Shown here piece after piece: positions 1-64,000 of a stretch of 64,000 nt of DNA. The stretch is taken from NCBI GenBank assembly GCA_947500445.1, contig CANMSB010000005.1:62001-126000 (forward strand). Reading direction: 5' to 3'. Origin of the DNA: an uncultured Flavobacteriaceae bacterium (GTDB lineage: Bacteria > Bacteroidota > Bacteroidia > Flavobacteriales > Flavobacteriaceae). The notes below the pieces were generated by a model. That model searched no databases. It saw only the letters and a program-made list of their open reading frames with translations, and had not been told where the DNA came from. The first letter of the stretch is position 1. Each line of letters begins with the position of its first letter. A program made the position numbers and the translations under genes.

Positions 1-80
1 TTTCGCTACTTTTTTAAACCACATTTTAATAGTAAAGCTATTAAAAGTGATAGTTTAACTATTGTTTAACGGAGTAATGC

Positions 81-111
81 TTTTGTTTTCATGCTTCCCG
101 TCGTATTTTTG
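81..111 (+). promoter_or_regulatory. Bacteroidota-type promoter for the first gene
   Basis: TTTTG at 81-85 is followed 18 bases later by TATTTTTG at 104-111. This matches the -33 TTTG / -7 TAnnTTTG layout of the primary sigma factor in Bacteroidota. The start codon of the next gene lies 25 bases downstream. The call rests on motif and spacing only. Confidence 0.6.
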
Positions 112-136
112 TATGCCATTCTAAAAACGGTTAACA

Positions 137-550
137 ATGGCCAAAAAAAAGCATATCGATTTCTTTGAGGAGATGGGTAAGTCCCTGGAGAAAACTCCGG
201 GGAAAAATGAAGTGGTAAGCGTGGCTGCGGGCGATATGTTTAAGTTAAAGGAACCGGCCAACCGATACTACGAGTTCGTACATTACTCCCTCAATTTTAT
301 GGGACATCGTTTGGAAATGCTACAGCAACTTTCAGCGATACGGAATGTCACGGTCAAGGTAACGAGCATCTTGCGCATGAAGGATGGCAATCACTTTTTG
401 GTACTGATGAAGACCGATGGGAGCCCATTTTTCGAAGGTGTTTTGAAAGTGTTTGCAGAAAAGGAACAAAGCATAAAAAATCATGAAATAGTACCATTAA
501 GTCTAGAAGAAAAAGCAGCGATTAATATTGAACTTTTAAACAACAAATAA
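137..550 (+). CDS. Unrecognised cytosolic protein, 137 aa
   Basis: I do not recognise the family. The product is soluble, with no signal peptide or membrane segment. Its N-terminus is lysine-rich and its middle is mixed alpha/beta, with hydrophobic strands around residues 70-105. The ATG at 137 sits 25 bases below a good promoter. The gene ends 2 bases before the next ATG, so it is probably co-transcribed and perhaps translationally coupled with the 36-residue-repeat protein at 553. Codon use resembles the neighbours and the frame is clean, so it is probably a real gene. Confidence 0.75.
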   Translation: MAKKKHIDFFEEMGKSLEKTPGKNEVVSVAAGDMFKLKEPANRYYEFVHYSLNFMGHRLEMLQQLSAIRNVTVKVTSILRMKDGNHFLVLMKTDGSPFFEGVLKVFAEKEQSIKNHEIVPLSLEEKAAINIELLNNK

Positions 551-552
551 AG

Positions 553-1017
553 ATGACAACAACAAAAAATACATTCGTAAGTATCGTTTTAATGGGGACA
601 CTGGCCCTTTTTCCCGATCCAACCTTGGGCAACGACAAAGAGGAGCGCAACGCGCAGGTCGAAAACAACGAAAGATCGGAACAAAATGTTTCCTTGGATT
701 TTGATCACTACCTATACCTTCCCGAGGATTTCAATCCCTATTCGGGAATGCAGGTTATGGTCGATTCCATAAAAGTGATCGAAGTAGCGGAAGAAGTAGC
801 TTTGGGTTTTGACCATTACCTGTACCTGCCCGAAAACTTCAACCCTTATTCGGGAACCATTTGGGATATGGAGCAGATGAAAACCGACCAGAACGAGATA
901 AGCACCGACCTAGGATTTGACCATTACCTGTATTTGCCGGAAGGCTTTAATCCTTATCAAGGAATGGTATTTGATATCAGTGATATAGAGGTTAAGGAGT
1001 ATGAAGAAATGGAATAG
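553..1017 (+). CDS. Secreted protein with three 36-residue periodic repeats
   Basis: Residues 1-26 look like a signal peptide: a hydrophobic stretch at 8-20, with possible cleavage near G26. The mature part is very acidic. It carries three near-identical 18-residue blocks, L(D/G)FDHYLYLPExFNPYxG, at residues 48-65, 84-101 and 120-137. The period is therefore exactly 36 residues, with unrelated acidic linkers of 18 residues between blocks. The DNA of the blocks differs at many third codon positions while the protein is kept, which argues for selection on the peptide. The function is unknown; the aromatic/proline motif could be a binding or self-assembly unit. The gene starts 2 bases after the previous one, and a hairpin at 1093-1124 probably ends the unit. 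Confidence 0.8.
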   Translation: MTTTKNTFVSIVLMGTLALFPDPTLGNDKEERNAQVENNERSEQNVSLDFDHYLYLPEDFNPYSGMQVMVDSIKVIEVAEEVALGFDHYLYLPENFNPYSGTIWDMEQMKTDQNEISTDLGFDHYLYLPEGFNPYQGMVFDISDIEVKEYEEME

Positions 1018-1092
1018 TGTAGGTCGGCATTTAGGTGCTGTCCATTAATAAATTTCACCATTTCCAAGTTAAAAAGGTATTGGCTGTGCTAC

Positions 1093-1124
1093 GAACGTTC
1101 CCGATGTTATTTTTGGGAACGTTC
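1093..1124 (+). terminator. Hairpin downstream of the repeat-protein gene
   Basis: Perfect 10-bp arms GAACGTTCCC (1093-1102) and GGGAACGTTC (1115-1124) enclose a 12-base loop. It lies 75 bases after the stop codon at 1017. There is no clear T-run after it, so it is either a weak terminator or an RNA-stabilising hairpin. The rest of 1018-1370 holds a TATTTTTG box (1234-1241), a palindrome at 1308-1331 and no convincing gene. Confidence 0.5.
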
Positions 1125-1307
1125 TTCCGTTTGTGGTATAACATTAGGGAAGTCTTGGGCCACGGCAGTTCACTGTATATGTTCCGAGGGAGAACTCAGG
1201 ATATTCAGGATACGTAAATAGGATTGGGACATCTATTTTTGTATTGTAGACCCATGAGGGCATAATCTGTAAGATTTGCGATGGTTTTCAGACTACTACA
1301 ACAGTAA

Positions 1308-1331
1308 TACCATTTCAAAGTTAAAATGGTA
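1308..1331. repeat. Minimal 24-bp palindromic element with TAA target repeats
   Basis: This imperfect palindrome has arms TACCATTT and AAATGGTA around an 8-base spacer. On the minus strand its first 20 bases equal the terminal repeat TACCATTTTAACTTTGAAAT of the 160-bp elements at 35782 and 62341. TAA stands directly on both sides (1305-1307 and 1332-1334), like a 3-bp target duplication. It looks like a stripped-down member of the hairpin-element family. Confidence 0.7.
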
Positions 1332-1370
1332 TAAGACAAAAAATAGGGTAAACTAATAGCTTTGATACAA

Positions 1371-1979
1371 ATGGAACATACAACCGAAGCGTTGATAAAG
1401 AAGGGTTTGATAACGGCCATGTCATATTCCGAATATCGCAATTTGGTCAGCACGTTGGCCCAAAACGGTAAAACGACGGGATCGGAGCAGAAAGAGGTCT
1501 TGGTCAACTATAAGATGTTGAACGATCGTCGGATGAGGCGATGGGACAAAACGCTCAAATTTGACACGGAAATAGAAGGAACAATAGCCTCGTTTAACAA
1601 GCAGGTGACTTGGTTGGTATTTACAGAAAGCTGGTGTGGCGATGCTTCGCCATCCTTGCCGGTGATGCATAAAATAGCGGAGTTGAACCCGAACATCACC
1701 TTCAAAATACTCCTCAGGGACGAACATCCGGAGCTGATGCAGCGTTTTTTGACCAATGGCGCGCTATCGATACCCAAACTGATCATGATCGATGATGTTT
1801 CGGGAGCGGTCGTCAATACCTGGGGTCCCCGTTCCAATGCGGCAACGGCACTTGTAGCGGCCTACAAAAAAGAACATGGAAAATTGACTCCCGAATTTAA
1901 GGAAGACCTACAGGGGTGGTATAATAAGGATAAGGGTAAAAACGTTCTGGACGACCTAACGCGCCTTTTGTTGGAATAG
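1371..1979 (+). CDS. Thioredoxin-fold protein with a single active-site cysteine
   Basis: This 202-residue protein is of the kind annotated as thioredoxin family (Thioredoxin_9-like) in flavobacteria. The strand-loop motif TESWCGDASPSLP stands at the place of the CxxC active site (Cys about 89). The second cysteine is replaced, so a classical dithiol/disulfide exchange is not possible; a monothiol or bacillithiol/CoA-linked role is only a guess. The conserved cis-Pro region (SIPKLIMID) is present. I chose ATG 1371 over an upstream TTG at 1362. The stop overlaps the convergent TonB-like gene by 24 bases. A TAGCTTTG box at 1357-1364 lies so close that the mRNA could be nearly leaderless. Confidence 0.8.
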   Translation: MEHTTEALIKKGLITAMSYSEYRNLVSTLAQNGKTTGSEQKEVLVNYKMLNDRRMRRWDKTLKFDTEIEGTIASFNKQVTWLVFTESWCGDASPSLPVMHKIAELNPNITFKILLRDEHPELMQRFLTNGALSIPKLIMIDDVSGAVVNTWGPRSNAATALVAAYKKEHGKLTPEFKEDLQGWYNKDKGKNVLDDLTRLLLE

Positions 1980-2690
1980 ATAGGTAATGGTCCCTTTTTG
2001 GGTGGCTTTTGAGGAAGAATTGAACTTCGCTTTTAACGCATATGCAATGGCATTATCGACAAGGCATCCGTTGGAAGTACCACTGCTTTTTTGATTGAAA
2101 TCGGCCTCGGTAACATTTCCCAAAGCATCTACTTGAATGTTTACTACTACTTTGCCACCTTCGATACAGGTGTAAATTGGTGGGGGCAATCTGTAATTGT
2201 TACGGTCTACCAAGGAATACGAAACGGACGTTCGGCGCTTCGCCAAATTATTGGTAAACTCCTTTTTCTCCGCTTCTTTTTCGCCTAACAATTGTTTTTT
2301 CTCTTCCCGCTTTTTGGCCAATTCCCTTACACGTTCCGCATATTCGGAGTCCGTCACCATATCGGAGGGGTCCCCATCTTCGGCACTTTCGGCGCGTTCC
2401 TCCATCAATTCCTCCAAAGTTTTCAACGGTTCGGGGTTGCCATAGCTCGGTTTGGCGGTTTCATTATAGGCCAAATGGCTTTTTATGGGTTCGGCTTGCG
2501 CTATCTCTTCCAAGCGCTCTTTTTCTTCCAATAATTCCTCGATATCCTCTTCCGCCAATATCATCTCCACAACATATTCGTCCTCCTCTGCACGCTCCTT
2601 GCCCAAACTGATGTTGAAAGCTACCAGTATGATGTTTGCAAGGGCGAACAGTGTAATCAAAAACGATAAATGTTTGCGGTTGAGACTCAT
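1956..2690 (-). CDS. TonB-like energy transducer / periplasmic protein
   Basis: Residues 8-30 form an N-terminal membrane anchor. A long Glu/Lys-rich charged region, probably coiled coil (about 45-150), follows. The C-terminal domain (about 165-244) contains GKVVVNIQVDALGNVTEAD, which resembles the TonB C-terminal fold. Two cysteines in that domain could form a disulfide. Flavobacterial genomes carry many such ExbBD-linked TonB paralogs that carry proton-motive energy to outer-membrane receptors. No exbB/exbD lies next to it here. Its tail overlaps the convergent thioredoxin-fold gene by 24 bases. Confidence 0.7.
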   Translation of the reverse strand: MSLNRKHLSFLITLFALANIILVAFNISLGKERAEEDEYVVEMILAEEDIEELLEEKERLEEIAQAEPIKSHLAYNETAKPSYGNPEPLKTLEELMEERAESAEDGDPSDMVTDSEYAERVRELAKKREEKKQLLGEKEAEKKEFTNNLAKRRTSVSYSLVDRNNYRLPPPIYTCIEGGKVVVNIQVDALGNVTEADFNQKSSGTSNGCLVDNAIAYALKAKFNSSSKATQKGTITYLFQQKAR

Positions 2691-2765
2691 AATGCTATAA
2701 CCTCAATTTCTAAAAATTATTTTAATTATTCGTTGAACGGAAGCTTTGTCACCTTTATTTGGCAA

Positions 2766-3464
2766 TTATTGTGCCGTTCCAAGTAGATTTTCAGCAAAAA
2801 TTAAGGGGTCCAAGGCTTTATTTACGTTGTATTCCCCTATTTTGGTTCTCCTTAGGGTCGACAAATGTCCACCGCTATCCAAAGCTTTCCCAAAATCGTG
2901 GGCCAAGGAGCGGATGTAGGTGCCTTTTGAACAGACCACCTTAAATTGGATTTCCGGCATCGCTATAGCGGTTATTTCAAAGGAGAACAACCGTACCGTT
3001 CGCATTGGTATTTCTACCGCTTTTCCTTCCCGCGCATATTCATACAGTCTTTTTCCATCCTTTTTTAAAGCGGAAAAAATTGGTGGGCGTTGTGCGATTT
3101 CCCCAAGAAAATCCTTGGTTTTTTCATGGATGGCCTGCGGGCTAATATGGTCCGTTGGAAAAACCGCATCTACCTCCGACTCCAGATCGTACGAGGGGGT
3201 AGTCGCGCCTAGGGTAATGGTGCCGGTATATTCCTTTACTTTTCCTTGAAGTTCGTTTATCTTTTTGGTGAATTTTCCGGTACAGATCAAAAGAAGTCCG
3301 GTAGCCAAAGGGTCTAACGTTCCCGCATGTCCTATTTTAATTTTTTTCAGGTCGAACTTCTTTCGGATCGCCCACTTTAACTTGTTTACCGCCTGAAACG
3401 AGGACCACCCCAGTGGTTTATCGATCAACAACAATTGGCCATCAAGAAAATCGGTCTTTGTCAT
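2766..3464 (-). CDS. truB: tRNA pseudouridine(55) synthase TruB
   Basis: Converts U55 to pseudouridine in the T-loop of tRNAs. The catalytic-domain signature GHAGTLDPLATGLL is at residues 45-58, with catalytic Asp51. The usual KPLGWSS motif (16-22) and the RS(L)AHDFG-type C-terminal motif are also present. Its 232 residues are typical of the short Bacteroidota form lacking a full PUA domain. The ATG shares one base with the TGA of uppP (TGATG), so translation is coupled. It is the last gene of the ftsX-DUF3098-uppP-truB group. Confidence 0.95.
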   Translation of the reverse strand: MTKTDFLDGQLLLIDKPLGWSSFQAVNKLKWAIRKKFDLKKIKIGHAGTLDPLATGLLLICTGKFTKKINELQGKVKEYTGTITLGATTPSYDLESEVDAVFPTDHISPQAIHEKTKDFLGEIAQRPPIFSALKKDGKRLYEYAREGKAVEIPMRTVRLFSFEITAIAMPEIQFKVVCSKGTYIRSLAHDFGKALDSGGHLSTLRRTKIGEYNVNKALDPLIFAENLLGTAQ

Positions 3465-4249
3465 CAGACTACGGTTAAGGGACGTACAAAATAATGGAGC
3501 AATAGCAGGGCGACACCTACGATGATCCGGTAGTATCCGAACAACTTAAAACCGTGTTTGCTCAGGTATCCGATAAACGATTTTATAGCAAGCAGGGCTA
3601 CCAAAAAGCCCACTACATTTCCGATGATCAACAGGTTTATTTGGTCCGAGGTCAAGGTAAATCCGGCATTGTAATAGTCGTAGCTTTTTTTTAGGGTGGC
3701 TCCCAGCATAGTGGGTACCGCTAAAAAAAACGAAAATTCGGCGGCGGCGGTACGGGACAGTTTTTGGGACATTCCCCCGACAATACTGGCACCACTACGC
3801 GATACGCCCGGTATCATTGCCAAACACTGGAAAAAGCCGATTTTTAAGGCCGTTAAATAGGAAATTTCGGTTTCCTCGGCGTCTCCGAACCAATGGTCCA
3901 CCCGGAGCAATACTATGCCGCCAAGTACCAATGATACGGCAACGGTGACCGGGTTCTCGAGCAATGCATCGATAACATCGCTCAACAATAGTCCGAGCAC
4001 CACTGCGGGCATAAAAGCCACCAGAAGCTTCAAATAGAAATCGACCGTTTGAAAAAACCGCTTAAAATAAAGGACTACTACGGATAAGATGGTCCCCAGT
4101 TGAATAACGATAGTGAACAGTTTCGTAAAATCTTCCTGGGCAATACCAAAAAAGGAAGAGGCGATGATCATGTGCCCGGTAGAAGATACGGGAAGGTACT
4201 CGGTAATTCCCTCGATAATGGCGAGAATAATGGCTTGTAAATAATCCAA
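3464..4249 (-). CDS. uppP: Undecaprenyl-diphosphatase UppP (BacA)
   Basis: An integral membrane phosphatase that recycles undecaprenyl pyrophosphate for peptidoglycan and surface-polysaccharide synthesis; overexpression of such enzymes gives bacitracin resistance. Both family signatures are present: [14 protein letters not shown] (about 14-27) with the active-site Glu/Ser/His, and PGVSRSGAS (about 147-155). There are about eight hydrophobic segments in 261 residues. The start codon is TTG (4247-4249), 5 bases after the stop of the DUF3098 gene. The stop overlaps the start of truB. Confidence 0.95.
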
Positions 4250-4254
4250 GGTGA

Positions 4255-4518
4255 CTACTTCTTATGGGGATTCAACAAAATCGCGTATACTTCGATTCCC
4301 AGACCGATCAATACCAAGGTAGGGGCCAAACGTATTCTTCGAAAGTTAAAGATCTCTTCGTTGAATACATTGGGGTCGTCACTACCGCCGCCGCTCATTA
4401 AAATAAACCCGAGCGCGATCAGGGCAAGTCCGATGAACATGAACAGGTAATTTTTACGCTGAAAAATATATTCCTGCTGCGTACGATGTTCGGGCTGGTT
4501 GTGTTTGTTTTTCGCCAT
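4255..4518 (-). CDS. DUF3098 small membrane protein
   Basis: This 87-residue protein has two hydrophobic helices (about 24-42 and 67-82) with a glycine/serine-rich loop ([10 protein letters not shown]) between them. It matches the DUF3098 family, which in Bacteroidota sits between ftsX and uppP. The role is unknown; the context suggests the cell envelope or division. In this genome a 183-bp hairpin element separates it from ftsX, so it may no longer read through from the ftsX promoter. Confidence 0.85.
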
Positions 4519-4631
4519 GGCGCAAATTTAGGAAAAAGTTACCATTTTAATGGAGCTTTCCTCGGGTATAAAAAAGGAAAACCAATACCGTTGGTGTTGG
4601 AAACATAGGCATGGTACGAATCGTTTTCAGT

Positions 4632-4814
4632 GAAGTGATTTAAACTTTTTGGATTGAAGCGATCCCGAGGCTTCGGGACATGATTTTTTGCTCTTTTGAA
4701 GCCTTTTTTGCGTTGCATAGCAGGGCTACGGAATGAAAAAAAGTCGAAAAAAGTGTGAAAAAGCATCATTTTTTAGCCTCCCGACGGTTCGGGAGAAAAA
4801 GTTTAAACCACTTC
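4632..4814. mobile_element. Hairpin element C, 183 bp, next to the ftsX stop
   Basis: Terminal inverted repeats GAAGTGATTTAAACT (4632-4646) and AGTTTAAACCACTTC (4800-4814) are identical apart from one base. AGT flanks both ends (4629-4631 and 4815-4817), a 3-bp target duplication. The central palindrome GCATAGC-AGG-GCTACGG (4715-4731) falls exactly at the midpoint. REP-like CCCGA..TCGGG hairpins lie inside. It has the same termini as element A at 60864. It contains no credible gene; the open frame across 4539-4769 is most likely spurious. Confidence 0.85.
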
Positions 4815-5691
4815 AGTAATAAAGCTCGTCCGTACGAAGGTTTAAAAAACGCTGGGTGGCAAAAAAGGTGCTCATCCACGAAATAAGGATACCCAAAAGA
4901 AAGACCCCTCCGAAAAGTATTGCGATTTCGGTATAGTCCCCAAAAAGGCCCAGTTCCGGAAAAACAGTGTTCAAGTAGTACAGCAGTCCGCCGAGCGCTA
5001 GTATGGCAAGAACCGCTCCCAACATGCCCAAGCGAATATTGGTCCATATGAACGGCCGTCTTATGAACGCTTTTGTGGCGCCTACCATTTGCATGGTCTT
5101 TATAATGAAGCGTTTGGCATAGATGCTCAGCCGTATCGAACTGTTGATCAACAATACTGCGATAAAGGTGAATATACCACTGGCCACCAAAATCCAGAAA
5201 CCGATTTTTTTAACGTTGTCGTTCAATAGGCCAACCAAAGGTTTGTCGTAACTCACTTCTGCTACGTACGCCTTTGCGGTCATTTCGGACACCATTTCCT
5301 CAATACGCTCGGGGGTAACGAAATCGGCCATCAATTGCACGTCGATAGCGTTCTTTAAAGGGTTGTACCCCAAAAACGCCATAAAATTTTCACCGATTTC
5401 CTTGCTGTGCCGTTCCGCTGCCTCTTCCTTGGAAACATAGACCGCCGATTTCACATGTTCGGCCAACGCCAAGGTTTTTTGTAGTTGGTTGATTTCGATT
5501 TCCTTTGCAGACTCCTTTAGAAATAGTGAAATCGTAATCTGTTCCTTAAAATGGTCCGCCATTTTTTTGGTGTTCAACAGCAGCGTTCCCAAGGCCCCCA
5601 ATAAGAATAATACGAGGGCAATACTCAACACCACCGAAAAATAGGAGGATATCAGCTTTCTTTTTTGATAGTTTTCAAATGATTTGCCCAT
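4813..5691 (-). CDS. ftsX: Cell-division protein FtsX, ABC permease-like
   Basis: The membrane partner of FtsE; it activates septal peptidoglycan hydrolases. The 292 residues show one N-terminal membrane helix (about 20-42), a periplasmic domain (about 45-165), and three C-terminal helices (about 167-190, 222-243 and 258-282), the standard FtsX layout. No ftsE is adjacent, as is common in Bacteroidota. The TGA stop (4813-4815) is built from the last two bases of hairpin element C plus the flanking A. The element landed at the stop codon and regenerated it, leaving the protein unchanged. Confidence 0.92.
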   Translation of the reverse strand: MGKSFENYQKRKLISSYFSVVLSIALVLFLLGALGTLLLNTKKMADHFKEQITISLFLKESAKEIEINQLQKTLALAEHVKSAVYVSKEEAAERHSKEIGENFMAFLGYNPLKNAIDVQLMADFVTPERIEEMVSEMTAKAYVAEVSYDKPLVGLLNDNVKKIGFWILVASGIFTFIAVLLINSSIRLSIYAKRFIIKTMQMVGATKAFIRRPFIWTNIRLGMLGAVLAILALGGLLYYLNTVFPELGLFGDYTEIAILFGGVFLLGILISWMSTFFATQRFLNLRTDELYY

Positions 5692-6215
5692 GAATAGTTC
5701 AATACTGGTAGTGTGTTGTAAAAATAGGAAACATATCCAAATATGCTATTGATTTGCACTGGTCAATGGCCAATTAACGTTCTTTTGCCTTCATTAAGGA
5801 CCGAAACCTTCAAGAAGGGCAGTTTCCTTTTTCAATGATGGATGCCTTAGGAAAAAGTAGGGTAGAAAAAATGGGCATCTTGAAAAAGGCCATCCGTAAA
5901 TAGTTCAAATTGTATTTTTTTGCTCAAAATGGGAATACAAATATCAATACGTTCGGTCCCATATCCATCCGGACTTATGTTATTTAAAATATCTTGTTTT
6001 TTCAAAAAAATGGTTCGGCTAAACGTAGTAGAGGAGGTAAGGAAACTTTTCGTTTTCATCTGCCGACGTAGTTAAGGCTTATTGTGTTGCTTTTTCTGTT
6101 CCAAAGCTACCCCGAGGCATCGGGGCATAAGACTTAGCGACTTCATAAATATATACGGGCCTTTCGGTTTTGCCCTGAAGCCCGTATTACCTTTAGGCTG
6201 TGTTGCCCACAGTTT
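5692..6215. other. 524-bp gap with hairpins and no confident gene
   Basis: The only open frame is a 70-codon minus-strand stretch (5847-6059) with no recognisable domain, which I do not call as a gene. Two hairpins follow: CCCCGA/TCGGGG at 6110-6125, and a larger one with arms ACGGGC and GCCCGT at about 6155-6186. The second is just beyond the 3' end of the AT-rich Coa1-like gene and may serve as its terminator or as a recombination-type structure. Possible ftsX promoter elements were not resolved. Confidence 0.4.
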
Positions 6216-6653
6216 TTATTTCACATTTTCAATTACGACTATCGGTTTTTTGAGTTCGTTATTGATGATTGAAATATTGTTGTAAATCCACTTATCATTA
6301 TTCCAATCTGCAAAAACTCTCATTCTACCATTTCCCTTCGTTCCTGTGATGTGAACGTATATATCTATTGTGGTGCCATTGTTTGAATAATTAATAATCC
6401 CTCGCGCTATGTCCATTCCATTTACTGGTTCTAAACTACCTAACAATTCAACTACCTCTTGATTCTCTTGAGCTTTGAAAATGGCATTTTGCATAAGGTC
6501 TGGGTCTGCATAAGTTTTTGTTATATCAGAAATTCTAGTTCCAATTGGTGAAGATGCAATTGCAAAAACAAAGAATAAAAGTACGCCAAGTACAGGAGTC
6601 AACCATTTCCAATTCCGTTTCCACCAACTTTTATGTTGAATTAATTCGTCCAT
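6216..6653 (-). CDS. Coa1-family (cytochrome oxidase assembly factor 1-like) membrane protein
   Basis: This 145-residue protein has one membrane helix (about 17-34) after a Lys/Trp-rich cytoplasmic start, then a roughly 100-residue periplasmic domain with the pattern annotated in flavobacteria as Coa1 family (GSLEPVNGMDIARG...NYSNNGTTIDIYVHITGTKGNGRMRVFADW). In mitochondria Coa1 assists cytochrome oxidase assembly; in bacteria the role is unproven. The gene is visibly richer in A and T than its neighbours and is flanked by hairpin-rich non-coding DNA, which suggests it was acquired. Confidence 0.65.
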   Translation of the reverse strand: MDELIQHKSWWKRNWKWLTPVLGVLLFFVFAIASSPIGTRISDITKTYADPDLMQNAIFKAQENQEVVELLGSLEPVNGMDIARGIINYSNNGTTIDIYVHITGTKGNGRMRVFADWNNDKWIYNNISIINNELKKPIVVIENVK

Positions 6654-6766
6654 TTTTCAAAATTACAGATAAGAGTTGAGCTATGAACAGTAAGGGAGCA
6701 AAGTCGCGTTTGCTTTCCGCCACGCAAATGGCTAAATCTTTTTCTTTTAGATTTCCTTTACCTCGA

Positions 6767-8695
6767 TTATCTTTTCAAACTAAAATGCCCCTTGTAAACC
6801 GTATCGGCCACTCGAATCATATACCAATAATCGCTTTCGGGCAAAGGGCTGTTGTTAAAAGTGCCGTTCCATGAAATGGGCCCGTCAACAACGTGTTTCA
6901 ACAATTTTCCGGTACGGTCATAAATGGCAATTTCGGAATTTGGAAAAAAGGCGATACCCTCGGCTTCAAAAATATCGTTTCGGCCATCCCCATTAGGGGT
7001 GAAAAAGGTAGGGACAACAAAATGGACAAAGGAGGTTACCGCTTCCCCGCAGTCGTTGTCCTCCCTTACCCGAATATCATAGCGCCCTCCCGCAACGCCC
7101 TCAAAAATCGGGGATGTGCTATAGTCTATACCATCAATGGAATACTCGTAGCTGCCGTCGGTTTCCGTGAGGATTTCAATGGAATATCCCTCGGAACGGA
7201 TGTCCTTGATTACGGGCATCGGTATTTCCTCCAGTCGAATCGATTTGGAATTGGAACAGCCGCGGGCATCGGTGACCGTTACGGAATAGGTGTCCGGCCT
7301 ATCGACCGTAATGTCGCGAGTGGTTTCGCCCGTACTCCAGGCGTAGGAAAAAGCTTCCAGGCCCGCCGATAGGGTGGTAGTGGTATTTTCGCAAAATGCC
7401 AACACTTGGTCGGTAAGGACTGGAATTGGCAGTGCTTCAAAAGCGACCGCGGTTCGTAAGGCCGACCCGCAGCCTCCCAAAGAGGATACCGCCTCGGCGT
7501 AATAGGTGCCCGTACCGGGTGGTTGAAAAACGGTGCTTCCCTCGGCCAATAACAGGCCTCCCATGGCACTATCGTACCAATTCACGGTAATCCCTTCCGG
7601 CACGGATACCGATATAGTGCCATGGTCGTTTGCGCAGCTTGCGCCATCGCCATTACTTATAGGGGCCAAGGGTCGCGAAACAACATTGATCCGAAAAATT
7701 TCGGATGCGGAATTGCAACGGGAATTGGTTAGGTTTACCGCATCTTCGGCAACCAACACCCGATAAAAGGTATCATTAAAAATGGCCGGGGTGTCGTAGG
7801 TTTGGTTCGTTTCGCCTACGATGTCCGTCCAGTTGACCAAATCGGTACTTACCTGCCATTGATACGCATGGGTCGTGTAGATGGTAAAGTCGGGATTTGC
7901 GGTCAAGGTAGTGTTGAAAGGAACTTCATCATCACAAATTCCCCGGCCTGTTGCAAGCTCGGGATCGCTAATACCGATAAAATCACCACAGGACCGAAAA
8001 ACAATATCATCGATCGCAAGATCGTTCCCGCAGCCCCCATCACTATTGTTTTTCATTTTCAGGATGACGGATGTCTGTTCCGGGGCGGTCTTAAAAACAA
8101 GTCCAAAAGGTCGCCAAGTAGGGGACGAGGTATTTGGGATATTGCCCGTATCCCCAGAGGCCAATAGGGTAGTGTTGGTGCTGTCCCATATTTCAAACTT
8201 CACGTTTACCGGTATCCCGTTTCCCCCGCATCCCTGACTGGTTTGAAGGCTTATCAACCAGGAGGAAAACTCATAGGAGGTATTTTCACAAAGTCCGGTT
8301 ACGGTGCGTCTAAAAAATTCATCGGCTGTAAAACTGGCATTCACGATAAATGCTTTGCCGTTAAGGTCGTTTTCGGTATGATCCTCGGTGTCGTGCCAAT
8401 CAAAATAATTGGTGGTGCTGGATACGGTATAATCGCCATCATTAGGGGTTCCCGAGGTAAAGGTATAACTGGTGACCCCGGCACCTAAGGGCGGACCGTC
8501 GGTAACGCCTGTTCCAAAGGTTTCCGTGAATATCGCGTCGCCCGAATTGCCGGTACAAAACCCCAGCTGTGCATGAAGTTCGGAAACCCCAAAAAGCAAG
8601 AGCGTTAAAAGGAGGTATTTAAAATGTTTTTGGGACTTGTGCACCTTAATGGTATTAGGACGTGGAAGATAGCAATATCTTTTCCCCTTTCCCAT
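6767..8695 (-). CDS. Secreted adhesin-like protein with T9SS type B (CHU_C) sorting domain
   Basis: The product is 642 residues. A signal peptide ends at about residue 42 (LLLFGVSELHAQ). A lectin/jelly-roll-like region (about 60-235, matching 'expressed in disaggregation' style domains) follows, then Ig-like/PKD-type repeats. The C-terminal gliding-motility-associated tail is about 560-642 (FTPNGDGRNDIFEAEGI...AIYDRTGKLL), the type B signal for T9SS export. It is probably a surface adhesin or matrix protein. The first 17 residues are unusual before a signal peptide; a GTG at 8644 would give a shorter and more normal start. It is divergent from leuS, with only 42 bases between the starts. Confidence 0.85.
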   Translation of the reverse strand: MGKGKRYCYLPRPNTIKVHKSQKHFKYLLLTLLLFGVSELHAQLGFCTGNSGDAIFTETFGTGVTDGPPLGAGVTSYTFTSGTPNDGDYTVSSTTNYFDWHDTEDHTENDLNGKAFIVNASFTADEFFRRTVTGLCENTSYEFSSWLISLQTSQGCGGNGIPVNVKFEIWDSTNTTLLASGDTGNIPNTSSPTWRPFGLVFKTAPEQTSVILKMKNNSDGGCGNDLAIDDIVFRSCGDFIGISDPELATGRGICDDEVPFNTTLTANPDFTIYTTHAYQWQVSTDLVNWTDIVGETNQTYDTPAIFNDTFYRVLVAEDAVNLTNSRCNSASEIFRINVVSRPLAPISNGDGASCANDHGTISVSVPEGITVNWYDSAMGGLLLAEGSTVFQPPGTGTYYAEAVSSLGGCGSALRTAVAFEALPIPVLTDQVLAFCENTTTTLSAGLEAFSYAWSTGETTRDITVDRPDTYSVTVTDARGCSNSKSIRLEEIPMPVIKDIRSEGYSIEILTETDGSYEYSIDGIDYSTSPIFEGVAGGRYDIRVREDNDCGEAVTSFVHFVVPTFFTPNGDGRNDIFEAEGIAFFPNSEIAIYDRTGKLLKHVVDGPISWNGTFNNSPLPESDYWYMIRVADTVYKGHFSLKR

Positions 8696-8703
8696 ATTAG
8701 ACT

Positions 8704-8711
8704 TATTTTTG
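8704..8711 (+). promoter_or_regulatory. -7 box for leuS
   Basis: TATTTTTG fits TAnnTTTG and lies 26 bases before the leuS ATG. No clear TTTG stands 19 bases upstream, so this is a half-supported promoter. Confidence 0.45.
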
Positions 8712-8737
8712 CCCGATACCGAAAAGAAAACGATAAA

Positions 8738-11551
8738 ATGCAGTACGATTTTAATGCTATAGAAGCCAAATGGCAGCGATATTGGGCCGAAAACGAAACC
8801 TTCAAAGCTTCCGAAAGCAAGGAAAAGGAGAAGTTTTATGTGTTGGACATGTTTCCCTACCCTTCAGGGGCCGGACTTCATGTGGGTCATCCGCTCGGGT
8901 ATATTGCCAGTGATATTTATGCGCGTTATAAAAGGCACAAAGGATTTAATGTGCTGCACCCCCAAGGGTATGATTCTTTTGGGTTGCCCGCGGAGCAATA
9001 TGCCATTCAAACGGGTCAGCATCCTGCGCTAACCACTGCTACGAATATCAAGCGCTATCGGGAGCAGTTGGATAAAATCGGTTTTTCTTTTGATTGGAGC
9101 AGGGAAGTGCGTACTTCAGACCCAAGCTATTATAAATGGACACAATGGATCTTTATCCAATTGTTCCATTCGTGGTACGATATTGAAAATGATAAGGCGG
9201 CCCCGATCGAGACGCTGATCGCGCTATTCGAAAAAGATGGTAATGCCAAAGTAAGGGCAATAAACGACGAGGATACGGCGGTTTTTTCTGCGGCGCAGTG
9301 GGCCACTTTTTCCGACACCCAAAAACAAGCGGTATTGTTGAAATACCGGCTCACCTACCTAGCGGAAAGTGAAGTAAATTGGTGTCCCGAGCTAGGGACC
9401 GTGTTGGCGAACGACGAAATCGTCAATGGTGTTTCGGAACGTGGTGGGCATCCGGTAATCCGGAAAAAAATGACCCAATGGAGCATGCGTATTTCTGCTT
9501 ATGCCCAACGCTTGTTGGATGGGTTGAACGGGGTCGATTGGCCACAACCCTTAAAAGATTCGCAAACCAATTGGATCGGCAGGAGTGAAGGCGCTAGCGT
9601 AACATTTGAAGTCCCCTTGGGGGATAGGGGGATAGAAGTATTTACCACCCGCCCCGATACTATTTTTGGAGTAAGTTTTATGACCTTGGCCCCGGAGCAT
9701 GAACTGGTCTCAAAAATAACGACCCCTAAACAAAAAGCTGAGGTGGATGCCTATGTGGAACGTACCGCCAAACGATCGGAACGCGAACGTATGGCCGACG
9801 TGAAGACCATATCAGGGGCCTTTACCGGGGCGTATGCGTTACATCCATTTACGAAAGAACCGATTCCGATTTGGATCGGGGACTATGTGTTGGCGGGTTA
9901 TGGTACCGGCGCCGTGATGTCGGTCCCTTGTGGAGATCAACGTGATTACGATTTTGCAAAACATTTTAATATTCCTATCCCGAACATCTTCGAGGGTGTC
10001 GATATTTCCGAGGAAGCCTTTTCCGATAAGGAGAAGACGGTTATCGCCAATTCCGATTTTTTGAACGGACTCCCCTATAAAAAGGCGGTAAAGCGTGCCA
10101 TTTTTGAATTGGAGCAATTGGACCAGGGCCAAGGAAAGGTCAATTATCGTTTGCGGGATGCCGTATTCAGCCGCCAACGGTATTGGGGAGAGCCCTTTCC
10201 GGTGTATTATGTAGATGGTATGCCCCAAATGATCGCTGCCGAACAGTTGCCCATCACCTTGCCGGATGTGGAAAAGTATTTGCCGACGGAAACCGGGGAG
10301 CCACCTTTGGGGAACGCTACGCATTGGGCCTGGGATACCATAAAAAATGAAGTGGTCGCCAATACCGCTGTAGACCATAAAACGGTTTTTCCCTTGGAAT
10401 TGAATACCATGCCGGGCTGGGCGGGCAGTTCCCAGTATTTTAACCGCTATATGGATCCAAAAAACGAAAATGAGATCTTCTCGCAAGAAGCCATTGCCTA
10501 CTGGCAAGATGTAGACCTGTATATCGGAGGAAGCGAGCACGCCACCGGGCATTTGCTTTATGCCCGTTTTTGGCAAAAGTTCATGTTCGACAGGGGCTTG
10601 GTACCCAAGGACGAGTTCGCCAAAAAACTGATCAATCAAGGGATGATTACGGGGACAAGCGCTTTTGTCTATCGAGAAGGCGATACCGGTCGCATTCTCT
10701 CGAAAGGGCTAATAGCGGGAAAAAATGTTGTGCCCATACATGCAGATGTAGCCTTGGTGAACAGTTCTGACGAGTTGGATGTTGATGGTTTCAAGCAATG
10801 GTTGCCAGATTATACGGATGCAGAATTTGTTTTGGAGGACGGTAAATACATTGTAGGTCGGGAAGTCGAAAAAATGTCCAAGTCCAAATACAACGTGGTC
10901 AACCCCGATGAGATCTGCGAGCAATACGGGGCCGATAGCCTGCGCCTTTACGAAATGTTTTTGGGGCCTTTGGAGCAATCAAAGCCATGGAACACTGCTG
11001 GCATAACGGGAGTACACGGTTTTCTAAAGAAGCTCTGGAAGCTGTATTTTGATACGAACGGAAGCAAGGTCTCCAATGTGCAGCCTCGTCCCGAGAGTTT
11101 AAAAACCCTACATAAGACCATTAAAAAGGTTGAGGACGATATTGCCAATTTCAGTTTTAATACCTCGGTGTCCACCTTTATGATCTGTGTGAACGAGCTT
11201 ACGGCCCAAAAATGTACCAGTAGGGCCATTTTGGAGCCCTTGGCCATTTTGGTATCGCCATATGCCCCGCATATTGCCGAAGAATTGTGGGAGCAACTGG
11301 GAAATAAGGGTTCTATTGCCAAGGTCGCCTTTCCGGTTTTTGAACCCAAACATTTGGTAGAAAGCAGCAAGGAGTATCCGATTTCCTTCAACGGTAAAAT
11401 GCGTTTTAAAATGGAGCTTCCAGCGGATATGGACAAACAGGCGATCGAGGCGGCCGTTATGGCCCACGAAAAAACCCAAGAGCAGCTACAGGGCCGGACT
11501 CCCAAAAAAGTAATTGTGGTGCCCGGTAAAATTGTAAATATTGTTGGGTAG
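8738..11551 (+). CDS. leuS: Leucyl-tRNA synthetase
   Basis: Charges tRNA-Leu with leucine. Class I features are clear: the HIGH motif appears as HVGH at residues 48-51, and KMSKS as EKMSKSKYN at about residue 711. A large CP1 editing insertion is present (TTRPDTIFG, and GTGAVMSVPCGDQRDYDF for the editing pocket). The C-terminal anticodon-binding domain ends in the typical PGKIVNIV. At 937 residues it has full length. The ATG at 8738 fits the family N-terminus (MQYDFNAIEAKWQ); an open frame extends further upstream but is not conserved. Confidence 0.97.
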   Translation: MQYDFNAIEAKWQRYWAENETFKASESKEKEKFYVLDMFPYPSGAGLHVGHPLGYIASDIYARYKRHKGFNVLHPQGYDSFGLPAEQYAIQTGQHPALTTATNIKRYREQLDKIGFSFDWSREVRTSDPSYYKWTQWIFIQLFHSWYDIENDKAAPIETLIALFEKDGNAKVRAINDEDTAVFSAAQWATFSDTQKQAVLLKYRLTYLAESEVNWCPELGTVLANDEIVNGVSERGGHPVIRKKMTQWSMRISAYAQRLLDGLNGVDWPQPLKDSQTNWIGRSEGASVTFEVPLGDRGIEVFTTRPDTIFGVSFMTLAPEHELVSKITTPKQKAEVDAYVERTAKRSERERMADVKTISGAFTGAYALHPFTKEPIPIWIGDYVLAGYGTGAVMSVPCGDQRDYDFAKHFNIPIPNIFEGVDISEEAFSDKEKTVIANSDFLNGLPYKKAVKRAIFELEQLDQGQGKVNYRLRDAVFSRQRYWGEPFPVYYVDGMPQMIAAEQLPITLPDVEKYLPTETGEPPLGNATHWAWDTIKNEVVANTAVDHKTVFPLELNTMPGWAGSSQYFNRYMDPKNENEIFSQEAIAYWQDVDLYIGGSEHATGHLLYARFWQKFMFDRGLVPKDEFAKKLINQGMITGTSAFVYREGDTGRILSKGLIAGKNVVPIHADVALVNSSDELDVDGFKQWLPDYTDAEFVLEDGKYIVGREVEKMSKSKYNVVNPDEICEQYGADSLRLYEMFLGPLEQSKPWNTAGITGVHGFLKKLWKLYFDTNGSKVSNVQPRPESLKTLHKTIKKVEDDIANFSFNTSVSTFMICVNELTAQKCTSRAILEPLAILVSPYAPHIAEELWEQLGNKGSIAKVAFPVFEPKHLVESSKEYPISFNGKMRFKMELPADMDKQAIEAAVMAHEKTQEQLQGRTPKKVIVVPGKIVNIVG

Positions 11552-11577
11552 CCCGGGGCCAAGCGCAAAATAAACGG

Positions 11578-11832
11578 ATGGATAAAATCGAAGTTTTGGG
11601 TCTGGTCGCGGCCTGTTTGACCACTGCGGCCTTTGTACCACAGGTGTACAAGACCTGGAAGGTAAAATCGGCCAAGGAGATTTCGCTGACCATGTATACC
11701 GTATTTTTTATAGGGGTGCTCCTATGGTTCGTTTATGGGTTGCTTATCGATAGTTTGCCCGTGGTACTGGCCAATGGAATTACCGGTATGCTCATTGTTC
11801 TAATGCTCCTTATGAAGATGAGGTATAAATGA
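11578..11832 (+). CDS. SemiSWEET sugar transporter
   Basis: This 84-residue protein has three membrane helices forming one triple-helix bundle, half of a eukaryotic SWEET. The PQ-loop motif FVPQVYKTWK is at residues 19-28, with Pro21-Gln22. These proteins dimerise and move small sugars down their gradient; the substrate cannot be read from the sequence. It starts 26 bases after leuS and is probably co-transcribed with it. Confidence 0.9.
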   Translation: MDKIEVLGLVAACLTTAAFVPQVYKTWKVKSAKEISLTMYTVFFIGVLLWFVYGLLIDSLPVVLANGITGMLIVLMLLMKMRYK

Positions 11833-12315
11833 ATTGAGGAGGTTATCTTCTTGTCGGTGTGCCTTAAAACAGACCGAACTTGCCGAAAAAGAAAAATAGG
11901 ACGGTCAACACAATCTGGTCGCGCTCTTAAAAAAAGTCCTTTCCTCGAAGTGCATAGATGGGCCGACAAACAGATTACAGATTAAAGAAGGAAAAGATAA
12001 CATCTGCTTTTTCGCCTTATCGTTTACAAAATTAGCCAGTGAAGTTGTTGAGTTCTTAGCCAAAGAACGCGAATGGAAATTTGGATTACGTGATATTTAA
12101 GAGCATATACCTGGTAATTTTTATAGAAAACCCCTTAAAATAGAGGGGTTCATTAGAATAATTTTATAAAATAAAACACATACCCCTATTTTTTATAGGG
12201 TACAAATTAAAATTTTATATGATTTTTATCAGTTACCCCTAAATTTTCATCGAAAAAGTTTTTTAGTTTCTTTAATTTGTTTCAAATTTACCATCGCAAT
12301 CGAAAACGGTCGGCT
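11833..12315. other. 483-bp AT-rich gap: open stretch without a start, two hairpins
   Basis: From about 11899 to 12100 (+) there is a stop-free stretch of roughly 65 codons without a clear start codon. It ends in a lysine/glutamate-rich amphipathic segment (FTKLASEVVEFLAKEREW) and could be the tail of a decayed gene; I do not recognise it. Two hairpins follow: AACCCCT/AGGGGTT (12129-12150), and TACCCCTAT/ATAGGGTA (12181-12202). A further ACCCCT occurs near 12235. The repeated ACCCCT motif upstream of alanine dehydrogenase may be regulatory; that is conjecture. Confidence 0.4.
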
Positions 12316-13416
12316 ATGGTAATCGGTGTTCCAAAAGAAATTAAAAATAACGAAAGTAGGGTAGGTATGACCCCTGCCGGGGTGTTCGAACTTGTGAAAA
12401 ATGGTCATACCGTGTACATACAAGCCTCCGCCGGGGAAGGCAGCGGCTTTGGCGACGCGGACTATAAAAAAGCGGGCGGACTAATCCTTGATACCATAGG
12501 TCAGGTGTACGCCATGAGCGAAATGATCGTAAAGGTTAAGGAGCCGATTGCCGAGGAGTATGAGCTGGTACAAAAAGACCAAGTGGTGTTCACCTACTTT
12601 CATTTTGCATCGAGCGAGCCGTTGACCAATGCCATGATACAAAGTAAGGCGGTCTGTATCGCCTATGAAACGGTGGAAGATGAAGAGGGAACCTTGCCCT
12701 TGCTTACCCCTATGTCCGAAGTGGCCGGTCGTATGGCCATTCAACAGGGTGCCAAATACTTGGAGAAACCTGTAAAGGGAAGGGGGGTATTGCTAGGTGG
12801 TGTGCCCGGTGTGGCTCCGGGAAAAGTATTGGTGCTCGGTGCAGGTGTGGTCGGTATCCAGGCGGCAAAAATGGCCGCAGGCCTAGGTGCCCATGTGACC
12901 ATTCTGGATGTGAACATGAAACGGTTGCGGTATGTGAACGATGTAATGCCCCCACATGTGGTCACAGAGTTTTCCAACGAATTCAATATTAGAAAACACA
13001 TCCAAGACCACGATCTTATTATAGGGGGCGTGCTTTTGAAAGGTGCCAAGGCCCCAAATTTAATTACCCGCGATATGCTCAAGCTTATGCGGGCAGGTAC
13101 CGTTATCGTAGATGTAGCGGTAGATCAAGGCGGTTGCGTGGAAACCACCCGCCCCACTACACATGAAGACCCCGTTTACATTATCGACGATGTGGTGCAT
13201 TATTCCGTGGCCAACATGCCGGGAGCGGTACCCTATACCTCTACCATGGCCTTAACGAACGTTACCCTGCCCTACGTGCTCCAATTGGCAAATAAAGGAT
13301 GGGAAAAAGCCGTGGAAACGGACGCCGCTTTACAAAAAGGACTGAATATCGTAAAAGGAAAAGTGGTATACCAAGAAATTGCCCAAGCCTTTGGTCGGGA
13401 GACCGCCATGGCATAA
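12316..13416 (+). CDS. ald: Alanine dehydrogenase
   Basis: Catalyses reversible NAD-dependent oxidative deamination of L-alanine to pyruvate and ammonia. The N-terminus [20 protein letters not shown] carries the substrate-binding Arg and Lys region. The Rossmann motif [20 protein letters not shown] is at about 174-193, and the conserved [18 protein letters not shown] motif follows. The length, 366 residues, is normal. I chose the ATG at 12316 rather than an upstream in-frame start because it fits the family N-terminus. An Lrp/AsnC regulator lies 1.4 kb downstream, and such regulators often control ald genes. Nested hairpin elements follow the stop. Confidence 0.95.
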
Positions 13417-13437
13417 AAACGTACATTTTGTCAGTTA

Positions 13438-13758
13438 TACCATTTTTGCTTTAAAATCACCCAAATAAAAGCCACCATTTTTTGCTTAGACGAAAACGGA
13501 AAATTAATGCCATTTTAACTTTGAAATGGTACGTATAGAAATTGGATTATTTTTTCGGTATTCAAGGCGAAAAACCTAAGCATAGCAGTAGCTACGGTTA
13601 TTTTTTTTAACGAAGAATAACTGAAAAAGAAACTATTTATTAGTACTATTTCAAGGTTGAAAAGGTATACACATAGTGGTAGCTACGGCTGTTTTTTATG
13701 TTGAAGTATAAACGGAAAAGGGTAATTTTTAATAGGTAATTTTAAGGTAGAAATGGGA
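13438..13758. mobile_element. Hairpin element E, split by an inserted second element
   Basis: The outer ends match as inverted repeats: TACCATTTTTGCTTTAAAAT at 13438, and on the other strand from 13758 TCCCATTTCTACCTTAAAAT. Removing the inner copy (13508-13667) leaves about 160 bp, the normal size of the family. The right half keeps a palindrome core CATAG-TGGTA-GCTACGG. The flanks TTA and TTG differ by one base. A lone end of the same type occurs at 19066. The remainder of 13759-13885 before the peptidase gene shows nothing I can name. Confidence 0.75.
13508..13667 (-). mobile_element. Hairpin element, family 1, copy 3 (nested)
   Basis: This is a reverse-orientation copy of the 160-bp element seen at 35782 and 62341. 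Its ends are TGCCATTTTAACTTTGAAAT and, on the other strand, TACCTTTTCAACCTTGAAAT. The interior shares the TTAACGAAGAATAACTGAAA block in reverse, and the central palindrome is GCATAGC-AGTA-GCTACGG. TAA precedes it and TAC follows, a 3-bp duplication with one change. It sits inside element E, so it inserted later. Confidence 0.8.
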
Positions 13759-13885
13759 TTGCAAAGGCCCTGTCCCTTCCTGTTGACTAATTCGGGAAGA
13801 ATGGCGGGGTTTTTGTTTGCTATATTCAGTACTATCGGAACAGGAATCTTTAGTATCTTTAAGTATAATTTAAACACGAAACATT

Positions 13886-14581
13886 ATGATGGGCTATTAT
13901 ATATTGATCGGAGCGATCGCTTTGGTAAGCTGGCTGGTAAGCAGTAAGCTAAAGAGCAAGTTCAAACACTATAGTCAGGTACATTTACAAAATGGCATGA
14001 GCGGGGCCGAAATCGCCGAAAAAATGTTAGCGGACCATGGCATCCGCGATGTGAAAGTAGTATCGACCGGAGGAATGCTGACGGACCACTACAACCCCTC
14101 CAACAAAACGGTAAACCTCAGTGAAGGGGTCTATAGCCAACGAAACGCTGCCGCTGCGGCCGTGGCTGCTCATGAAGTGGGCCATGCGGTGCAGCATGCA
14201 CAGGCCTATCAGTGGCTGACCATGCGTTCTAAGCTGGTGCCGGTGGTTCAAGTGACTTCCGGAATGAGTATGTGGGTGGTGTTCGGTGGACTGATGTTGG
14301 GCGCGGCCGCAGGTGTCGGTCTTGGGTACTGGGTAGCCGTTGCAGGATTGGTAATGATGGCCATGGCGACACTGTTCAGCTTTATTACCTTGCCCGTGGA
14401 ATATGATGCCAGCAATAGGGCATTGGCTTGGTTAAAATCCAAAAACATCGTAACACAACAGGAATATAAGGGTTCGGAAGATGCCTTAAAATGGGCGGCG
14501 CGAACCTATTTGGTCGCTGCCATTGGTTCATTGGCCACCTTGGTCTACTGGGGCATGCAAGTATTGGGCGGCAGGGATTAA
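13886..14581 (+). CDS. YugP-type membrane zinc metallopeptidase
   Basis: Matches the neutral zinc metallopeptidase 2 family (YugP, Pfam Zn_peptidase_2). The zinc motif AAHEVGHAVQHA has His96, Glu97 and His100. There is an N-terminal membrane helix (about 4-22) and further helices at about 115-170 and 207-225. A conserved GMLTDHYNPSNKTVNLSEGVY block precedes the active site. It probably cleaves membrane or envelope proteins; no substrate is known. Its 231 residues are full length. ATG occurs twice in tandem at 13886 and 13889. Confidence 0.9.
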   Translation: MMGYYILIGAIALVSWLVSSKLKSKFKHYSQVHLQNGMSGAEIAEKMLADHGIRDVKVVSTGGMLTDHYNPSNKTVNLSEGVYSQRNAAAAAVAAHEVGHAVQHAQAYQWLTMRSKLVPVVQVTSGMSMWVVFGGLMLGAAAGVGLGYWVAVAGLVMMAMATLFSFITLPVEYDASNRALAWLKSKNIVTQQEYKGSEDALKWAARTYLVAAIGSLATLVYWGMQVLGGRD

Positions 14582-14610
14582 TTTGCGGTAACCATATTTG
14601 GTAAGAATTA

Positions 14611-14646
14611 TACAAAATCCCGTTCGGTACCGAACGGGATTTTGTA
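14611..14646. terminator. Perfect 36-bp palindrome, bidirectional terminator
   Basis: The two 18-base halves meeting at 14628/14629 are exact reverse complements: left half TACAAAATCCCGTTCGGT, right half ACCGAACGGGATTTTGTA. It lies 30 bases after the peptidase stop and about 190 bases from the end of the convergent Lrp-type gene. A-rich and T-rich outer arms suit termination in either direction. The gap 14647-14838 shows nothing else. Confidence 0.75.
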
Positions 14647-14838
14647 TTTACTGGCAGTATGTCATCCACGCGTCTGGTCAAGTTCAATGCCCGCTGGTCA
14701 TAATTAGTATTGGTGATGCGATTTCTTCAGTAAAGAAGGTCGAAAACTTCACTATCAAAGGTGGTTCCGATAGCCCTTGGGTTTCGGGCCAATACCTCTC
14801 AATTGTGACAGCGCCATATTTATAAAATCAAAACGTTG

Positions 14839-15309
14839 CTATATGGTAATCTGCCGGTCGATTTGCTGGGCCAGGGAGATAAAGGTTTCCGTTCTGGACA
14901 CCCCTTCGATCTGTTGAATTTCGTTGTTCAGCACCTGCATTAAATGTTCATTGTCCCGACAGAGGATCTTTACCAAAATGGACCAATTGCCGGTGGTGTA
15001 GTGGCATTCCAGTACTTCCGGGATTTTCTTTAGCTGTTTTACCGCCATAGGGTTGCTCATGGCCTTGTCCAAATAAATACCCACATAGGCCATAGTGGTG
15101 TATCCCATCACCTTGGCATTAACGATGAATTTAGAGCCCACCAACAGACCGGATGCTTCCAATTTGCGTAGCCGTTGATGGATGGCCGCACCTGAAATAC
15201 CAATATTACGGGCAATCTCCAGCACGGGTTTTCGCGCATCCGCCATTAAAAAACGAAGGATTTTTTTGTCAATGCCGTCTATCTTAAGTTTTTCCTTAGG
15301 CGATTTCAT
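14839..15309 (-). CDS. Lrp/AsnC-family transcriptional regulator
   Basis: This 156-residue protein has an N-terminal winged helix-turn-helix (about 10-60; IDKKILRFLMADARKPVLEIARNIGISGAAIHQRLRKLEASG). A C-terminal RAM ligand-binding domain (about 72-150) follows. Family members bind amino acids and form octamers. Its neighbours are genes of amino-acid metabolism (alanine dehydrogenase to one side, saccharopine dehydrogenase-like to the other), so these are the likely targets. Confidence 0.93.
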   Translation of the reverse strand: MKSPKEKLKIDGIDKKILRFLMADARKPVLEIARNIGISGAAIHQRLRKLEASGLLVGSKFIVNAKVMGYTTMAYVGIYLDKAMSNPMAVKQLKKIPEVLECHYTTGNWSILVKILCRDNEHLMQVLNNEIQQIEGVSRTETFISLAQQIDRQITI

Positions 15310-15411
15310 AAAAATGGTTTCATATTTCCTTTAAAAATAACCATTTTGTAATAAATAGTAACAAACCTATGAGGTTTGCCAAGAAAAGGGGGTTCGCCGG
15401 GGTACTACCGG

Positions 15412-16782
15412 TCAGTTGGAAACGGAATCGGGATTGTACCCTAAATAGGGCACTTCAAATTCCTTAAAAATGACTCCATAAGCCTCTAAGGCTTTTAGTA
15501 TGGGAAGATAGACCTCTTTGGTGATGGGGATTTGTACTCCCGGGGTGGTGATTTTACGGTTTAAAATAAGTAGTGTGGCGATAGCTACCGGTAGGCCCAC
15601 GGTTTTGGCCATTGCCGTATGGGTGTCGGATTCCCCGATAACCACCATATTAGCGTCTATTTGATGCTTTTCGCCCTTGAGCTCAAATCCGAACTTATGG
15701 TACATGACGATCATGTCCTTATCCGCTTTCCCTAAGGTCCAACATTCCTCTAGTATATGCTGCAATGCTTGGGCCGGTGACGCATTTTTTAGGGGAATTG
15801 TCTTTTCGGAGTTAAAAAGGTCAAGGGCCACCAGTTTGTCCCACATTCGGTCGTCCTGATCGATTTTTAAATAATGCCGCAGTTTGAGCTCCACCGAGTC
15901 TGTGGGGGAGTAGGGTAAAAAGAGATTTACAAAATCACGATAGGGCATTCCCTCTGAGTTCTCAATAACATAGCTATCATCGGTCATCCCCAACTGTACA
16001 AACATGTTCCAAGCCTTTGAAAATCCCACGCGCCGCATGGTTCCCCGATACAGCGTAAGCACATTTTCGAGACCGTACGCTTCCCGATAATCGAGCGAGT
16101 CCCTATTGGCGTAACCCTCAAAACGTCCATAACCTTCGATTTCAAAAAACTCCGTTCTGCGAAACAGCCTTTGGTAGGGAATGTATTTGTAGGTGCCCTC
16201 CTGGATAAATTTGGCCGCTCCGCCTTGGCCGGCCAGTACCACGTTTCGGGGGTTCCAGGTGAATTTATAGTTCCAGGGATTGTCGTCGCTTTCGGGGGCG
16301 ACCAGGCCTCCGGTAAACGATTCGAACAACAGCATTTTTCCCCCTTGATCGCGAATACGGTCGATTACCTGCATGGCGCTCATATGATCGATTCCCGGGT
16401 CCAGACCGATTTCATTCATGAACACCAATCCTTTTTTCTTGGCTTCTTCGTCAAGTTCCTTAATTTCCTTACTCACATAGGATGCCGTTACCAGATGCTT
16501 TTCAAAAGCGATACAATCCGTGGCAACGGTTATATGAAAACGTGCCGGTAGCATGGAAACGACGATATCCGCCCCGCGGATCGCTTTTTTGCGCTGCGCA
16601 GCGTCAAAAATGTCGAGTCGGACCACCTGGCATGCTTCATGTGTCCTGATATGCTGCGCAATACGCTCGGGGTTTAGCTCCCCAATGGTCAGCGACAATT
16701 TTTCGGAAGCCGACTTTTCCAAAAAGTAATCCAATAAATAGGAAGTCGATTTTCCCGCTCCTAGCACCAGTATGTTTCGCAT
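15412..16782 (-). CDS. Saccharopine dehydrogenase-family protein
   Basis: NAD(P)-binding Rossmann start MRNILVLGAGKST (residues 1-13), then the saccharopine dehydrogenase catalytic core (SMLPARFH, NEIGLDPGIDHMSA) and the C-terminal domain, 456 residues in total. Homologs act in lysine catabolism through saccharopine, or in carboxynorspermidine synthesis; the full-length layout resembles the lysine pathway type. It is transcribed in the same direction as the Lrp-type gene and lies 102 bases upstream of it, which suggests regulated amino-acid degradation. Confidence 0.85.
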   Translation of the reverse strand: MRNILVLGAGKSTSYLLDYFLEKSASEKLSLTIGELNPERIAQHIRTHEACQVVRLDIFDAAQRKKAIRGADIVVSMLPARFHITVATDCIAFEKHLVTASYVSKEIKELDEEAKKKGLVFMNEIGLDPGIDHMSAMQVIDRIRDQGGKMLLFESFTGGLVAPESDDNPWNYKFTWNPRNVVLAGQGGAAKFIQEGTYKYIPYQRLFRRTEFFEIEGYGRFEGYANRDSLDYREAYGLENVLTLYRGTMRRVGFSKAWNMFVQLGMTDDSYVIENSEGMPYRDFVNLFLPYSPTDSVELKLRHYLKIDQDDRMWDKLVALDLFNSEKTIPLKNASPAQALQHILEECWTLGKADKDMIVMYHKFGFELKGEKHQIDANMVVIGESDTHTAMAKTVGLPVAIATLLILNRKITTPGVQIPITKEVYLPILKALEAYGVIFKEFEVPYLGYNPDSVSN

Positions 16783-16868
16783 TCTTTTTTGAGTATTAAG
16801 TACCTTTGTCTAACGGTTCCCTAAGGTATCAAATTGTTATATTTTTAAAAATATTACGAATTAAAGTT

Positions 16869-17255
16869 ATGAACAGAACAATATTGGTTACCGGTATCGT
16901 ATTCGGAGGACTTGCAGTCGCTTTAGGGGCCTTTGCCGCACACGGGTTGGAAGCGCTTTTGGAACCGGACCAGATCGAAACTTTTGAAACTGGTGTACGC
17001 TATCAAATGTACCATGCATTATTGTTGCTGCTTGTTGGGGGTCTTCAGCAAATACCCGCCCCACAAAAAAAATGGGTATACTGGTCGTTGACAGCGGGAA
17101 TTCTTCTTTTTTCCTTTTCCATTTACGCTTTGGCGACCAATACGCTTACCGCCTTTGATTTTAAGGTTATTGGTTTTATCACCCCTTTGGGCGGCGTTTT
17201 ATTGATTTCGGGTTGGGTCGTATTCGCACTGCGGGTTATGCGTTACGTAAAATAG
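16869..17255 (+). CDS. DUF423 membrane protein (YgdD/TMEM256-like)
   Basis: About 128 residues with four hydrophobic helices and the family signature GALAVALGAFAAHGLE-like (here GGLAVALGAFAAHGLEALL, residues 13-31). The function is unknown. I chose ATG 16869, which begins just before the conserved N-terminal helix; the frame is open further upstream to 16806. It is divergent from the saccharopine dehydrogenase-like gene. The 189-bp gap to pckA has no clear gene. Confidence 0.85.
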   Translation: MNRTILVTGIVFGGLAVALGAFAAHGLEALLEPDQIETFETGVRYQMYHALLLLLVGGLQQIPAPQKKWVYWSLTAGILLFSFSIYALATNTLTAFDFKVIGFITPLGGVLLISGWVVFALRVMRYVK

Positions 17256-17444
17256 TGTGGTATTCTTCCATTGTTAGGGTTTCTTGGCACATTGTAGGGA
17301 TTGTCATCCATGAACCGTTCTTGAGGTATTCTTTTCCGCCGCTTTGGATTTGGCAATCTTTCCAGAGCGAATTTCTTTTAAAATTATCTCATTTAGCGGT
17401 CAATTTGTGATAATTTTACCAGATAACCTCTTTACAACACGAAT

Positions 17445-19055
17445 ATGTCAAAAAACACACCTTCCACAATCTCTTTAGCGTCTTACGGCATAGGCCATCA
17501 ACGGGTTCATTATCAGTATAGTTCGGAGCTGTTGCACCAGCATGTTCTGGAAAAGGGTATGGGCCGGGAAGCGTCTTCGGGCGCATTGGCCATAAATACG
17601 GGCGAATTTACAGGGCGCTCCCCTAAGGACCGGTTTATCGTAAAAGATGCCATTACTGCCGACAAGATATGGTGGGGCGACATCAACATCCCGTTCGAAC
17701 CATCCAAATTTGATGCCTTGTACGATAAGGTTATTGCCTATTTGAATGAAAAAGAACTGTATGTTCGGGACTGCTACGCCTGCGCCGATGACAATTATCG
17801 GATGAATATTCGGGTAATCAACGAATATCCGTGGTCAAATTTGTTTGCTTATAATATGTTCATTCGCCCGACCGCCGAGGAACTACGAAATTTCGACCCT
17901 TCCTGGACGGTGATCAACGCTCCCGGGTTTATGGCGGATGCCGAAATTGACGGTACGCGCCAACACAACTTTGCCATTTTGAATTTTACCAGAAAGATAG
18001 CGTTGATCGGTGGTACCGGGTATACCGGGGAGATTAAAAAAGGCATCTTTTCGGCATTGAACTTTATTCTTCCGGTGGAAAAGAACACCCTGCCGATGCA
18101 TTGCTCGGCCAATGTGGGGGACGATGGAAAGACCGCTATTTTTTTCGGGCTTTCCGGAACTGGAAAAACCACCTTGTCCACGGACGCCTCGCGAAAGCTT
18201 ATCGGTGACGACGAGCATGGATGGAACAACGAAAACGCGGTCTTTAATTTTGAAGGGGGATGTTACGCCAAAGTGATCAACCTGTCCCAAGAAAAGGAAC
18301 CGGAGATTTTTGGCGCCATTAAAAAGGGTGCCCTTCTGGAGAACGTGATCATGAACGACGCCGGGGAAGTTGATTTTGGCGACACTTCCATAACCCAAAA
18401 TACGAGGGTGAGCTATCCGATATACCACATCGAGAATGTAAAAAGACCCTCTTTGGGGAACGACCCAAAAAACATTTTCTTCCTAACCGCCGATGCCTTT
18501 GGCGTGTTGCCTCCCATATCAAAACTGACGCCTAGCCAGGCGGCGTACCATTTTATATCGGGTTATACCGCGAAAGTAGCCGGAACGGAGGCTGGTGTAG
18601 TGGAGCCGGTACCGTCTTTTTCCGCCTGTTTTGGAGCGCCGTTTATGCCGTTGCATCCCGCGAAATATGCGGAAATGTTAAGCAAAAAAATGCAGGAAAG
18701 CGGTGTGAACGTATGGCTGGTCAATACGGGTTGGACAGGCGGTCCCTATGGCGTGGGGACCCGCATGAAATTGCCCTATACCCGCGCAATGATCAATGCG
18801 GTATTGAACGGGGAACTGGGCCTTTATTCTTATGACGACTACCACATTCACTCGGTATTCGGGGTGGCGCAACCGCGCAGTTGCCCCGGTGTTCCAAAAG
18901 AGGTGCTTAGCCCAAGGGCTACCTGGAACGATGATGAGGCCTACTATACCACCGCCTTTAAGCTGACGAACGCTTTCCGTGAAAACTTTAAAAAGTTTGA
19001 AGCCTATGCCAGTGAGGAAATTCGAAGGGGCGGACCACAGCGGTACGCTTTTTAA
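17445..19055 (+). CDS. pckA: Phosphoenolpyruvate carboxykinase (ATP)
   Basis: Converts oxaloacetate and ATP to phosphoenolpyruvate, ADP and CO2 in gluconeogenesis. The P-loop FFGLSGTGKTTLS is at about 226-238, the kinase-2 metal site LIGDDEHGW at about 249-257, and the PCK motif FEGGCYAKVINLS follows. At 536 residues it is full length. A strong terminator at 19112 ends it. hemD and DUF4271 converge from the other side, the usual flavobacterial order. Confidence 0.97.
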   Translation: MSKNTPSTISLASYGIGHQRVHYQYSSELLHQHVLEKGMGREASSGALAINTGEFTGRSPKDRFIVKDAITADKIWWGDINIPFEPSKFDALYDKVIAYLNEKELYVRDCYACADDNYRMNIRVINEYPWSNLFAYNMFIRPTAEELRNFDPSWTVINAPGFMADAEIDGTRQHNFAILNFTRKIALIGGTGYTGEIKKGIFSALNFILPVEKNTLPMHCSANVGDDGKTAIFFGLSGTGKTTLSTDASRKLIGDDEHGWNNENAVFNFEGGCYAKVINLSQEKEPEIFGAIKKGALLENVIMNDAGEVDFGDTSITQNTRVSYPIYHIENVKRPSLGNDPKNIFFLTADAFGVLPPISKLTPSQAAYHFISGYTAKVAGTEAGVVEPVPSFSACFGAPFMPLHPAKYAEMLSKKMQESGVNVWLVNTGWTGGPYGVGTRMKLPYTRAMINAVLNGELGLYSYDDYHIHSVFGVAQPRSCPGVPKEVLSPRATWNDDEAYYTTAFKLTNAFRENFKKFEAYASEEIRRGGPQRYAF

Positions 19056-19065
19056 GGAAGCCTAA

Positions 19066-19103
19066 TACCATTTCTACCTTAAAATTACCCATTAAAAATT
19101 GCC
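19066..19103. repeat. Solitary end of an E-type hairpin element
   Basis: TACCATTTCTACCTTAAAAT followed by TACCCATTAAAAATT closely matches, in reverse, the right end of element E (13718-13758). It is preceded by TAA (19063-19065), like other insertions. No partner end is found before the pckA terminator, so this is a truncated copy. Confidence 0.6.
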
Positions 19104-19111
19104 GATAAACG

Positions 19112-19148
19112 AAAAACCCCCTTTTAGCATTGCTAAAAGGGGGTTTTT
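19112..19148. terminator. Strong terminator between pckA and hemD
   Basis: Perfect 18-bp arms, AAAAACCCCCTTTTAGCA and its reverse complement TGCTAAAAGGGGGTTTTT, are separated by a single base, with T-runs on either strand. It serves the converging pckA and hemD units. Confidence 0.88.
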
Positions 19149-19165
19149 AAATGTTTGGATAAGTA

Positions 19166-19912
19166 CTATTTTTTATTCGCTTCGGTGATATACTTTCGCA
19201 ATGCCATGGTCATCGAAGGCGTATCCGGAGTCGGGGCCTTAATATCGATCCGAAGGCCCGCGTCGGTAGCGGCGGTTACCGTTGAGTTTCCAAAAACGGC
19301 TATTCGCGTGTCGTTCTGTTCAAAATCGGGAAAGTTTTTAAGAAGCGACTCTATTCCCGACGGGCTGAAAAACACCAAAATGTCGTAATAAACATCGCGC
19401 AGATCGGATAGGTCGCTGATGACCGTTCTGTAAAAAATTCCACGGGTCCAATTCACCCCAAGTTTATCCAGTGTTTCGGGAACGACCGGCTTTAAGGAAT
19501 CGGATGAGGGCAATAGAAAGGTTTCGCCCTTGTACTTTTTGAACATGGGTACCATGTCGATAAAGTTCATTTTACCCACATATATTTTTCTTTTACGGTA
19601 CACCACATATTTTTGAAGGTAGTATGCAACCGCTTCCGATTGGCAGAAATATTTCATGGTGTCCGGAACCTTAAAACGCATTTCTTCCGCCAGGCGAAAA
19701 TAATGGTTTACCGCATTTCTGCTGGTAAGGATAATGGCAGTGTAGTTTTTAAGGTCGATTTTTTGTTGACGAACTTCTTTGGCATCAACGCCTTCCACAT
19801 GAATGAAAGGTCTAAAGTCTACCTTAACTTTCTCCTTATCTATTAGTCGTGCGTAAGGAGAATTCTCCATTTTCGGTTCTGGTTGGGATACCAAAATCGT
19901 CTTTACTTTCAT
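19166..19912 (-). CDS. hemD: Uroporphyrinogen-III synthase
   Basis: Cyclises hydroxymethylbilane to uroporphyrinogen III in haem synthesis. This 248-residue protein has the two-lobe HemD pattern: AIILTSRNAVNHYFRLAEE in the first half and DILVFFSPSGIESLLKNFPDF in the second, then the RIAVFGNSTVTAATDAGL lobe-closing motif. HemD sequences vary strongly, but the SPSGI motif and the DUF4271-hemD-pckA neighbourhood support the call. It starts 5 bases after the stop of the DUF4271 gene. Confidence 0.88.
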   Translation of the reverse strand: MKVKTILVSQPEPKMENSPYARLIDKEKVKVDFRPFIHVEGVDAKEVRQQKIDLKNYTAIILTSRNAVNHYFRLAEEMRFKVPDTMKYFCQSEAVAYYLQKYVVYRKRKIYVGKMNFIDMVPMFKKYKGETFLLPSSDSLKPVVPETLDKLGVNWTRGIFYRTVISDLSDLRDVYYDILVFFSPSGIESLLKNFPDFEQNDTRIAVFGNSTVTAATDAGLRIDIKAPTPDTPSMTMALRKYITEANKK

Positions 19913-19917
19913 AGTTT

Positions 19918-20574
19918 TCAGTGGTTTAGGTAGCTACCAATTATTACCAAGGGTGCAATTTCGAGTGCGCAAAGGTACAAAATAAAATAGAAAAAATGAG
20001 AGGCTATAAATTTTTGATGATTCCTTAAGGCCAGCACCCAACCGATGGCATTTACCAATACAATTCCTAAAATTGCTGCATAAACCACAAATTTCGAGTC
20101 CTTTAGCACATAGCAGAGGATGCAATTGGCGAGAAACATGAGAATACCGCTATAGTTCAAGTACGACAATTTTTTGAACAGTATTTCGGAAATCACCTTT
20201 TTCGACCCAAAAATATATCCGTTCCCCAGTTGCAGCAACACTTTTGTGGTCAAGAACAGCAATAGGTAGAGCAGGGTAAACAAAAAAACCGAGGGATACG
20301 ATTCACGTCCCATATCCAGAAGAATGCCCCGGGCCAAATAAATAAAAATAGCACCGTTGATCAGTTGGAACAAGGTAAAGAACACATGAAACCAGTTCAT
20401 CAAACGGTCTTTCTTGTTATAGAGGAATACGTACTTATTGTTGAAGGGTAAAATAATGAAATTTAAAAACCGGGTATATGACATGCTCTTGGCCATGACC
20501 ATAAAAAGCAAGCTGGTAAAAAGCAATATGGTAATCCAATCGACGGTCGTACTCGTTCTCAGTATGGGTTCCAT
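19918..20574 (-). CDS. DUF4271 membrane protein
   Basis: This 218-residue protein has about six hydrophobic segments and the sequence pattern of DUF4271, which precedes hemD throughout Bacteroidota. Function unknown. The ATG directly abuts the stop of the upstream glycosyltransferase (no bases between), so the three minus-strand genes probably form one operon. Confidence 0.85.
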   Translation of the reverse strand: MEPILRTSTTVDWITILLFTSLLFMVMAKSMSYTRFLNFIILPFNNKYVFLYNKKDRLMNWFHVFFTLFQLINGAIFIYLARGILLDMGRESYPSVFLFTLLYLLLFLTTKVLLQLGNGYIFGSKKVISEILFKKLSYLNYSGILMFLANCILCYVLKDSKFVVYAAILGIVLVNAIGWVLALRNHQKFIASHFFYFILYLCALEIAPLVIIGSYLNH

Positions 20575-22242
20575 TTACTCCAATTTTGTGGTTTTGCCGT
20601 TAAGTCCGACGTGCAGGCCGTTCCCGGAAAGTCCGATTCGAAAGTATCTGGGGTCCTTAAACGTTGTCTTTGGAAAGGTAAACGTAAAATATGTGGTATC
20701 ATTTGCCATTAAGGCCGTTTTTTTTGTGTCCTTAAGTACGGTTTGTAACGGGAGCACTTTTTTTACCTTTTTATAATCGTTGGTGTAAGCGATTCCGAAG
20801 GTTATTTTGTCGAGGGCAATGGGCTTGTCATAGGGGTTGTATACTTTGAGCAAATGGGGTCCGTCGTTCGAAAGTGCGAACTTTTTGTCCTCTAGATACA
20901 CCCGAAGCTTTCGGTACGATTCAAAATGGGGTATTTTTTTTCCGTAAAACGCTTCGTCCTTTATATTTCGGAACACCACCGGCTCCTTGGCCATATAATG
21001 CGAAATGTAATACACGTCCTTGCCCTGCATTTTCGCTTCGCTATCATCAATGGAATATTGATTCTGGCGATAATTGATGTTGTTTAGCGAAAAGGTCTCG
21101 TTTCCGGTATAAAAGGCGTACATCGGGGCAAGGCGGTAACTGTTTTCAAACACCACGGGCCCTTTGCCGATTTCGTTTTGTAATTCCCCCGTCCATCGCT
21201 CGTTGTCATGACTTTCATAGTGTACCGGAAACAATGCCGGTACCGCTAGGCCGATACGTAGGTATAACAATATCACAATATTGGCAATGCCCATACGCAC
21301 CATCCACTTGCGGGTAACGGGGTCTTGAATGAGTTGCCTGAATACCAGAACCACCAAGGGGATCGATACGACAATGATCCACTGGGTCTGTACCCTGCGA
21401 TTGAAACTGGAGACGAAAAAGAAAAGGAGTACCCCATAGGTAAGGTATAAAAGTGCCTTGGTAAAGGGGTCTTTCGCCTTGGTCTTGAACACTGCCCGGT
21501 ACACCCAGGGGAAGGTGAGCCCGAGAATGGCAATAAGGTTTACAAAATAGCCGAGGGTATATTTTTCGAAGCGATAGGCGCCGTTCGGGCGTTCAAAAAG
21601 ATGGTATAAGATGGAGACGAAATCGTGCTCGTACAACCATAAAAAATGGGGAACGTAGGCCAGTAGAGCTACCAGTACCGCCAACCAGGCAAGTTTGTTG
21701 GTCAACAGTCTTACATTGGATAGTATTACGAACAGGATCACTAGTACCGCGTGATACTTGCTGTACATGAGCCCTGCCATGACCAGACCCATACCAACGG
21801 CGATCAAGATGGAGGGACTGGCGATAAACTTTTTATAGGTCCAAAGAAAAAGGGCGGTAAAAAAGAGCAACGGCGTATCGGGGAGCGTAAAAAAACCATA
21901 GGCGTTCAATAAGGTCATGGAAAACGCCACGATGAAAAAATGGGGTACAAAACGGTTTTTATGTACCGTATCGATAGTACGCCACAACACCGCTAAAGTA
22001 CCGACGGAGAACAGACAGCTTATAAAACGTACGCCCAATTCCCCATCAAAGAGCAGGCTACCTGCCCGTATCATCCAGGCTACCATAGGAGGGTGGTCAA
22101 AATAACCGAAAGCAATGTGTTTGGCGTAATGCCAATAATAGGCCTCGTCAAAAATCAGTTCGGTGTAAGCGGCCTGTACAATGTTGATGACGAAAATGGC
22201 GCCCAACAGATACAAAAAACGTTTTGGAAACTTAGGAGGCAT
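20575..22242 (-). CDS. GT39-type membrane glycosyltransferase (ArnT/PMT-like)
   Basis: A multi-span enzyme of about 555 residues. The family GT39 signature FDEAYYWHYAKHIAFGYFDHPPMVAW lies at the N-terminus: the Asp-Glu pair is the catalytic/metal site, and DHPP is typical of ArnT-like enzymes. These use polyprenyl-phosphate sugars, and a polyprenol-phosphate mannosyltransferase-like gene is divergent next door and could supply the donor. I prefer ATG 22242 to the in-frame GTG at 22260. A hydrophilic C-terminal domain (about 360-555) follows the membrane part. Confidence 0.85.
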   Translation of the reverse strand: MPPKFPKRFLYLLGAIFVINIVQAAYTELIFDEAYYWHYAKHIAFGYFDHPPMVAWMIRAGSLLFDGELGVRFISCLFSVGTLAVLWRTIDTVHKNRFVPHFFIVAFSMTLLNAYGFFTLPDTPLLFFTALFLWTYKKFIASPSILIAVGMGLVMAGLMYSKYHAVLVILFVILSNVRLLTNKLAWLAVLVALLAYVPHFLWLYEHDFVSILYHLFERPNGAYRFEKYTLGYFVNLIAILGLTFPWVYRAVFKTKAKDPFTKALLYLTYGVLLFFFVSSFNRRVQTQWIIVVSIPLVVLVFRQLIQDPVTRKWMVRMGIANIVILLYLRIGLAVPALFPVHYESHDNERWTGELQNEIGKGPVVFENSYRLAPMYAFYTGNETFSLNNINYRQNQYSIDDSEAKMQGKDVYYISHYMAKEPVVFRNIKDEAFYGKKIPHFESYRKLRVYLEDKKFALSNDGPHLLKVYNPYDKPIALDKITFGIAYTNDYKKVKKVLPLQTVLKDTKKTALMANDTTYFTFTFPKTTFKDPRYFRIGLSGNGLHVGLNGKTTKLE

Positions 22243-22401
22243 GGCACGGACTTGGTTCACGACGGCAAAATTACAAATTCTACCGCATTACGGCTTGTTT
22301 GACGGCATGTATTCCATCGCGTTATTGGTCATGGGAGTACGAACGGAGCTTAAAAAAAGTATAAATAGCGATATGCTGTTTTAACCACCTCGGAAAAACA
22401 C

Positions 22402-22409
22402 TATTTTTG
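22402..22409 (+). promoter_or_regulatory. -7 box upstream of the GT2 gene
   Basis: TATTTTTG lies 21 bases before ATG 22431 and fits TAnnTTTG. The -33 part is not clear. Confidence 0.45.
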
Positions 22410-22430
22410 CCCAAACGCGAACAAAAGGCA

Positions 22431-23159
22431 ATGTCCGACAGCTTAGTTATTATTCCCACATACAATGAAATCGAGAATATCGAAGCCATTGTAAAAGCTG
22501 TTTTCGATTTGGAAAAGGATTTTCATGTTCTGGTAGTGGACGATAATTCCCCTGATGGTACCGCTGCCATGGTACAAAGACTGCAACAAACGTTCCCCGA
22601 TAACCTTTTTTTGGAGGTGCGTCATGAAAAATCGGGTCTGGGAACGGCCTATATCCATGGTTTTAAGTGGGCCATTGCCCGCAAATACGATTATATTTTT
22701 GAAATGGACGCCGATTTTTCCCATAGTCCTCCCGATTTGGAGCGCTTGTATGGGGCTTGTGTACAGGGTGCCGATATGTCGGTAGGGTCTCGGTATAAAA
22801 AAGGGGTAAATGTGGTAAACTGGCCGTTGTACCGGGTGCTACTATCCTATGGTGCTTCTTTTTATGTAAAAATGATAACGGGAATGCGCGTACACGACCC
22901 CACTGCGGGCTTTGTATGTTACAAACGGCATGTACTGGAAAACATCGCCTTGGATTCCGTACGCTTTGTGGGGTATGCCTTTCAGATAGAAATGAAGTTT
23001 AGAACCTACCTTCTGGGCTATACCATAGAAGAGGTCTCCATTGTGTTCAGGGATCGGGTAAAGGGAAAATCAAAAATGAGCGGGTCCATTATCAAGGAAG
23101 CGGTTTTTGGTGTTTTTATGATGAAGATGCGCAGCATGTTCCAAAAAAATAGATTTTAG
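22431..23159 (+). CDS. Polyprenol monophosphomannose synthase-like GT2 glycosyltransferase
   Basis: This GT-A enzyme of 242 residues moves a sugar from a nucleotide donor to polyprenyl phosphate. Key motifs: VIIPTYNEIENI near the start, VVDDNSPDGTAAMV for nucleotide binding, the DxD-type site EMDADFSHSPPDL, and the acceptor-side motif DPTAGFVCYKR. There is no C-terminal membrane domain, as in DPM1. I chose ATG 22431; an upstream TTG at 22407 overlaps the promoter box. The next gene starts 1 base after the stop. Confidence 0.9.
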   Translation: MSDSLVIIPTYNEIENIEAIVKAVFDLEKDFHVLVVDDNSPDGTAAMVQRLQQTFPDNLFLEVRHEKSGLGTAYIHGFKWAIARKYDYIFEMDADFSHSPPDLERLYGACVQGADMSVGSRYKKGVNVVNWPLYRVLLSYGASFYVKMITGMRVHDPTAGFVCYKRHVLENIALDSVRFVGYAFQIEMKFRTYLLGYTIEEVSIVFRDRVKGKSKMSGSIIKEAVFGVFMMKMRSMFQKNRF

Positions 23160-23160
23160 C

Positions 23161-24498
23161 ATGGGTAAAAAATTGTTAAAGAACGCCAGCATTGTCGATG
23201 TCCACGGTATCCGTATGGGCGACGTGTTGATCGACGATGAGGTGATTTTAAAAATAGGTACGGATATCAGCGATCCCAATGCCACGGTATACGACTTGGA
23301 GGGGAAGCATTTATTGCCCGGGGTGATAGACGATCAAGTGCATTTTAGGGAACCCGGCCTTACCCATAAAGGGAATATTGCCTCGGAAAGCAGGGCGGCC
23401 GTAGCGGGGGGGATTACCACCTTTATGGAGCAACCCAACACCAATCCGCAAACAGTGACCATAGCAAAATTGGAAAAAAAGTTCCAAATGGCGGCCGATA
23501 GCGCTTTCGCCAATTATTCCTTTCTTTTTGGGGGGACCAATGACAATTTGGAAGAGCTGAAACGGCTCGACAAAAATGCCTGTTCCGGGGTGAAGTTGTT
23601 TTTGGGCTCTTCTACCGGAAACATGTTGGTCGATGATGAAGCCGTTATCGAACAGATATTTTTGAATACGGAAATGGTTATTTCCGCCCACTGCGAGGAC
23701 GAGGGAACCATTAAAAGAAACTTGGAAACCTTCAAAAACCAGTACGGCGATGCCATACCGATACCCCTACATCCTCAGATCCGTAGTGAAGAAGCCTGTT
23801 ACCTGTCTTCTTCCAAAGCGATAGCGCTTGCCAAAAAAACGGGAGCGCGTTTGCATGTGTTTCACCTCTCTACGGGTAAGGAGACCGAGCTGTTCCGGAA
23901 CGATATCCCCTTGTCCGAGAAGAAAATTACCGCTGAGGTATGCATACACCATTTATGGTTTTCCGATGCCGATTACGATACCAAGGGCACTTTGATCAAA
24001 TGGAACCCCGCGGTAAAGACCGCTTCGGATAGGGAACGCTTATGGGAAGCCTTGCTCGATGATCGTTTGGACGTTATCGCAACGGACCACGCCCCGCATT
24101 TGATGGAAGAAAAGCAAAACGTGTATACCAAGGCACCTTCGGGAGGCCCTTTGGTACAACATGCCTTGCCCGCCATGTTGGAAAAATTTCACGATGGGGT
24201 CATTTCCTTGGAAAAAATTGTCGAAAAAATGTGCCTCAATCCTGCCATTTTATTTCAGATCGACCGTCGGGGGGTTATTAAGGAAGGGTATTTTGCGGAT
24301 CTTGTAGCGGTCGATCTTGATGATCCCTGGCAGGTGACACCGGATACCATTGCGTACAAATGTGGGTGGTCCCCATTTGATGGACATACTTTTCGCTCCC
24401 AAATAACCCATACTTTTGTAAACGGACATTTGGCCTATGAAAATGGCCGATTTTCGGAGCATAGAAATGCAAAAAGATTGACTTTTGACAGAGCTTAA
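23161..24498 (+). CDS. pyrC: Dihydroorotase, Bacteroidota type
   Basis: Cyclises carbamoyl aspartate to dihydroorotate in pyrimidine synthesis; 445 residues of the amidohydrolase fold. Visible motifs: VIDDQVHFREPGLTHKG (59-71), metal His in SAHCEDE, EVCIHHLWF, and the catalytic Asp in ATDHAPH. The usual first metal ligand pair His-x-His appears as Gln-x-His (Gln59, His61), which I recall as normal for this clade's enzymes; it may mean an altered metal site. It sits between the GT2 and DUF4296 genes, a conserved flavobacterial trio. Confidence 0.9.
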   Translation: MGKKLLKNASIVDVHGIRMGDVLIDDEVILKIGTDISDPNATVYDLEGKHLLPGVIDDQVHFREPGLTHKGNIASESRAAVAGGITTFMEQPNTNPQTVTIAKLEKKFQMAADSAFANYSFLFGGTNDNLEELKRLDKNACSGVKLFLGSSTGNMLVDDEAVIEQIFLNTEMVISAHCEDEGTIKRNLETFKNQYGDAIPIPLHPQIRSEEACYLSSSKAIALAKKTGARLHVFHLSTGKETELFRNDIPLSEKKITAEVCIHHLWFSDADYDTKGTLIKWNPAVKTASDRERLWEALLDDRLDVIATDHAPHLMEEKQNVYTKAPSGGPLVQHALPAMLEKFHDGVISLEKIVEKMCLNPAILFQIDRRGVIKEGYFADLVAVDLDDPWQVTPDTIAYKCGWSPFDGHTFRSQITHTFVNGHLAYENGRFSEHRNAKRLTFDRA

Positions 24499-24964
24499 AA
24501 ACATAGTATTGGCCATAGGTTTTTCGATAACAATATTGTTGTTTCAGGCTTGTGGGGAAAAAGCGATCGAGCCTCCGGAACGTTTGATAGCGAAGGACAA
24601 AATGATAACGGTATTGACCGATCTTACCCTTTTGAACGCCGCTAAAGTCACCAATATAAGCGTGCTCGAGGAGAACGGGGTGGAACCGATGGCCTATCTT
24701 TTTCAAAAACACGATATCGATAGCCTACAGTTTGTAGAGAGCAACAGATACTATGCGTCCTTGCCCTTGGTGTATGAAGACATTCATGTGCAGATAAAAA
24801 AGCGTATCGAAAGTCAGCAGGAAACCATTTTGGCGGCCAAGAAGGAAAAAGATAGTCTTAAACTGATCGAGCGGGAGGCCAATAAGAAGAAGAAAAAGAA
24901 AAAAACCGATACGGTAAAGGGTTCGGAGGCCAAAAAAGCAGCGATCAAGAACGCTCTTCAATAA
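24485..24964 (+). CDS. DUF4296 lipoprotein
   Basis: This roughly 159-residue protein has a type II signal peptide (ITILLFQAC, lipid-attachment Cys about 23), a DUF4296 domain (about 30-115) and a Lys-rich tail (KKKKKKTD) that may bind nucleic acid or polyanions. Function unknown. No ATG is available; TTG at 24485 gives the best signal peptide and overlaps the dihydroorotase end by 14 bases, implying coupling. The 3' end overlaps the convergent epimerase gene by 20 bases. Confidence 0.75.
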   Translation: MTELKNIVLAIGFSITILLFQACGEKAIEPPERLIAKDKMITVLTDLTLLNAAKVTNISVLEENGVEPMAYLFQKHDIDSLQFVESNRYYASLPLVYEDIHVQIKKRIESQQETILAAKKEKDSLKLIEREANKKKKKKKTDTVKGSEAKKAAIKNALQ

Positions 24965-25952
24965 ATTTTTGGCACGAAAAAGCGATGGCCGGGGCAACAG
25001 GCTCAAAATCAAAATCGAGCTCTTTTTTACTTTTCTGCGTATCGTAACGCTCCTGTTGTCTTAAAGAACGGATTCCATTTTTGGTCAGCTTTCGGGCGTT
25101 ACCGCTAACCAGGCTCCATAGCCGATCCATCCAACGTAAGAGGTCGAGCTGCCAAAAGCGCAATACCGTTTTGGGCATAGGTTTGTTAAGGCTATCGGCA
25201 AACAGTTCCAGCATTTTTTTGTAGGTCAAATTTTCGGAAACGGCAAGGTATCGTTCGTTGCGAACCGGACTTTCCATAAGTTTCAACATCAAACGGACCA
25301 CATCGTTTACCGTAACAAATCCGGTGCCGCCCGGTGGATAAAATCGAGAACCTCGGTCGGCGGTGGTAAAAAGGTTGCCGCTGCCGCCTTTCCAAAATCC
25401 CGGGCCTATGATAATTCCGGGGTTTACCGTTACAACGGTAAGCCCCTCCTGCGCACCCCGCCATACTTCCAGTTCCGCTAGGTATTTGGAGCGTGCATAC
25501 ACATTGGCATGCTGTTCGGTAAACTCGTTTTCTTCATTGGTCATGGCTCCCGAAACACGGGATCCCAAGGTGGCGATGCTGCTCACATAGCAGAGTTTTT
25601 CAATTGAAAATAGCAAACACAGGTTTACGATATTGGCCGTTCCCTCGGCGTTTACCTTTAACAATCGTTCATAATCGTTAGGGTCGAAGGAAATATAGGC
25701 CGCAGCATGGTATACTTTGGTAATCCCTTCGAAGGCGCTCTCCAATGTGGGAATGTCGTTGATGTCGGCTTGGTGCCAACTTATTTTTTCAAATAGTTCG
25801 GAAGCGTTTTCATGGTAGTACGAGAATATTTTTAGAACGGTCTCCTTGCTTTTTGGGTCGCGATAGAGCGCACGCACGGGAAGTCCTTTTTTCGCCAGCT
25901 GTACCAACAAATGTGACCCCACCAAACCCGTACCGCCAGTAACCAAAATCAT
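24945..25952 (-). CDS. NAD-dependent epimerase/dehydratase-family protein
   Basis: An extended short-chain dehydrogenase of 335 residues. The dinucleotide motif is MILVTGGTGLVGSHLL (residues 1-16). The active-site Tyr-x-x-x-Lys is in NVYARSKYLAELEVW, and the upstream Ser is in CYVSSIATLG. This shape resembles dihydroflavonol-reductase-like enzymes rather than GalE, so a sugar substrate should not be assumed. Confidence 0.85.
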   Translation of the reverse strand: MILVTGGTGLVGSHLLVQLAKKGLPVRALYRDPKSKETVLKIFSYYHENASELFEKISWHQADINDIPTLESAFEGITKVYHAAAYISFDPNDYERLLKVNAEGTANIVNLCLLFSIEKLCYVSSIATLGSRVSGAMTNEENEFTEQHANVYARSKYLAELEVWRGAQEGLTVVTVNPGIIIGPGFWKGGSGNLFTTADRGSRFYPPGGTGFVTVNDVVRLMLKLMESPVRNERYLAVSENLTYKKMLELFADSLNKPMPKTVLRFWQLDLLRWMDRLWSLVSGNARKLTKNGIRSLRQQERYDTQKSKKELDFDFEPVAPAIAFSCQKFIEERS

Positions 25953-26021
25953 TGGTCAAAGTTAGCGATTTGAACTGGATTAATTTGAGAGGGCAAATGG
26001 GAAAACACAAACGGAGTTCCT

Positions 26022-26203
26022 GAACTCGTTTTGAGTTGTTGTTTGTAACCGAGAACGAAGGCTTTTGTGACGTAATGAAGCCATTTTATGATTGCATAGC
26101 TCCCGAGGGTTCGGGACTACGGAAGCTGAAAATGGCAAAATTACGGTGCAAAATGCGACCCCGAATCTTCGGGGGTAGTAAAAGAATAACTTAAGACGAG
26201 TTC
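26022..26203. mobile_element. Hairpin element D, 182 bp, upstream of tyrS
   Basis: The ends are GAACTCGTTTTGAGTTGTTG and, on the other strand, GAACTCGTCTTAAGTTATTC. The middle holds GCATAGC and CTACGG around a CCCGAGGGTTCGGG hairpin (26094-26122). On the minus strand the inner sequence is clearly homologous to element A (60864-61035) although the ends differ. The flanks CCT and CTT differ by one base. It fills most of the gap between the epimerase gene and tyrS. Confidence 0.75.
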
Positions 26204-26206
26204 CTT

Positions 26207-26214
26207 TATATTTG
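26207..26214 (+). promoter_or_regulatory. -7 box for tyrS, just outside element D
   Basis: TATATTTG fits TAnnTTTG and lies 24 bases before the tyrS ATG and 3 bases after element D. Any -33 element would fall inside the element, so the insertion may have changed this promoter. Confidence 0.5.
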
Positions 26215-26238
26215 CAGCGGTATTTCAAAGACGAACGA

Positions 26239-27534
26239 ATGGCTTTCAATTTTGTAGAAGAATTAAAATGGCGCGGCATGTTACATGATGCCATGCCGGG
26301 AACGGAGGAACACCTATTACAGGAAATGCAATCGGCCTATGTGGGTATCGACCCTACTGCGGACTCCCTACATATCGGGCACTTGGTGAGCGTTATGATG
26401 TTACGGCATTTTCAATTGGCGGGACACAAACCGTATGCCCTTGTCGGCGGCGCGACTGGAATGATCGGCGATCCTTCCGGAAAATCGGCGGAACGGAATC
26501 TGTTGAACGAAACTACCTTGCGTTCCAATCAAGAGGCCTTAAAAGCGCAACTCTCCCGTTTTCTCGATTTTGAAAGCGATGCCGAAAACGCGGCGGTACT
26601 GGTGAACAATTACGATTGGATGAAGGACTTTTCGTTCCTGGATTTTATTAGGGACGTTGGCAAACATATTACGGTAAACTATATGATGGCCAAGGATTCG
26701 GTAAAAAAGCGGCTCTCTTCCGAAGCCAAAGAGGGCATGTCCTTTACGGAGTTCACCTATCAACTGGTGCAGGGCTATGATTTTTTATACCTCTACCAAA
26801 ACCATAATTGCAGCCTTCAAATGGGCGGTAGCGATCAATGGGGAAACATTACTACGGGAACGGAACTGATACGAAGGATCGGAGGAGGGAAAGGCTTCGC
26901 GTTGACTTGTCCTCTGATTACCAAGGCCGATGGTACAAAATTCGGTAAGACCGAGAGCGGAAACATATGGTTGGACGCCCACCGGACCTCCCCATACAAG
27001 TTTTATCAGTACTGGTTGAATACCAGCGATGCCGATGCCGAAAAGTATATTAAGATCTTTACTTTCTTGAATAGGGATACCATTACCAAACTGGTGTCGG
27101 AGCATCAGGAAACACCAGGGCTGCGTTTATTGCAAAAACGATTGGCTACGGAAATTACCGAAATGGTGCATTCCAAGGAAGATATGGAAAACGCGGTACA
27201 GGCGAGCGGTATCCTATTCGGAAAAGCCACCTCTGAAGCCCTGCGTAACCTCGACGAAACGACCTTTTTGGATGTTTTTGAAGGTGTTCCCCAAGCCACC
27301 ATTGCCAAATCGGAATTGGAAGATGGGCTGGATATGATCGGTGCCCTTTCCGCAAAAACAGGCTTTTTAGGCTCCAATGGGGAAGCCCGACGGGAGTTGA
27401 AGCAAAATGCCATTTCCGTGAACAAGGAAAAAGTTAAGGAAGATTATACCATTGGCGTAAACGATCTGATCAACGAAAAGTATGTGTTGTTGCAAAAAGG
27501 CAAACGGAACTATTTTGTGCTGGTAACGGAATAA
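26239..27534 (+). CDS. tyrS: Tyrosyl-tRNA synthetase
   Basis: Charges tRNA-Tyr; 431 residues, class I. The HIGH motif is HIGH at 45-48 in [11 protein letters not shown]. The KMSKS loop is KFGKT in [14 protein letters not shown]. Tyrosine-binding residues lie in YQLVQGYDF and in [10 protein letters not shown]. An S4-type RNA-binding domain closes the protein (about 360-431). I chose ATG 26239 because it matches the family start ([13 protein letters not shown]). Confidence 0.96.
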
Positions 27535-27540
27535 GGGGGG

Positions 27541-27583
27541 ACGAAGGACGAAAAGACAAAGGACGGAAAGACAAAGGGGCGCA
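27541..27583 (+). repeat. Purine-rich degenerate short repeat
   Basis: About five alternating units of the type ACGAAGG / ACGAAAAG / ACAAAGG run just after the tyrS stop. A further related piece lies at about 27655-27675. It is low-complexity DNA without a gene. Confidence 0.6.
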
Positions 27584-27700
27584 AGAACTTGTGACTTAGG
27601 AGGAGGCCTTTTTGATTTTCTATTTTGTTCAAAGTCGGTGCCGATCCGGAATAAGGACGAAAAGACCTAAGACTTATGATGGTGTCTGCTTGGTTTTTAC

Positions 27701-27796
27701 CTTTGAACTTGAACTTGAACTTGAGTTTGAACTTGAACTTGAGTTTGAGTTTGAGTTTGGGTTCGAGTTTGAACTTGTATTTGAGTTTGAGTTTGA
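27701..27796. repeat. Sixteen-unit hexamer tandem repeat
   Basis: Sixteen consecutive hexamers of the form (A/G)(C/T)TTGA cover exactly 96 bases, with few variants (GTTTGG, GTTCGA, ACTTGT). It lies between the converging tyrS and LuxE-like genes. Several frames stay open across it and give Lys/Phe/Leu- or Glu/Phe/Leu-repeat peptides, which are artefacts. Such tracts can change length by slippage. Confidence 0.85.
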
Positions 27797-27813
27797 AAAA
27801 CCCGTGCTGCACC

Positions 27814-28797
27814 TTAATCGATGACCAACAGATTACAACCTCTAATGTCCGAATGGTCGAACCTTCCCAATATTTCAAAGCTGTTGTCAGGATGTAGTTT
27901 TCCAAGGTCTTGCGTGGCTATAAAAGCACAGGAGTGCACATTCGCCAGGTCAATAATGTTGATGCCCCCGGTTTTCCCAATACCTTGAACGCTTAAGGGG
28001 TCTTCCGTATCGCGTATCTGGATCTTCATCCATGGTGGGGTCCGGAAAATACCATCCCCTTTGGAGTAGGCCTGCGAGAGCAGTTCGGTCATGCCATACT
28101 CGGAATGGATCTTTGCAACGCCCAGTCCTTTTTTAAGCACATCGTGCAACGCCTCGCGGATCATTTCCTTTCTTCTGCCCTTCATGCCCCCTGTTTCCAT
28201 AACAATGGTGTTTTTCAGGGCAAACCGGTAGGTTTCTACCAAGTCCAATAAAGCGAACGAAACCCCTATGAGCAGTACCGGAGTCCCTTTTTCGTTCAGT
28301 TCTTCAAGGGTTTTGGCCAAAGCGGGCAAGTCGTTAAGGTAAAAGCCACTTTTAGGGTGCTTGCTTTTTCGGATGAGGTCTTCCGTCATGTAGATCAATG
28401 AAGACCCGGTTCTTTCCAAATAGGAAGGAAGTAAAGCAAGAATACAGTAATCGGTAATAGTGCCATAAAACAATTGGAAGGCGTTAAGGTAACTCGCTTC
28501 ATAAAGAGAGGTGTCCGAAACGTAATGCTTACTGGTGTTGGTGCCCGTGGTACCACTACTGGTAAATACCGTGTAGGACAGACTTTGGGTAGCGATGATC
28601 TGTTTCGATTTGAAAAATGCTATGGGTAGAAAAGGAATTTGGGAAAGCTGCTTAACGGTATCTTCACTGGCGCCCAAATGTGTACAAAAAGAACGGTAAA
28701 CAGGATTGTTTTGGAATTGGTATTGAAAAACGGACAGGGCCTGAAGCTCAAAATCCGCATCGGTCGAAATTTCAAAAACCTGTCGAAAGTCTCCCAT
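27814..28797 (-). CDS. LuxE-like acyl-protein synthetase family enzyme
   Basis: This 327-residue protein of the LuxE / acyl-protein synthetase family (Pfam LuxE) is an adenylate-forming fold that activates a carboxylic acid with ATP. The AMP-binding core TVFTSSGTTGTNTSKH is at about 74-89. A later EYGMTELLSQAYS motif matches the A5 region of adenylating enzymes. It is solitary, with no lux genes, so light emission is not implied; flavobacteria commonly annotate it as acyl transferase. The 3' end is 18 bases from the hexamer repeat. Confidence 0.8.
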   Translation of the reverse strand: MGDFRQVFEISTDADFELQALSVFQYQFQNNPVYRSFCTHLGASEDTVKQLSQIPFLPIAFFKSKQIIATQSLSYTVFTSSGTTGTNTSKHYVSDTSLYEASYLNAFQLFYGTITDYCILALLPSYLERTGSSLIYMTEDLIRKSKHPKSGFYLNDLPALAKTLEELNEKGTPVLLIGVSFALLDLVETYRFALKNTIVMETGGMKGRRKEMIREALHDVLKKGLGVAKIHSEYGMTELLSQAYSKGDGIFRTPPWMKIQIRDTEDPLSVQGIGKTGGINIIDLANVHSCAFIATQDLGKLHPDNSFEILGRFDHSDIRGCNLLVID

Positions 28798-28891
28798 GGC
28801 ACAAAAGTAGCCAATTTGCGTTGGCCGACACCGGACTTCAAAGGTCCTTTTAAAATAATTGCTGCTATCGAAGTAGGGGAAAATCGCTTGT

Positions 28892-28916
28892 GATAGGAAA
28901 ATAAAAACTTCCTATC
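28892..28916. terminator. Hairpin between T9SS mini-gene and LuxE-like gene
   Basis: The arms are GATAGGAA (28892-28899) and TTCCTATC (28909-28916). A second perfect palindrome, CGACGCTTGCGTCG, stands at 28997-29010. Either may end the minus-strand unit that stops at 29063. The rest of 28798-29062 shows no gene. Confidence 0.4.
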
Positions 28917-29062
28917 GCTTCGGTCGTATCCTTTTAAAGACCATCGCTCTCAACAGGGAAGCCGCCTTTACTCGATAGTCGCGATTTAAAATGCTCCGAC
29001 GCTTGCGTCGAAATCAATGGTAATTTTCGTTCTAATGCCTCGTGGGCTTGCCTCAAGGTTGT

Positions 29063-29386
29063 TTATTTCACTACCAATTTGCGCGTGCTGCTATGTTGTG
29101 CTTCCACTACCTGAAGTACGTATACGCCAGAGGCCAAATCCGAAATGTTCAAGGTTTTGTTCTTGATAACGTCCCTAAGGGCGACATCTCCGAAAACATC
29201 AAAAATCATAATTTCCTTCGGTTCATTTTTAGCGGTAGTAATGTATACCACATCGTCGAACACGGGATTCGGATAAATTTTAAAACCGGGAATTTCCTCG
29301 GGCTGTAGGTCCTTTGCCGAGGCCGGTTGTTGTGCAAACGCACCAAAAGATAACGCCAGTAGCAGCGCAGTGTAAAGTAGTCGCAT
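29063..29386 (-). CDS. Minimal secreted protein: signal peptide plus T9SS type A tail (1)
   Basis: This 107-residue protein has a signal peptide (1-18, ending SFGAFAQ), about 15 linker residues, and then only a type A sorting domain (about 33-107; FKIYPNPVFDDVVYI...GVYVLQVVE). No passenger domain is present. It is closely similar in layout to the next gene upstream on the same strand (29548-29856). A free sorting domain could be a decoy, an anchor or a fusion remnant; this is open. Confidence 0.8.
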   Translation of the reverse strand: MRLLYTALLLALSFGAFAQQPASAKDLQPEEIPGFKIYPNPVFDDVVYITTAKNEPKEIMIFDVFGDVALRDVIKNKTLNISDLASGVYVLQVVEAQHSSTRKLVVK

Positions 29387-29547
29387 AGGTATTGATTTGG
29401 GATCAATACTTTAAAGATACCCAAACTGGCCGGTAAAGCACTATTAATGTTGTGAAATTCGACAAAATGTAGGTGAATGGATTTGAATGTGTATTTGGTC
29501 GGTATTTTATGTTGGGCAGGTATACCCCACCTCGGGAAGAAGTATTC

Positions 29548-29856
29548 TTATTTGATGATCAGCTTTCGGGTAGCTACCTTATCCTTTTCGATGACCCTAA
29601 GGATATAGACGCCCGCATCCAAATCGGAAAGACTCAGTTCGGACCCGATCAGTTTGCGTTGCAGCACCTGCGTACCCAATACGTCAAAAATAAGAACGGT
29701 TTTCGGGGCGTTTTCGGCCGTATTTACATATACCTTTCCGTTTGTAACGGGGTTTGGATATAGCGTAAAGCCATCAATATCACCACTTGCTTTCGGTTCT
29801 TGGGCCAAAGCAATAACGGTAAACAACAATGTAAGTATGAGGTAACAGTTCTTCAT
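29548..29856 (-). CDS. Minimal secreted protein: signal peptide plus T9SS type A tail (2)
   Basis: This 102-residue paralog of the 29063 gene has a signal peptide (1-18, LLFTVIALAQ), a short linker, and a type A sorting domain from about 28 to 102 (FTLYPNPVTNGKVYVNT...GVYILRVIEKDK). The two genes lie 161 bases apart and both lack any cargo. They look like a tandem duplication that diverged under a shared plan. Confidence 0.8.
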   Translation of the reverse strand: MKNCYLILTLLFTVIALAQEPKASGDIDGFTLYPNPVTNGKVYVNTAENAPKTVLIFDVLGTQVLQRKLIGSELSLSDLDAGVYILRVIEKDKVATRKLIIK

Positions 29857-29942
29857 TCACTTATATCTACGGTAAATATACTAAAATTGACGTTTGGGCG
29901 TTACGAATTACTTTCATTAGTACAAAAATTTGGCCAAAACGT

Positions 29943-29972
29943 AAAAAAGCCTCGATTTTTCGAGGCTTTTTT
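29943..29972 (-). terminator. Terminator in the gap after the lipoprotein gene
   Basis: AAAAAAGCCTCG and CGAGGCTTTTTT pair perfectly around a 6-base loop, with T-runs on both strands. It lies 56 bases beyond the lipoprotein stop and about 90 bases before the next minus-strand gene. Confidence 0.85.
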
Positions 29973-30003
29973 GTTCTATATGATATCGAATCGGTACATT
30001 TTA

Positions 30004-30027
30004 TACCATTTCAAAGTTAAAATGGTA
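30004..30027. repeat. Minimal 24-bp palindromic element at a stop codon
   Basis: This has the same 24 bases as the element at 1308-1331. TTA flanks both sides (30001-30003 and 30028-30030). The right-hand TTA is the TAA stop codon of the lipoprotein gene read on the plus strand, so the insertion duplicated a stop codon. Confidence 0.75.
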
Positions 30028-32073
30028 TTAGTTCCCCGTCACCCAACTAAAAGTACTGACGTCTACGATAGCTTCAACTTCGTAAGATTGTGTTGGATCG
30101 GAATCCACACCTTCGATCTGAACGTTCGATAAGGCTCCGTCGTCCCTAAAATCCAAAGCCGTTTCATATCCTGAAAGGGAAAGTCCCGTAATGGTCGCCC
30201 CAGACTCTATTTTGAACTGTAAGGCCGTACCCCCTGTAGAAGAAACAGCGGTCAGGTTGGTCAAGGTAGGGTTACCATTTTCACCATCGGCCTCTACGGC
30301 GGTAGAAAACCCTTGAATGGTATGGGACACGTATGCATTGGTCAGCGTTCCGCTCCAGCCTTCCGTCCAATCGATGGCGTCATCCTCATTGTTTTCCAAA
30401 TACATGTTGGTGGCATTTACTGTTCCTCCAAAGAATTCTACACCGTCGTCGGTACCGTTCAACAGGGCCACGTTCGTTATGGTGGTTCCGGATCCTACCG
30501 CATATAGGGTCAAACCATTGAACTGCGATTCTGGATTGATGGATGCCCCAGCATAATTGATGATCAAGTAATCGATGGTTCCCGAATTGTCCGTGTCGTC
30601 GCTTCCGCCATAGGTCAACTGACCTACTTCCGCTATAGCGTTTATACCCGCTGTGGTAGTAGCATCGCCCAATATCACCAGGCCTCCCCAGTCGCCTGGT
30701 TCTTGGTTGATGGATGTCATTACTACCGGATTTGCGGCAGTACCTTGAATATCGATCTGTGCACCTTTTTGAATTACGATATACGTACTGGTTTCTTCAC
30801 CTTCCTCAACATCGGCGGTTATAACGGTTCCGGCGGGAATGGTTAATGTAGCACCTTCCTCGACGCTGAAGTTTCCGCTCAAAAAGTAGCTGACATCGGC
30901 GTCCAAAGTCAAATCGGAAGTAATGTTTCCTTCCAACACGCTTGTCGTTACCTCGGTAGAGGAATTCACCCAATCAAAAGAGGCTACATCTACGGTGGCA
31001 GGGGCCAAATACGCGTTCGAAGGGTCGGCGTCCGCACCATCGATCTGCACATTGGAAAATGCACCGTCATCCCTAAAATCAAAGGAAGTTTCATAACCCG
31101 CCAATGATAGTCCGGTAATTGTTGCTCCCGATTCTATTTTGAACTGTAAGGCGGTACCTCCAGTGCTGGAAACCGCTGTCAGGTTCTCCAAGGTCGGATT
31201 GCCGTTTTCGCCATCAGCTTCCACGGCGGTCGAAAAACCTTCTATGGAATGCAGTACATAGGCATTGGTAAGGGTTCCGTTCCAGCCTTCGGTCCAGTCG
31301 ATGGCATCGTCTTGGTTGTTTTCCAGGTAAAGGTTGGTAGCGTTCACCGTACCTCCGAAAAACTCGACACCATCATCCGTACCGTTCAATAATGCTACGT
31401 TTTGTATGGTGGTTCCCGAACCCACTGCATAAAGGGTAAGGCCGTTAAACTGTGACTCAGGGTTGATCGATGCTCCGGCATAGTTGATGATCAAATAATT
31501 GATGCTTCCCGAATCGTCGGAACCGTTGGAGCCCCCATAGGTCAACTGCCCTACTTCGGCTACGGCGTCTACACCGGCAGTGGTAGGCGCATCACCAAGG
31601 ATGACAAGACCGCCCCAATCTCCCGGTTCTTCGTTCGCGGAGGTCATGGTCACCGGATTGGACGCAGTTCCCTGGATATCGATCTTCGCACCTTTTTGGA
31701 TTACGATATAGGTGCTGGTGTTCTGTCCCTCTTCTACATCGGCAATAATTTTGGTTCCGGCAGGGATGGTAAGCGTTGCGCCGGACTCCACGCTATAGTT
31801 CCCTTTTAGGGAGTAGGTGATATTGCTGTCCAATGTAACGTCTTCCGTAGTGCTGCCTTCCAAATTTTCGGTGGTGGTGGAATCTGGACATGCGGTACAA
31901 GCGCTACCGCCACAATCCACTCCTTCTTCGTCCCCGTTCTTGATGCCATCGGTACAGGTTGGTGCGGCGCCATCAGGTCCTGGGTCCGGGCTGTTATCGT
32001 CCCCGCTGCAACTTACAATAAGTCCCATTGCAAGGGAAACCAGTCCCATTGCTAAAAATTTCCTTGATTTCAT
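30028..32073 (-). CDS. Outer-surface lipoprotein with two duplicated beta-helix domains
   Basis: The protein is 681 residues. A lipoprotein signal (lipid Cys22 in LIVSCSGDD) is followed by a Cys-rich linker, CTDGIKNGDEEGVDCGGSAC, at 40-59. Two tandem copies of a roughly 300-residue beta-helix domain follow (about 70-375 and 381-681). The copies are nearly identical over long stretches (for example NYAGASINPESQFNGLTLYA in both), so the duplication is recent or kept uniform. Such proteins commonly pair with a TonB-dependent receptor, here 31 bases upstream, and probably capture its ligand. The ligand is unknown; the neighbouring PhoBR-like pair makes phosphate compounds a guess. Confidence 0.85.
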   Translation of the reverse strand: MKSRKFLAMGLVSLAMGLIVSCSGDDNSPDPGPDGAAPTCTDGIKNGDEEGVDCGGSACTACPDSTTTENLEGSTTEDVTLDSNITYSLKGNYSVESGATLTIPAGTKIIADVEEGQNTSTYIVIQKGAKIDIQGTASNPVTMTSANEEPGDWGGLVILGDAPTTAGVDAVAEVGQLTYGGSNGSDDSGSINYLIINYAGASINPESQFNGLTLYAVGSGTTIQNVALLNGTDDGVEFFGGTVNATNLYLENNQDDAIDWTEGWNGTLTNAYVLHSIEGFSTAVEADGENGNPTLENLTAVSSTGGTALQFKIESGATITGLSLAGYETSFDFRDDGAFSNVQIDGADADPSNAYLAPATVDVASFDWVNSSTEVTTSVLEGNITSDLTLDADVSYFLSGNFSVEEGATLTIPAGTVITADVEEGEETSTYIVIQKGAQIDIQGTAANPVVMTSINQEPGDWGGLVILGDATTTAGINAIAEVGQLTYGGSDDTDNSGTIDYLIINYAGASINPESQFNGLTLYAVGSGTTITNVALLNGTDDGVEFFGGTVNATNMYLENNEDDAIDWTEGWSGTLTNAYVSHTIQGFSTAVEADGENGNPTLTNLTAVSSTGGTALQFKIESGATITGLSLSGYETALDFRDDGALSNVQIEGVDSDPTQSYEVEAIVDVSTFSWVTGN

Positions 32074-32104
32074 AATCGTTTCGTGTTTGTTAAAAGCGTT
32101 ATTG

Positions 32105-34939
32105 TTACTTAAATCGGTAACTGAACCCTAAACTAAACTGAGCCCCTACTGAATAAGAACGAACGATTTCTTCGGTTTCAATTCCGGAACTTGGCCGAAT
32201 TAATTGTGTTCTCTCTATTTCAGGATTTAGCAGGTTGCGTCCAATCAACCGAACGGTTACATGCTCTCCTATTTCCTTGCTCACTACGGCATCCAATACC
32301 ACGAAACCTTTTTCTATAATGGCATCGTTAAACTCGATATTGGTGTTCGTCTGGTTGAGCGCGGAACCTAGACTGAAAATCTTATCGGATGCATAATTTG
32401 CTGTCAAAGATGCGGAAAGCGGGTTGTCCGAAGATTCGGTAAAGTTTAAGCTTGTGTTAAGTATCCAGTCCGAAGCGCCCTGCAAGTCGGTCTCTGTTAA
32501 GCCTTTGTAACGAAATGTGCGTACCAAGCTTCCATCTTCGTTCCGTACCTCCTTCAAATCCTGCGTATGCCACATTCTGGAAGCATTGAAATTCAGGTTC
32601 AGACCGTAACCGGAAACGGTATCGTCTTCTTCATTAGTTATCGGTTTGATCAAATCGAGTTTGGTTTCCAATTCGATTCCGAATACTTCCGCTTTTTCAC
32701 CGGAGTTGAAATAGGAGAATACACCTGCAGCCCCACGATCTTGTACAGTGTTTATAGGGTCGGAGATGTCTTTGTAAAAGGTTGCTACCGAAACCAGTTG
32801 TCCTGCCGATGGAAAGTACTCCCATTTTAGGTCATAGTTCAAATCGGTAGAAGCTTCGATATTTGGATTACCCCTGGTTACTTGGCCTGTAGGAGCAACA
32901 TATTCAAAAGGGGATATCTCCTTGAATTCCGGAAGTGTGATCGTTCTACTGAATGCAAAGCGCACCGCATTTTTTTCGTTAACGTCATATTTGATATTTG
33001 CGGTAGGGTACAGGTTGTTGTACGATTTATTGGCCGCACCGATACGCGGGTTGATGTTCCCCACATCGTAATTTACATCGATATCATCTGCTTGATAACG
33101 CAGACCACCATTGATGTTCCATTTTTTTTCGCCCCAATTGAAATCTACAAAGGCAGCTTTGGAGTCCAGTTCGCCCGAATAAAAGTCGGGAATAAGTACG
33201 TTCAGCCGTAAAAGACCATTGTCAAAATTGGATTGTTGAAAAATACTTCCCAAATTATCGATAGATGGGGGATTGATGGCATTTCTGGAAACTTCACGAA
33301 CACCGATGAATTGAGAGTTAAAGTCACGGCTCTTGTTTCTGTAGTTCAAGCCAAATTCCAATTTCAAGGTTTTATCGTCTTCTTCGATCAAGCGAAGTAC
33401 ATCCTTCAAGTACCCATTGAATTCGGTGTCTTCTATGGTCTGTTTTGATTTTCGCTGCTGAAAGTCGGCAGTTCTTCCCAACTGTACAAAGTCACCATCC
33501 GGATCAAAGTTGACCTCGTTTCGGATACGGTTCGGTTCGTCAGCATTTACCTTGTTGAACCCACCGGCCCAGGATAAGGTGTTCTTATCGGAAAGTTGAT
33601 GTGTCCCCAATAATTGTGTGGTAAGCAAACGGGTCTGTTTTAAATTCTGGTCACGAATGAACTGAAACAGTCCTTCGGGCCGTTCCGTTTCCTCAAAAAC
33701 GGAAGCCTCACCATTTCTACCCCCTTCAAAAACAAGGTCCGAAATCTTATTAACGAAGAAAGTGCTGGATTTGATCCTGTTTTTGTCGTTTATCTTATAG
33801 GAAAGGTCCAACAACGCCGTAGTGTTGGTATTGGTGCTAAAATTGGTGGCATCGGTAATGGTATCCCTTAAAGCATTTCTGCTGAATTCCCTGAAGAGTC
33901 CTTGGGCATATTCATAGGATCGACTTTGCGATGCGGCCAAGAAAACGGCAAGGTTTTCCTTAATTCGTTTTCCGGCGGATAAGGAGAACGAATAATTGAT
34001 CGGGTTATCCTGTTGTACCGTGTTCCAACCCTGACGTGTAATAAGGTCGCGGGTATCCAAGTTCTGATCATAAAAGCCAAAAGAAGTGTTGTTCGCGTTG
34101 GGAGAACCCTTAAAGTTATCGCGTACCCCGCCTTGCAACACATTGGAGTTACCGCCCACCCTTGCGCGTACGGAAAGTTCCTCCGAACCGGAAAGTTCGC
34201 GTGAAGTGATGTTGATGGTTCCGGACGATTGGTCGGCGGAGGATGCCGCCGCGTAGGTTTTGCTAACACTCACGTTTTGAATGATCCGCGTTGGGAAAAG
34301 TCCCAAGCCAATATTTTTTTTCTCCACATCGTCGGAAGGTATCGGCAAACCGTTTAAGGTGGTAGACAAATAGCGGTCTCCCAAACCACGGACAAAAACG
34401 TCGCCCGAAGCCTCACTGCTGGTTACCCCGGATATTTTAGTGGTAGCCGTAGCAACATCGGATACCCCGATTTTGGCAAGCTGTACGGCACCAATACTTT
34501 CCTTGATCTCCACTGCTTTTTTCTGATCCAGCAACAGGGCTACCTCCGAATCTTTTCGTGCGGTAGTGGTCACTACAACCTCTTCTAGCGCAACACCCTC
34601 AGAGGCCCCCATGGGCACGTTCACAGTGGTCACCTTGCCGGCTTCTACCAAAATATTGGGCAGTTCTACCGTTTCATAACCCAAATAGCTCAATACCAAA
34701 GTGTACGACCCTGGTTCCAAATTGGCTATTTCGTACAGGCCATCGAAGTCGGATTGGGTACCTTTTGTAGTCCCCTTTATAAGGATATTGGCAAAAGGCA
34801 AAGGCTCGTTGTTCAGTTCCTTGTCGGTCAAATTACCAGCGATACTTCCCGTATCTTGGGCACTCATGATCATTCCTGAAACAAGCGCTAGCAAAAAACA
34901 AATTTTCTTCAATTTTATGGTCTTTGAAATTCGCTGCAA
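32105..34939 (-). CDS. TonB-dependent outer-membrane receptor with CarboxypepD_reg-like domain
   Basis: The roughly 940-residue protein has a signal peptide (CFLLALVSGMIMSAQ), an N-terminal carboxypeptidase-regulatory-like beta domain (about 30-115), a plug (about 130-240) and a C-terminal barrel that ends in aromatic-rich SLGFSYRFK. It imports a bulky or scarce nutrient using energy from TonB. The first possible start is TTG 34939, but TTG 34912 gives a standard MKK signal peptide. It is followed by the duplicated beta-helix lipoprotein, likely its ligand-binding partner, in one operon, and is divergent from a PhoB-like regulator. Confidence 0.9.
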   Translation of the reverse strand: MQRISKTIKLKKICFLLALVSGMIMSAQDTGSIAGNLTDKELNNEPLPFANILIKGTTKGTQSDFDGLYEIANLEPGSYTLVLSYLGYETVELPNILVEAGKVTTVNVPMGASEGVALEEVVVTTTARKDSEVALLLDQKKAVEIKESIGAVQLAKIGVSDVATATTKISGVTSSEASGDVFVRGLGDRYLSTTLNGLPIPSDDVEKKNIGLGLFPTRIIQNVSVSKTYAAASSADQSSGTINITSRELSGSEELSVRARVGGNSNVLQGGVRDNFKGSPNANNTSFGFYDQNLDTRDLITRQGWNTVQQDNPINYSFSLSAGKRIKENLAVFLAASQSRSYEYAQGLFREFSRNALRDTITDATNFSTNTNTTALLDLSYKINDKNRIKSSTFFVNKISDLVFEGGRNGEASVFEETERPEGLFQFIRDQNLKQTRLLTTQLLGTHQLSDKNTLSWAGGFNKVNADEPNRIRNEVNFDPDGDFVQLGRTADFQQRKSKQTIEDTEFNGYLKDVLRLIEEDDKTLKLEFGLNYRNKSRDFNSQFIGVREVSRNAINPPSIDNLGSIFQQSNFDNGLLRLNVLIPDFYSGELDSKAAFVDFNWGEKKWNINGGLRYQADDIDVNYDVGNINPRIGAANKSYNNLYPTANIKYDVNEKNAVRFAFSRTITLPEFKEISPFEYVAPTGQVTRGNPNIEASTDLNYDLKWEYFPSAGQLVSVATFYKDISDPINTVQDRGAAGVFSYFNSGEKAEVFGIELETKLDLIKPITNEEDDTVSGYGLNLNFNASRMWHTQDLKEVRNEDGSLVRTFRYKGLTETDLQGASDWILNTSLNFTESSDNPLSASLTANYASDKIFSLGSALNQTNTNIEFNDAIIEKGFVVLDAVVSKEIGEHVTVRLIGRNLLNPEIERTQLIRPSSGIETEEIVRSYSVGAQFSLGFSYRFK

Positions 34940-34978
34940 AGAACGCTAGGGGTTGTAAAAGCCGTGTTATCTCTGTGT

Positions 34979-35031
34979 TAAACCTTTATTTCTGTAGCGT
35001 TACCTTAATGTTATCACATTAAATGAAGGTT
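34979..35031. promoter_or_regulatory. Candidate operator between receptor and response regulator
   Basis: The divergent gap holds an inverted repeat TTAATG-ttatca-CATTAA (35005-35022) within a larger ACCTT...AAGGT pair (35002-35030), plus related TTAAACCTTTA just upstream (34978-34988). OmpR/PhoB-type regulators bind direct or inverted half-sites of about this size. The site is just upstream of the -33 box of the regulator gene. The role is inferred from position only. Confidence 0.4.
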
Positions 35032-35037
35032 AACTAG

Positions 35038-35068
35038 TTTTGAGCAAAGCGGATTATCTTTACATTTG
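35038..35068 (+). promoter_or_regulatory. Promoter of the response-regulator gene
   Basis: TTTTG (35038-35042), 18 bases, then TACATTTG (35061-35068): a full Bacteroidota promoter with the same spacing as the one at 81-111. ATG follows at 35092. Confidence 0.7.
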
Positions 35069-35091
35069 AGCGACACGTATAAAAAGAAGCG

Positions 35092-35781
35092 ATGAAAAAA
35101 AGCGAAATAAAAATCCTCCTCGTCGACGACGAACCGGATATTTTAGAGATTGTCGGGTACAACCTTTCCTCGCAAGGTTACCAGGTGTTTACCGCCAAAA
35201 ATGGTTTGGAAGGCGTAGAGAAGGCGAAAAAGAAGGAACCGCATTTGATCATCCTTGATGTTATGATGCCCGAGATGGACGGTATTGAAGCCTGCGAGAT
35301 CATTCGGGGTACGCCCGGTCTGGAACAAACGATCATTACCTTTTTGACCGCCAGGGGAGAGGACTATTCCCAAGTGGCCGGTTTTGATGCCGGGGCCGAT
35401 GACTACATTACCAAACCTATCAAACCAAAGGTGTTGGTAAGTAAGGTAAAGGCACTACTTCGCCGTTTAAAAGAAAGGGAAGACGCTTCTTCGGAAGATA
35501 TTGTAAAAGTAGGCAACCTGGTGATCAACCGGGAAGAATATAAAATCGTGAACGATGGGGTAGAGATCATTTTGCCCAGAAAAGAGTTCGAACTCCTTTC
35601 CCTTTTGAGCTCAAAACCGAACAAGGTTTTTAAACGGGAAGTAATATTGGACCGTGTGTGGGGCAACGAAGTGGTCGTCGGCGGGCGTACCATTGATGTA
35701 CATATTCGAAAGCTTCGCGAAAAAATAGGGGAAGAACATTTTAAGACCGTCAAAGGTGTCGGCTACAAGTTCGTGCTCTAA
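35092..35781 (+). CDS. OmpR/PhoB-type response regulator
   Basis: This 229-residue protein has a receiver domain (about 6-120) with the acidic pair Asp12/Asp13, phosphoacceptor Asp56 (ILDVMMPEMDG) and the conserved Lys (ITKP). The C-terminal winged-helix DNA-binding domain (about 135-229) ends in the classic RTIDVHIRKLREKIG...KTVKGVGYKF. The partner kinase lies 247 bases downstream; a 160-bp hairpin element has landed exactly at the TAA stop between them. PhoB-like in layout; the signal is not known. Confidence 0.93.
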   Translation: MKKSEIKILLVDDEPDILEIVGYNLSSQGYQVFTAKNGLEGVEKAKKKEPHLIILDVMMPEMDGIEACEIIRGTPGLEQTIITFLTARGEDYSQVAGFDAGADDYITKPIKPKVLVSKVKALLRRLKEREDASSEDIVKVGNLVINREEYKIVNDGVEIILPRKEFELLSLLSSKPNKVFKREVILDRVWGNEVVVGGRTIDVHIRKLREKIGEEHFKTVKGVGYKFVL

Positions 35782-35941
35782 TACCATTTTAACTTTGAAA
35801 TAGCACTAATAAATCGTTTCTTTTTCAGCTGTTCTTCGTTAAAAAATATAACCGTAGCTAAGGCTATGCTTAGATTTTTTGCCTCGAACAACTAAAAAAT
35901 AATTCAATTTCTATACGCGCAATTTCAAAGCAAAAACGGTA
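35782..35941 (+). mobile_element. Hairpin element, family 1, copy 1
   Basis: The ends are TACCATTTTAACTTTGAAAT and, on the other strand, TACCGTTTTTGCTTTGAAAT. The core CCGTAGC-TAAG-GCTATGC (35852-35869) is at the midpoint. The arms between ends and core are themselves partly complementary, so the whole element can fold into one hairpin. TAA flanks both sides (35779-35781 is the stop codon of the response regulator; 35942-35944 follows). Apart from a few bases it is the same as the copy at 62341-62501. Confidence 0.9.
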
Positions 35942-35958
35942 TAATTTTTATCATTCTG

Positions 35959-35989
35959 TTTGGTCCTGCAGGGCATTCCTTTACTTTTG
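35959..35989 (+). promoter_or_regulatory. Promoter of the histidine-kinase gene
   Basis: TTTG (35959-35962), 19 bases, then TACTTTTG (35982-35989): a textbook Bacteroidota promoter. It lies just after the hairpin element, so the kinase can be transcribed apart from the regulator. Confidence 0.7.
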
Positions 35990-36028
35990 CAATGCGACCA
36001 CAAGTCGCAACGCACCAATTGATGGGTT

Positions 36029-37084
36029 ATGGCGATTAGGCTAAGAAAATCGTATCGGTTTGCACTGCGCTCGGCGTTGTTGATCACTTTTTGTTCCGCA
36101 ATATTGTTGGGCGGCCTGCTCTACATGTTACATTCTTTAAATTGGCTGTTGCTATTGGTTTTCGCGCTGCTTTTTTTTGGGATTTCCTTTATCGTTCTTC
36201 AATACCGTATTCAACGTTACATTTATCGTAGGATCAAGAAAATTTACGATGACGTGGCCTTATTGGAATCCACTTCCCTTACTTCCGACCCGATTACGAC
36301 CGACATGAAAACGCTGACCGCGGAAATCGAAAAATTTGCGAAGGACAAAAAAGTGGAAATCGATACCCTAAAAATAAGGGAAGAGTACCGTAAGGATTTT
36401 TTGGGGAACGTGTCGCATGAGCTGAAAACCCCCCTGTTTACGGTTCAAGGGTATATTGAAACGCTTTTGGATGGGGCGATCAACGATAAAAATGTCCGCA
36501 AAAAGTACTTGTCGCGGGCAAACAAGGCCGTAGAACGGTTGATCTACATCGTAAAAGATCTTGATTTGATCACAAAATTGGAGGCCGGTGAGCTTATGGT
36601 GGAACGCACCGATTTTGATATTATCGAATTGATCCAAAGTGTTTTTGAACTTTTGGAAATGAAATCGGCAAAAAAAGAGATTGCCTTAACATTTGATATC
36701 GAATACGTTGAACCCATTTATGTGCATGCCGATCTGGAAAAGATACAACGGGTACTGACGAATTTGTTGGTTAATTCCATAAAGTATGGGCAAAAGAATG
36801 GAACAACGGAGGTAAGCGTAGAAAATTTGATACGGAACAAGGTCATTGTAAGGGTTACCGACAATGGCGAGGGCATACCGGAGCAATATATTCCGAGGTT
36901 GTTCGAACGGTTTTATCGGGTCGATCAAAGCGGCAGTAGAAAAGAGGGCGGTTCCGGTCTTGGCCTTTCCATCGTAAAACACATTATAGAGGCCCACGGA
37001 GAGAAAATATATGTAGAGAGTGTGGAAGAGGTCGGTTCCGAATTCTCGTTTACTTTGGAAAAAGTTACCCCTTCCGAAGCCTAG
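36029..37084 (+). CDS. Sensor histidine kinase, PhoR-like
   Basis: This 351-residue protein has two membrane helices (about 12-34 and 38-57) with almost no periplasmic loop, so the signal is probably sensed in or at the membrane. The dimerisation/phosphoacceptor box NVSHELKTPLF has His130. The ATPase domain has N-box NLLVNSIKYG, G1 DNGEGIP and G2 GGSGLGLSIVKH. It is partner to the PhoB-like regulator upstream. It is followed 37 bases later by trmB. Confidence 0.92.
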   Translation: MAIRLRKSYRFALRSALLITFCSAILLGGLLYMLHSLNWLLLLVFALLFFGISFIVLQYRIQRYIYRRIKKIYDDVALLESTSLTSDPITTDMKTLTAEIEKFAKDKKVEIDTLKIREEYRKDFLGNVSHELKTPLFTVQGYIETLLDGAINDKNVRKKYLSRANKAVERLIYIVKDLDLITKLEAGELMVERTDFDIIELIQSVFELLEMKSAKKEIALTFDIEYVEPIYVHADLEKIQRVLTNLLVNSIKYGQKNGTTEVSVENLIRNKVIVRVTDNGEGIPEQYIPRLFERFYRVDQSGSRKEGGSGLGLSIVKHIIEAHGEKIYVESVEEVGSEFSFTLEKVTPSEA

Positions 37085-37121
37085 TTTTTTCCTAGTTTTG
37101 TGGGATAAAAATAAATGTCCG

Positions 37122-37793
37122 GTGGGAAGTAAGAACAAATTAAAACGCTTCAAGGAAAATGAGACCTTCAAAAATGTCATTCAACCCGTAAGGGACGAGG
37201 TTTCCGCAGGGTTGTTTTCGCTTCGCGGAAAATGGAATACCCACTTTAAAAACGAAAATCCCATTGTTTTGGAACTGGGCTGTGGTAAGGGCGAGTACAC
37301 CGTTGGTCTTTCGCGGGCATATCCCGATAAAAATTTCATCGGAATCGATATCAAAGGGGCCCGTTTTTGGCGAGGGGCCAAAACGGCCTTGGAAGAAAAT
37401 CTGGAAAATGCCGCCTTTTTAAGAAGTCAAATCGAACTCATCGATTTCCTTTTCGCGGAAAATGAAGTGGCCGAAATTTGGATAACCTTCCCGGATCCGC
37501 AGATAAAATATAAACGGACCAAACACCGGATGACCAATTCCGATTTTCTGGATAAGTATCAAAAAATATTGCGTCCTGGCGGATTGGTACACCTAAAGAC
37601 CGATAGCGAATTTATGCACGGCTATACCTTGGGGCTCTTGCACGGTCTGGGGCTGACCGTAAACTATGCCAATCATGACGTATATAAGAACGAGGGAAGC
37701 CCTAGGGAAGTTTTGGGCATCCAAACGTTTTACGAACGGCAATACCTTGAAAAGGGAAAACCGATCACCTACATTCAATTTAAGTTCGGGTAG
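37122..37793 (+). CDS. trmB: tRNA (guanine-N7)-methyltransferase TrmB
   Basis: Methylates G46 of tRNAs using S-adenosylmethionine. The SAM-binding motif VLELGCGKGEYTVGLS and the catalytic motif TFPDPQIKYKRTKHRM are present, and the family N-terminus GSKNKLKRF begins exactly at GTG 37122, which is therefore the start. About 223 residues, full length. It is 3 bases before the LysE-family gene. Confidence 0.93.
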   Translation: MGSKNKLKRFKENETFKNVIQPVRDEVSAGLFSLRGKWNTHFKNENPIVLELGCGKGEYTVGLSRAYPDKNFIGIDIKGARFWRGAKTALEENLENAAFLRSQIELIDFLFAENEVAEIWITFPDPQIKYKRTKHRMTNSDFLDKYQKILRPGGLVHLKTDSEFMHGYTLGLLHGLGLTVNYANHDVYKNEGSPREVLGIQTFYERQYLEKGKPITYIQFKFG

Positions 37794-37796
37794 CGC

Positions 37797-38429
37797 ATGC
37801 AACATTTGTTAATTCTTTTTTTTGCGACCTTTTCCGCAGCTGCCATGGCTACGGTTCCACCGGGACTGTTGAACATGAATGCCGCCAAGGTGAGTGTGGA
37901 AAAAGGAAAGGGCAATGGCATCATTTTTAGTTTGGGGGTCTCCACAATGATATTGCTACAGGCCTATGTAGCCGTATTGATCTCCAAGTTTTTGTACCGG
38001 AACCCCCAAGTGATCGATTGGCTGCTAAAAGGAGGGGTGTTCGTGTTCGGTTTTTTTGCGATCTATTTTTTTATTGCTGCGGGGCGTGATCGTAAAAGCC
38101 CCGCCAAAACGGTCAAGGTCAGTAAAAAAAACAGCTATTTTAGAGGCTTTTTGTTGGCGGCCGTAAACTTATTGACCATTCCTTACTACAGTGGCTTAAA
38201 CGCCATGTGGAACGCCTCGGGTTGGATCAAGTTCGAATTGACCGATACCCTTATTTTTGTTTTTGCCGCAGGTTTGGGTACCTTTTCGGTGTTGTATCTG
38301 TATGTTTTTTATTTCAATAAGCTGGAAAGGACCTCGGATAGCTTTTCAAAAAACAGCAATTATATTTTGAGCGCTTTAATGGTGGTACTTTTGAGCATTA
38401 CCTTATTTCGAATATTTTACCGACAATGA
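37797..38429 (+). CDS. LysE-family exporter
   Basis: The 210-residue protein has six hydrophobic helices and the family opening motif ATVPPGLLNMNAAKVSVEKG (about 19-38; usually TPGP in true LysE). It probably exports amino acids or similar small metabolites. The stop overlaps the start of the alkyltransferase-like gene by 4 bases (ATGA). Confidence 0.82.
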   Translation: MQHLLILFFATFSAAAMATVPPGLLNMNAAKVSVEKGKGNGIIFSLGVSTMILLQAYVAVLISKFLYRNPQVIDWLLKGGVFVFGFFAIYFFIAAGRDRKSPAKTVKVSKKNSYFRGFLLAAVNLLTIPYYSGLNAMWNASGWIKFELTDTLIFVFAAGLGTFSVLYLYVFYFNKLERTSDSFSKNSNYILSALMVVLLSITLFRIFYRQ

Positions 38430-38779
38430 AACCGGAGAACAAAAACTTTTTTGAGCGGGTATACCGAGTGGCCGAACAAATACCATATGGCAGGGTTACC
38501 TCCTATGGTGCCATTGCCAAATACCTTGGGGCGGCACGGAGCGCCAGAATGGTCGGTTGGGCAATGAACGGTGCGGGCAACCTGCCCAAGGTGCCGGCGC
38601 ATCGGGTGGTCAATAAAATAGGGTTATTGACCGGAAAACATCATTTTGATGGCACCAATTTAATGCAACAGCTACTTGAAAACGAAGGCATTAAAGTGAT
38701 TGATAATCAGATACAGCATTTCGAAAAACACTTTTGGGACCCTTTTACCGAACTAGGCGTCCAAGAGGAGCTCGACTAG
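38426..38779 (+). CDS. Alkyltransferase-like protein (MGMT family, no catalytic Cys)
   Basis: A 117-residue DNA-repair helper with the MGMT DNA-binding fold (VTSYGAIAKYLGAARSARMVGWAMNG). The active-site motif PCHR of true O6-methylguanine methyltransferases reads PAHR here (Ala58), so it cannot remove alkyl groups itself. Alkyltransferase-like proteins bind alkylated guanines, flip them out and hand them to nucleotide-excision repair. It overlaps the LysE gene by 4 bases. Confidence 0.88.
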   Translation: MKPENKNFFERVYRVAEQIPYGRVTSYGAIAKYLGAARSARMVGWAMNGAGNLPKVPAHRVVNKIGLLTGKHHFDGTNLMQQLLENEGIKVIDNQIQHFEKHFWDPFTELGVQEELD

Positions 38780-38896
38780 CTTACCCGCAAGGTCGAAGGC
38801 GTAAATGGAGCATCATCGGCAACCCCTATATCAACATTCCTTATTTCAATAACAACCCTTTAGGGTTACCGTGCGATGGCGTATCTTTGTAAGGTA

Positions 38897-38964
38897 TACC
38901 ATTGTACCATTGACATAAGGATAAAGAAATGGTATTATAGTGCTGTTTCAATGTTAAAATGGTA
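38897..38964. repeat. Deleted family 1 hairpin element, 68 bp
   Basis: The right part TAGTGCTGTTTCAATGTTAA followed by AATGGTA matches, in reverse, the left end of family 1 elements. The left part starts TACCATTG. The central core is lost. The flanks GTA and ATA differ by one base. It lies in the 215-bp gap before the Mrp gene. Confidence 0.6.
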
Positions 38965-38994
38965 ATACGATCAATTTGAATAGAAAGGGATAAA

Positions 38995-40140
38995 ATGGTC
39001 AAGATAGAAAAGAAAGCGGTCCTTAAAGCACTGGAAAACATTACGGTTCCAGGGGAAGGCCAAAATATGGTCGAAAGTGGAGCCGTCAAGAATGTGCAAA
39101 TTTTTGGGGATGAGGTAGAGATCGACATTACCATTACGAATCCCAGTTTGCAGGCCCGTAAGAAAACCGAGGTCGAAATTTTAAAGGTCGTTCACCGAGA
39201 GGTGTACGAAAAGGCCAAAATGAAAGTGAACATCACGGTCGATGCGCCCGCACCCAAGCAAAAGCCTAATGAAATAAAGGGCAAACCGTTACCGGGAATC
39301 AAGAACATTATTGCCGTTGCTTCGGGAAAAGGAGGTGTAGGGAAGTCTACGGTAACGGCAAATTTAGCGGTTACCTTGGCCAAAATGGGACTAAAGGTAG
39401 GGTTGCTCGATGCCGATATCTACGGGCCTTCCATGCCCATAATGTTCGATGTTACACAGGAAAAGCCCTTGGCCGTAAACGTCGATGGAAAATCCAAAAT
39501 GAGACCGGTCGAAAGTTATGGTGTAAAAATGTTGTCCATCGGCTTTTTTACCCAACCGAACCAAGCGGTCATTTGGAGAGGACCTATGGCTTCAAAGGCA
39601 TTGAACCAAATGATCTTTGATGCCCATTGGGGCGAATTGGACGTTATGTTGCTCGATTTGCCTCCCGGTACGGGCGACATTCATTTGAGTATCATGCAGG
39701 CAATGCCGGTTACCGGTGCCGTGGTGGTAAGTACCCCACAGGAAGTGGCCTTGGCCGATGCCCGAAAGGGCGTGGCAATGTTCCAACAAGAAGCGATTAA
39801 CGTTCCTGTACTGGGAATTGTGGAAAACATGGCGTATTTTACTCCTGCGGAGCTTCCCGACAATAAGTATTATATTTTTGGAAAGGAAGGCGCACGCCAT
39901 TTGGCCGAAGACCTGGAAGTACCTTTCTTGGGAGAAATTCCGTTGGTACAGAGCATACGCGAAGCCGGTGACGTTGGAAGGCCGGCCGCAATGCAAACGG
40001 CCACGCCCATAGAAAGCGCCTTTGAAGAACTGACGCGAAACGTGGTACAGGAAATGGTAGCACGAAATACAACATTGCCTCCAACGGAAGCAATAAAAAT
40101 AACGACAATGGCGGGATGTGCCGCCGTTAAGAAAAAGTGA
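38995..40140 (+). CDS. Mrp/NBP35-type iron-sulfur carrier ATPase
   Basis: 381 residues: an N-terminal MIP18-like domain (about 5-85) and a ParA-type ATPase with deviant Walker A ASGKGGVGKSTVTANLA (about 105-121), DADIYGPSMP, and LLDLPPGTGD. It is thought to carry and deliver Fe-S clusters. The CxxC pair that many relatives use for the bridging cluster is absent (the MAYF motif is followed by TPAELPDNK), and one Cys remains near the C-terminus. The NifU-like gene follows by 1 base, so the two probably work together. Confidence 0.9.
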   Translation: MVKIEKKAVLKALENITVPGEGQNMVESGAVKNVQIFGDEVEIDITITNPSLQARKKTEVEILKVVHREVYEKAKMKVNITVDAPAPKQKPNEIKGKPLPGIKNIIAVASGKGGVGKSTVTANLAVTLAKMGLKVGLLDADIYGPSMPIMFDVTQEKPLAVNVDGKSKMRPVESYGVKMLSIGFFTQPNQAVIWRGPMASKALNQMIFDAHWGELDVMLLDLPPGTGDIHLSIMQAMPVTGAVVVSTPQEVALADARKGVAMFQQEAINVPVLGIVENMAYFTPAELPDNKYYIFGKEGARHLAEDLEVPFLGEIPLVQSIREAGDVGRPAAMQTATPIESAFEELTRNVVQEMVARNTTLPPTEAIKITTMAGCAAVKKK

Positions 40141-40141
40141 T

Positions 40142-40381
40142 ATGACATCGGAAGAGTTAAAAACGAATATTGAAAAAGCGCTGGAAGAAATCCGTCCGTT
40201 CCTGCAAAGCGACGGTGGCGATATCTCCCTGATTTCCATTGATAACGATACTTCGGTCAAAGTACGTTTGGAAGGTGCCTGCGTAGGATGTACCGTAAAC
40301 CAGATGACGTTGAAAAGCGGGGTGGAAATGACCATTAAAAAGTATGCGCCCCAGATAGAAGAGGTCGTTAATGTTTCTTAG
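40142..40381 (+). CDS. NifU C-terminal-domain Fe-S scaffold
   Basis: 79 residues, the whole protein being one NifU-like domain with the cluster-binding Cys-x-x-Cys in GACVGCTV. It assembles or transfers 4Fe-4S clusters. ATG 40142 follows the stop of the Mrp gene by 1 base. Confidence 0.92.
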   Translation: MTSEELKTNIEKALEEIRPFLQSDGGDISLISIDNDTSVKVRLEGACVGCTVNQMTLKSGVEMTIKKYAPQIEEVVNVS

Positions 40382-40455
40382 AAAGAGCACCGTCAGCTGC
40401 TGTTTGCTGTTATGAACAGTAATATAGATGGGCGGTCGCCAATGAAGTCGTTTTC

Positions 40456-41517
40456 ATGATCAAGACAGATATATTGATAATCGGTGCGGGACCCACAGGG
40501 CTTTTCACCGTATTTGAGGCCGGTTTACTGCAATTAAAATGTCATTTGATTGACGCACTCCCACAGGCCGGCGGACAGTGTTCGGAAATTTATCCCAAAA
40601 AACCCATTTACGATATTCCCGGTTTCCCCGAAGTTTTGGCGGGAGATCTGGTACACAACCTTATGGAGCAGGCAAAACCATTCCAACCCGGTTTTACCCT
40701 TGGAGAACGGGCACAGACCATTAAAAAATTGGACGACGGTACTTTTGTGGTAACCACCAACAAAGGAACGGAACACTGTGCCCCGGTCGTGGCCATAGCG
40801 GGCGGACTCGGTAGTTTTGAGCCAAGAAAACCACCCTTGGAGAACCTGTCGGACTACGAGGGAAAGGGGGTGGCCTACATGATCAAAGATCCCGAAGTGT
40901 ACCGTGATAAAAAGGTAGTAATTGCGGGTGGAGGGGATTCCGCCTTGGATTGGAGTATTTTTTTGACCGACGTGGCGGCCGAGGTTACCTTGGTACATCG
41001 GCGCAACGAGTTTCGAGGTGCTTTGGATTCGGTAGAGAAGGTACAACAGCTTAAAAATAAAGGGAAAATTAAATTGATAACCCCTGCGGAGGTTATAGGG
41101 TTGTATGGGGAACACCGTTTAGAAGGGGTTACCCTGCAAAAGACAGGTGCGGAAAAGGAAATGCTGGACCTTCGCGCCGATTCCTTTATTCCCCTTTTCG
41201 GGCTATCGCCCAAACTGGGCCCTATTGGGGATTGGGGGTTGGAAATTGAGAAAAATGCGATCAAGGTCGATAATACGCTGGACTACCAAACCAATATTCC
41301 CGGAATTTATGCCATCGGAGATGTGAATACCTATCCCGGAAAGCTCAAATTGATCCTGTGCGGTTTTCATGAGGCCACGCTTATGTGCCAAAGCGCATAC
41401 CAACGTATTTATCCGGATAAAAAATATGTAATGAAATATACGACCGTTGGCGGTGTTACCGGTTTTGACGGGAGTAAAAAAGAAGCGCCGAAGGCGGTGG
41501 TAAAAAAAATAGAATAA
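40456..41517 (+). CDS. Ferredoxin-NADP reductase, thioredoxin-reductase-like type
   Basis: 353 residues. FAD-binding ILIIGAGPTGLFTVFEAGLL is at the N-terminus, the NAD(P) motif VVIAGGGDSALDW at about 153-165, and the second FAD motif PGIYAIGDVNTYPGKL near the end. The Cys pair of thioredoxin reductases is absent, which marks the type 2 ferredoxin/flavodoxin reductase (YumC-like). The 2Fe-2S ferredoxin 122 bases downstream is its natural partner. Confidence 0.9.
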   Translation: MIKTDILIIGAGPTGLFTVFEAGLLQLKCHLIDALPQAGGQCSEIYPKKPIYDIPGFPEVLAGDLVHNLMEQAKPFQPGFTLGERAQTIKKLDDGTFVVTTNKGTEHCAPVVAIAGGLGSFEPRKPPLENLSDYEGKGVAYMIKDPEVYRDKKVVIAGGGDSALDWSIFLTDVAAEVTLVHRRNEFRGALDSVEKVQQLKNKGKIKLITPAEVIGLYGEHRLEGVTLQKTGAEKEMLDLRADSFIPLFGLSPKLGPIGDWGLEIEKNAIKVDNTLDYQTNIPGIYAIGDVNTYPGKLKLILCGFHEATLMCQSAYQRIYPDKKYVMKYTTVGGVTGFDGSKKEAPKAVVKKIE

Positions 41518-41639
41518 GGCCATAGGTGGCGTTCGTCAGCCAAATGATGTTTGAGCAGCGGGAGCGTTTTCCAATAAGACCTGCAACGTGAAGTGCCCGC
41601 AACAGCTATTATGGCATTGAAGATAACCAATAAAACAAG

Positions 41640-41978
41640 TTGAAATTGTCCGATATTAAGATAAAGATTACCGATAGAGAAGGTGTGTCCCATGAGGTGG
41701 ATGCTCCGACCGATATGAACATGAACCTCATGGAGGTGGTGCGTTCCTATGAATTGGCACCTGAAGGCACCATAGGAATCTGCGGGGGAATGGCCATGTG
41801 TGCTTCTTGCCAATGCTATGTAACCTCAGATCACGCACTTCCCGAAAAATCGGATGACGAAGAAGCAATGTTGGCGGAAGCCTTTAATGTAGAGGAAAAC
41901 TCACGTTTGGGCTGCCAAGTACATATCACGGAGGCCCTTGATGGCTTGGAAGTGGTGCTGGCCCCGGAAGAGCTGTAG
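41640..41978 (+). CDS. Adrenodoxin-type 2Fe-2S ferredoxin
   Basis: 112 residues; cluster ligands Cys48, Cys54, Cys57 and Cys92 follow the C-x5-C-x2-C...C pattern (ICGGMAMCASC...RLGC). It carries electrons, probably from the reductase upstream and perhaps to Fe-S assembly or an oxygenase. There is no ATG. TTG 41640 is the longest start; TTG 41646 would give the more usual start Met-Ser-Asp-Ile-Lys. Confidence 0.9.
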   Translation: MKLSDIKIKITDREGVSHEVDAPTDMNMNLMEVVRSYELAPEGTIGICGGMAMCASCQCYVTSDHALPEKSDDEEAMLAEAFNVEENSRLGCQVHITEALDGLEVVLAPEEL

Positions 41979-41999
41979 GTTCCCCGACCCAGTGTTCCC

Positions 42000-43739
42000 T
42001 TATATCCGTGCCTGATAGGTAAACAGGTTGTAATACCGTCCTTCCTCGGCAATCAATTGGTCGTGGGTACCCTGTTCGGCAATACGGCCGTTTTCGATAA
42101 CCAAAATTTGATCTGCCTTGCGAATGGTGCTTAACCGGTGTGCTATTACGAAGGTGGTGCGCCCTTCGGTCAGTGTGGCCAAACTTTTTTGGATCAATGC
42201 TTCGCTTTCGGTATCCAGGTTAGAGGTCGCCTCATCCAAGATCAGTATTTTTGGATCGGCCAAAATCGCCCTTGCAATAGCGATACGTTGCCGTTGCCCT
42301 CCAGATAGTTTTACGCCACGTTCCCCGATTAACGTGTCCAGTCCGTCCTCGAACCGATCGGTAAATTCATCCACATAAGCGGCTTTCACTGTTTGTAGCA
42401 ACGCGGCTTCCCCAGCGTTTGGCCTTGGAAAAAGAATGTTTTCGCGAATGGTGCCCTCGAACAAAAAATCGTCCTGTAGTACTACACCTAAAAACTGGCG
42501 AAAACTGGTCAGGTCTACTCGGGAAAGGTCGTTCCCGTCTATGGTAATGGTACCCGATCCGGGATTTAAAAAACTGGCGGCCAAACCGGCAATGGTCGAT
42601 TTTCCGGATCCCGAACTGCCTACAAGGGCAATAACATCCCCCGATTTTGCCGTAAAATTGATATCGTGCAATACCGCTTTGCCCTCCTCATATGCAAAAG
42701 AAACCTGATCGAAAACCATTTTTCCCTTGAGTTCCGATAAGTGAACGGTACGGTCCTTTTCGTCCGCTTCGCTCATTTGGTTCATCAACTCCTCCGTTCG
42801 GTCAAGACCGGCAAGGGCCTCGGTCAATTGACTTCCGATATTGCTCATTTGAACGATAGGCGCTACCATTAGGGCCAATAAAAAAGTAAACTCAAAGTAC
42901 TCCCCGGTGGTGAGCTCCCCGTTCATCATTTTATAGCCGCCAAAGCCCATCATAATTCCCGTTGTGGCCAGTCCTAACAAAAAGGTGGACGAACTAGTCA
43001 TGACCGCCGTAGCGGTAAGGCTCTTTTTTACGTTTTGGTAAAGTTTGTCCACGCCATCCTCAAAAACTTTTGCCTCTTGTGCTTCCGCATTAAAACCCTT
43101 GATCACCCGTATGCCGCCCAAGGTTTCCGTAAGCCGCCCTTTTACCTCCGCATTTATTTTTCCCCTTTCGCGGAACACTGGTCTAATGATCTTAAATGCC
43201 TTTAACGCAATAAATGCAAACAGTAACAAGGGTACAAAGGTCAATAAGGTCATGGTAGGGCTGATCCGCAGTAGCAATATCAAGGAAACAACGGCAGTAA
43301 TCGTTCCGCCCACCAGTTGTACCAGTCCGGTTCCTATAAGGTTCCGAACCCCCTCCACATCGCTCATGATACGGGAAACCAGTCCTCCGGATTTTGTATT
43401 GTCGAAAAACCGAATGGGTAATGCCAATACCTTTTTCTGTACCTGCGCCCTGAGTTCCGAAATCATAAATTGCGCTTGTATGCTGAGTACTTTGGTCAAC
43501 AGGAACGACATGATCCCCTGTACGAAAAACGAAAGCACGACAACGATAACGAGTACTTTTAAAAAATCGTAGTCCTTATTGGGTACGATATCGTCTAAAA
43601 AATAGCGAAGGGAAACCGGTGCTACAAAACTGGCCGCTTTGCTGATTACGATGAGCAAAAGCCCCATCAAAACCAATTTTCTTCGTGGCCAAATAATGGT
43701 TTTGAACGCTTTTAGGATGCTAACTTTTTTCTCTGCCAT
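42000..43739 (-). CDS. MsbA-like ABC exporter, fused permease and ATPase
   Basis: 579 residues: six membrane helices (about 20-300), then an ATPase domain with Walker A GSSGSGKST, Q-loop LQDDFLFEGTIREN, signature LSGGQRQR, Walker B ILILDEATS and switch His in FVIAHRLST. Works as a homodimer, exporting lipids, drugs or peptides. It is the last gene of the minus-strand unit with three G8-type proteins (44 bases after the third); functional linkage is possible but not shown. Confidence 0.92.
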   Translation of the reverse strand: MAEKKVSILKAFKTIIWPRRKLVLMGLLLIVISKAASFVAPVSLRYFLDDIVPNKDYDFLKVLVIVVVLSFFVQGIMSFLLTKVLSIQAQFMISELRAQVQKKVLALPIRFFDNTKSGGLVSRIMSDVEGVRNLIGTGLVQLVGGTITAVVSLILLLRISPTMTLLTFVPLLLFAFIALKAFKIIRPVFRERGKINAEVKGRLTETLGGIRVIKGFNAEAQEAKVFEDGVDKLYQNVKKSLTATAVMTSSSTFLLGLATTGIMMGFGGYKMMNGELTTGEYFEFTFLLALMVAPIVQMSNIGSQLTEALAGLDRTEELMNQMSEADEKDRTVHLSELKGKMVFDQVSFAYEEGKAVLHDINFTAKSGDVIALVGSSGSGKSTIAGLAASFLNPGSGTITIDGNDLSRVDLTSFRQFLGVVLQDDFLFEGTIRENILFPRPNAGEAALLQTVKAAYVDEFTDRFEDGLDTLIGERGVKLSGGQRQRIAIARAILADPKILILDEATSNLDTESEALIQKSLATLTEGRTTFVIAHRLSTIRKADQILVIENGRIAEQGTHDQLIAEEGRYYNLFTYQARI

Positions 43740-43783
43740 AAGCTTGAATAAAGGCCTAAAATTACGCTTAAATAATGGAATGG

Positions 43784-46123
43784 CTAGTATCGGTACACCG
43801 GGCCTTTGTGCGTTTGGTCATCTATGGTCAAAAAATAAAAGTAGTTGTCATTTTCAAAGTCGAACCCGGTAAGATCCAACTCCTTTGCAATTTTGCCAAT
43901 GTCGGAATCGCTATCGTGCAATGTTTTGAGGACGTTTCCAAAATTGTCGGTCAAAACTAGGGTAGAAGCCATTTTTTTGGGAAGCTCATAGGCGATAACG
44001 ATGGCGTCTTTTTTTGCATCCCTATAAATACTCAAGGGAATTTTTTTTCCATCGACACGTATTTCTGTTAAAACATCGGAGCTATAGACCACCAATTCGT
44101 CCCGATTGCCTTCGTTATAAATTTTCACATAAGCGGTTTCCGTATGTGCCTCATAAAAATATCCGGTTTTATTTTCATGCATCAGGGCGTGTAACGATTC
44201 GGTCGGCGGGATCAGGCTTCCAAAAGAGCGTAACCCTTTAACAGTGGGATAGGGGTAAGCCATTTTGATCATGATCCAACTGGTTTCCGGGGCCTCCCAC
44301 TCAAAACTAAGGTCGTAGAGGTCGGTGTCGGTAGTTCCATATGCCAAAGTATACCCGCCATCGCTTGGTAGGAAAAAGGATTCGTTGTCCAACACCTCTT
44401 TCTTCATCCATCTACGATGCGTTTCCAAATGTTCGATGTTCAGGGTCTGCAACTGCTGTCGGTGTTCATGAACGGGATCTTCAAGACCAAAACCGGTAGC
44501 GATGGTCAAGGTACCAAATTGGGACACTGGCGCTATTTGGATGCTTGGGTCGCCGGGTAGGGGCGTACTGTTTTTTGTGGCGAGATTTGAATTGGAAGGA
44601 AAAAGGTAGCATCCTTTGTGCTTGTTTTTCCCACCGCCATGGTGATGCCCTTCCTTTTTCGATGGCCGCGCTACCATTTCGGGCAAGGGCGATCGGGTAA
44701 GGCTCCTGTCCTTGTCATAAAGAACCGATTCCTTTGAAAGGTTTTTAAATCGTAACGGTTCGGCAACGTGGTCATAAACGATTTTTTCAAAATAGTTATG
44801 TTCGGAAACAGCACCTTCGATATGCATGCCCACGGCATAATTGACGATTTGGACGTTTGTGAGTTTAGGTTCCGAAATACCATTTTTTGAAACGATCTGC
44901 AATGCCGTTGATGCAGGTTGCTTGGTATCGTTCGATAGTACGCAATGTTGCACGTACGCCGCACCGGGAGATAACCCAATGGTATTGTTCTTAAAAACGT
45001 AGCGGTCCAAAACGAGGTTTTTGCTTTGGTTCCATAACCCGATAGCACAGTTTTCGATTATGTTTTGATGACTGCGCCAGATGCCGCTATGTTCAAAATT
45101 TCCGATTTGGACCCCCACGGTGATTGCGGTATCTTTTTTAGTAATTCCGGAAAGGGTATTTGTTGCGAAATGGAATTTTTCCGCGTCCTTTTTCCAAATA
45201 AAGTGTTCGTAGCCATCGGGCTTCAATATCCCGATTCCTTTTGTTCCGTTTGCTAGGTGTAAACCGTTCTCCGCAAAGGTCTGATAAGGATTGTTGATGC
45301 GTACCGCAAATATTCCCTGGGAATTGTTGTAAATAGTATTGCCGATAATTTTATTTTCCGATCCGATACCGGAAGGGGAGCAGACCAAAGCATGTGCCTT
45401 ACCGTAATGAAAGCTATTTTCCGCTACTCGAACGGTGGTTTTGTCAAGTAAAAGTGCCGTATGTTCGGAATTTGAGAAAACACTTTTTTCGATATACGAG
45501 GGTACTTCGGTATCACCATACCACGATAGTGCGGGTACGGTGTTTTCGATACCCGCTCCCTGAATATGCACTCCACTGATTTCAACCGCTCCGGCATCGG
45601 CGATCAACACGGTAAAACGATGTTTTTCAGTATCCGAACCTAGTGTTATGGAACGTTGCGAAGTACTTACAGTGTTTTTGGAATCTTGATCGGATTCGGA
45701 TTTGGCGCTTTTTTTCAAAGAGGTGCCGTACAATAGCAGACGTCCGCCATTGGTTGCCTTTAATTCGGAAGGCTTTTGGTCTATGGACGGGGTAAAACGT
45801 ATCGAAAAACGATGTTTGAACGGCGTTTCCTTGGTTCCCACTTGCAGTGTTCCGCCATCGATAGCAATATGGTTTGCGAATAGGGCAATGTCCTTACTAT
45901 CATCGACCTTTAGCGTGCCCCGCACTATCAATTTTCCGACGGCGGCATTTTTTGTCAGTATTCTTGTTTTCCCAAAAGGAACAATGACGGTGTCCTGCTG
46001 CTTGCCGTCCGCTTTGGAAAACAGCGTTTTGCCTTTATGTTGCCCGTGTACGGCAACCAAGCTGGTCGTTAGCCATAACAGTAGCACTAAAATAATATTA
46101 AAAGGCTTATAGCGCGCTATCAT
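43784..46123 (-). CDS. Divergent G8/beta-helix secreted protein, active-site motif lost
   Basis: 779 residues with a signal peptide (ending VAVHGQ at about 28), a reduced G8-like domain (about 40-125) and a beta-helix. Position by position it follows its two neighbours, but the CEMIP-type HxHLAGD motif is replaced (ALSWYGDTEVPSYIEKS in that region). A KKEGHHHGGGKNKHKG His/Lys-rich stretch is inserted. The T9SS tail is missing; the end is a hydrophobic NYFYFLTIDDQT segment. It is probably a non-catalytic paralog, possibly periplasmic and metal-binding. It is 12 bases downstream of the 46136-48844 gene. Confidence 0.75.
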   Translation of the reverse strand: MIARYKPFNIILVLLLWLTTSLVAVHGQHKGKTLFSKADGKQQDTVIVPFGKTRILTKNAAVGKLIVRGTLKVDDSKDIALFANHIAIDGGTLQVGTKETPFKHRFSIRFTPSIDQKPSELKATNGGRLLLYGTSLKKSAKSESDQDSKNTVSTSQRSITLGSDTEKHRFTVLIADAGAVEISGVHIQGAGIENTVPALSWYGDTEVPSYIEKSVFSNSEHTALLLDKTTVRVAENSFHYGKAHALVCSPSGIGSENKIIGNTIYNNSQGIFAVRINNPYQTFAENGLHLANGTKGIGILKPDGYEHFIWKKDAEKFHFATNTLSGITKKDTAITVGVQIGNFEHSGIWRSHQNIIENCAIGLWNQSKNLVLDRYVFKNNTIGLSPGAAYVQHCVLSNDTKQPASTALQIVSKNGISEPKLTNVQIVNYAVGMHIEGAVSEHNYFEKIVYDHVAEPLRFKNLSKESVLYDKDRSLTRSPLPEMVARPSKKEGHHHGGGKNKHKGCYLFPSNSNLATKNSTPLPGDPSIQIAPVSQFGTLTIATGFGLEDPVHEHRQQLQTLNIEHLETHRRWMKKEVLDNESFFLPSDGGYTLAYGTTDTDLYDLSFEWEAPETSWIMIKMAYPYPTVKGLRSFGSLIPPTESLHALMHENKTGYFYEAHTETAYVKIYNEGNRDELVVYSSDVLTEIRVDGKKIPLSIYRDAKKDAIVIAYELPKKMASTLVLTDNFGNVLKTLHDSDSDIGKIAKELDLTGFDFENDNYFYFLTIDDQTHKGPVYRY

Positions 46124-46135
46124 GAATTGGTCGCT

Positions 46136-48844
46136 TTAGGGTTTTACCACTTTTATGGGAAGCGAGGCGGTCGCAAACTTGATTTCAACGACATAGGTTC
46201 CCGAGGCCAAATGGTCCATTTGCAAGGGGATACTGTATTGCCCATCTTCCTGCGTTCCCGCGGAAAGTACGCGCAGTCTACGCCCTAAAATATCGAACAT
46301 GCTAATAACGACCGTTTGGTCTTGCAGGAGCACATATTCGAGGGCGGATTGGGCCGTTATCGGGTTGGGCGATACACGAACGCCGGTCACAAATTGCTGG
46401 ATATCCCCAGTGTCGATACCGTAGTTGTTTCCGGTTTTATCCCCTTCCGGGATAAGGTTTACCCATGCATAGCCCGTCTCGTCCGTAACCATTTTTAGGT
46501 ATACCGCTCCCTCCTTGGGGTCAAAAAAGTATGCAGTGCCGGTCTGTGCGTCCAATTCGGAAAGGCTCGTTACTTCTTTGATCGGTACGTCCTCTCGGTC
46601 CAAGACCGAAATTCCGGTGTAGGGGAAAGGGTGTTTGAAAACGGTCCATTCGCCCGGTTTGTCCAGAACGCTTCTAAGCTCTAGGGCGTTTCCTTTTTCG
46701 TCCATATCCCATTGTCCCAAAATGGTATACTGCTGCTGTCCAAAAAAGTTAAAGAAGCGTTGATGGGCCCATTGCTGTTTGGGAATGCGAAGTTTGTCAA
46801 AATCACGGATCAGTGATACCTCTTGTTCGAGGTCAAAGCCGATACTGTTCATTTTGAGTTGCATGGCTCCTTCCGCCTCCAAAATGTAAGCCTGCCATTC
46901 TTCATGGTAGGCAATGGCATCCTTTCGAAAGGAGGAATAGGGGTGGGCGATCAGCACGGGACGGTCATATCCAGTCAAGCTCCCATCCGCGTCCAGTAAA
47001 AAGGAGGAGTTTTCATTGTCGCCCGAGGATCCTTTGGTACTCATCCATACCGGCAAGGTTTCCCCTTTTACCTGAATGCCCTTTAAAAAATTTTTACCGC
47101 GATGGCCACCGTGGCCGACGACTGCTGCGGCAACTTTTCCTTCCTCCACATCCTTGTTGATGTCGATAAAGGTTACGTTCGTCAATTTGGGCTGTTTGCG
47201 TCCGCCTTGCGAAATGGAATAGTAGCCCGCCCTACGGTCGCCATGCCGTAAGTGCCTGTTTTTTCCGCCGATGCTATTTGCCGATTTTCCCACTACAACG
47301 GTATTTTGTACGTGGGATTCCGATGACAGCAGTCCAATGGCGTTGTCGGCGATCATAAAATTGTCCAGGGTTATGTTCGTTATCTCCGTCCATACTCCGC
47401 TCATGGCGTTTTTGTAACTGGTGAAATTGCTAAAATTCCACATCAGGTCGCCATTTTGGAATTTGGTCATGAAAAACCCATGACCGTGCCCCACTTGACC
47501 GTATAGCGCGTGGTTCGATACCCCTTCATTCCCAAGGTTTCCGGGAACCGAACAGGAATGGGCGAGGTTGCCGTCGAACACCACTTCTCTTGGTAGCAGA
47601 TCGATTTCCCTAAACTCACGGTCGCGACCTCTATGGTCAAAAAAGAATCCTGTTCCCCTTTCGGAGCCGGCTACGTGGTTGTCGATAAGATTGTTGTGCA
47701 CGTTCCGCATCCAAAATCCGGCAACGCGCTGTTCCCCCTGATCACTGCCGCCGCCGCCATCCCGGGGAAATGCAAAAAATCCCTTTTCGGGCTTACGGAC
47801 CAACATGGCAAGGTTATGCCGAAAGGTGTTGTTGATTTCGGGCCCGTCCTCGGCAGGAACAAAAACATGGTTCCGTACGTCAAATGCGACCACGTCTTCC
47901 ACCAGTACGTTATCGGTCCGGTGCAGTACAACTCCCCGCTGTAGGCTATGATGAATACTTGAGTTTTTAATATAGTCGCCTTCACGGTCACCTGCTAAAT
48001 GCCAATGGAGGTTGTAACGGGCTTCAATACCTGGCTGTCCCATGCGTCTAAACTCAACACCTTCGATATGAATCGGACCTGAATCGTTCAAGATCATCGT
48101 GTGGCCGCCGTACCGATCTGCTTCTGACTGCGAATCGCCCTGTATGACGATGTTCCGGGTAAGCATGCCCACTTCGGCACGTTCGTCCAAAGGTTTGTCC
48201 TCGTACCATTGTATTTCGCCAAAATGCGGATAGCTTAGGGCAGGGGTAAAGGTGATGGTTTTTCCATCAACGGCCGAAATAGTAAGCTCCTCCGCTTCGT
48301 AGGGTTCGTATCCGCTGGGTGCTAGTGCAATTTTATCTCCAGGGACCCATCCGATCGGGGTTTTGTCCAGGGTCAAACGGGTATCTCCCGGCGACAACGA
48401 ACCTTCCAATTGTCCCCAGCTAAGTTTGGTCGCACTAGTGCCGTGCAACTGCAGGGATCCACCGGAAAGGGTAGTCAAAAACTTTCCTCCAAAAACGATT
48501 TCATCGCTTTTCGGACCGTTCAGGGTAATGGTTGCCCGATGCTGGAACGGGCTGTCCGCCGTTCCAATTTGAAGCAGTCCTTTTACCGTTATCGTCTCCG
48601 CGGTAAGGGAGATATCCTTGTCCTGAAAAATGAGGTCGCCTTCAATGGTCAGGTTACCAAGTTCGGGAGAGGAGACATCCAAGTATAGTGTTTTGTTGCC
48701 CGGTATGGTTACATTTTCACCTGCAATGGGGACCTTGCCGGATGGCCAGTTTGTGGCATTTGACCATAGATCTTGTGATAACAATTTTGGTCCGGTGCCC
48801 AGGAACACCAACAAGATCACGACCAAGGAAAACGATTTTCTCAT
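46136..48844 (-). CDS. Secreted G8-domain CEMIP/TMEM2-like protein (B), T9SS type A tail
   Basis: 902 residues: signal peptide (about 1-24), G8 domain (about 25-150), long right-handed beta-helix (about 155-720) and a type A sorting domain (about 815-902; VRVSPNPITAQSALEY...ASGTYVVEI). The beta-helix shares the vertebrate CEMIP/TMEM2 hyaluronidase pattern: HWHLAGD (280-286; HFHLAGD in CEMIP), then SIHHSLQRGVVLHRTDNV, AEDGPEINNTF, NNLIDNHVAGSERGTGFFF and SYKNAMSGVW. An extracellular polysaccharide-cleaving role on hyaluronan-like glycans is inferred, not proven. A close paralog is 11 bases upstream. Confidence 0.88.
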   Translation of the reverse strand: MRKSFSLVVILLVFLGTGPKLLSQDLWSNATNWPSGKVPIAGENVTIPGNKTLYLDVSSPELGNLTIEGDLIFQDKDISLTAETITVKGLLQIGTADSPFQHRATITLNGPKSDEIVFGGKFLTTLSGGSLQLHGTSATKLSWGQLEGSLSPGDTRLTLDKTPIGWVPGDKIALAPSGYEPYEAEELTISAVDGKTITFTPALSYPHFGEIQWYEDKPLDERAEVGMLTRNIVIQGDSQSEADRYGGHTMILNDSGPIHIEGVEFRRMGQPGIEARYNLHWHLAGDREGDYIKNSSIHHSLQRGVVLHRTDNVLVEDVVAFDVRNHVFVPAEDGPEINNTFRHNLAMLVRKPEKGFFAFPRDGGGGSDQGEQRVAGFWMRNVHNNLIDNHVAGSERGTGFFFDHRGRDREFREIDLLPREVVFDGNLAHSCSVPGNLGNEGVSNHALYGQVGHGHGFFMTKFQNGDLMWNFSNFTSYKNAMSGVWTEITNITLDNFMIADNAIGLLSSESHVQNTVVVGKSANSIGGKNRHLRHGDRRAGYYSISQGGRKQPKLTNVTFIDINKDVEEGKVAAAVVGHGGHRGKNFLKGIQVKGETLPVWMSTKGSSGDNENSSFLLDADGSLTGYDRPVLIAHPYSSFRKDAIAYHEEWQAYILEAEGAMQLKMNSIGFDLEQEVSLIRDFDKLRIPKQQWAHQRFFNFFGQQQYTILGQWDMDEKGNALELRSVLDKPGEWTVFKHPFPYTGISVLDREDVPIKEVTSLSELDAQTGTAYFFDPKEGAVYLKMVTDETGYAWVNLIPEGDKTGNNYGIDTGDIQQFVTGVRVSPNPITAQSALEYVLLQDQTVVISMFDILGRRLRVLSAGTQEDGQYSIPLQMDHLASGTYVVEIKFATASLPIKVVKP

Positions 48845-48855
48845 ATCTCGGAAGG

Positions 48856-51558
48856 TTATTGTTTCACTACTTTGATCGCCACTTCTTGGTCCGCCAATTG
48901 AAAACGGACAACATATACGCCACTTTGCAGGTCTTCTCCTTCCAAGGGAATTTGATAGTCCCCTATTTTTTGGGTCGTCGCCTCAAAAGTCTTCATTCTT
49001 CTACCGGTAATGTCGAACAGTTGAATTCCGATAAACTGTTCTTTAAGCAGTGTATATTCCAGGTAGGATCGTTCTGTAATCGGATTTGGCGTAACCCCAA
49101 CATTGACAATGTCGTTGAACTCCGCTGCGGCTATCGTTCCATCACCTACCGAAATGCCCTCTCCTGCCAACAAACGGGCAAAAGCATCTCCCTGATCATC
49201 GGTAACCAGTTTTACCACCACAGTAGCGTTGGCCTTATCGAAATAGTAAGCGGTACGGTTTTGGCCGCTCAGGTCGGCCTCGCTGTTCACTGCGGGTATT
49301 TCGGTGTCATCCGCGTTGCGTACTGTTACCGCTGCATGTGGATACGGATAGCGTACTATGGTCCAATCCCCGGCACGTTTTAAAACGCTTTTTGCCTTGA
49401 TCACCTGTCCATCTTTATCCACCGCCCATTCGCCGCGAAAGGTTTGGGTTGACTTTGAACGTATACCGAAGTGGAAGGTTTTTCCAGACCTAAGGGCACT
49501 AATAAATTTTCCGTCGTTTCCGACAAGGCTGATGTCCAGGGAATACGGAATATCGTTGAACTGTAGTTGCATAATTTCACCGGCATCCATAACATACGCC
49601 CTCCAATCTTCATGATAGATGGCATCGTCGTGGATCAGACTTGAAGCCTCATGTACGATGATCATCGGTTTTTGGTATCCCGTTAAACTGCCATCCCGAT
49701 CCAGTAAGAACGAGCCGCTTGGCCGGTCTTGGTTGATGCCTTTGGTACGCATGTAGATCGGTTGCGAATTGATGAGTTTTATACCTTCAAAGTAATTTTC
49801 GCCATAGTGTCCCGATTGGCCTACCACAGCGGCGGCCACATCACCGTCGGCAATTTCGGAATTGATGTTTACAAAGGTTACATTCGTGAATTTTGGTTGT
49901 TTGGGACCGCCTTGGGCAATGGAATAGTATCCGGCCCTTTTATGTCCGTCGCGTAACACCCTGTTGGGTCCCCCGATGGTGTTTTCCGATCGTCCGATGA
50001 TCAGGCTATTCTGTACGTAGGATCGGGACGACATTAAAGCGGAGGTGTTATCCGCAAGGATGGCATTGTCAAAAGTAACGTTGAGCATTTCGCTCCAAAC
50101 CCCGCTCATGGCATTTTTATAAGCTGTAAAGTCGCCAAAGCGCCACATAAGGTCCCCGTTTTTAAATCCGTCCAGGAACACGCCGTGCCCGTGTCCTACC
50201 TGCCCGTAGGTGGCCACGTTGGTAACCGCATTGTTGTTTGCCCCCGGTACGGAACAGGAATGGGCCACATTGTCCTTAAAGACGATCGTTCTGGGTAGCA
50301 CATCGAACTCCTTATAGATACGATCTTTGGCGAAGCCGTCAAAAAAGAAGCCTACGCCCCGTTCGGATCCCGCGGAATGGTTTCCGATCAGGTTGCTGTG
50401 CGGATTGCGCGACCAAAATCCCGCTACACGATGTTCGCCCTGCCGGCTCAATTTGGTTTCTTTTCCTTCCGCCGGAAAGGCAAAAAAGCCATCCTCGGGG
50501 CGTAGCATCAGCATGGCCAAATTGTCCTTAAAGGTATTGTTGACTTCGTTTCCGTCCTCGGCGGGGATGAACGCATGGTTCCTGATGTGGTAAGCCACTA
50601 CATTTTCGACCCATACGTTATCGGTACGATGGAGTACCACGCCCCGTTGCAGCGCGTGGTGGATACTCGAGTTCCGAATGTAGTCGCCTTCGCGGTCACC
50701 GGCAATATGCCAGTGAAAACTGTAACGCCCTTCCTGTCCGGGTTGCCCCATACGGGTCAATTCTACACCTTCCACATGTATCGGTCCCGAATCGCTTAAG
50801 ATCATCGTATGGCCGCCAAAGCGTATTTCCTCGGAGTCCTGGGCACCCTGAATCTTAATGTTTCGCGTCAGTAGGCCCACCTCGGCCCTTTCGTCCAAAA
50901 CTTTACCATCATAGGTCTGTAGTTCGCCAAAATGGTCGTAGCGCAAGGCCGGTGTAAAACGGATGTCGGTCCCGTTCACTTCGGTTATGGTAAGTTCTTC
51001 GGCCTCAAACGGGTCATAACCGCTAGGTGCGATTACAATTTTATCGCCAGCGGCCCATCCGGTCGCATTTTGGTCCAACCGTATGGAGGTAGCCCCGGCA
51101 CGTACGGTTCCTTCCAATTGCCCCCAGCTAAGTTTTTCCGCGCTGGATCCGTGCAATTGTAGCGATCCACCCGCTATGGTACTTAAAAAACGTCCACCGT
51201 ATAGGGGATCGTCCGTTTTAGGACCGTTCAAGGTTATGGTAGCATCGCTTTGAAAAGGAGTCGCCTCCGTACCGATCTGTAACGTTCCCTTTACAAGAAT
51301 GGATTTTGCGGTAAGCTGTAAGTCTTTATCCTGGAATAGCAGATCTCCTTCTATTAGCATATTGCCCAACTCCGGGGGGGAGACGTCCAAACGGATCGTT
51401 TTGTCTTTTGGGATTTCTACATTTTCATTGGCCTTCGGCAAGGTTCCGTTGGGCCAGGTATCGGGGTCGGACCAATTTTCCTGTGCAGATAGGGAACAGG
51501 AAAATAGTATTGCGATACCAAAAAAGAATACACTGCTGGTGAGGGTTTCTAATTTCAT
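48856..51558 (-). CDS. Secreted G8-domain CEMIP/TMEM2-like protein (A), T9SS type A tail
   Basis: 900 residues, first gene of the minus-strand unit. The architecture is the same as in the next gene: signal peptide (about 1-26), G8 (about 27-152), beta-helix with HWHIAGDREGDYIRN, SIHHALQRGVVLHRTDNVWV, AEDGNEVNNTF and SNLIGNHSAGSERGVGFFF, and a type A sorting tail (about 815-900; VGVTPNPITERSYLEY...QSGVYVVRF). By eye the two are more alike than either is to the third gene. The same CEMIP-like role is inferred. It is divergent from the acylase gene across 266 bases. Confidence 0.88.
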   Translation of the reverse strand: MKLETLTSSVFFFGIAILFSCSLSAQENWSDPDTWPNGTLPKANENVEIPKDKTIRLDVSPPELGNMLIEGDLLFQDKDLQLTAKSILVKGTLQIGTEATPFQSDATITLNGPKTDDPLYGGRFLSTIAGGSLQLHGSSAEKLSWGQLEGTVRAGATSIRLDQNATGWAAGDKIVIAPSGYDPFEAEELTITEVNGTDIRFTPALRYDHFGELQTYDGKVLDERAEVGLLTRNIKIQGAQDSEEIRFGGHTMILSDSGPIHVEGVELTRMGQPGQEGRYSFHWHIAGDREGDYIRNSSIHHALQRGVVLHRTDNVWVENVVAYHIRNHAFIPAEDGNEVNNTFKDNLAMLMLRPEDGFFAFPAEGKETKLSRQGEHRVAGFWSRNPHSNLIGNHSAGSERGVGFFFDGFAKDRIYKEFDVLPRTIVFKDNVAHSCSVPGANNNAVTNVATYGQVGHGHGVFLDGFKNGDLMWRFGDFTAYKNAMSGVWSEMLNVTFDNAILADNTSALMSSRSYVQNSLIIGRSENTIGGPNRVLRDGHKRAGYYSIAQGGPKQPKFTNVTFVNINSEIADGDVAAAVVGQSGHYGENYFEGIKLINSQPIYMRTKGINQDRPSGSFLLDRDGSLTGYQKPMIIVHEASSLIHDDAIYHEDWRAYVMDAGEIMQLQFNDIPYSLDISLVGNDGKFISALRSGKTFHFGIRSKSTQTFRGEWAVDKDGQVIKAKSVLKRAGDWTIVRYPYPHAAVTVRNADDTEIPAVNSEADLSGQNRTAYYFDKANATVVVKLVTDDQGDAFARLLAGEGISVGDGTIAAAEFNDIVNVGVTPNPITERSYLEYTLLKEQFIGIQLFDITGRRMKTFEATTQKIGDYQIPLEGEDLQSGVYVVRFQLADQEVAIKVVKQ

Positions 51559-51812
51559 CTATAAAAGGTTAAGTATGGGATATTTGGGGAATATCCATTG
51601 CCTAATAAAAGTATCATTTTAACGGATGTACGGTTAAAATAATATAGGGGTAACAATCAAATGGGCGGCTACCCCACTTTTTTTCGATGAAATACACTGA
51701 GGATTTTCAAATCCACATAAAACGGTAGGCCATATAGGCCGTAAAGGTGATGCGTGATGTTCTGGAATTCGAACTATCTTTATGCAGTTGACGGTAGGGA
51801 CGGACCATTTTA

Positions 51813-51820
51813 TAAATTTG
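51813..51820 (+). promoter_or_regulatory. -7 box close to the acylase start
   Basis: TAAATTTG fits TAnnTTTG, with a TTG 22 bases upstream (51788-51790). It ends 4 bases before ATG 51825, so transcription would start at or near the start codon and give a leaderless mRNA. Confidence 0.4.
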
Positions 51821-51824
51821 AGCA

Positions 51825-54026
51825 ATGGATAAAAAAAAGAAGGACAGTAACAGGATCGTTTGGTTTTTGATATGTTTTATCGTCAGTGTCGGGGTACGGG
51901 CGCAAACTACGGCACTTTATGCCAAGTGGGAAAAACAGGCCGAAAACGTAACGATTATCAGGGACGATTTTGGCGTGCCGCATGTGTATGGCAAAACGGA
52001 TGCCGATGCCGTATTTGGGCTATTGTATGCCCAATGTGAAGACGACTTTAACCGCGTGGAGCAGAATTACATTTGGGCCACGGGCCGTTTGGCAGAGGTG
52101 GAAGGGGAACGGGCCCTTTACAGCGACCTTCGCGCCAAACTGTTCATGACGGAGGAGGAAGCGAGGAAGTTGTATGCGGAAAGTCCAGGATGGCTCAAAA
52201 AATTATGCGATGCCTTTGCGGATGGCATCAACTATTACCTGTATACGCACCCGGAGGTAACGCCCAAGTTGCTTACCCGTTTTGAGCCATGGATGCCCAT
52301 GTACTTTAGCGAGGGTTCCATCGGGGGCGATATCGAACGGATCAGCACCAAAAAAATACGGGCGTTTTATGAAAATGGAATCGAAATTCCAAAGGCGCTG
52401 AAGAAACGGGAAGCACGGAAATATGAGATGGAAGAGCCGCAAGGGTCCAACGGAATCGCCATTTCCGGTAAACTGACCGAATCGGGCAATACCCTATTGC
52501 TCATTAACCCACATACCTCGTTCTACTTTCGCGGAGAGGTGCATGTGGTCAGCGAAGAGGGATTGAACGCCTATGGGGCGGTTACCTGGGGACAATTTTT
52601 TGTGTACCAGGGATTCAATGAAAAAACAGGATGGATGCACACCTCTACTTACACGGACGTTATGGACGAGTTTAAGGAGACGGTGTTGAACAGCGATGGG
52701 AAGTTGTTATACCGGTACGGGGAAACGTTACGCCCGGTAAAGACTTCAAAAATTATATTGAGCTATAAGGAAGATAAAGAAATGAAATCCAAAACGGTAA
52801 GAGCCTTTCATACCCATCATGGACCTATAACCCATTTGGAGGATGGGCAATGGACGGCCTCCGCTATGATGTGGGATCCGGTAAAGGCATTGGAGCAATC
52901 TTTTATTAGGACCAAGCAGAAAGGGTACAAAGGATTTAGGGAGATGATGGACATTCGAACAAATTCCAGCAACAACACCGTTTATGCCGATGCCGAAGGG
53001 AACATTGCCTATTTCCACGGGAATTTTATACCGAAGCGCGATATTGCCTTCGACTATTCCAAACCGGTGGATGGTAGCGACCCCAAAACCGATTGGCAAG
53101 GGCTCCATCCGGTAAGCGAACATATAACGCTTCTCAACCCTAAAAACGGTTGGTTGCAAAATTGTAATTCCACGCCCTTTACCGCGGCCTTGGAGTATAG
53201 TCCCAAAAAAGGGGACTACCCTTATTACATGTCCCGGGACCAAGAAAACTTCCGGGGCGTGCATGCTATCGGGTTGTTGACCGATAGGTCCGGCTATACC
53301 GTTGATAGTCTAATTCAATTGGCCCATGACCCTTATTTGCCGGCATTTAAGGTATTGGTTCCCGGTCTGTTGGAAGCCTATTACGAGTATGATGACCGCA
53401 ACCCGAAACTCCTGGAACCTTCCGAGATATTGGCCAAGTGGGACTATAATACCGGGAAGGAGTCCATCGCCATGACCCTTGCCCATTTTTATGGTACCGC
53501 TTTGTTGGAACGGGGCGAACGCCCTGCCGGGCTGAGCGGTATGGAACTGATTTCCTATTTCGGTACCGATTCGCCCAAGGGTGAACGCAGGCGTATTTTT
53601 GAAGAGGTCGTCGATCGGTTGACCGATGATTTTGGTTCTTGGCGTGTCGCGTGGGGAGCGGTCAATCGGTACCAACGATTGAACGGGGCACTTCGGCAAC
53701 CCTTTAACGATGACAAGCCTTCGGTTCCCATCGGTTTCGCCTCCGGTAGATGGGGCGCCTTGGCGGCCTATGGTGCCCGGTATACGAACAATACCAAAAA
53801 GTTGTATGGTACCAGGGGCAACAGTTTTGCGGCGGTAGTGGAATTTGGTGAACGGGTAAAAGCCAAAAGCATTCTGGCCGGTGGACAGAGCGGAGATCCG
53901 GAATCCCCATATTTTGACGACCAAACGAAACGGTATGCCGATATGGAATGGAAAGAAGTTCCCTTTTATAAGGAAGATGTTCTGCAACGGGCAGTGGAAA
54001 CCTATCGGCCTGGAAAACATCAATAA
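51825..54026 (+). CDS. Penicillin-acylase-family N-terminal-nucleophile hydrolase
   Basis: 733 residues: signal peptide (about 1-27, ending GVRAQ), alpha chain (28-207), then autocatalytic cleavage expected before Ser208 in PQGSNGIAISG, and beta chain (208-733). Conserved RDDFGVPHVYG near the alpha start and WAVS-like AISG after the nucleophile support the family. Members cleave amide bonds of penicillins, acyl-homoserine lactones or cephalosporin precursors. Substrate unknown; it stands divergent from the G8 group, so removal of N-acetyl or N-acyl groups from glycans is conceivable. Confidence 0.88.
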   Translation: MDKKKKDSNRIVWFLICFIVSVGVRAQTTALYAKWEKQAENVTIIRDDFGVPHVYGKTDADAVFGLLYAQCEDDFNRVEQNYIWATGRLAEVEGERALYSDLRAKLFMTEEEARKLYAESPGWLKKLCDAFADGINYYLYTHPEVTPKLLTRFEPWMPMYFSEGSIGGDIERISTKKIRAFYENGIEIPKALKKREARKYEMEEPQGSNGIAISGKLTESGNTLLLINPHTSFYFRGEVHVVSEEGLNAYGAVTWGQFFVYQGFNEKTGWMHTSTYTDVMDEFKETVLNSDGKLLYRYGETLRPVKTSKIILSYKEDKEMKSKTVRAFHTHHGPITHLEDGQWTASAMMWDPVKALEQSFIRTKQKGYKGFREMMDIRTNSSNNTVYADAEGNIAYFHGNFIPKRDIAFDYSKPVDGSDPKTDWQGLHPVSEHITLLNPKNGWLQNCNSTPFTAALEYSPKKGDYPYYMSRDQENFRGVHAIGLLTDRSGYTVDSLIQLAHDPYLPAFKVLVPGLLEAYYEYDDRNPKLLEPSEILAKWDYNTGKESIAMTLAHFYGTALLERGERPAGLSGMELISYFGTDSPKGERRRIFEEVVDRLTDDFGSWRVAWGAVNRYQRLNGALRQPFNDDKPSVPIGFASGRWGALAAYGARYTNNTKKLYGTRGNSFAAVVEFGERVKAKSILAGGQSGDPESPYFDDQTKRYADMEWKEVPFYKEDVLQRAVETYRPGKHQ

Positions 54027-54125
54027 TTTAACATTAATAGATGTTTTCCTACTTTTTTTGTTAAATATTATTTATTTTCAATAATTTTGACATGTTAGAA
54101 CGCTGTATTGCCAATACTTTAAGAC

Positions 54126-54554
54126 ATGCATTACATTTTATATTGCCCGACGGCCAGCAATGAATTGAGCGAGAATAAACTTATACAACTTCACAGAAAC
54201 GCCCAAACAAGTAACCGCGAAAAAAACATCACCGGACTTCTTCTCAACCACAAGCAACGATTTATTCAGTTCATCGAGGGAAACAAATCCGATTTGGCAC
54301 TTGTTTTTGATAAAATAAAGCAAAGTCGGCTGCACCATCAAATTAAGGTTTTGGATTCGGGTACTTGTACCGATCGTATGTTTCCATCTTGGAGCATGGC
54401 CTATGATAATTTGGACAATACCGATAAGGGTAATATGTTAAAAAAGGCGCAATTTGAAGATTTGTTTCACCGTTCGAACATTGTCAGTTCTCCGCTTGCC
54501 GTTAAATTAAAGCTTTGGACGCACTCCCAGAGCCTATTTAATATTGGTGTTTGA
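54126..54554 (+). CDS. BLUF-domain blue-light photoreceptor
   Basis: 142 residues, nearly all BLUF. Aligned with cyanobacterial PixD, the flavin-site residues are in place: Tyr6 (ILYCP), Asn30 (SNREKNITG), Gln48 (RFIQFIEG) and Trp89/Met91 (SWSM). It should bind FAD and respond to blue light. No output domain is attached, so it must act through a partner, as short BLUF proteins do. It is solitary; neighbours give no hint of the target. Confidence 0.93.
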   Translation: MHYILYCPTASNELSENKLIQLHRNAQTSNREKNITGLLLNHKQRFIQFIEGNKSDLALVFDKIKQSRLHHQIKVLDSGTCTDRMFPSWSMAYDNLDNTDKGNMLKKAQFEDLFHRSNIVSSPLAVKLKLWTHSQSLFNIGV

Positions 54555-54690
54555 TAGCGGACCGCTACGGTTAAACTCAGAAGGATTTTTTTGAATTACG
54601 AAAAACGAATGCGCAGCAATAGCATTAAAAGCGCAGGGATTTCCCTTTTACATAAGCAAGCAGTTTTGCCTAGGGCGTACAGCGGGCCAT

Positions 54691-55344
54691 TTACTCCTTG
54701 GTGATGATTAGGGTAGCCTTGGAGCCTGAGGATAACAGCCATTTGTTGGTGTAGATTAGTTCCCCTTTGTCGTCGTAAACATCTACCTGTGCAGTGTTGG
54801 GGGATGAGGTGCCCTCGTTGAGCGCCACAAAATCGAGACGGTTGAAGCCTTTTACCAAGTCGACGTTAATCCCCTTAAAACTTCCTGTTAACAAGGTATT
54901 GGCGTCAACTACCATGTCGTTATGTAGTATCTTCACCCGATCGCCATCGACATATTCATGGTCCCTGCATACGATTCCCACGAACTTTCCATTGTTCTTC
55001 ACATCACCCAAATACATGTTTCCAAAAAAATCGGAGGAACCTTCCTTTGCCCCTTTTCGAGGTCCTACCTTAGGATCGATCTTCATGTCCGTACCCGCTT
55101 GTACCAACTTTCTGTCGGGCAACATTTTTACCGGTTTTCGTCCCAAGGAGTCCTTGAAATTGATTTCGGGCTCATTCCCGACCACCGAGGGCATTTTTAG
55201 TGCAGTTCCTTTTTGTTGCTGCCCCTTGATGTCCAGTTTATTGGCCGCTTCAATTTTTAAGGGCTTTGCATCGGGCAGGTCCGTTTGCCCCATCACTAAA
55301 AATGGGATGGCTAACAAGATCAGAAAAAGTGTTGCGTTTCGCAT
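54691..55344 (-). CDS. Unrecognised secreted or periplasmic protein
   Basis: 217 residues with a signal peptide (1-19, LLAIPFLVMGQ), a Lys/Pro-rich linker with several KMxP/KP repeats (about 45-100) and a C-terminal beta-rich domain (about 108-215; FFGNMYLGDVKNNGKFVGIVCRDHEYVDGDRVKILHND...). The C-terminal part resembles Ig-like or carboxypeptidase-regulatory folds. I do not recognise a named family. It is downstream of nothing obvious on its strand; the M19 gene ends 99 bases away upstream. Confidence 0.7.
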   Translation of the reverse strand: MRNATLFLILLAIPFLVMGQTDLPDAKPLKIEAANKLDIKGQQQKGTALKMPSVVGNEPEINFKDSLGRKPVKMLPDRKLVQAGTDMKIDPKVGPRKGAKEGSSDFFGNMYLGDVKNNGKFVGIVCRDHEYVDGDRVKILHNDMVVDANTLLTGSFKGINVDLVKGFNRLDFVALNEGTSSPNTAQVDVYDDKGELIYTNKWLLSSGSKATLIITKE

Positions 55345-55443
55345 GTCCTTTATATCGTCGGTGTTCTAACATAAAAATAACAAATACCCTGCCATGAGCA
55401 CTTAAATAGCTGTTAAATTCGATAAACCGGGGGAAATAGGACC

Positions 55444-56520
55444 CTAGTGTACGGGTCGGGACCACGCCCGGTGAAGAAAGTCCAAAAAGTTTTTGTGCAT
55501 TACCTTCACGATATCCATTGTGCCATATCCCCTTTGGGCGAGTAGTTCGGGAATTTTTTGTAGGTCCGCTATGGTATCTACATCGGCAGGGCACTGTTCG
55601 GTTCCAAAGCCACCATCAAGATCACTTCCGATACCTACATGATCCGTATTTCCCGCAAGTTGGCAAATATGGTCCAAATGATTTACCATGTTTTTTAGGC
55701 CAACATCCATTTTTTCCGGTAGCGAAATACCGCGTTGCCAACCGGGAACCATCATCCAAGCATCCAGGGCCAAACCAATAACCGCTTTTCGTTGGATGAG
55801 TGCCTTCAACTGTTCGTCGGAAAATTGTCTGGTATCGTTCACCAGGGCCCGACAGTTGTTATGGCTGGCCCAAATGGGGCCATGGTAATTGTCCAAGGTT
55901 TCCCAAAAGCTTTGATCGCACAAGTGGGTCACGTCCAGTATGAGGTTAAAACGTTCCATTTCCTTCAAGAGCGCTTTTCCCTTTGTTCCGATACCCCCTA
56001 TGGAGTGCGTGCCATATGCGTAGGTGCCAGGCCCGTAATGCGCCGGCCCAATGGCCCTTAGTCCCTGTCGGTACGACTTTTCCAAATAACCAAGGTCTAC
56101 AATACTATCGGCCCCTTCGAGGGTCAGAATATAACCGATGGGGTGTGCCAGCTGCGATTCCTCCCAACAGGCCAAATGGGCATCAAGGGTGCTGTTGTCG
56201 GTAATCTGGGTCAAGTGCCCTTCTTGTTCCATAGCCTTGTACCAGGCCAATTGTGCTTGGGTCTGCGCCCAAGCCTGTTGGGGCGAGTTCCAACCCGGGA
56301 GAGGGTTGTTCGGCTTGCTGTATCGTGCAATTTGTGTCGCCATGCAAAGTCCGACCTTTCCCTTGCGCATGGCTTCAAATGAAACGGTATTGTTCCCCCT
56401 ATCGGGGGTGTCGGTCATTCCTTTTTCGCTATTTCGGATAGCGTTCACCGACCATCGGAGATCTCTATTCCATTCCATGGCGTTCATGGCAAGGTCCAAA
56501 TGGGCATCGAACAGCAACAT
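55444..56520 (-). CDS. Membrane-dipeptidase-type (M19) dipeptidase
   Basis: 358 residues of the renal dipeptidase family with the metal motif FDAHLDLAMNAMEW (His7, Asp9), bridging Glu in ILTLEGADS, then ILDVTHLCDQSF, ASHNNCRAL and HVGIGSDLDGGFG. No signal peptide, so cytosolic. M19 enzymes are unusual in cleaving dipeptides with a C-terminal D-residue. It starts 1 base after the DSD1-type gene and closes the putative D-amino-acid operon. Confidence 0.9.
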   Translation of the reverse strand: MLLFDAHLDLAMNAMEWNRDLRWSVNAIRNSEKGMTDTPDRGNNTVSFEAMRKGKVGLCMATQIARYSKPNNPLPGWNSPQQAWAQTQAQLAWYKAMEQEGHLTQITDNSTLDAHLACWEESQLAHPIGYILTLEGADSIVDLGYLEKSYRQGLRAIGPAHYGPGTYAYGTHSIGGIGTKGKALLKEMERFNLILDVTHLCDQSFWETLDNYHGPIWASHNNCRALVNDTRQFSDEQLKALIQRKAVIGLALDAWMMVPGWQRGISLPEKMDVGLKNMVNHLDHICQLAGNTDHVGIGSDLDGGFGTEQCPADVDTIADLQKIPELLAQRGYGTMDIVKVMHKNFLDFLHRAWSRPVH

Positions 56521-56521
56521 A

Positions 56522-57652
56522 TCAGATGGTCATTCGTTGGTCTCTTGCCACAACCTCCCATGTTCCGGTTTGTTCGTGGTCGGAGATGGTCCGTACTTCC
56601 TTATACTTGGCAGCGGTAGGGCAAATATGTATGGGTAGGGCATATAGGGCATCGCCTACGGCATACTCGTTTGCCTTTTGGGTTTTTACGATCAGGTGTT
56701 CCTCGCTATGGCCCACCTGTTCACTACCTTCCAGTCCCAGTAGTTTTACTCTCGGAAAACCCATTTCCGGGGCGACCCATTTATGGCCAAGATCAAAACA
56801 CAAAAGGTCTTTTCCGGGTTTGCTGATCACCCGAACGAGCAACACCGCGGCATGTAGGAAATGCATATCGGGAAAAAGGTCTCCATAACGTACGTCCCAA
56901 AGTAAGGTAGTACCGGGGCTCGATTCTACATGGGGGCGTTTGGAATGTATCGGGAAAGAGGGGGATCCCCCTGCCACGACATGGGGGACGGTAATGCCCT
57001 CGTTTTTAATGGTGTTGATCAAATCGGTAACCGATTCATACGCGGCATCGCAACGGGCCTTCCTTTCCGCTATGTCGCTGTCGCGTATATGACCGTCGTA
57101 TACATGGATTCCACTTGCCGTGACATGGGAATGTTCTTCCATGGCACGGTAGAGTGCTACCGCCGTTTCATCGGGTGGGCAACCGGTGCGGTCCATTCCA
57201 TTGTTGATGTCCATATACAGGGAAATCCGGGTATGTTCGTTTTCGGCGGATGTTGCTAAAACCTTGAAATGTGCGAGATTATCGACCAAGGTTGAAAAAT
57301 AGGTTTCCGGAAAGCGTTTCATCAAGCTGAAAAAACGATCGATATTGACCGCTACCGGCTGCATGGCCAGGAGTACGTCCTTAGCTCCGCAATTGCCTAA
57401 AAGTTCGGCTTCGGCCACGGTAGCACATTTAAATTTTTGAATGCCGTGGCGTTGTTGCATTTGAACGATTTCGGCCGTTTTGTGGGTTTTGATGTGCGGT
57501 CGCAATCGTGTAAATCCACCTGCCATTGAAATCATGGTGCGGATGTTCTCTTCAATGCGTTCGGGATAGACCAATAATGCTGGGGAAGGTATGGTTTCAA
57601 CATTATTTACGGTATACCATTCTTGTGCTGCCATATGCGTTTGTTTTATCAT
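56522..57652 (-). CDS. DSD1 / D-threonine-aldolase-family PLP enzyme, probably D-serine dehydratase-like
   Basis: 376 residues, fold type III PLP enzyme. The PLP lysine is Lys55 in RPHIKTHK; the N-terminal PSPALLV strand and the SPGTTLLWD phosphate region fit the family. The metal ligands are His342-x-Cys344 (PIHICPT). As I recall, eukaryotic D-serine dehydratase uses His/Cys for zinc, whereas D-threonine aldolase uses His/Asp, so D-serine or D-3-hydroxyaspartate dehydration is the better guess. Its start overlaps the RidA stop by 4 bases. Confidence 0.88.
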   Translation of the reverse strand: MIKQTHMAAQEWYTVNNVETIPSPALLVYPERIEENIRTMISMAGGFTRLRPHIKTHKTAEIVQMQQRHGIQKFKCATVAEAELLGNCGAKDVLLAMQPVAVNIDRFFSLMKRFPETYFSTLVDNLAHFKVLATSAENEHTRISLYMDINNGMDRTGCPPDETAVALYRAMEEHSHVTASGIHVYDGHIRDSDIAERKARCDAAYESVTDLINTIKNEGITVPHVVAGGSPSFPIHSKRPHVESSPGTTLLWDVRYGDLFPDMHFLHAAVLLVRVISKPGKDLLCFDLGHKWVAPEMGFPRVKLLGLEGSEQVGHSEEHLIVKTQKANEYAVGDALYALPIHICPTAAKYKEVRTISDHEQTGTWEVVARDQRMTI

Positions 57653-58116
57653 TTAGCTCGGAGTTCAAAAATGGCCTCTATCTCCACCGCTACCTGTCCG
57701 GGGAGCATCATTCCTACGGCACTTCTGGCGCCAACACCTTTATCACTGCCGAAAACATCGGCCATGAGTTCGCTAAATCCGTTGATTACCAAAGGCTGGT
57801 CGCTAAACTCGGGGGTACAATTGACCATTCCGAGGCTTTTGACCAAGCGCTCGATACGGTCGATATCACCAAAATGGGTTATGATGGTGGCCAACATCGT
57901 CAGTCCTACTTGGCGGGCCGCTTCCTTTCCCTGTTGCAGGTCAAGATTGTCGCCGACCCTACCGGTATATAGGGTGCCATCGTTTAACATGGGTCCCTGG
58001 CCCGAAACATATAGGAAATTGCCGACCGTTACCACCGGTTTGTACAGTCCGGCCGGAGGCGGCGCGGGAGGTAGGGATAGTCCCAGTTCCTTAATTCTTT
58101 TTGAAGGTGTTTCCAT
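57649..58116 (-). CDS. RidA-family enamine/imine deaminase
   Basis: 155 residues of the YjgF/YER057c/UK114 fold. The conserved Arg motif ARSAVGMMLPGQVAVEIEAIFE closes the protein. RidA hydrolyses the reactive 2-aminoacrylate released by serine/threonine dehydratases. It overlaps the DSD1-type gene (ATGA), which suits a role in clearing that enzyme's by-product. Longer than classical RidA (about 128 aa) by an N-terminal extension. Confidence 0.92.
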   Translation of the reverse strand: METPSKRIKELGLSLPPAPPPAGLYKPVVTVGNFLYVSGQGPMLNDGTLYTGRVGDNLDLQQGKEAARQVGLTMLATIITHFGDIDRIERLVKSLGMVNCTPEFSDQPLVINGFSELMADVFGSDKGVGARSAVGMMLPGQVAVEIEAIFELRAK

Positions 58117-58249
58117 ATCGTATGTTTAAGGGTCAAGGGTTTTCTTTTAAGGCTGGTAAGGCAAGATATAACGGTAATTTCAACTTTTAAAACCATTAGT
58201 TATACATGCGAACTTCCAATCGACATATAAGACCGTGGTTTTACCTTGT

Positions 58250-58651
58250 TTATAGTTCTTTCCATTTTTTAGCTATAAAATCGGGAACTGCTATGCCTTT
58301 TCTAAGAACAGTATCGATATGAAGGCCGACCAATTCCGATTCCGCGACAACGGATTTCGATTCCAAATTGCTCATTATGTGTTTAAATCGAACTATTTTT
58401 CCCTTAATTTCCTGTATTTCCGATTCAATGAACAGATTATCCCCAGCGATACATTCTTTGAGGTATTTTAGATTTTGTTCTAAAGCGACCAGTCCAGTAT
58501 TCGACTCTTTCATATAACTCGAGGTCAACCCTAAAAGTGAAAATAAATTCCAGGTAGCTTGGTCGAACTTCCCGACATAGAATTGAACGTTCATATGATT
58601 CATATGGTCGCAGTTCCAGGGATAAACGGTTCCTTGATAGGTTTTGATCAT
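58250..58651 (-). CDS. Hot-dog-fold acyl-CoA thioesterase
   Basis: 133 residues of the 4HBT/YbgC type, with the family's N-terminal motif WNCDHMNHMNVQFYVGKFD in which the catalytic Asp15 is followed by His-Met-Asn. It should hydrolyse small acyl-CoAs; the acyl group is unknown. It lies between the permease and RidA genes (90 and 133 bases away) and may or may not belong to the same operon. Confidence 0.82.
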   Translation of the reverse strand: MIKTYQGTVYPWNCDHMNHMNVQFYVGKFDQATWNLFSLLGLTSSYMKESNTGLVALEQNLKYLKECIAGDNLFIESEIQEIKGKIVRFKHIMSNLESKSVVAESELVGLHIDTVLRKGIAVPDFIAKKWKEL

Positions 58652-58741
58652 AAACTCTAAATTTAACTTGTGCGTTTCTAAATGACTTTCCTAAAATAGC
58701 CGAACCATCGGCAGGACCGTTCCGATGGACCAACTGATTTT

Positions 58742-60058
58742 TCAAATAAACATATCCAGCGCTAGAACGCCCAAAAGCCCCATAACACCCACCGTAGTTT
58801 CCATTACGGTCCATGTTTTCAGCGTGTCCTTTACCGAAAGATTAAAATATTCCTTGTACAACCAAAACCCTCCGTCGTTTACGTGGGACAGCATTAAGCT
58901 TCCCGAGCCGATGGCCAACACCATCAATTCGGGGCTTACATCGGTACTTGCCAGGAGGGGCGCGGCGATACCGGCAGCGGTAAGTCCTGCTACGGTAGCC
59001 GAACCGACACATACCCGTATGACCGTAGCAATGGACCAAGCGAGCAACAAGGGCGAAATGGTGACGCCTTTTAGCATTTCGCCGATATAGGTGCTTACGC
59101 CACTATCGATAAGTACTTCTTTTAGGGCACCCGCACCGGCGATGATCAGCAATACCATAGTGATGCCCGATACCGCGGTCGATACGGAACGCATGACCTC
59201 CTGCATTTTTTTTCCCCGCGCCAGCCCTAAAGTGTATATGGCCACCAATACGGAGCACAACATGGCGATTACCGGATTCCCGAGCACTTCGGTAAATTGT
59301 AACATTCCATTTCCTTCCGGAAGTACGACCTTGAAAATTGCTGCTATTCCGATCAGTATTACGGGTAACAGGGCAGTGAAAATACTGATAAACGTTCCCG
59401 GCATTTCTTCTTCGGTCAGTACTTTTGGGTTCAGGAATTCCTTTAAGGGCGAAGCCTTAATATTTTTTATGGTCCGCGAAAACAATGGCCCGGCAATAAC
59501 AATGGCCGGTATTGCCACAATGATTCCGTACAGCAAGGTCTTTCCAATATCGGCCTTGAACATCACCGCGATCCCGGTCGGGGCGGGGTGCGGGGGCAAA
59601 TAGCCATGGGTGACCGATAGGGAGGCCAACATGGGAAGGCCGACATATATTAGGGGAAGGCCGGTGGCAGCGGCAACGGTGAATACCAACGGGACCAGTA
59701 TAACGAAACCTACGGTGTAGAACATGGGTATGCCTACGATAAAGCCGGTGAGTACTACCGCCCATTGGATGTTCTTTTTACCAAAAGTTGCGACCAAACG
59801 TGTGGTGATCCGCTGGGCCGCCCCGCTATCGGCGACCAGTTTTCCCAGCATGGCCCCAAGGCCGAGAATCATAATAAGTCCGCCCAAGGTCTTACCCAGT
59901 CCGGTTTGAATGGAATCTACCACGGCAATAACGTCCATACCCTCCGCCACTCCTACAAAAAGGGACACCAGAACAAACGAAATAAAGGCGTTCAATTTAA
60001 ATTGGGCGATCAGGATAAAAAGAAGAACGATACCGATAATGACAATGGCTAAGGGCAT
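58742..60058 (-). CDS. GntP/DsdX-family permease
   Basis: 438 residues with about 12 membrane helices and the family motifs LGKTLGGLIMILGLGAMLG (about 53-71) and LPPHPAPTGIAV in mid-protein. The family takes up gluconate, other sugar acids, or D-serine (DsdX). Because PLP enzyme, RidA and M19 dipeptidase genes follow on the same strand, D-serine or a related hydroxy-D-amino acid is the likelier substrate. Confidence 0.88.
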   Translation of the reverse strand: MPLAIVIIGIVLLFILIAQFKLNAFISFVLVSLFVGVAEGMDVIAVVDSIQTGLGKTLGGLIMILGLGAMLGKLVADSGAAQRITTRLVATFGKKNIQWAVVLTGFIVGIPMFYTVGFVILVPLVFTVAAATGLPLIYVGLPMLASLSVTHGYLPPHPAPTGIAVMFKADIGKTLLYGIIVAIPAIVIAGPLFSRTIKNIKASPLKEFLNPKVLTEEEMPGTFISIFTALLPVILIGIAAIFKVVLPEGNGMLQFTEVLGNPVIAMLCSVLVAIYTLGLARGKKMQEVMRSVSTAVSGITMVLLIIAGAGALKEVLIDSGVSTYIGEMLKGVTISPLLLAWSIATVIRVCVGSATVAGLTAAGIAAPLLASTDVSPELMVLAIGSGSLMLSHVNDGGFWLYKEYFNLSVKDTLKTWTVMETTVGVMGLLGVLALDMFI

Positions 60059-60169
60059 GTAGAAGCTGTTTTGGAAGGTTTATGCCACTAAGATAGTGAA
60101 ATTGAAGTACGGGAAAATAACCCTTTTCCCGATATGAATTTTTTTGGACTTCCCGTTACTGTCCTGCTT

Positions 60170-60622
60170 TTAGGGACGTTTTTTTCGCTCGGAAATAGAC
60201 ATGACCATGCTTTTGGGAGCGGAAACCACCGCTATGTTTTTTGGCAAATCGGCGTCGGAAAGGGCTACGGCTCGAAGCAGCAATTTTTCGACCTCAGATT
60301 TTTGAAAGGTCTGAAAGTCCGTAACCTTTAAATGTCGGATATGTTTCCCCTTACCTTTTAACCCAAGCGTTGAGGACGGCAATTCGGTTCCCCGGTTAAA
60401 ACCAAAATTGACATGGTGCGCATACACCGCTATATGGCAGAACGCACCTTTCAGCTGTTCCGTTTTGGAGTATGCGATGGCCACTGCATTGTAGTTGTCC
60501 CATATGAGCTCATTGGCCTGGGGGACGGTGTCGGTAATAAAAGTTCTTAGCTGTAGGGCCAACTCCCGAATACGGGGATCGTAAGGTTTTAGAAATGTAT
60601 GGAGTTGCGCATTGGGTTTCAT
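60170..60622 (-). CDS. DUF1801-family protein
   Basis: 150 residues of the YdhG-like DUF1801 fold (ALQLRTFITDTVPQANELIWDNYNAVAIAYSKTEQ...). The C-terminal part is lysine-rich. Function unknown; relatives include frataxin-like iron-binding proposals. It is about 110 bases from the GntP gene and 27 bases from the remnant of the DUF2809 gene. Confidence 0.82.
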   Translation of the reverse strand: MKPNAQLHTFLKPYDPRIRELALQLRTFITDTVPQANELIWDNYNAVAIAYSKTEQLKGAFCHIAVYAHHVNFGFNRGTELPSSTLGLKGKGKHIRHLKVTDFQTFQKSEVEKLLLRAVALSDADLPKNIAVVSAPKSMVMSISERKKRP

Positions 60623-60863
60623 GTATTATGATTTTTAGTTGAAATGGTGTTACACATCTTTTCCTTTTTTCATCAAGTGTTTTTCGGTATTTCTTCGGGT
60701 ATGCATTACCCTTGAATTTACCCATACACTGCTTTCCAACAGCAGACCGATCGCTGCCCCGATACTGTAGCAAACAAGGTCGCTCCACAGAAAACCGCTT
60801 TCCAAAACGAGTTTCCCCATTCTGGTTTCCCGTATAGCTTGAATTTGTTCCCCTTGATACAAT

Positions 60864-61035
60864 GAAGTGATTTAAACTGTTTTTTTTACCTGCCCCCGAG
60901 GCGTCGGGGTCGCATTTTGCACCCTGACTTTGCCATTTTTGAATACCGGAGCTATGGCTATGTTACTAAAAAATGACTTCATCAGGTCGCAAAAGCCTTC
61001 ATTTTCGGTTCCAAACAAAAAGTTTAAACCACTTC
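60864..61035 (-). mobile_element. Hairpin element A, 172 bp, inside DUF2809
   Basis: Ends GAAGTGATTTAAACT and AGTTTAAACCACTTC, as in element C. AAT flanks both sides (60861-60863 and 61036-61038). The central core CCGGAGC-TATG-GCTATG is at 60946-60962, and a CCCCCGAGGCGTCGGGG hairpin is near the left. Because the coding sequence of DUF2809 resumes exactly after it, its limits and the 3-bp duplication are set by the gene itself. Confidence 0.92.
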
Positions 61036-61090
61036 AATTGACCGAATTCAATACTGAAACAGATGGCCAAGCTAATTACGGCCACTTTAA

Positions 61091-61259
61091 CCCGGTTTAA
61101 ACCTTAGAAAATCTACTACGGCTCAAAACTACTGCAAAACCGAACGTTTCACTATGTTTTTGAGTATGACCGTAGCCTGAGGCTATGCTCAAACTCAGAA
61201 AATACCCGGTCTTATTGCATTTTCGACCCTCATGACGAAGTTCTAATGCATAAACCGGG
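61091..61259 (-). mobile_element. Hairpin element B, 169 bp, inside DUF2809
   Basis: Ends CCCGGTTTAAACCTTAGAA (61091 on) and, on the other strand from 61259, CCCGGTTTATGCATTAGAA (15 of 19 equal). The core CCGTAGC-CTGAG-GCTATGC is at 61170-61188, near the midpoint. TTTAA stands on both sides. That join would shift the frame by one; an alternative reading with an 8-base repeat GGTTTAAA restores the frame. The exact duplication is therefore not settled. The termini differ from all other copies here. Confidence 0.8.
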
Positions 61260-61448
61260 TTTAAAGGTGTTGCCCGTATTGCGCAAAAACCGACTAGGAA
61301 GTACATCATTAGCGCATAAAGCACATCACCAATATAAGGATAAAGCAACGCTGGAACATAGGGCGTACGGGATAAAAGCCCGGCCCCAATGGTCAATACG
61401 ACCAAGAGGCCATAGTAGGGACGTTTCCGATGATAGCCGTCCAAAAGA

Positions 61449-62315
61449 TTAGAAGTGTTCGGCCTTTTTAGCATAGATACTAAACTTTCTGAAATATAGG
61501 ATGTTGGTGGTGTCTTTCCGTTCTGCGGCGATCCATTCGTCCATTTCTTCTTTGGTATATTGGCTTTTATGGCAGCGTAGCGATGTAAAGGCCTTTTCCT
61601 CGTCCTCGGCACGGAACCGAACGGCGGTGTTCATGTATTCCGCCCGTGTATATCCCAGGCCCCAATCTTCGGGAAATTTTTTGGTCTGTTCTTTTAGCCA
61701 ACCAAAATGGTACAAGTCTATTTCCGTCGCCCATCCTTCTCGGAGCAATATTTCTTTGGTCAGTAGCCCCACCATCCTATGATCGGGATGCCCGGTATCC
61801 CCATCGGGGCCAAAGGTGATAATGGTAGTAGGTCTAAGAAGCGCTATTTTCTCTTTGATCGCCGTTTTGAGTTGTGCCACCTCTTCGTAAAAATTATGAT
61901 GCCCATTAAGGCCAAGGCCGTCCTTTGCTCCCAAAAAATGGGGCGGACGTATCCCCAATGCCGCACAAGCGCATTCCGTTTCGGCCTTTCGTACCGCGAT
62001 CAGGGAATCTCCGGCCGGTATTCCGGCATGGTCGGTCACCCCATATCTGCCGTCGGTGGCCAAAACCAGATGAACGTTGCTACTGTCCGCATATTTTGCC
62101 AATAAGGGACTTACGATCGTTTCATCGTCCGGATGCGCAAAAATGGCCATAATGGTTTTTGGAGGGGCATTCTTGATTGTAGGCTTCAGTTCGTTCACAG
62201 GTGCGTTGCCTTGTTGGCAAGCACCAAAGAAGAGCAGTAACGCGCTAACAAGGGCCGATTGCCCTTTTCTTAAGGACGCCCATTTTTGCATTTGGGCGGT
62301 AGAGAGGATGCTCAT
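61449..62315 (-). CDS. PIG-L family deacetylase, lipoprotein
   Basis: 288 residues with a lipoprotein signal (LLLFFGAC, Cys33), then the LmbE/PIG-L fold. The zinc motif AHPDDE is at 60-65 and the second metal motif GHPDHRMVG lies about 130 residues further. Such enzymes remove N-acetyl groups from sugars or related compounds; this one would work in the periplasm. It is preceded by a family 1 hairpin element and overlapped at its 3' end by the broken DUF2809 gene. Confidence 0.9.
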   Translation of the reverse strand: MSILSTAQMQKWASLRKGQSALVSALLLFFGACQQGNAPVNELKPTIKNAPPKTIMAIFAHPDDETIVSPLLAKYADSSNVHLVLATDGRYGVTDHAGIPAGDSLIAVRKAETECACAALGIRPPHFLGAKDGLGLNGHHNFYEEVAQLKTAIKEKIALLRPTTIITFGPDGDTGHPDHRMVGLLTKEILLREGWATEIDLYHFGWLKEQTKKFPEDWGLGYTRAEYMNTAVRFRAEDEEKAFTSLRCHKSQYTKEEMDEWIAAERKDTTNILYFRKFSIYAKKAEHF

Positions 62316-62340
62316 GGGTTTACGGCGTTTTTTAAAGTAA

Positions 62341-62501
62341 TACCATTTTAACTTCGAAATAGCACTAATAAATCGTTTCTTTTTCAGCTGTTCTTCGTTA
62401 AAAAAATAGAACCGTAGCTAAGGCTATGCTTCCATTTTTTGCCTCGAACAACTAAAAAATAATTCAATTTCTATACGCGCGATTTCAAAGTTAAAATGGT
62501 A
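62341..62501 (+). mobile_element. Hairpin element, family 1, copy 2
   Basis: Ends TACCATTTTAACTTCGAAAT and, on the other strand, TACCATTTTAACTTTGAAAT. The core CCGTAGC-TAAG-GCTATGC is at 62412-62429, the midpoint. TAA flanks both sides (62338-62340 and 62502-62504). Nearly identical to the copy at 35782-35941, hence recently moved or under copy correction. It ends 5 bases before the PPK2 stop. Confidence 0.9.
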
Positions 62502-62506
62502 TAATG

Positions 62507-63283
62507 CTATTCGTTATAGGGAATGTTTTCGAGCACGTGGTCGATCGTTTTTAAACGTGCTTTCCACTTGTCATTGGCATCTATAATGAGCCAAGGGGCA
62601 TGGGCGCTATTGGTACGCTCGAACATTTTGGTCTTGTATCGGCTGTAGTCGTCCCATAGTTCTTGTGCCCGCTCATCCACAGCGGTCATTTTCCAGCGCT
62701 TTAGCGGGTTCTTTTTAATTTCCCTAAACCGTTTTGCCTGCTCTTCCTTGTTGATGGAAAAATAAAATTTGATCAAGTGGGTATCCGATTCGATGAGCAT
62801 TTTTTCGAAATCGTTTACATGCGACATAAAAATTTCATATTCGCGCTCCGTACAAAATTGATTCACCGGCTCTACTACGGCACGATTGTACCAACTTCGA
62901 TCAAAAAGAACGATTTCCCCAGGTTTGGGCAACTGGTTGATGTACCGCTGAAAAAACCATTGCTTGCGTTCGTCATCCGAAGGTACGTCCAAAGCCACGA
63001 TTCTAAAATGTCTTGGGTTGATGTATTCCGTAAGCCTGCGAATGGCACCGCCCTTTCCCGCGGCGTCACGACCTTCAAAAAGGATCACTACCTTTTTATC
63101 GTTGTCGATCACCCAGTTTTGTAGCGTAATCAACGCCTCTTGCTTTTTTTTCAGCGTAGTAAGGTATGTTGCCTCCCGTAATGCGTTCTGGAGGTTTACC
63201 TTTTTATTTTTTAAGAGCGCATGAAGTCCTACTTTGGAATTGAGCAGTTGTACTTCCGCTTCGGTCAATTTTTTTATCGGCAT
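62507..63283 (-). CDS. ppk2: Polyphosphate kinase 2 (PPK2), copy 1
   Basis: 258 residues, one-domain PPK2. Walker A FEGRDAAGKGGAIRR is at about 69-83, the lid-module Arg residues follow, and Walker B is VLFDRSWYNRAVVEP. These enzymes make nucleoside di- or triphosphates from polyphosphate (or the reverse). The second PPK2 gene lies 3 bases upstream on the same strand. Confidence 0.93.
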   Translation of the reverse strand: MPIKKLTEAEVQLLNSKVGLHALLKNKKVNLQNALREATYLTTLKKKQEALITLQNWVIDNDKKVVILFEGRDAAGKGGAIRRLTEYINPRHFRIVALDVPSDDERKQWFFQRYINQLPKPGEIVLFDRSWYNRAVVEPVNQFCTEREYEIFMSHVNDFEKMLIESDTHLIKFYFSINKEEQAKRFREIKKNPLKRWKMTAVDERAQELWDDYSRYKTKMFERTNSAHAPWLIIDANDKWKARLKTIDHVLENIPYNE

Positions 63284-63286
63284 GGC

Positions 63287-64000
63287 TTAAGTGTCTATTT
63301 GGATAACGCTCCTGTGGTAGCGCATAATAATGTTCGGGTCGGGCAGTAGGGCAATATCCGAAGCCCCTTTTCCTTCATAGTCGAACTGCGATAGTACATA
63401 TCGCATGCTTTCCAACCGGGCCTTTTTTTTGTTATTGGCCTTTACAATGGTCCAAGGACTAAAATTGGAGTGCGTTTTGCTGAACATTTCCTCCTTGTAA
63501 TGGGTGTAATCGTCCCAAAGCTCCTGTCCTTTCTTATCGACGGGACTGAACTTCCATTCTTTTAAGGGATTGTTCAAGCGCGCTTCGAAGCGTTTGTGCT
63601 GTTCGGACTTGGATATGGAAAACCAAAACTTGATGATCTTCAGGTTGTCCTCGTAAAGCAAGTGTTCAAACTCGGGAACTTGGGCGATAAAACGAGCGTA
63701 CTGTTCCTTGGTACAAAAGCCCATAACCGGCTCTACCACCGCCCTATTGTACCAACTGCGATCAAAAAAAACGATCTCACCGGGATTGGGCAACATTTTG
63801 ATGTACCTTCTAAAATACCATTGTCCTTTTTCTACCGCCGTTGGCTTACTAAGTGCGACAACTCTTGAAGATCGGGGGTTCAGATGTTCCTTGAACCGTT
63901 TAATGGCCCCGCCCTTTCCTGCGGCGTCCCTTCCCTCAAAAAGGATGACCACACGCATTTTATGCCGGGCGATATGTTTTTGGAGGTTTACAAATTCCGA
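63287..64000 (-). CDS. ppk2: Polyphosphate kinase 2 (PPK2), copy 2, cut by window edge
   Basis: The frame is open to base 64000, so the N-terminus lies outside; 237 residues are visible. Walker A FEGRDAAGKGGAIKRF and Walker B FFDRSWYNRAVVEPVMG are intact. Compared with the neighbour it has a C-terminal extension of about 25 residues (DIALLPDPNIIMRYHRSVIQ) typical of a different PPK2 subgroup. The pair probably has split nucleotide preferences (ADP versus GDP or AMP); this cannot be read from the sequence. Confidence 0.93.
   Translation of the reverse strand, partial: SEFVNLQKHIARHKMRVVILFEGRDAAGKGGAIKRFKEHLNPRSSRVVALSKPTAVEKGQWYFRRYIKMLPNPGEIVFFDRSWYNRAVVEPVMGFCTKEQYARFIAQVPEFEHLLYEDNLKIIKFWFSISKSEQHKRFEARLNNPLKEWKFSPVDKKGQELWDDYTHYKEEMFSKTHSNFSPWTIVKANNKKKARLESMRYVLSQFDYEGKGASDIALLPDPNIIMRYHRSVIQIDT

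Follow-up and report, generated by a model that had tools for sequence, protein, structure and literature searches.

Short mobile elements of a Flavobacteriaceae genome combine different ends with one body, a strand of which appears to evolve as a folded rod

By their size, their terminal inverted repeats (TIRs) and their lack of a transposase gene, the elements described here are miniature inverted-repeat transposable elements (MITEs). They were probably moved by DDE transposases of the IS5 family, with one body kept as a selected folded strand while the ends changed. Covariation and strand-asymmetric mismatches indicate, on statistical grounds, that selection has kept a folded single strand; what is new here is that one strand (GCATAGC...GCTACGG) appears to evolve as a rod folded from end to end.

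Elements in the window and in other genomes

Eight elements were located in the window, the whole 64,000-nucleotide stretch analyzed (Table 1). The exact core, CCGTAGC-N3..5-GCTATGC, is present in five copies in the window and in none of 100 shuffles. Across the 5.18-Mb genome, 47 + 44 exact matches were found against 0 in the reversed control, and a loose core gave 51 + 49 matches against 2 + 2 (overall, 91 to 100 against 0 to 4). The shared palindrome described in a sequence-only reading of the window is therefore real, and the genome-wide search it proposed found the core throughout the genome. That reading placed the core in every copy, which is correct for the five exact ones, while the core is a variant at 60864, is split by the hairpin CCCGAGGGTTCGGG at 26022 and is degenerate at 13438. 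It also described a one-base difference in its elements A and E, letters that carry no coordinates; the core at 4632 is exact. The elements at 13438 and 13508 do not lie side by side but are nested, with the inner one stopping 3 nt short of the degenerate core of the outer. An element placed at 61091 with CCCGG ends is present, starting one base earlier.

Table 1. Elements in the window (window positions; model matches on contig C5)
Element	Strand	Type (ends)	Length (bp)	3-bp duplication	Core	Covariance-model match	Remarks
4632..4814	-	A (GAAGTG)	183	AGT	4715..4731 (-), CCGTAGC CCT GCTATGC	C5:66632-66814	REP-like hairpin inserts
13438..13758	-	B (TACCATTTYTRC)		none	degenerate	C5:75598-75759 (weak, E 0.0018)	split next to core by 13508 element
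13508..13667	-	C (TRCCATTTTAAC)		exact duplication absent	13580-13597 (-), exact	C5:75512-75668	inside type B element
26022..26203	-	H (GAACTCGTYTTRAGTT)		none	split	C5:88022-88203	REP-like hairpin between core halves
35782..35941	+	C	160	TAA	35852-35869 (+), exact	C5:97781-97937	
60864..61035	+	A	172	AAT	variant CCGGAGCTATGGCTATG (CCGGAGC TATG GCTATGT)	C5:122864-123035	empty in relative G002
61090..61260	+	F (ACCCGG)	171	TTA	61170-61188 (+), exact		
62341..62501	+	C	161	TAA	62412-62429 (+), exact	C5:124340-124497	

Target site duplications (TSDs) of 3 bp flank five of the eight elements, in agreement with the earlier statement that most carry them. One site could be aligned in filled and empty form, a comparison that the same reading had proposed: at 60864, the joined flanks aligned to relative G002 with a score of 229.6, versus 60.2 when the elements were kept, which fits insertion with a 3-bp duplication. 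The element at 61090 is missing from the G002 interval, where the junction itself aligns poorly. The TIRs, the 3-bp duplications and the empty site therefore point to transposition, and the last two are likewise as found for MITEs.

With 9 of 143 core matches left out beforehand, 134 elements were delimited (103 from the same genome and 31 from others), 32 of which had scripted ends that were shifted or poor ("unassigned end"). Seventy-one of the 134 measured 159 to 161 bp, 69 of them having 70 to 72 nt to the left of the core; in the ACCCG type this arm was 80 nt. The core loop was 4 nt in 84 elements, 3 nt in 48 and 5 nt in two. At least five end types surround the common core, beyond which the entire body can be aligned and has a nearly fixed length, bearing out the proposal of a modular nonautonomous superfamily. 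Where a 3-bp repeat was present, it was TNA in 41 of 42 elements with TAC.. ends, 12 of 12 with ACCCG ends and 5 of 5 with GAGACTG ends, and ANT in 16 of 20 with GAAGTG/GAACTC ends; these two classes imply more than one specificity, as expected if several transposases are involved. Perfect 3-bp repeats flank 67 of the 103 elements of the same genome, a count inflated because the end-finder rewards such repeats.

Using a covariance model, at least 149 elements were identified in the same genome at an E value of ≤0.01 (150 of 3,339 candidates scored). The TIR alone gave 307 matches for the TACC type (≤2 mismatches; control, 0) and 94 for GAAGTG/GAACTC (≤1 mismatch; control, 1). Elements of about 160 bp with a centrally placed core were also found in other genera, as well as in a different family and a different order. 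Not counting the genome of the window, the core elements were present in 8 of 79 relatives and, across the order, in 14 of 394 genomes, at least 3 of the latter 14 by chance. Three matches (L167, L169 and L177) resemble chance. Plasmids searched with two elements and viral contigs searched with two flank-specific core patterns gave no match. The elements match no known structured RNA family in Rfam 15: there was no match in the window at the gathering threshold, the sole match above it in 10 element-bearing loci was a tRNA, and the only match overlapping an element was SpF25 (E value, 0.88; 28.7 bits versus a gathering threshold of 48).

Probable IS5-family source of the ends

Twelve full-length IS copies of 902 to 929 bp with GAAGTG/GAACTC ends were identified, nine of them with identical 3-bp flanks (ANT in seven of the nine). 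These IS share their terminal ~19 bp with types A, D and E of the mini-elements, and the two transposases tested scored 117.2 and 119.7 against the NF033580 IS5 cutoff of 110. Both the IS and mini-elements occur in genome G127; in the genome of the window, a truncated IS copy adjoins the same end, with 85.5 bits falling below the cutoff. The ends of the GAAGTG/GAACTC class thus match those of an autonomous element that encodes a transposase, and IS5-family DDE transposases would move the elements via these terminal ~19 bp. The matching ends of full-length IS5 copies show this as the likely route of mobilization for that class, and the TIRs together with the TSDs suggest the same for the TNA classes.

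A transposase gene with matching ends was thus found for one class; for the TAC, ACCCG and GAGACTG (TNA) ends, no matching transposase was found in the searches made. No autonomous TACC element was recovered when ~0.59 Mb of the same genome was scanned for long TIR pairs, by inspecting the ends of hits to PF01609 (4 genomes) or PF13586 and PF13359 (8 genomes each), or by a search of G583 with the TIR itself. A sequence search of the Protein Data Bank with one transposase gave no match.

Allowing up to 2 mismatches, none of the 12 full-length IS copies with these ends contains the core, and the suggestion that it is the structure recognized by the transposase is therefore not supported as it stands. 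The IS copies also mostly have unlike ends, with the first 6 nt differing between the two ends in 10 of 12 and GAAGTG paired with GAACTC in 6 of 12, whereas the ends of the mini-elements are of one kind: among 26 with both ends assignable, 11 were GAAGT/GAAGT, 15 were GAACT/GAACT and none was mixed (one more was assigned at one end only). Many MITEs are internal deletions of an IS; the lack of the core in the 12 IS copies and the uniform ends in 26 of 26 speak against such an origin here. The subterminal sequence of the mini-element arms (14 of 21) does not distinguish between the two IS ends as their origin. Elements with different ends share the tip of the palindrome, which is missing from the IS copies examined. 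An origin of the core from the IS5 leader (GGGCTACGG...CCGTAGCCC in L137) was rejected, as this motif differs among IS copies and the other constant half is missing; the leader motif is retained as a lead.

Folding of one strand

The bottom strand, 5'-...GCATAGC-N3/4-GCTACGG...-3', is predicted to fold end to end into a rod of ~70 bp, comprising a 19-bp terminal helix formed by the TIRs, helices of 14 and 7 bp and an invariant tip stem, with purine internal loops (G.A/A.A) at fixed distances from the tip and a variable tip loop of 3 to 5 nt. The bottom strand was more stable than its complement in all 38 representatives, by a mean of 15.3 kcal/mol with RNA parameters and 7.0 kcal/mol with DNA parameters. 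Across 44 representatives, the top strand carried 228 A.C against 57 G.T mismatches, i.e., G.U was favored and A.C rare on the bottom strand, and the ratio was 63 to 2 in the first 20 nt. Counted by genome and type, 19 of 21 groups favored wobbles on the bottom strand, none the opposite, and two were tied; these counts, per representative and per group, are not tree aware. In the set that includes the three chancelike matches, the A.C:G.T ratio was 127:55 with them and 117:36, by subtraction, without them. Purine-purine mismatches on the bottom strand numbered 403 versus 111.

Were these ordinary MITEs, with the hairpin a by-product of fold-back from one end and the mismatches due to drift, A.C and G.T would be expected equally on the labeled strand, contrary to each of the three tallies. 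Bacterial MITEs generally yield long stem-loop transcripts, as described in PMC2229807 and PMC10969869, and a hairpin as such agrees with this explanation, but length, tip and loop positions are common to different ends and genera and the arms covary, making it very improbable. Double-changed cells numbered 409, compared with 185.4 in shuffles and a maximum of 208 after sliding, for a 55-pair structure picked on the same alignment; one of five covariation measures (further pair types, 100 versus 95.4) failed to beat shuffles (78/500). The fixed distances of the internal loops from the tip come from an arm alignment that gave A.C a mild bonus, whereas the A.C/G.T counts did not.

Within families of the same genome, single changes at Watson-Crick pairs kept bottom-strand pairing in 61 events against 32 (P = 0.003). 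A>G as well as C>T changes contribute to this excess, and no such skew is seen at unpaired sites, which speaks against mutational skew in place of selection; a replication-linked bias is likewise disfavored by copies in both orientations (51:49). Variants keeping pairing were 11:2 among those widely shared and 36:20 among private ones, a nonsignificant difference (P = 0.20), and 14:10 among variants in two or three copies, giving only a hint of stronger selection in shared variants. In G583, from another order, the main family had no bottom-strand preference (the top strand was more stable by 0.7 to 2.0 kcal/mol in 3 of 3 distinct copies), compared with 10 in the opposite direction in its second family.

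The asymmetry disfavors a cruciform, since symmetric folding of both strands should prefer wobbles on neither, and suggests an RNA or single-stranded DNA (ssDNA) stage. A dimeric site on duplex DNA was disfavored by the variable 3- to 5-nt spacer of the core.

Nature of the folded strand

RNA, as a read-through transcript of the bottom strand, is the most likely candidate for the molecule under selection. A close rival, though on balance a doubtful one, is that ssDNA is folded, the bottom strand being exposed in transposition or replication and serving the transposase, or a host factor that binds hairpins, as substrate or enhancer. That pairing in a DNA transposon extends to its outermost base pairs would suit ssDNA, as would the asymmetry with DNA energies in 38 of 38, the near-random orientation to genes and a spacer better suited to a hairpin loop than to a dimer site. 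The fixed G.A/A.A loops and many G.U pairs, though tolerated by DNA, are more typical of structured RNA, and IS5-family transposases are not known to use one folded strand.

None of 133 elements lay inside called open reading frames (ORFs), a weak test because insertion would itself break an ORF, and the element at 35782 begins immediately 3' of the stop codon of the ORF at 35092-35781. Both would accord with domestication of a MITE as a regulatory RNA or a terminator that serves the host. However, orientation was near random within 60 bp downstream of stop codons (27 codirectional versus 25 opposite), the distribution is patchy in relatives and across the order, and the copies are clearly mobile, so that a host-serving role seems very unlikely. 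Orientation was 47:31 within 150 bp downstream of stop codons and 49:29 in tandem-gene spacers (P = 0.03), and gene orientation weakly supports an RNA function where the copies are inserted. Given that the copies move, are patchily distributed and show almost no preferred orientation to genes, folding to the very ends would rather aid the element's own propagation or tolerance than regulate each host gene.

IS200/IS605-type single-strand elements are not known to have TIRs or TSDs, and this type was rejected for the present elements, which carry both. REP sequences are palindromes of 20 to 40 bp (PMC3733652); the elements resemble the REP/REPIN-RAYT system in being palindromic, intergenic and of high copy number, and some have REP-like hairpins inserted, but at ~160 bp with TIRs and 3-bp TSDs they do not belong to it. 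Correia/NEMIS, ERIC, RUP and YPAL/RU-2 are 100 to 200 bp, most with TIRs, with long stem-loop RNAs predicted, and ERIC affects mRNA depending on its orientation (PMC2229807). As described there, each has its own TIR and occurs in other bacterial groups; the present elements differ in having one body and invariant tip under at least five end types, with two TSD classes and one-strand selection visible across genera.

Under the favored reading of IS5-moved MITEs with one selected strand, the ends would have changed to suit different transposases while the folded strand stayed under selection, and the tip may be recognized not by the transposase but by another factor, either of the host or a common trans factor. 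As a tentative extension, which we regard as possible, the identity of the element would be the folded ~160-nt rod (RNA or ssDNA) with its host-read tip, the rod being needed to spread and the TIRs borrowed from whichever IS5-type transposases are available. Bacterial MITEs are usually seen as passive IS remnants; if the reading is true, this element swaps its ends yet keeps its body, and IS5-type transposition or the tolerance of MITEs would involve an RNA or ssDNA step, or a cofactor, that has gone unrecognized. Strand-asymmetric mismatches offer a simple statistical handle on selection for a folded strand, up to the last base pairs, and the copy number in one genome makes the idea testable.

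Anatomy and distribution of the mini-elements

The core CCGTAGC-N3..5-GCTATGC was found where the sequence-only reading had placed it, with five exact matches in the window compared with none in 100 shuffles. Across the 5,175,366 bases of its own genome, the core with a loose spacer gave 51 forward and 49 reverse matches (2 + 2 for the reversed control), and the core with a strict spacer gave 47 and 44 (0 for the reversed control). Allowing up to one mismatch, the core occurs 143 times in the DNA examined, and 134 of these occurrences gave elements with usable ends, 103 in the same genome and 31 elsewhere; in 32 of the 134, the ends chosen by the script fall outside every known class. Using a covariance model trained on 38 diverse members, at least 149 elements were identified in this genome, a lower bound since 150 of 3,339 candidates were scored.

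Elements of 159 to 161 bp accounted for 71 of the 134, and the arm left of the core was 70 to 72 nt in 69 of these. ACCCG-type elements were 168 to 171 bp with 80 nt left of the core, while elements into which a REP-like hairpin was inserted reached 182 to 184 bp. The core spacer was 4 nt in 84 elements, 3 nt in 48, and 5 nt in two. REP-like hairpins (CCCGAGGC..TTCGGG, CCCGGTCAAGCCGGG) lie within many elements, adding approximately 12 or 23 bp; the rod would keep its length if they folded out as side hairpins. The element at 4632 was present as described, with the correction that its core is exact. The elements at 13438 and 13508, taken to be separate, are instead nested, with 3 nt separating the inner one from the outer element's core. 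The modularity that had been proposed, with several ends around one core, held, and the shared sequence extends further than had been thought. A repeat search also returned degenerate tandem repeats in intergenic DNA of the window.

Locations of features in the window and at other loci
Feature	Location
Element with REP-like hairpin insert	window 4632-4814
Element with REP-like hairpin insert	window 26022-26203
Elements with REP-like hairpin inserts	loci L002, L017, L020
Mini-element inserted into a related-type mini-element at the arm-core junction	window 13438-13758
TACC-type TIR matches on both strands, offset 4 nt (24-bp palindrome)	window 1308-1331
TACC-type TIR matches on both strands, offset 4 nt (24-bp palindrome)	window 30004-30027
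Degenerate 6/12-bp tandem repeats, kind TTTGAACTTGAG	window 27690-27809
Text similar to the TTTGAACTTGAG-kind repeats	locus L104, about 760-1350

Exact cores were present in 9 of 80 genomes (this one and relatives), in 15 of 395 genomes of the order, and in 20 of 395 genomes of the phylum, the last two counts including this genome. A genome outside the order and within the same class (G583) harbored 47 exact cores, with true 159-bp elements and TAA/TTA duplications. Among 13 single-hit genomes outside the order, ACCCG-type sequence was found in two, G537 (with duplications) and G612 (partial); the other 11 look like chance matches. On contig C1 of a genome from another genus (G127), 15 exact cores were divided 2 to 13 between the strands. 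Plasmids searched with two elements, viral contigs searched with two core patterns, and Rfam searched with the element sequence gave no match. In the titles and abstract openings of the literature searched on MITEs, IS5, and Flavobacteria/Bacteroidetes repeats, mostly non-subscription papers, no description of the family was found, nor any match to six element motifs.

Target duplications and the source transposase

Where perfect 3-bp flanking repeats were present, they were TAA/TTA in 41 of 42 TAC-type elements, TAA/TTA/TGA in all 12 of the ACCCG type, TAA/TTA in all five of the GAGACTG type, and AAT/ACT/ATT in 16 of 20 GAAGTG/GAACTC-type elements. Such repeats flanked 67 of the 103 elements of this genome, a fraction inflated because the end-finder rewarded them; that reward does not affect how TNA and ANT repeats divide among the end types. 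In a congener genome (G002), the syntenic stretch lacks the elements at 60864 and 61090 and spans 319 bases, compared with 693 here. Alignment to it scored 229.6 after both elements and one copy of the repeat were removed and 60.2 when the elements were kept; the junction at 60864 aligns well and that at 61090 poorly, in what is a single comparison between species rather than strains. Offset TACC-type TIR palindromes, 13 of them in the 0.59 Mb examined, could represent a shorter element or ends that have decayed.

A 5'-truncated IS5-type gene adjoins the end AAAAAGTTTAAATGAGTTC in the same genome. Its protein matched 31 loci, mostly flavobacteria by title, among 84,980 named genomes. Nine IS judged to be full-length were obtained from the 26 of these loci scanned for ends and three from G127, in which both IS and mini-elements are present. 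The 12 copies were 902 to 929 bp, with identical 3-bp flanks in nine, the left end GAAGTG, and the right end GAACTC (n = 6), GAAGTC (n = 3), GAAGTG (n = 2), or GAAATT (n = 1). Both transposases tested passed the NF033580 IS5 cutoff. The core was absent from all 12 at up to two mismatches. Mini-elements had two GAAGT-type ends in 11 cases and two GAACT-type ends in 15 (H type included), with none of the 26 mixed; one further element, assigned at one end only, lies outside this set. No transposase for TNA-type ends was found in searches for long TIR pairs over about 0.59 Mb of this genome and for PF01609 (four genomes), PF13586, and PF13359 (eight genomes each) proteins.

Just upstream of the transposase start, the leader at the IS left end of L137 (also L135 and L136) carries an inverted repeat, GGGCTACGG...CCGTAGCCC, that resembles half of the mini-element core and is variable among other IS copies. 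At L114 (G000:C16), a frame resembling an IS200-like transposase start meets opposite-strand DDE transposase-like frames, read by eye as if one IS were seated within another.

Pairing and strand asymmetry

Arms of different types are unlike in sequence and pair in register over 55 pairs. Both sides had changed in 409 cells, compared with 185.4 after shuffling and no more than 208 with the partner slid, the structure having been derived from the same alignment; the measure of further pair types was no better than shuffles. On the CCGTAGC (top) strand, 44 representatives of <85% identity had 228 A.C and 57 G.T mismatches, and 63 and 2, respectively, in the terminal 20 nt. A.C exceeded G.T in 19 genome-by-end-type groups, which are not fully independent, with the reverse in none and ties in two. 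Elements of further genera gave 127:55, or 117:36 without three chance-like hits.

A.C mismatches on the top strand are G.U wobbles on the complementary (bottom) strand, where purine-purine pairs also predominated among the other mismatches (403 versus 111). The bottom strand folded better in all 38 representatives, by a mean of 15.3 kcal/mol with RNA parameters and 7.0 kcal/mol with DNA parameters. In 27 representatives of <80% identity, helices lie at distances of 6-12, 18-31, 38-44, and 53-71 from the tip and purine-rich loops at 15-17 (most often GAA facing GAA), 32-33, and 35-36. The ends of the 12 IS copies did not show the asymmetry (6 G.T, 3 A.C, and 22 transversions). No bottom-strand preference was found in the main family of G583, which limits the folded-strand claim.

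Probable selection on the folded strand

Single changes at consensus Watson-Crick pairs in four families of this genome kept bottom-strand pairing in 61 events and broke it in 32 (P = 0.003). The kept-to-broken ratio was 11:2 for variants in four or more copies, 14:10 for two to three copies, and 36:20 for one copy; widely shared variants did not differ significantly from private ones (P = 0.20). Pairing-keeping changes arose from both A>G and C>T, and unpaired sites had no such skew. Replication bias is an unlikely source of the asymmetry because copies lie in both orientations, and a cruciform would expose both strands, so that a preference for one is not expected. On the simplest reading, a single-stranded stage, RNA or ssDNA, accounts for it. 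No report of strand-specific MITE RNA was found in the titles and abstract openings of the literature searched.

Orientation to genes was near random, at 27:25 in the first 60 bp downstream of stop codons and 47:31 in the first 150 bp, with 49:29 in tandem-gene spacers. This speaks for, without proving, a folded strand that serves the element's own cycle rather than each gene. The superfamily is real, mobile, and wide but patchy in distribution. As a whole explanation, mini-transposons moved by IS5 transposases, with a body selected as a folded bottom strand, appear moderately probable. The unexpected part is the constraint on one folded strand from end to end.
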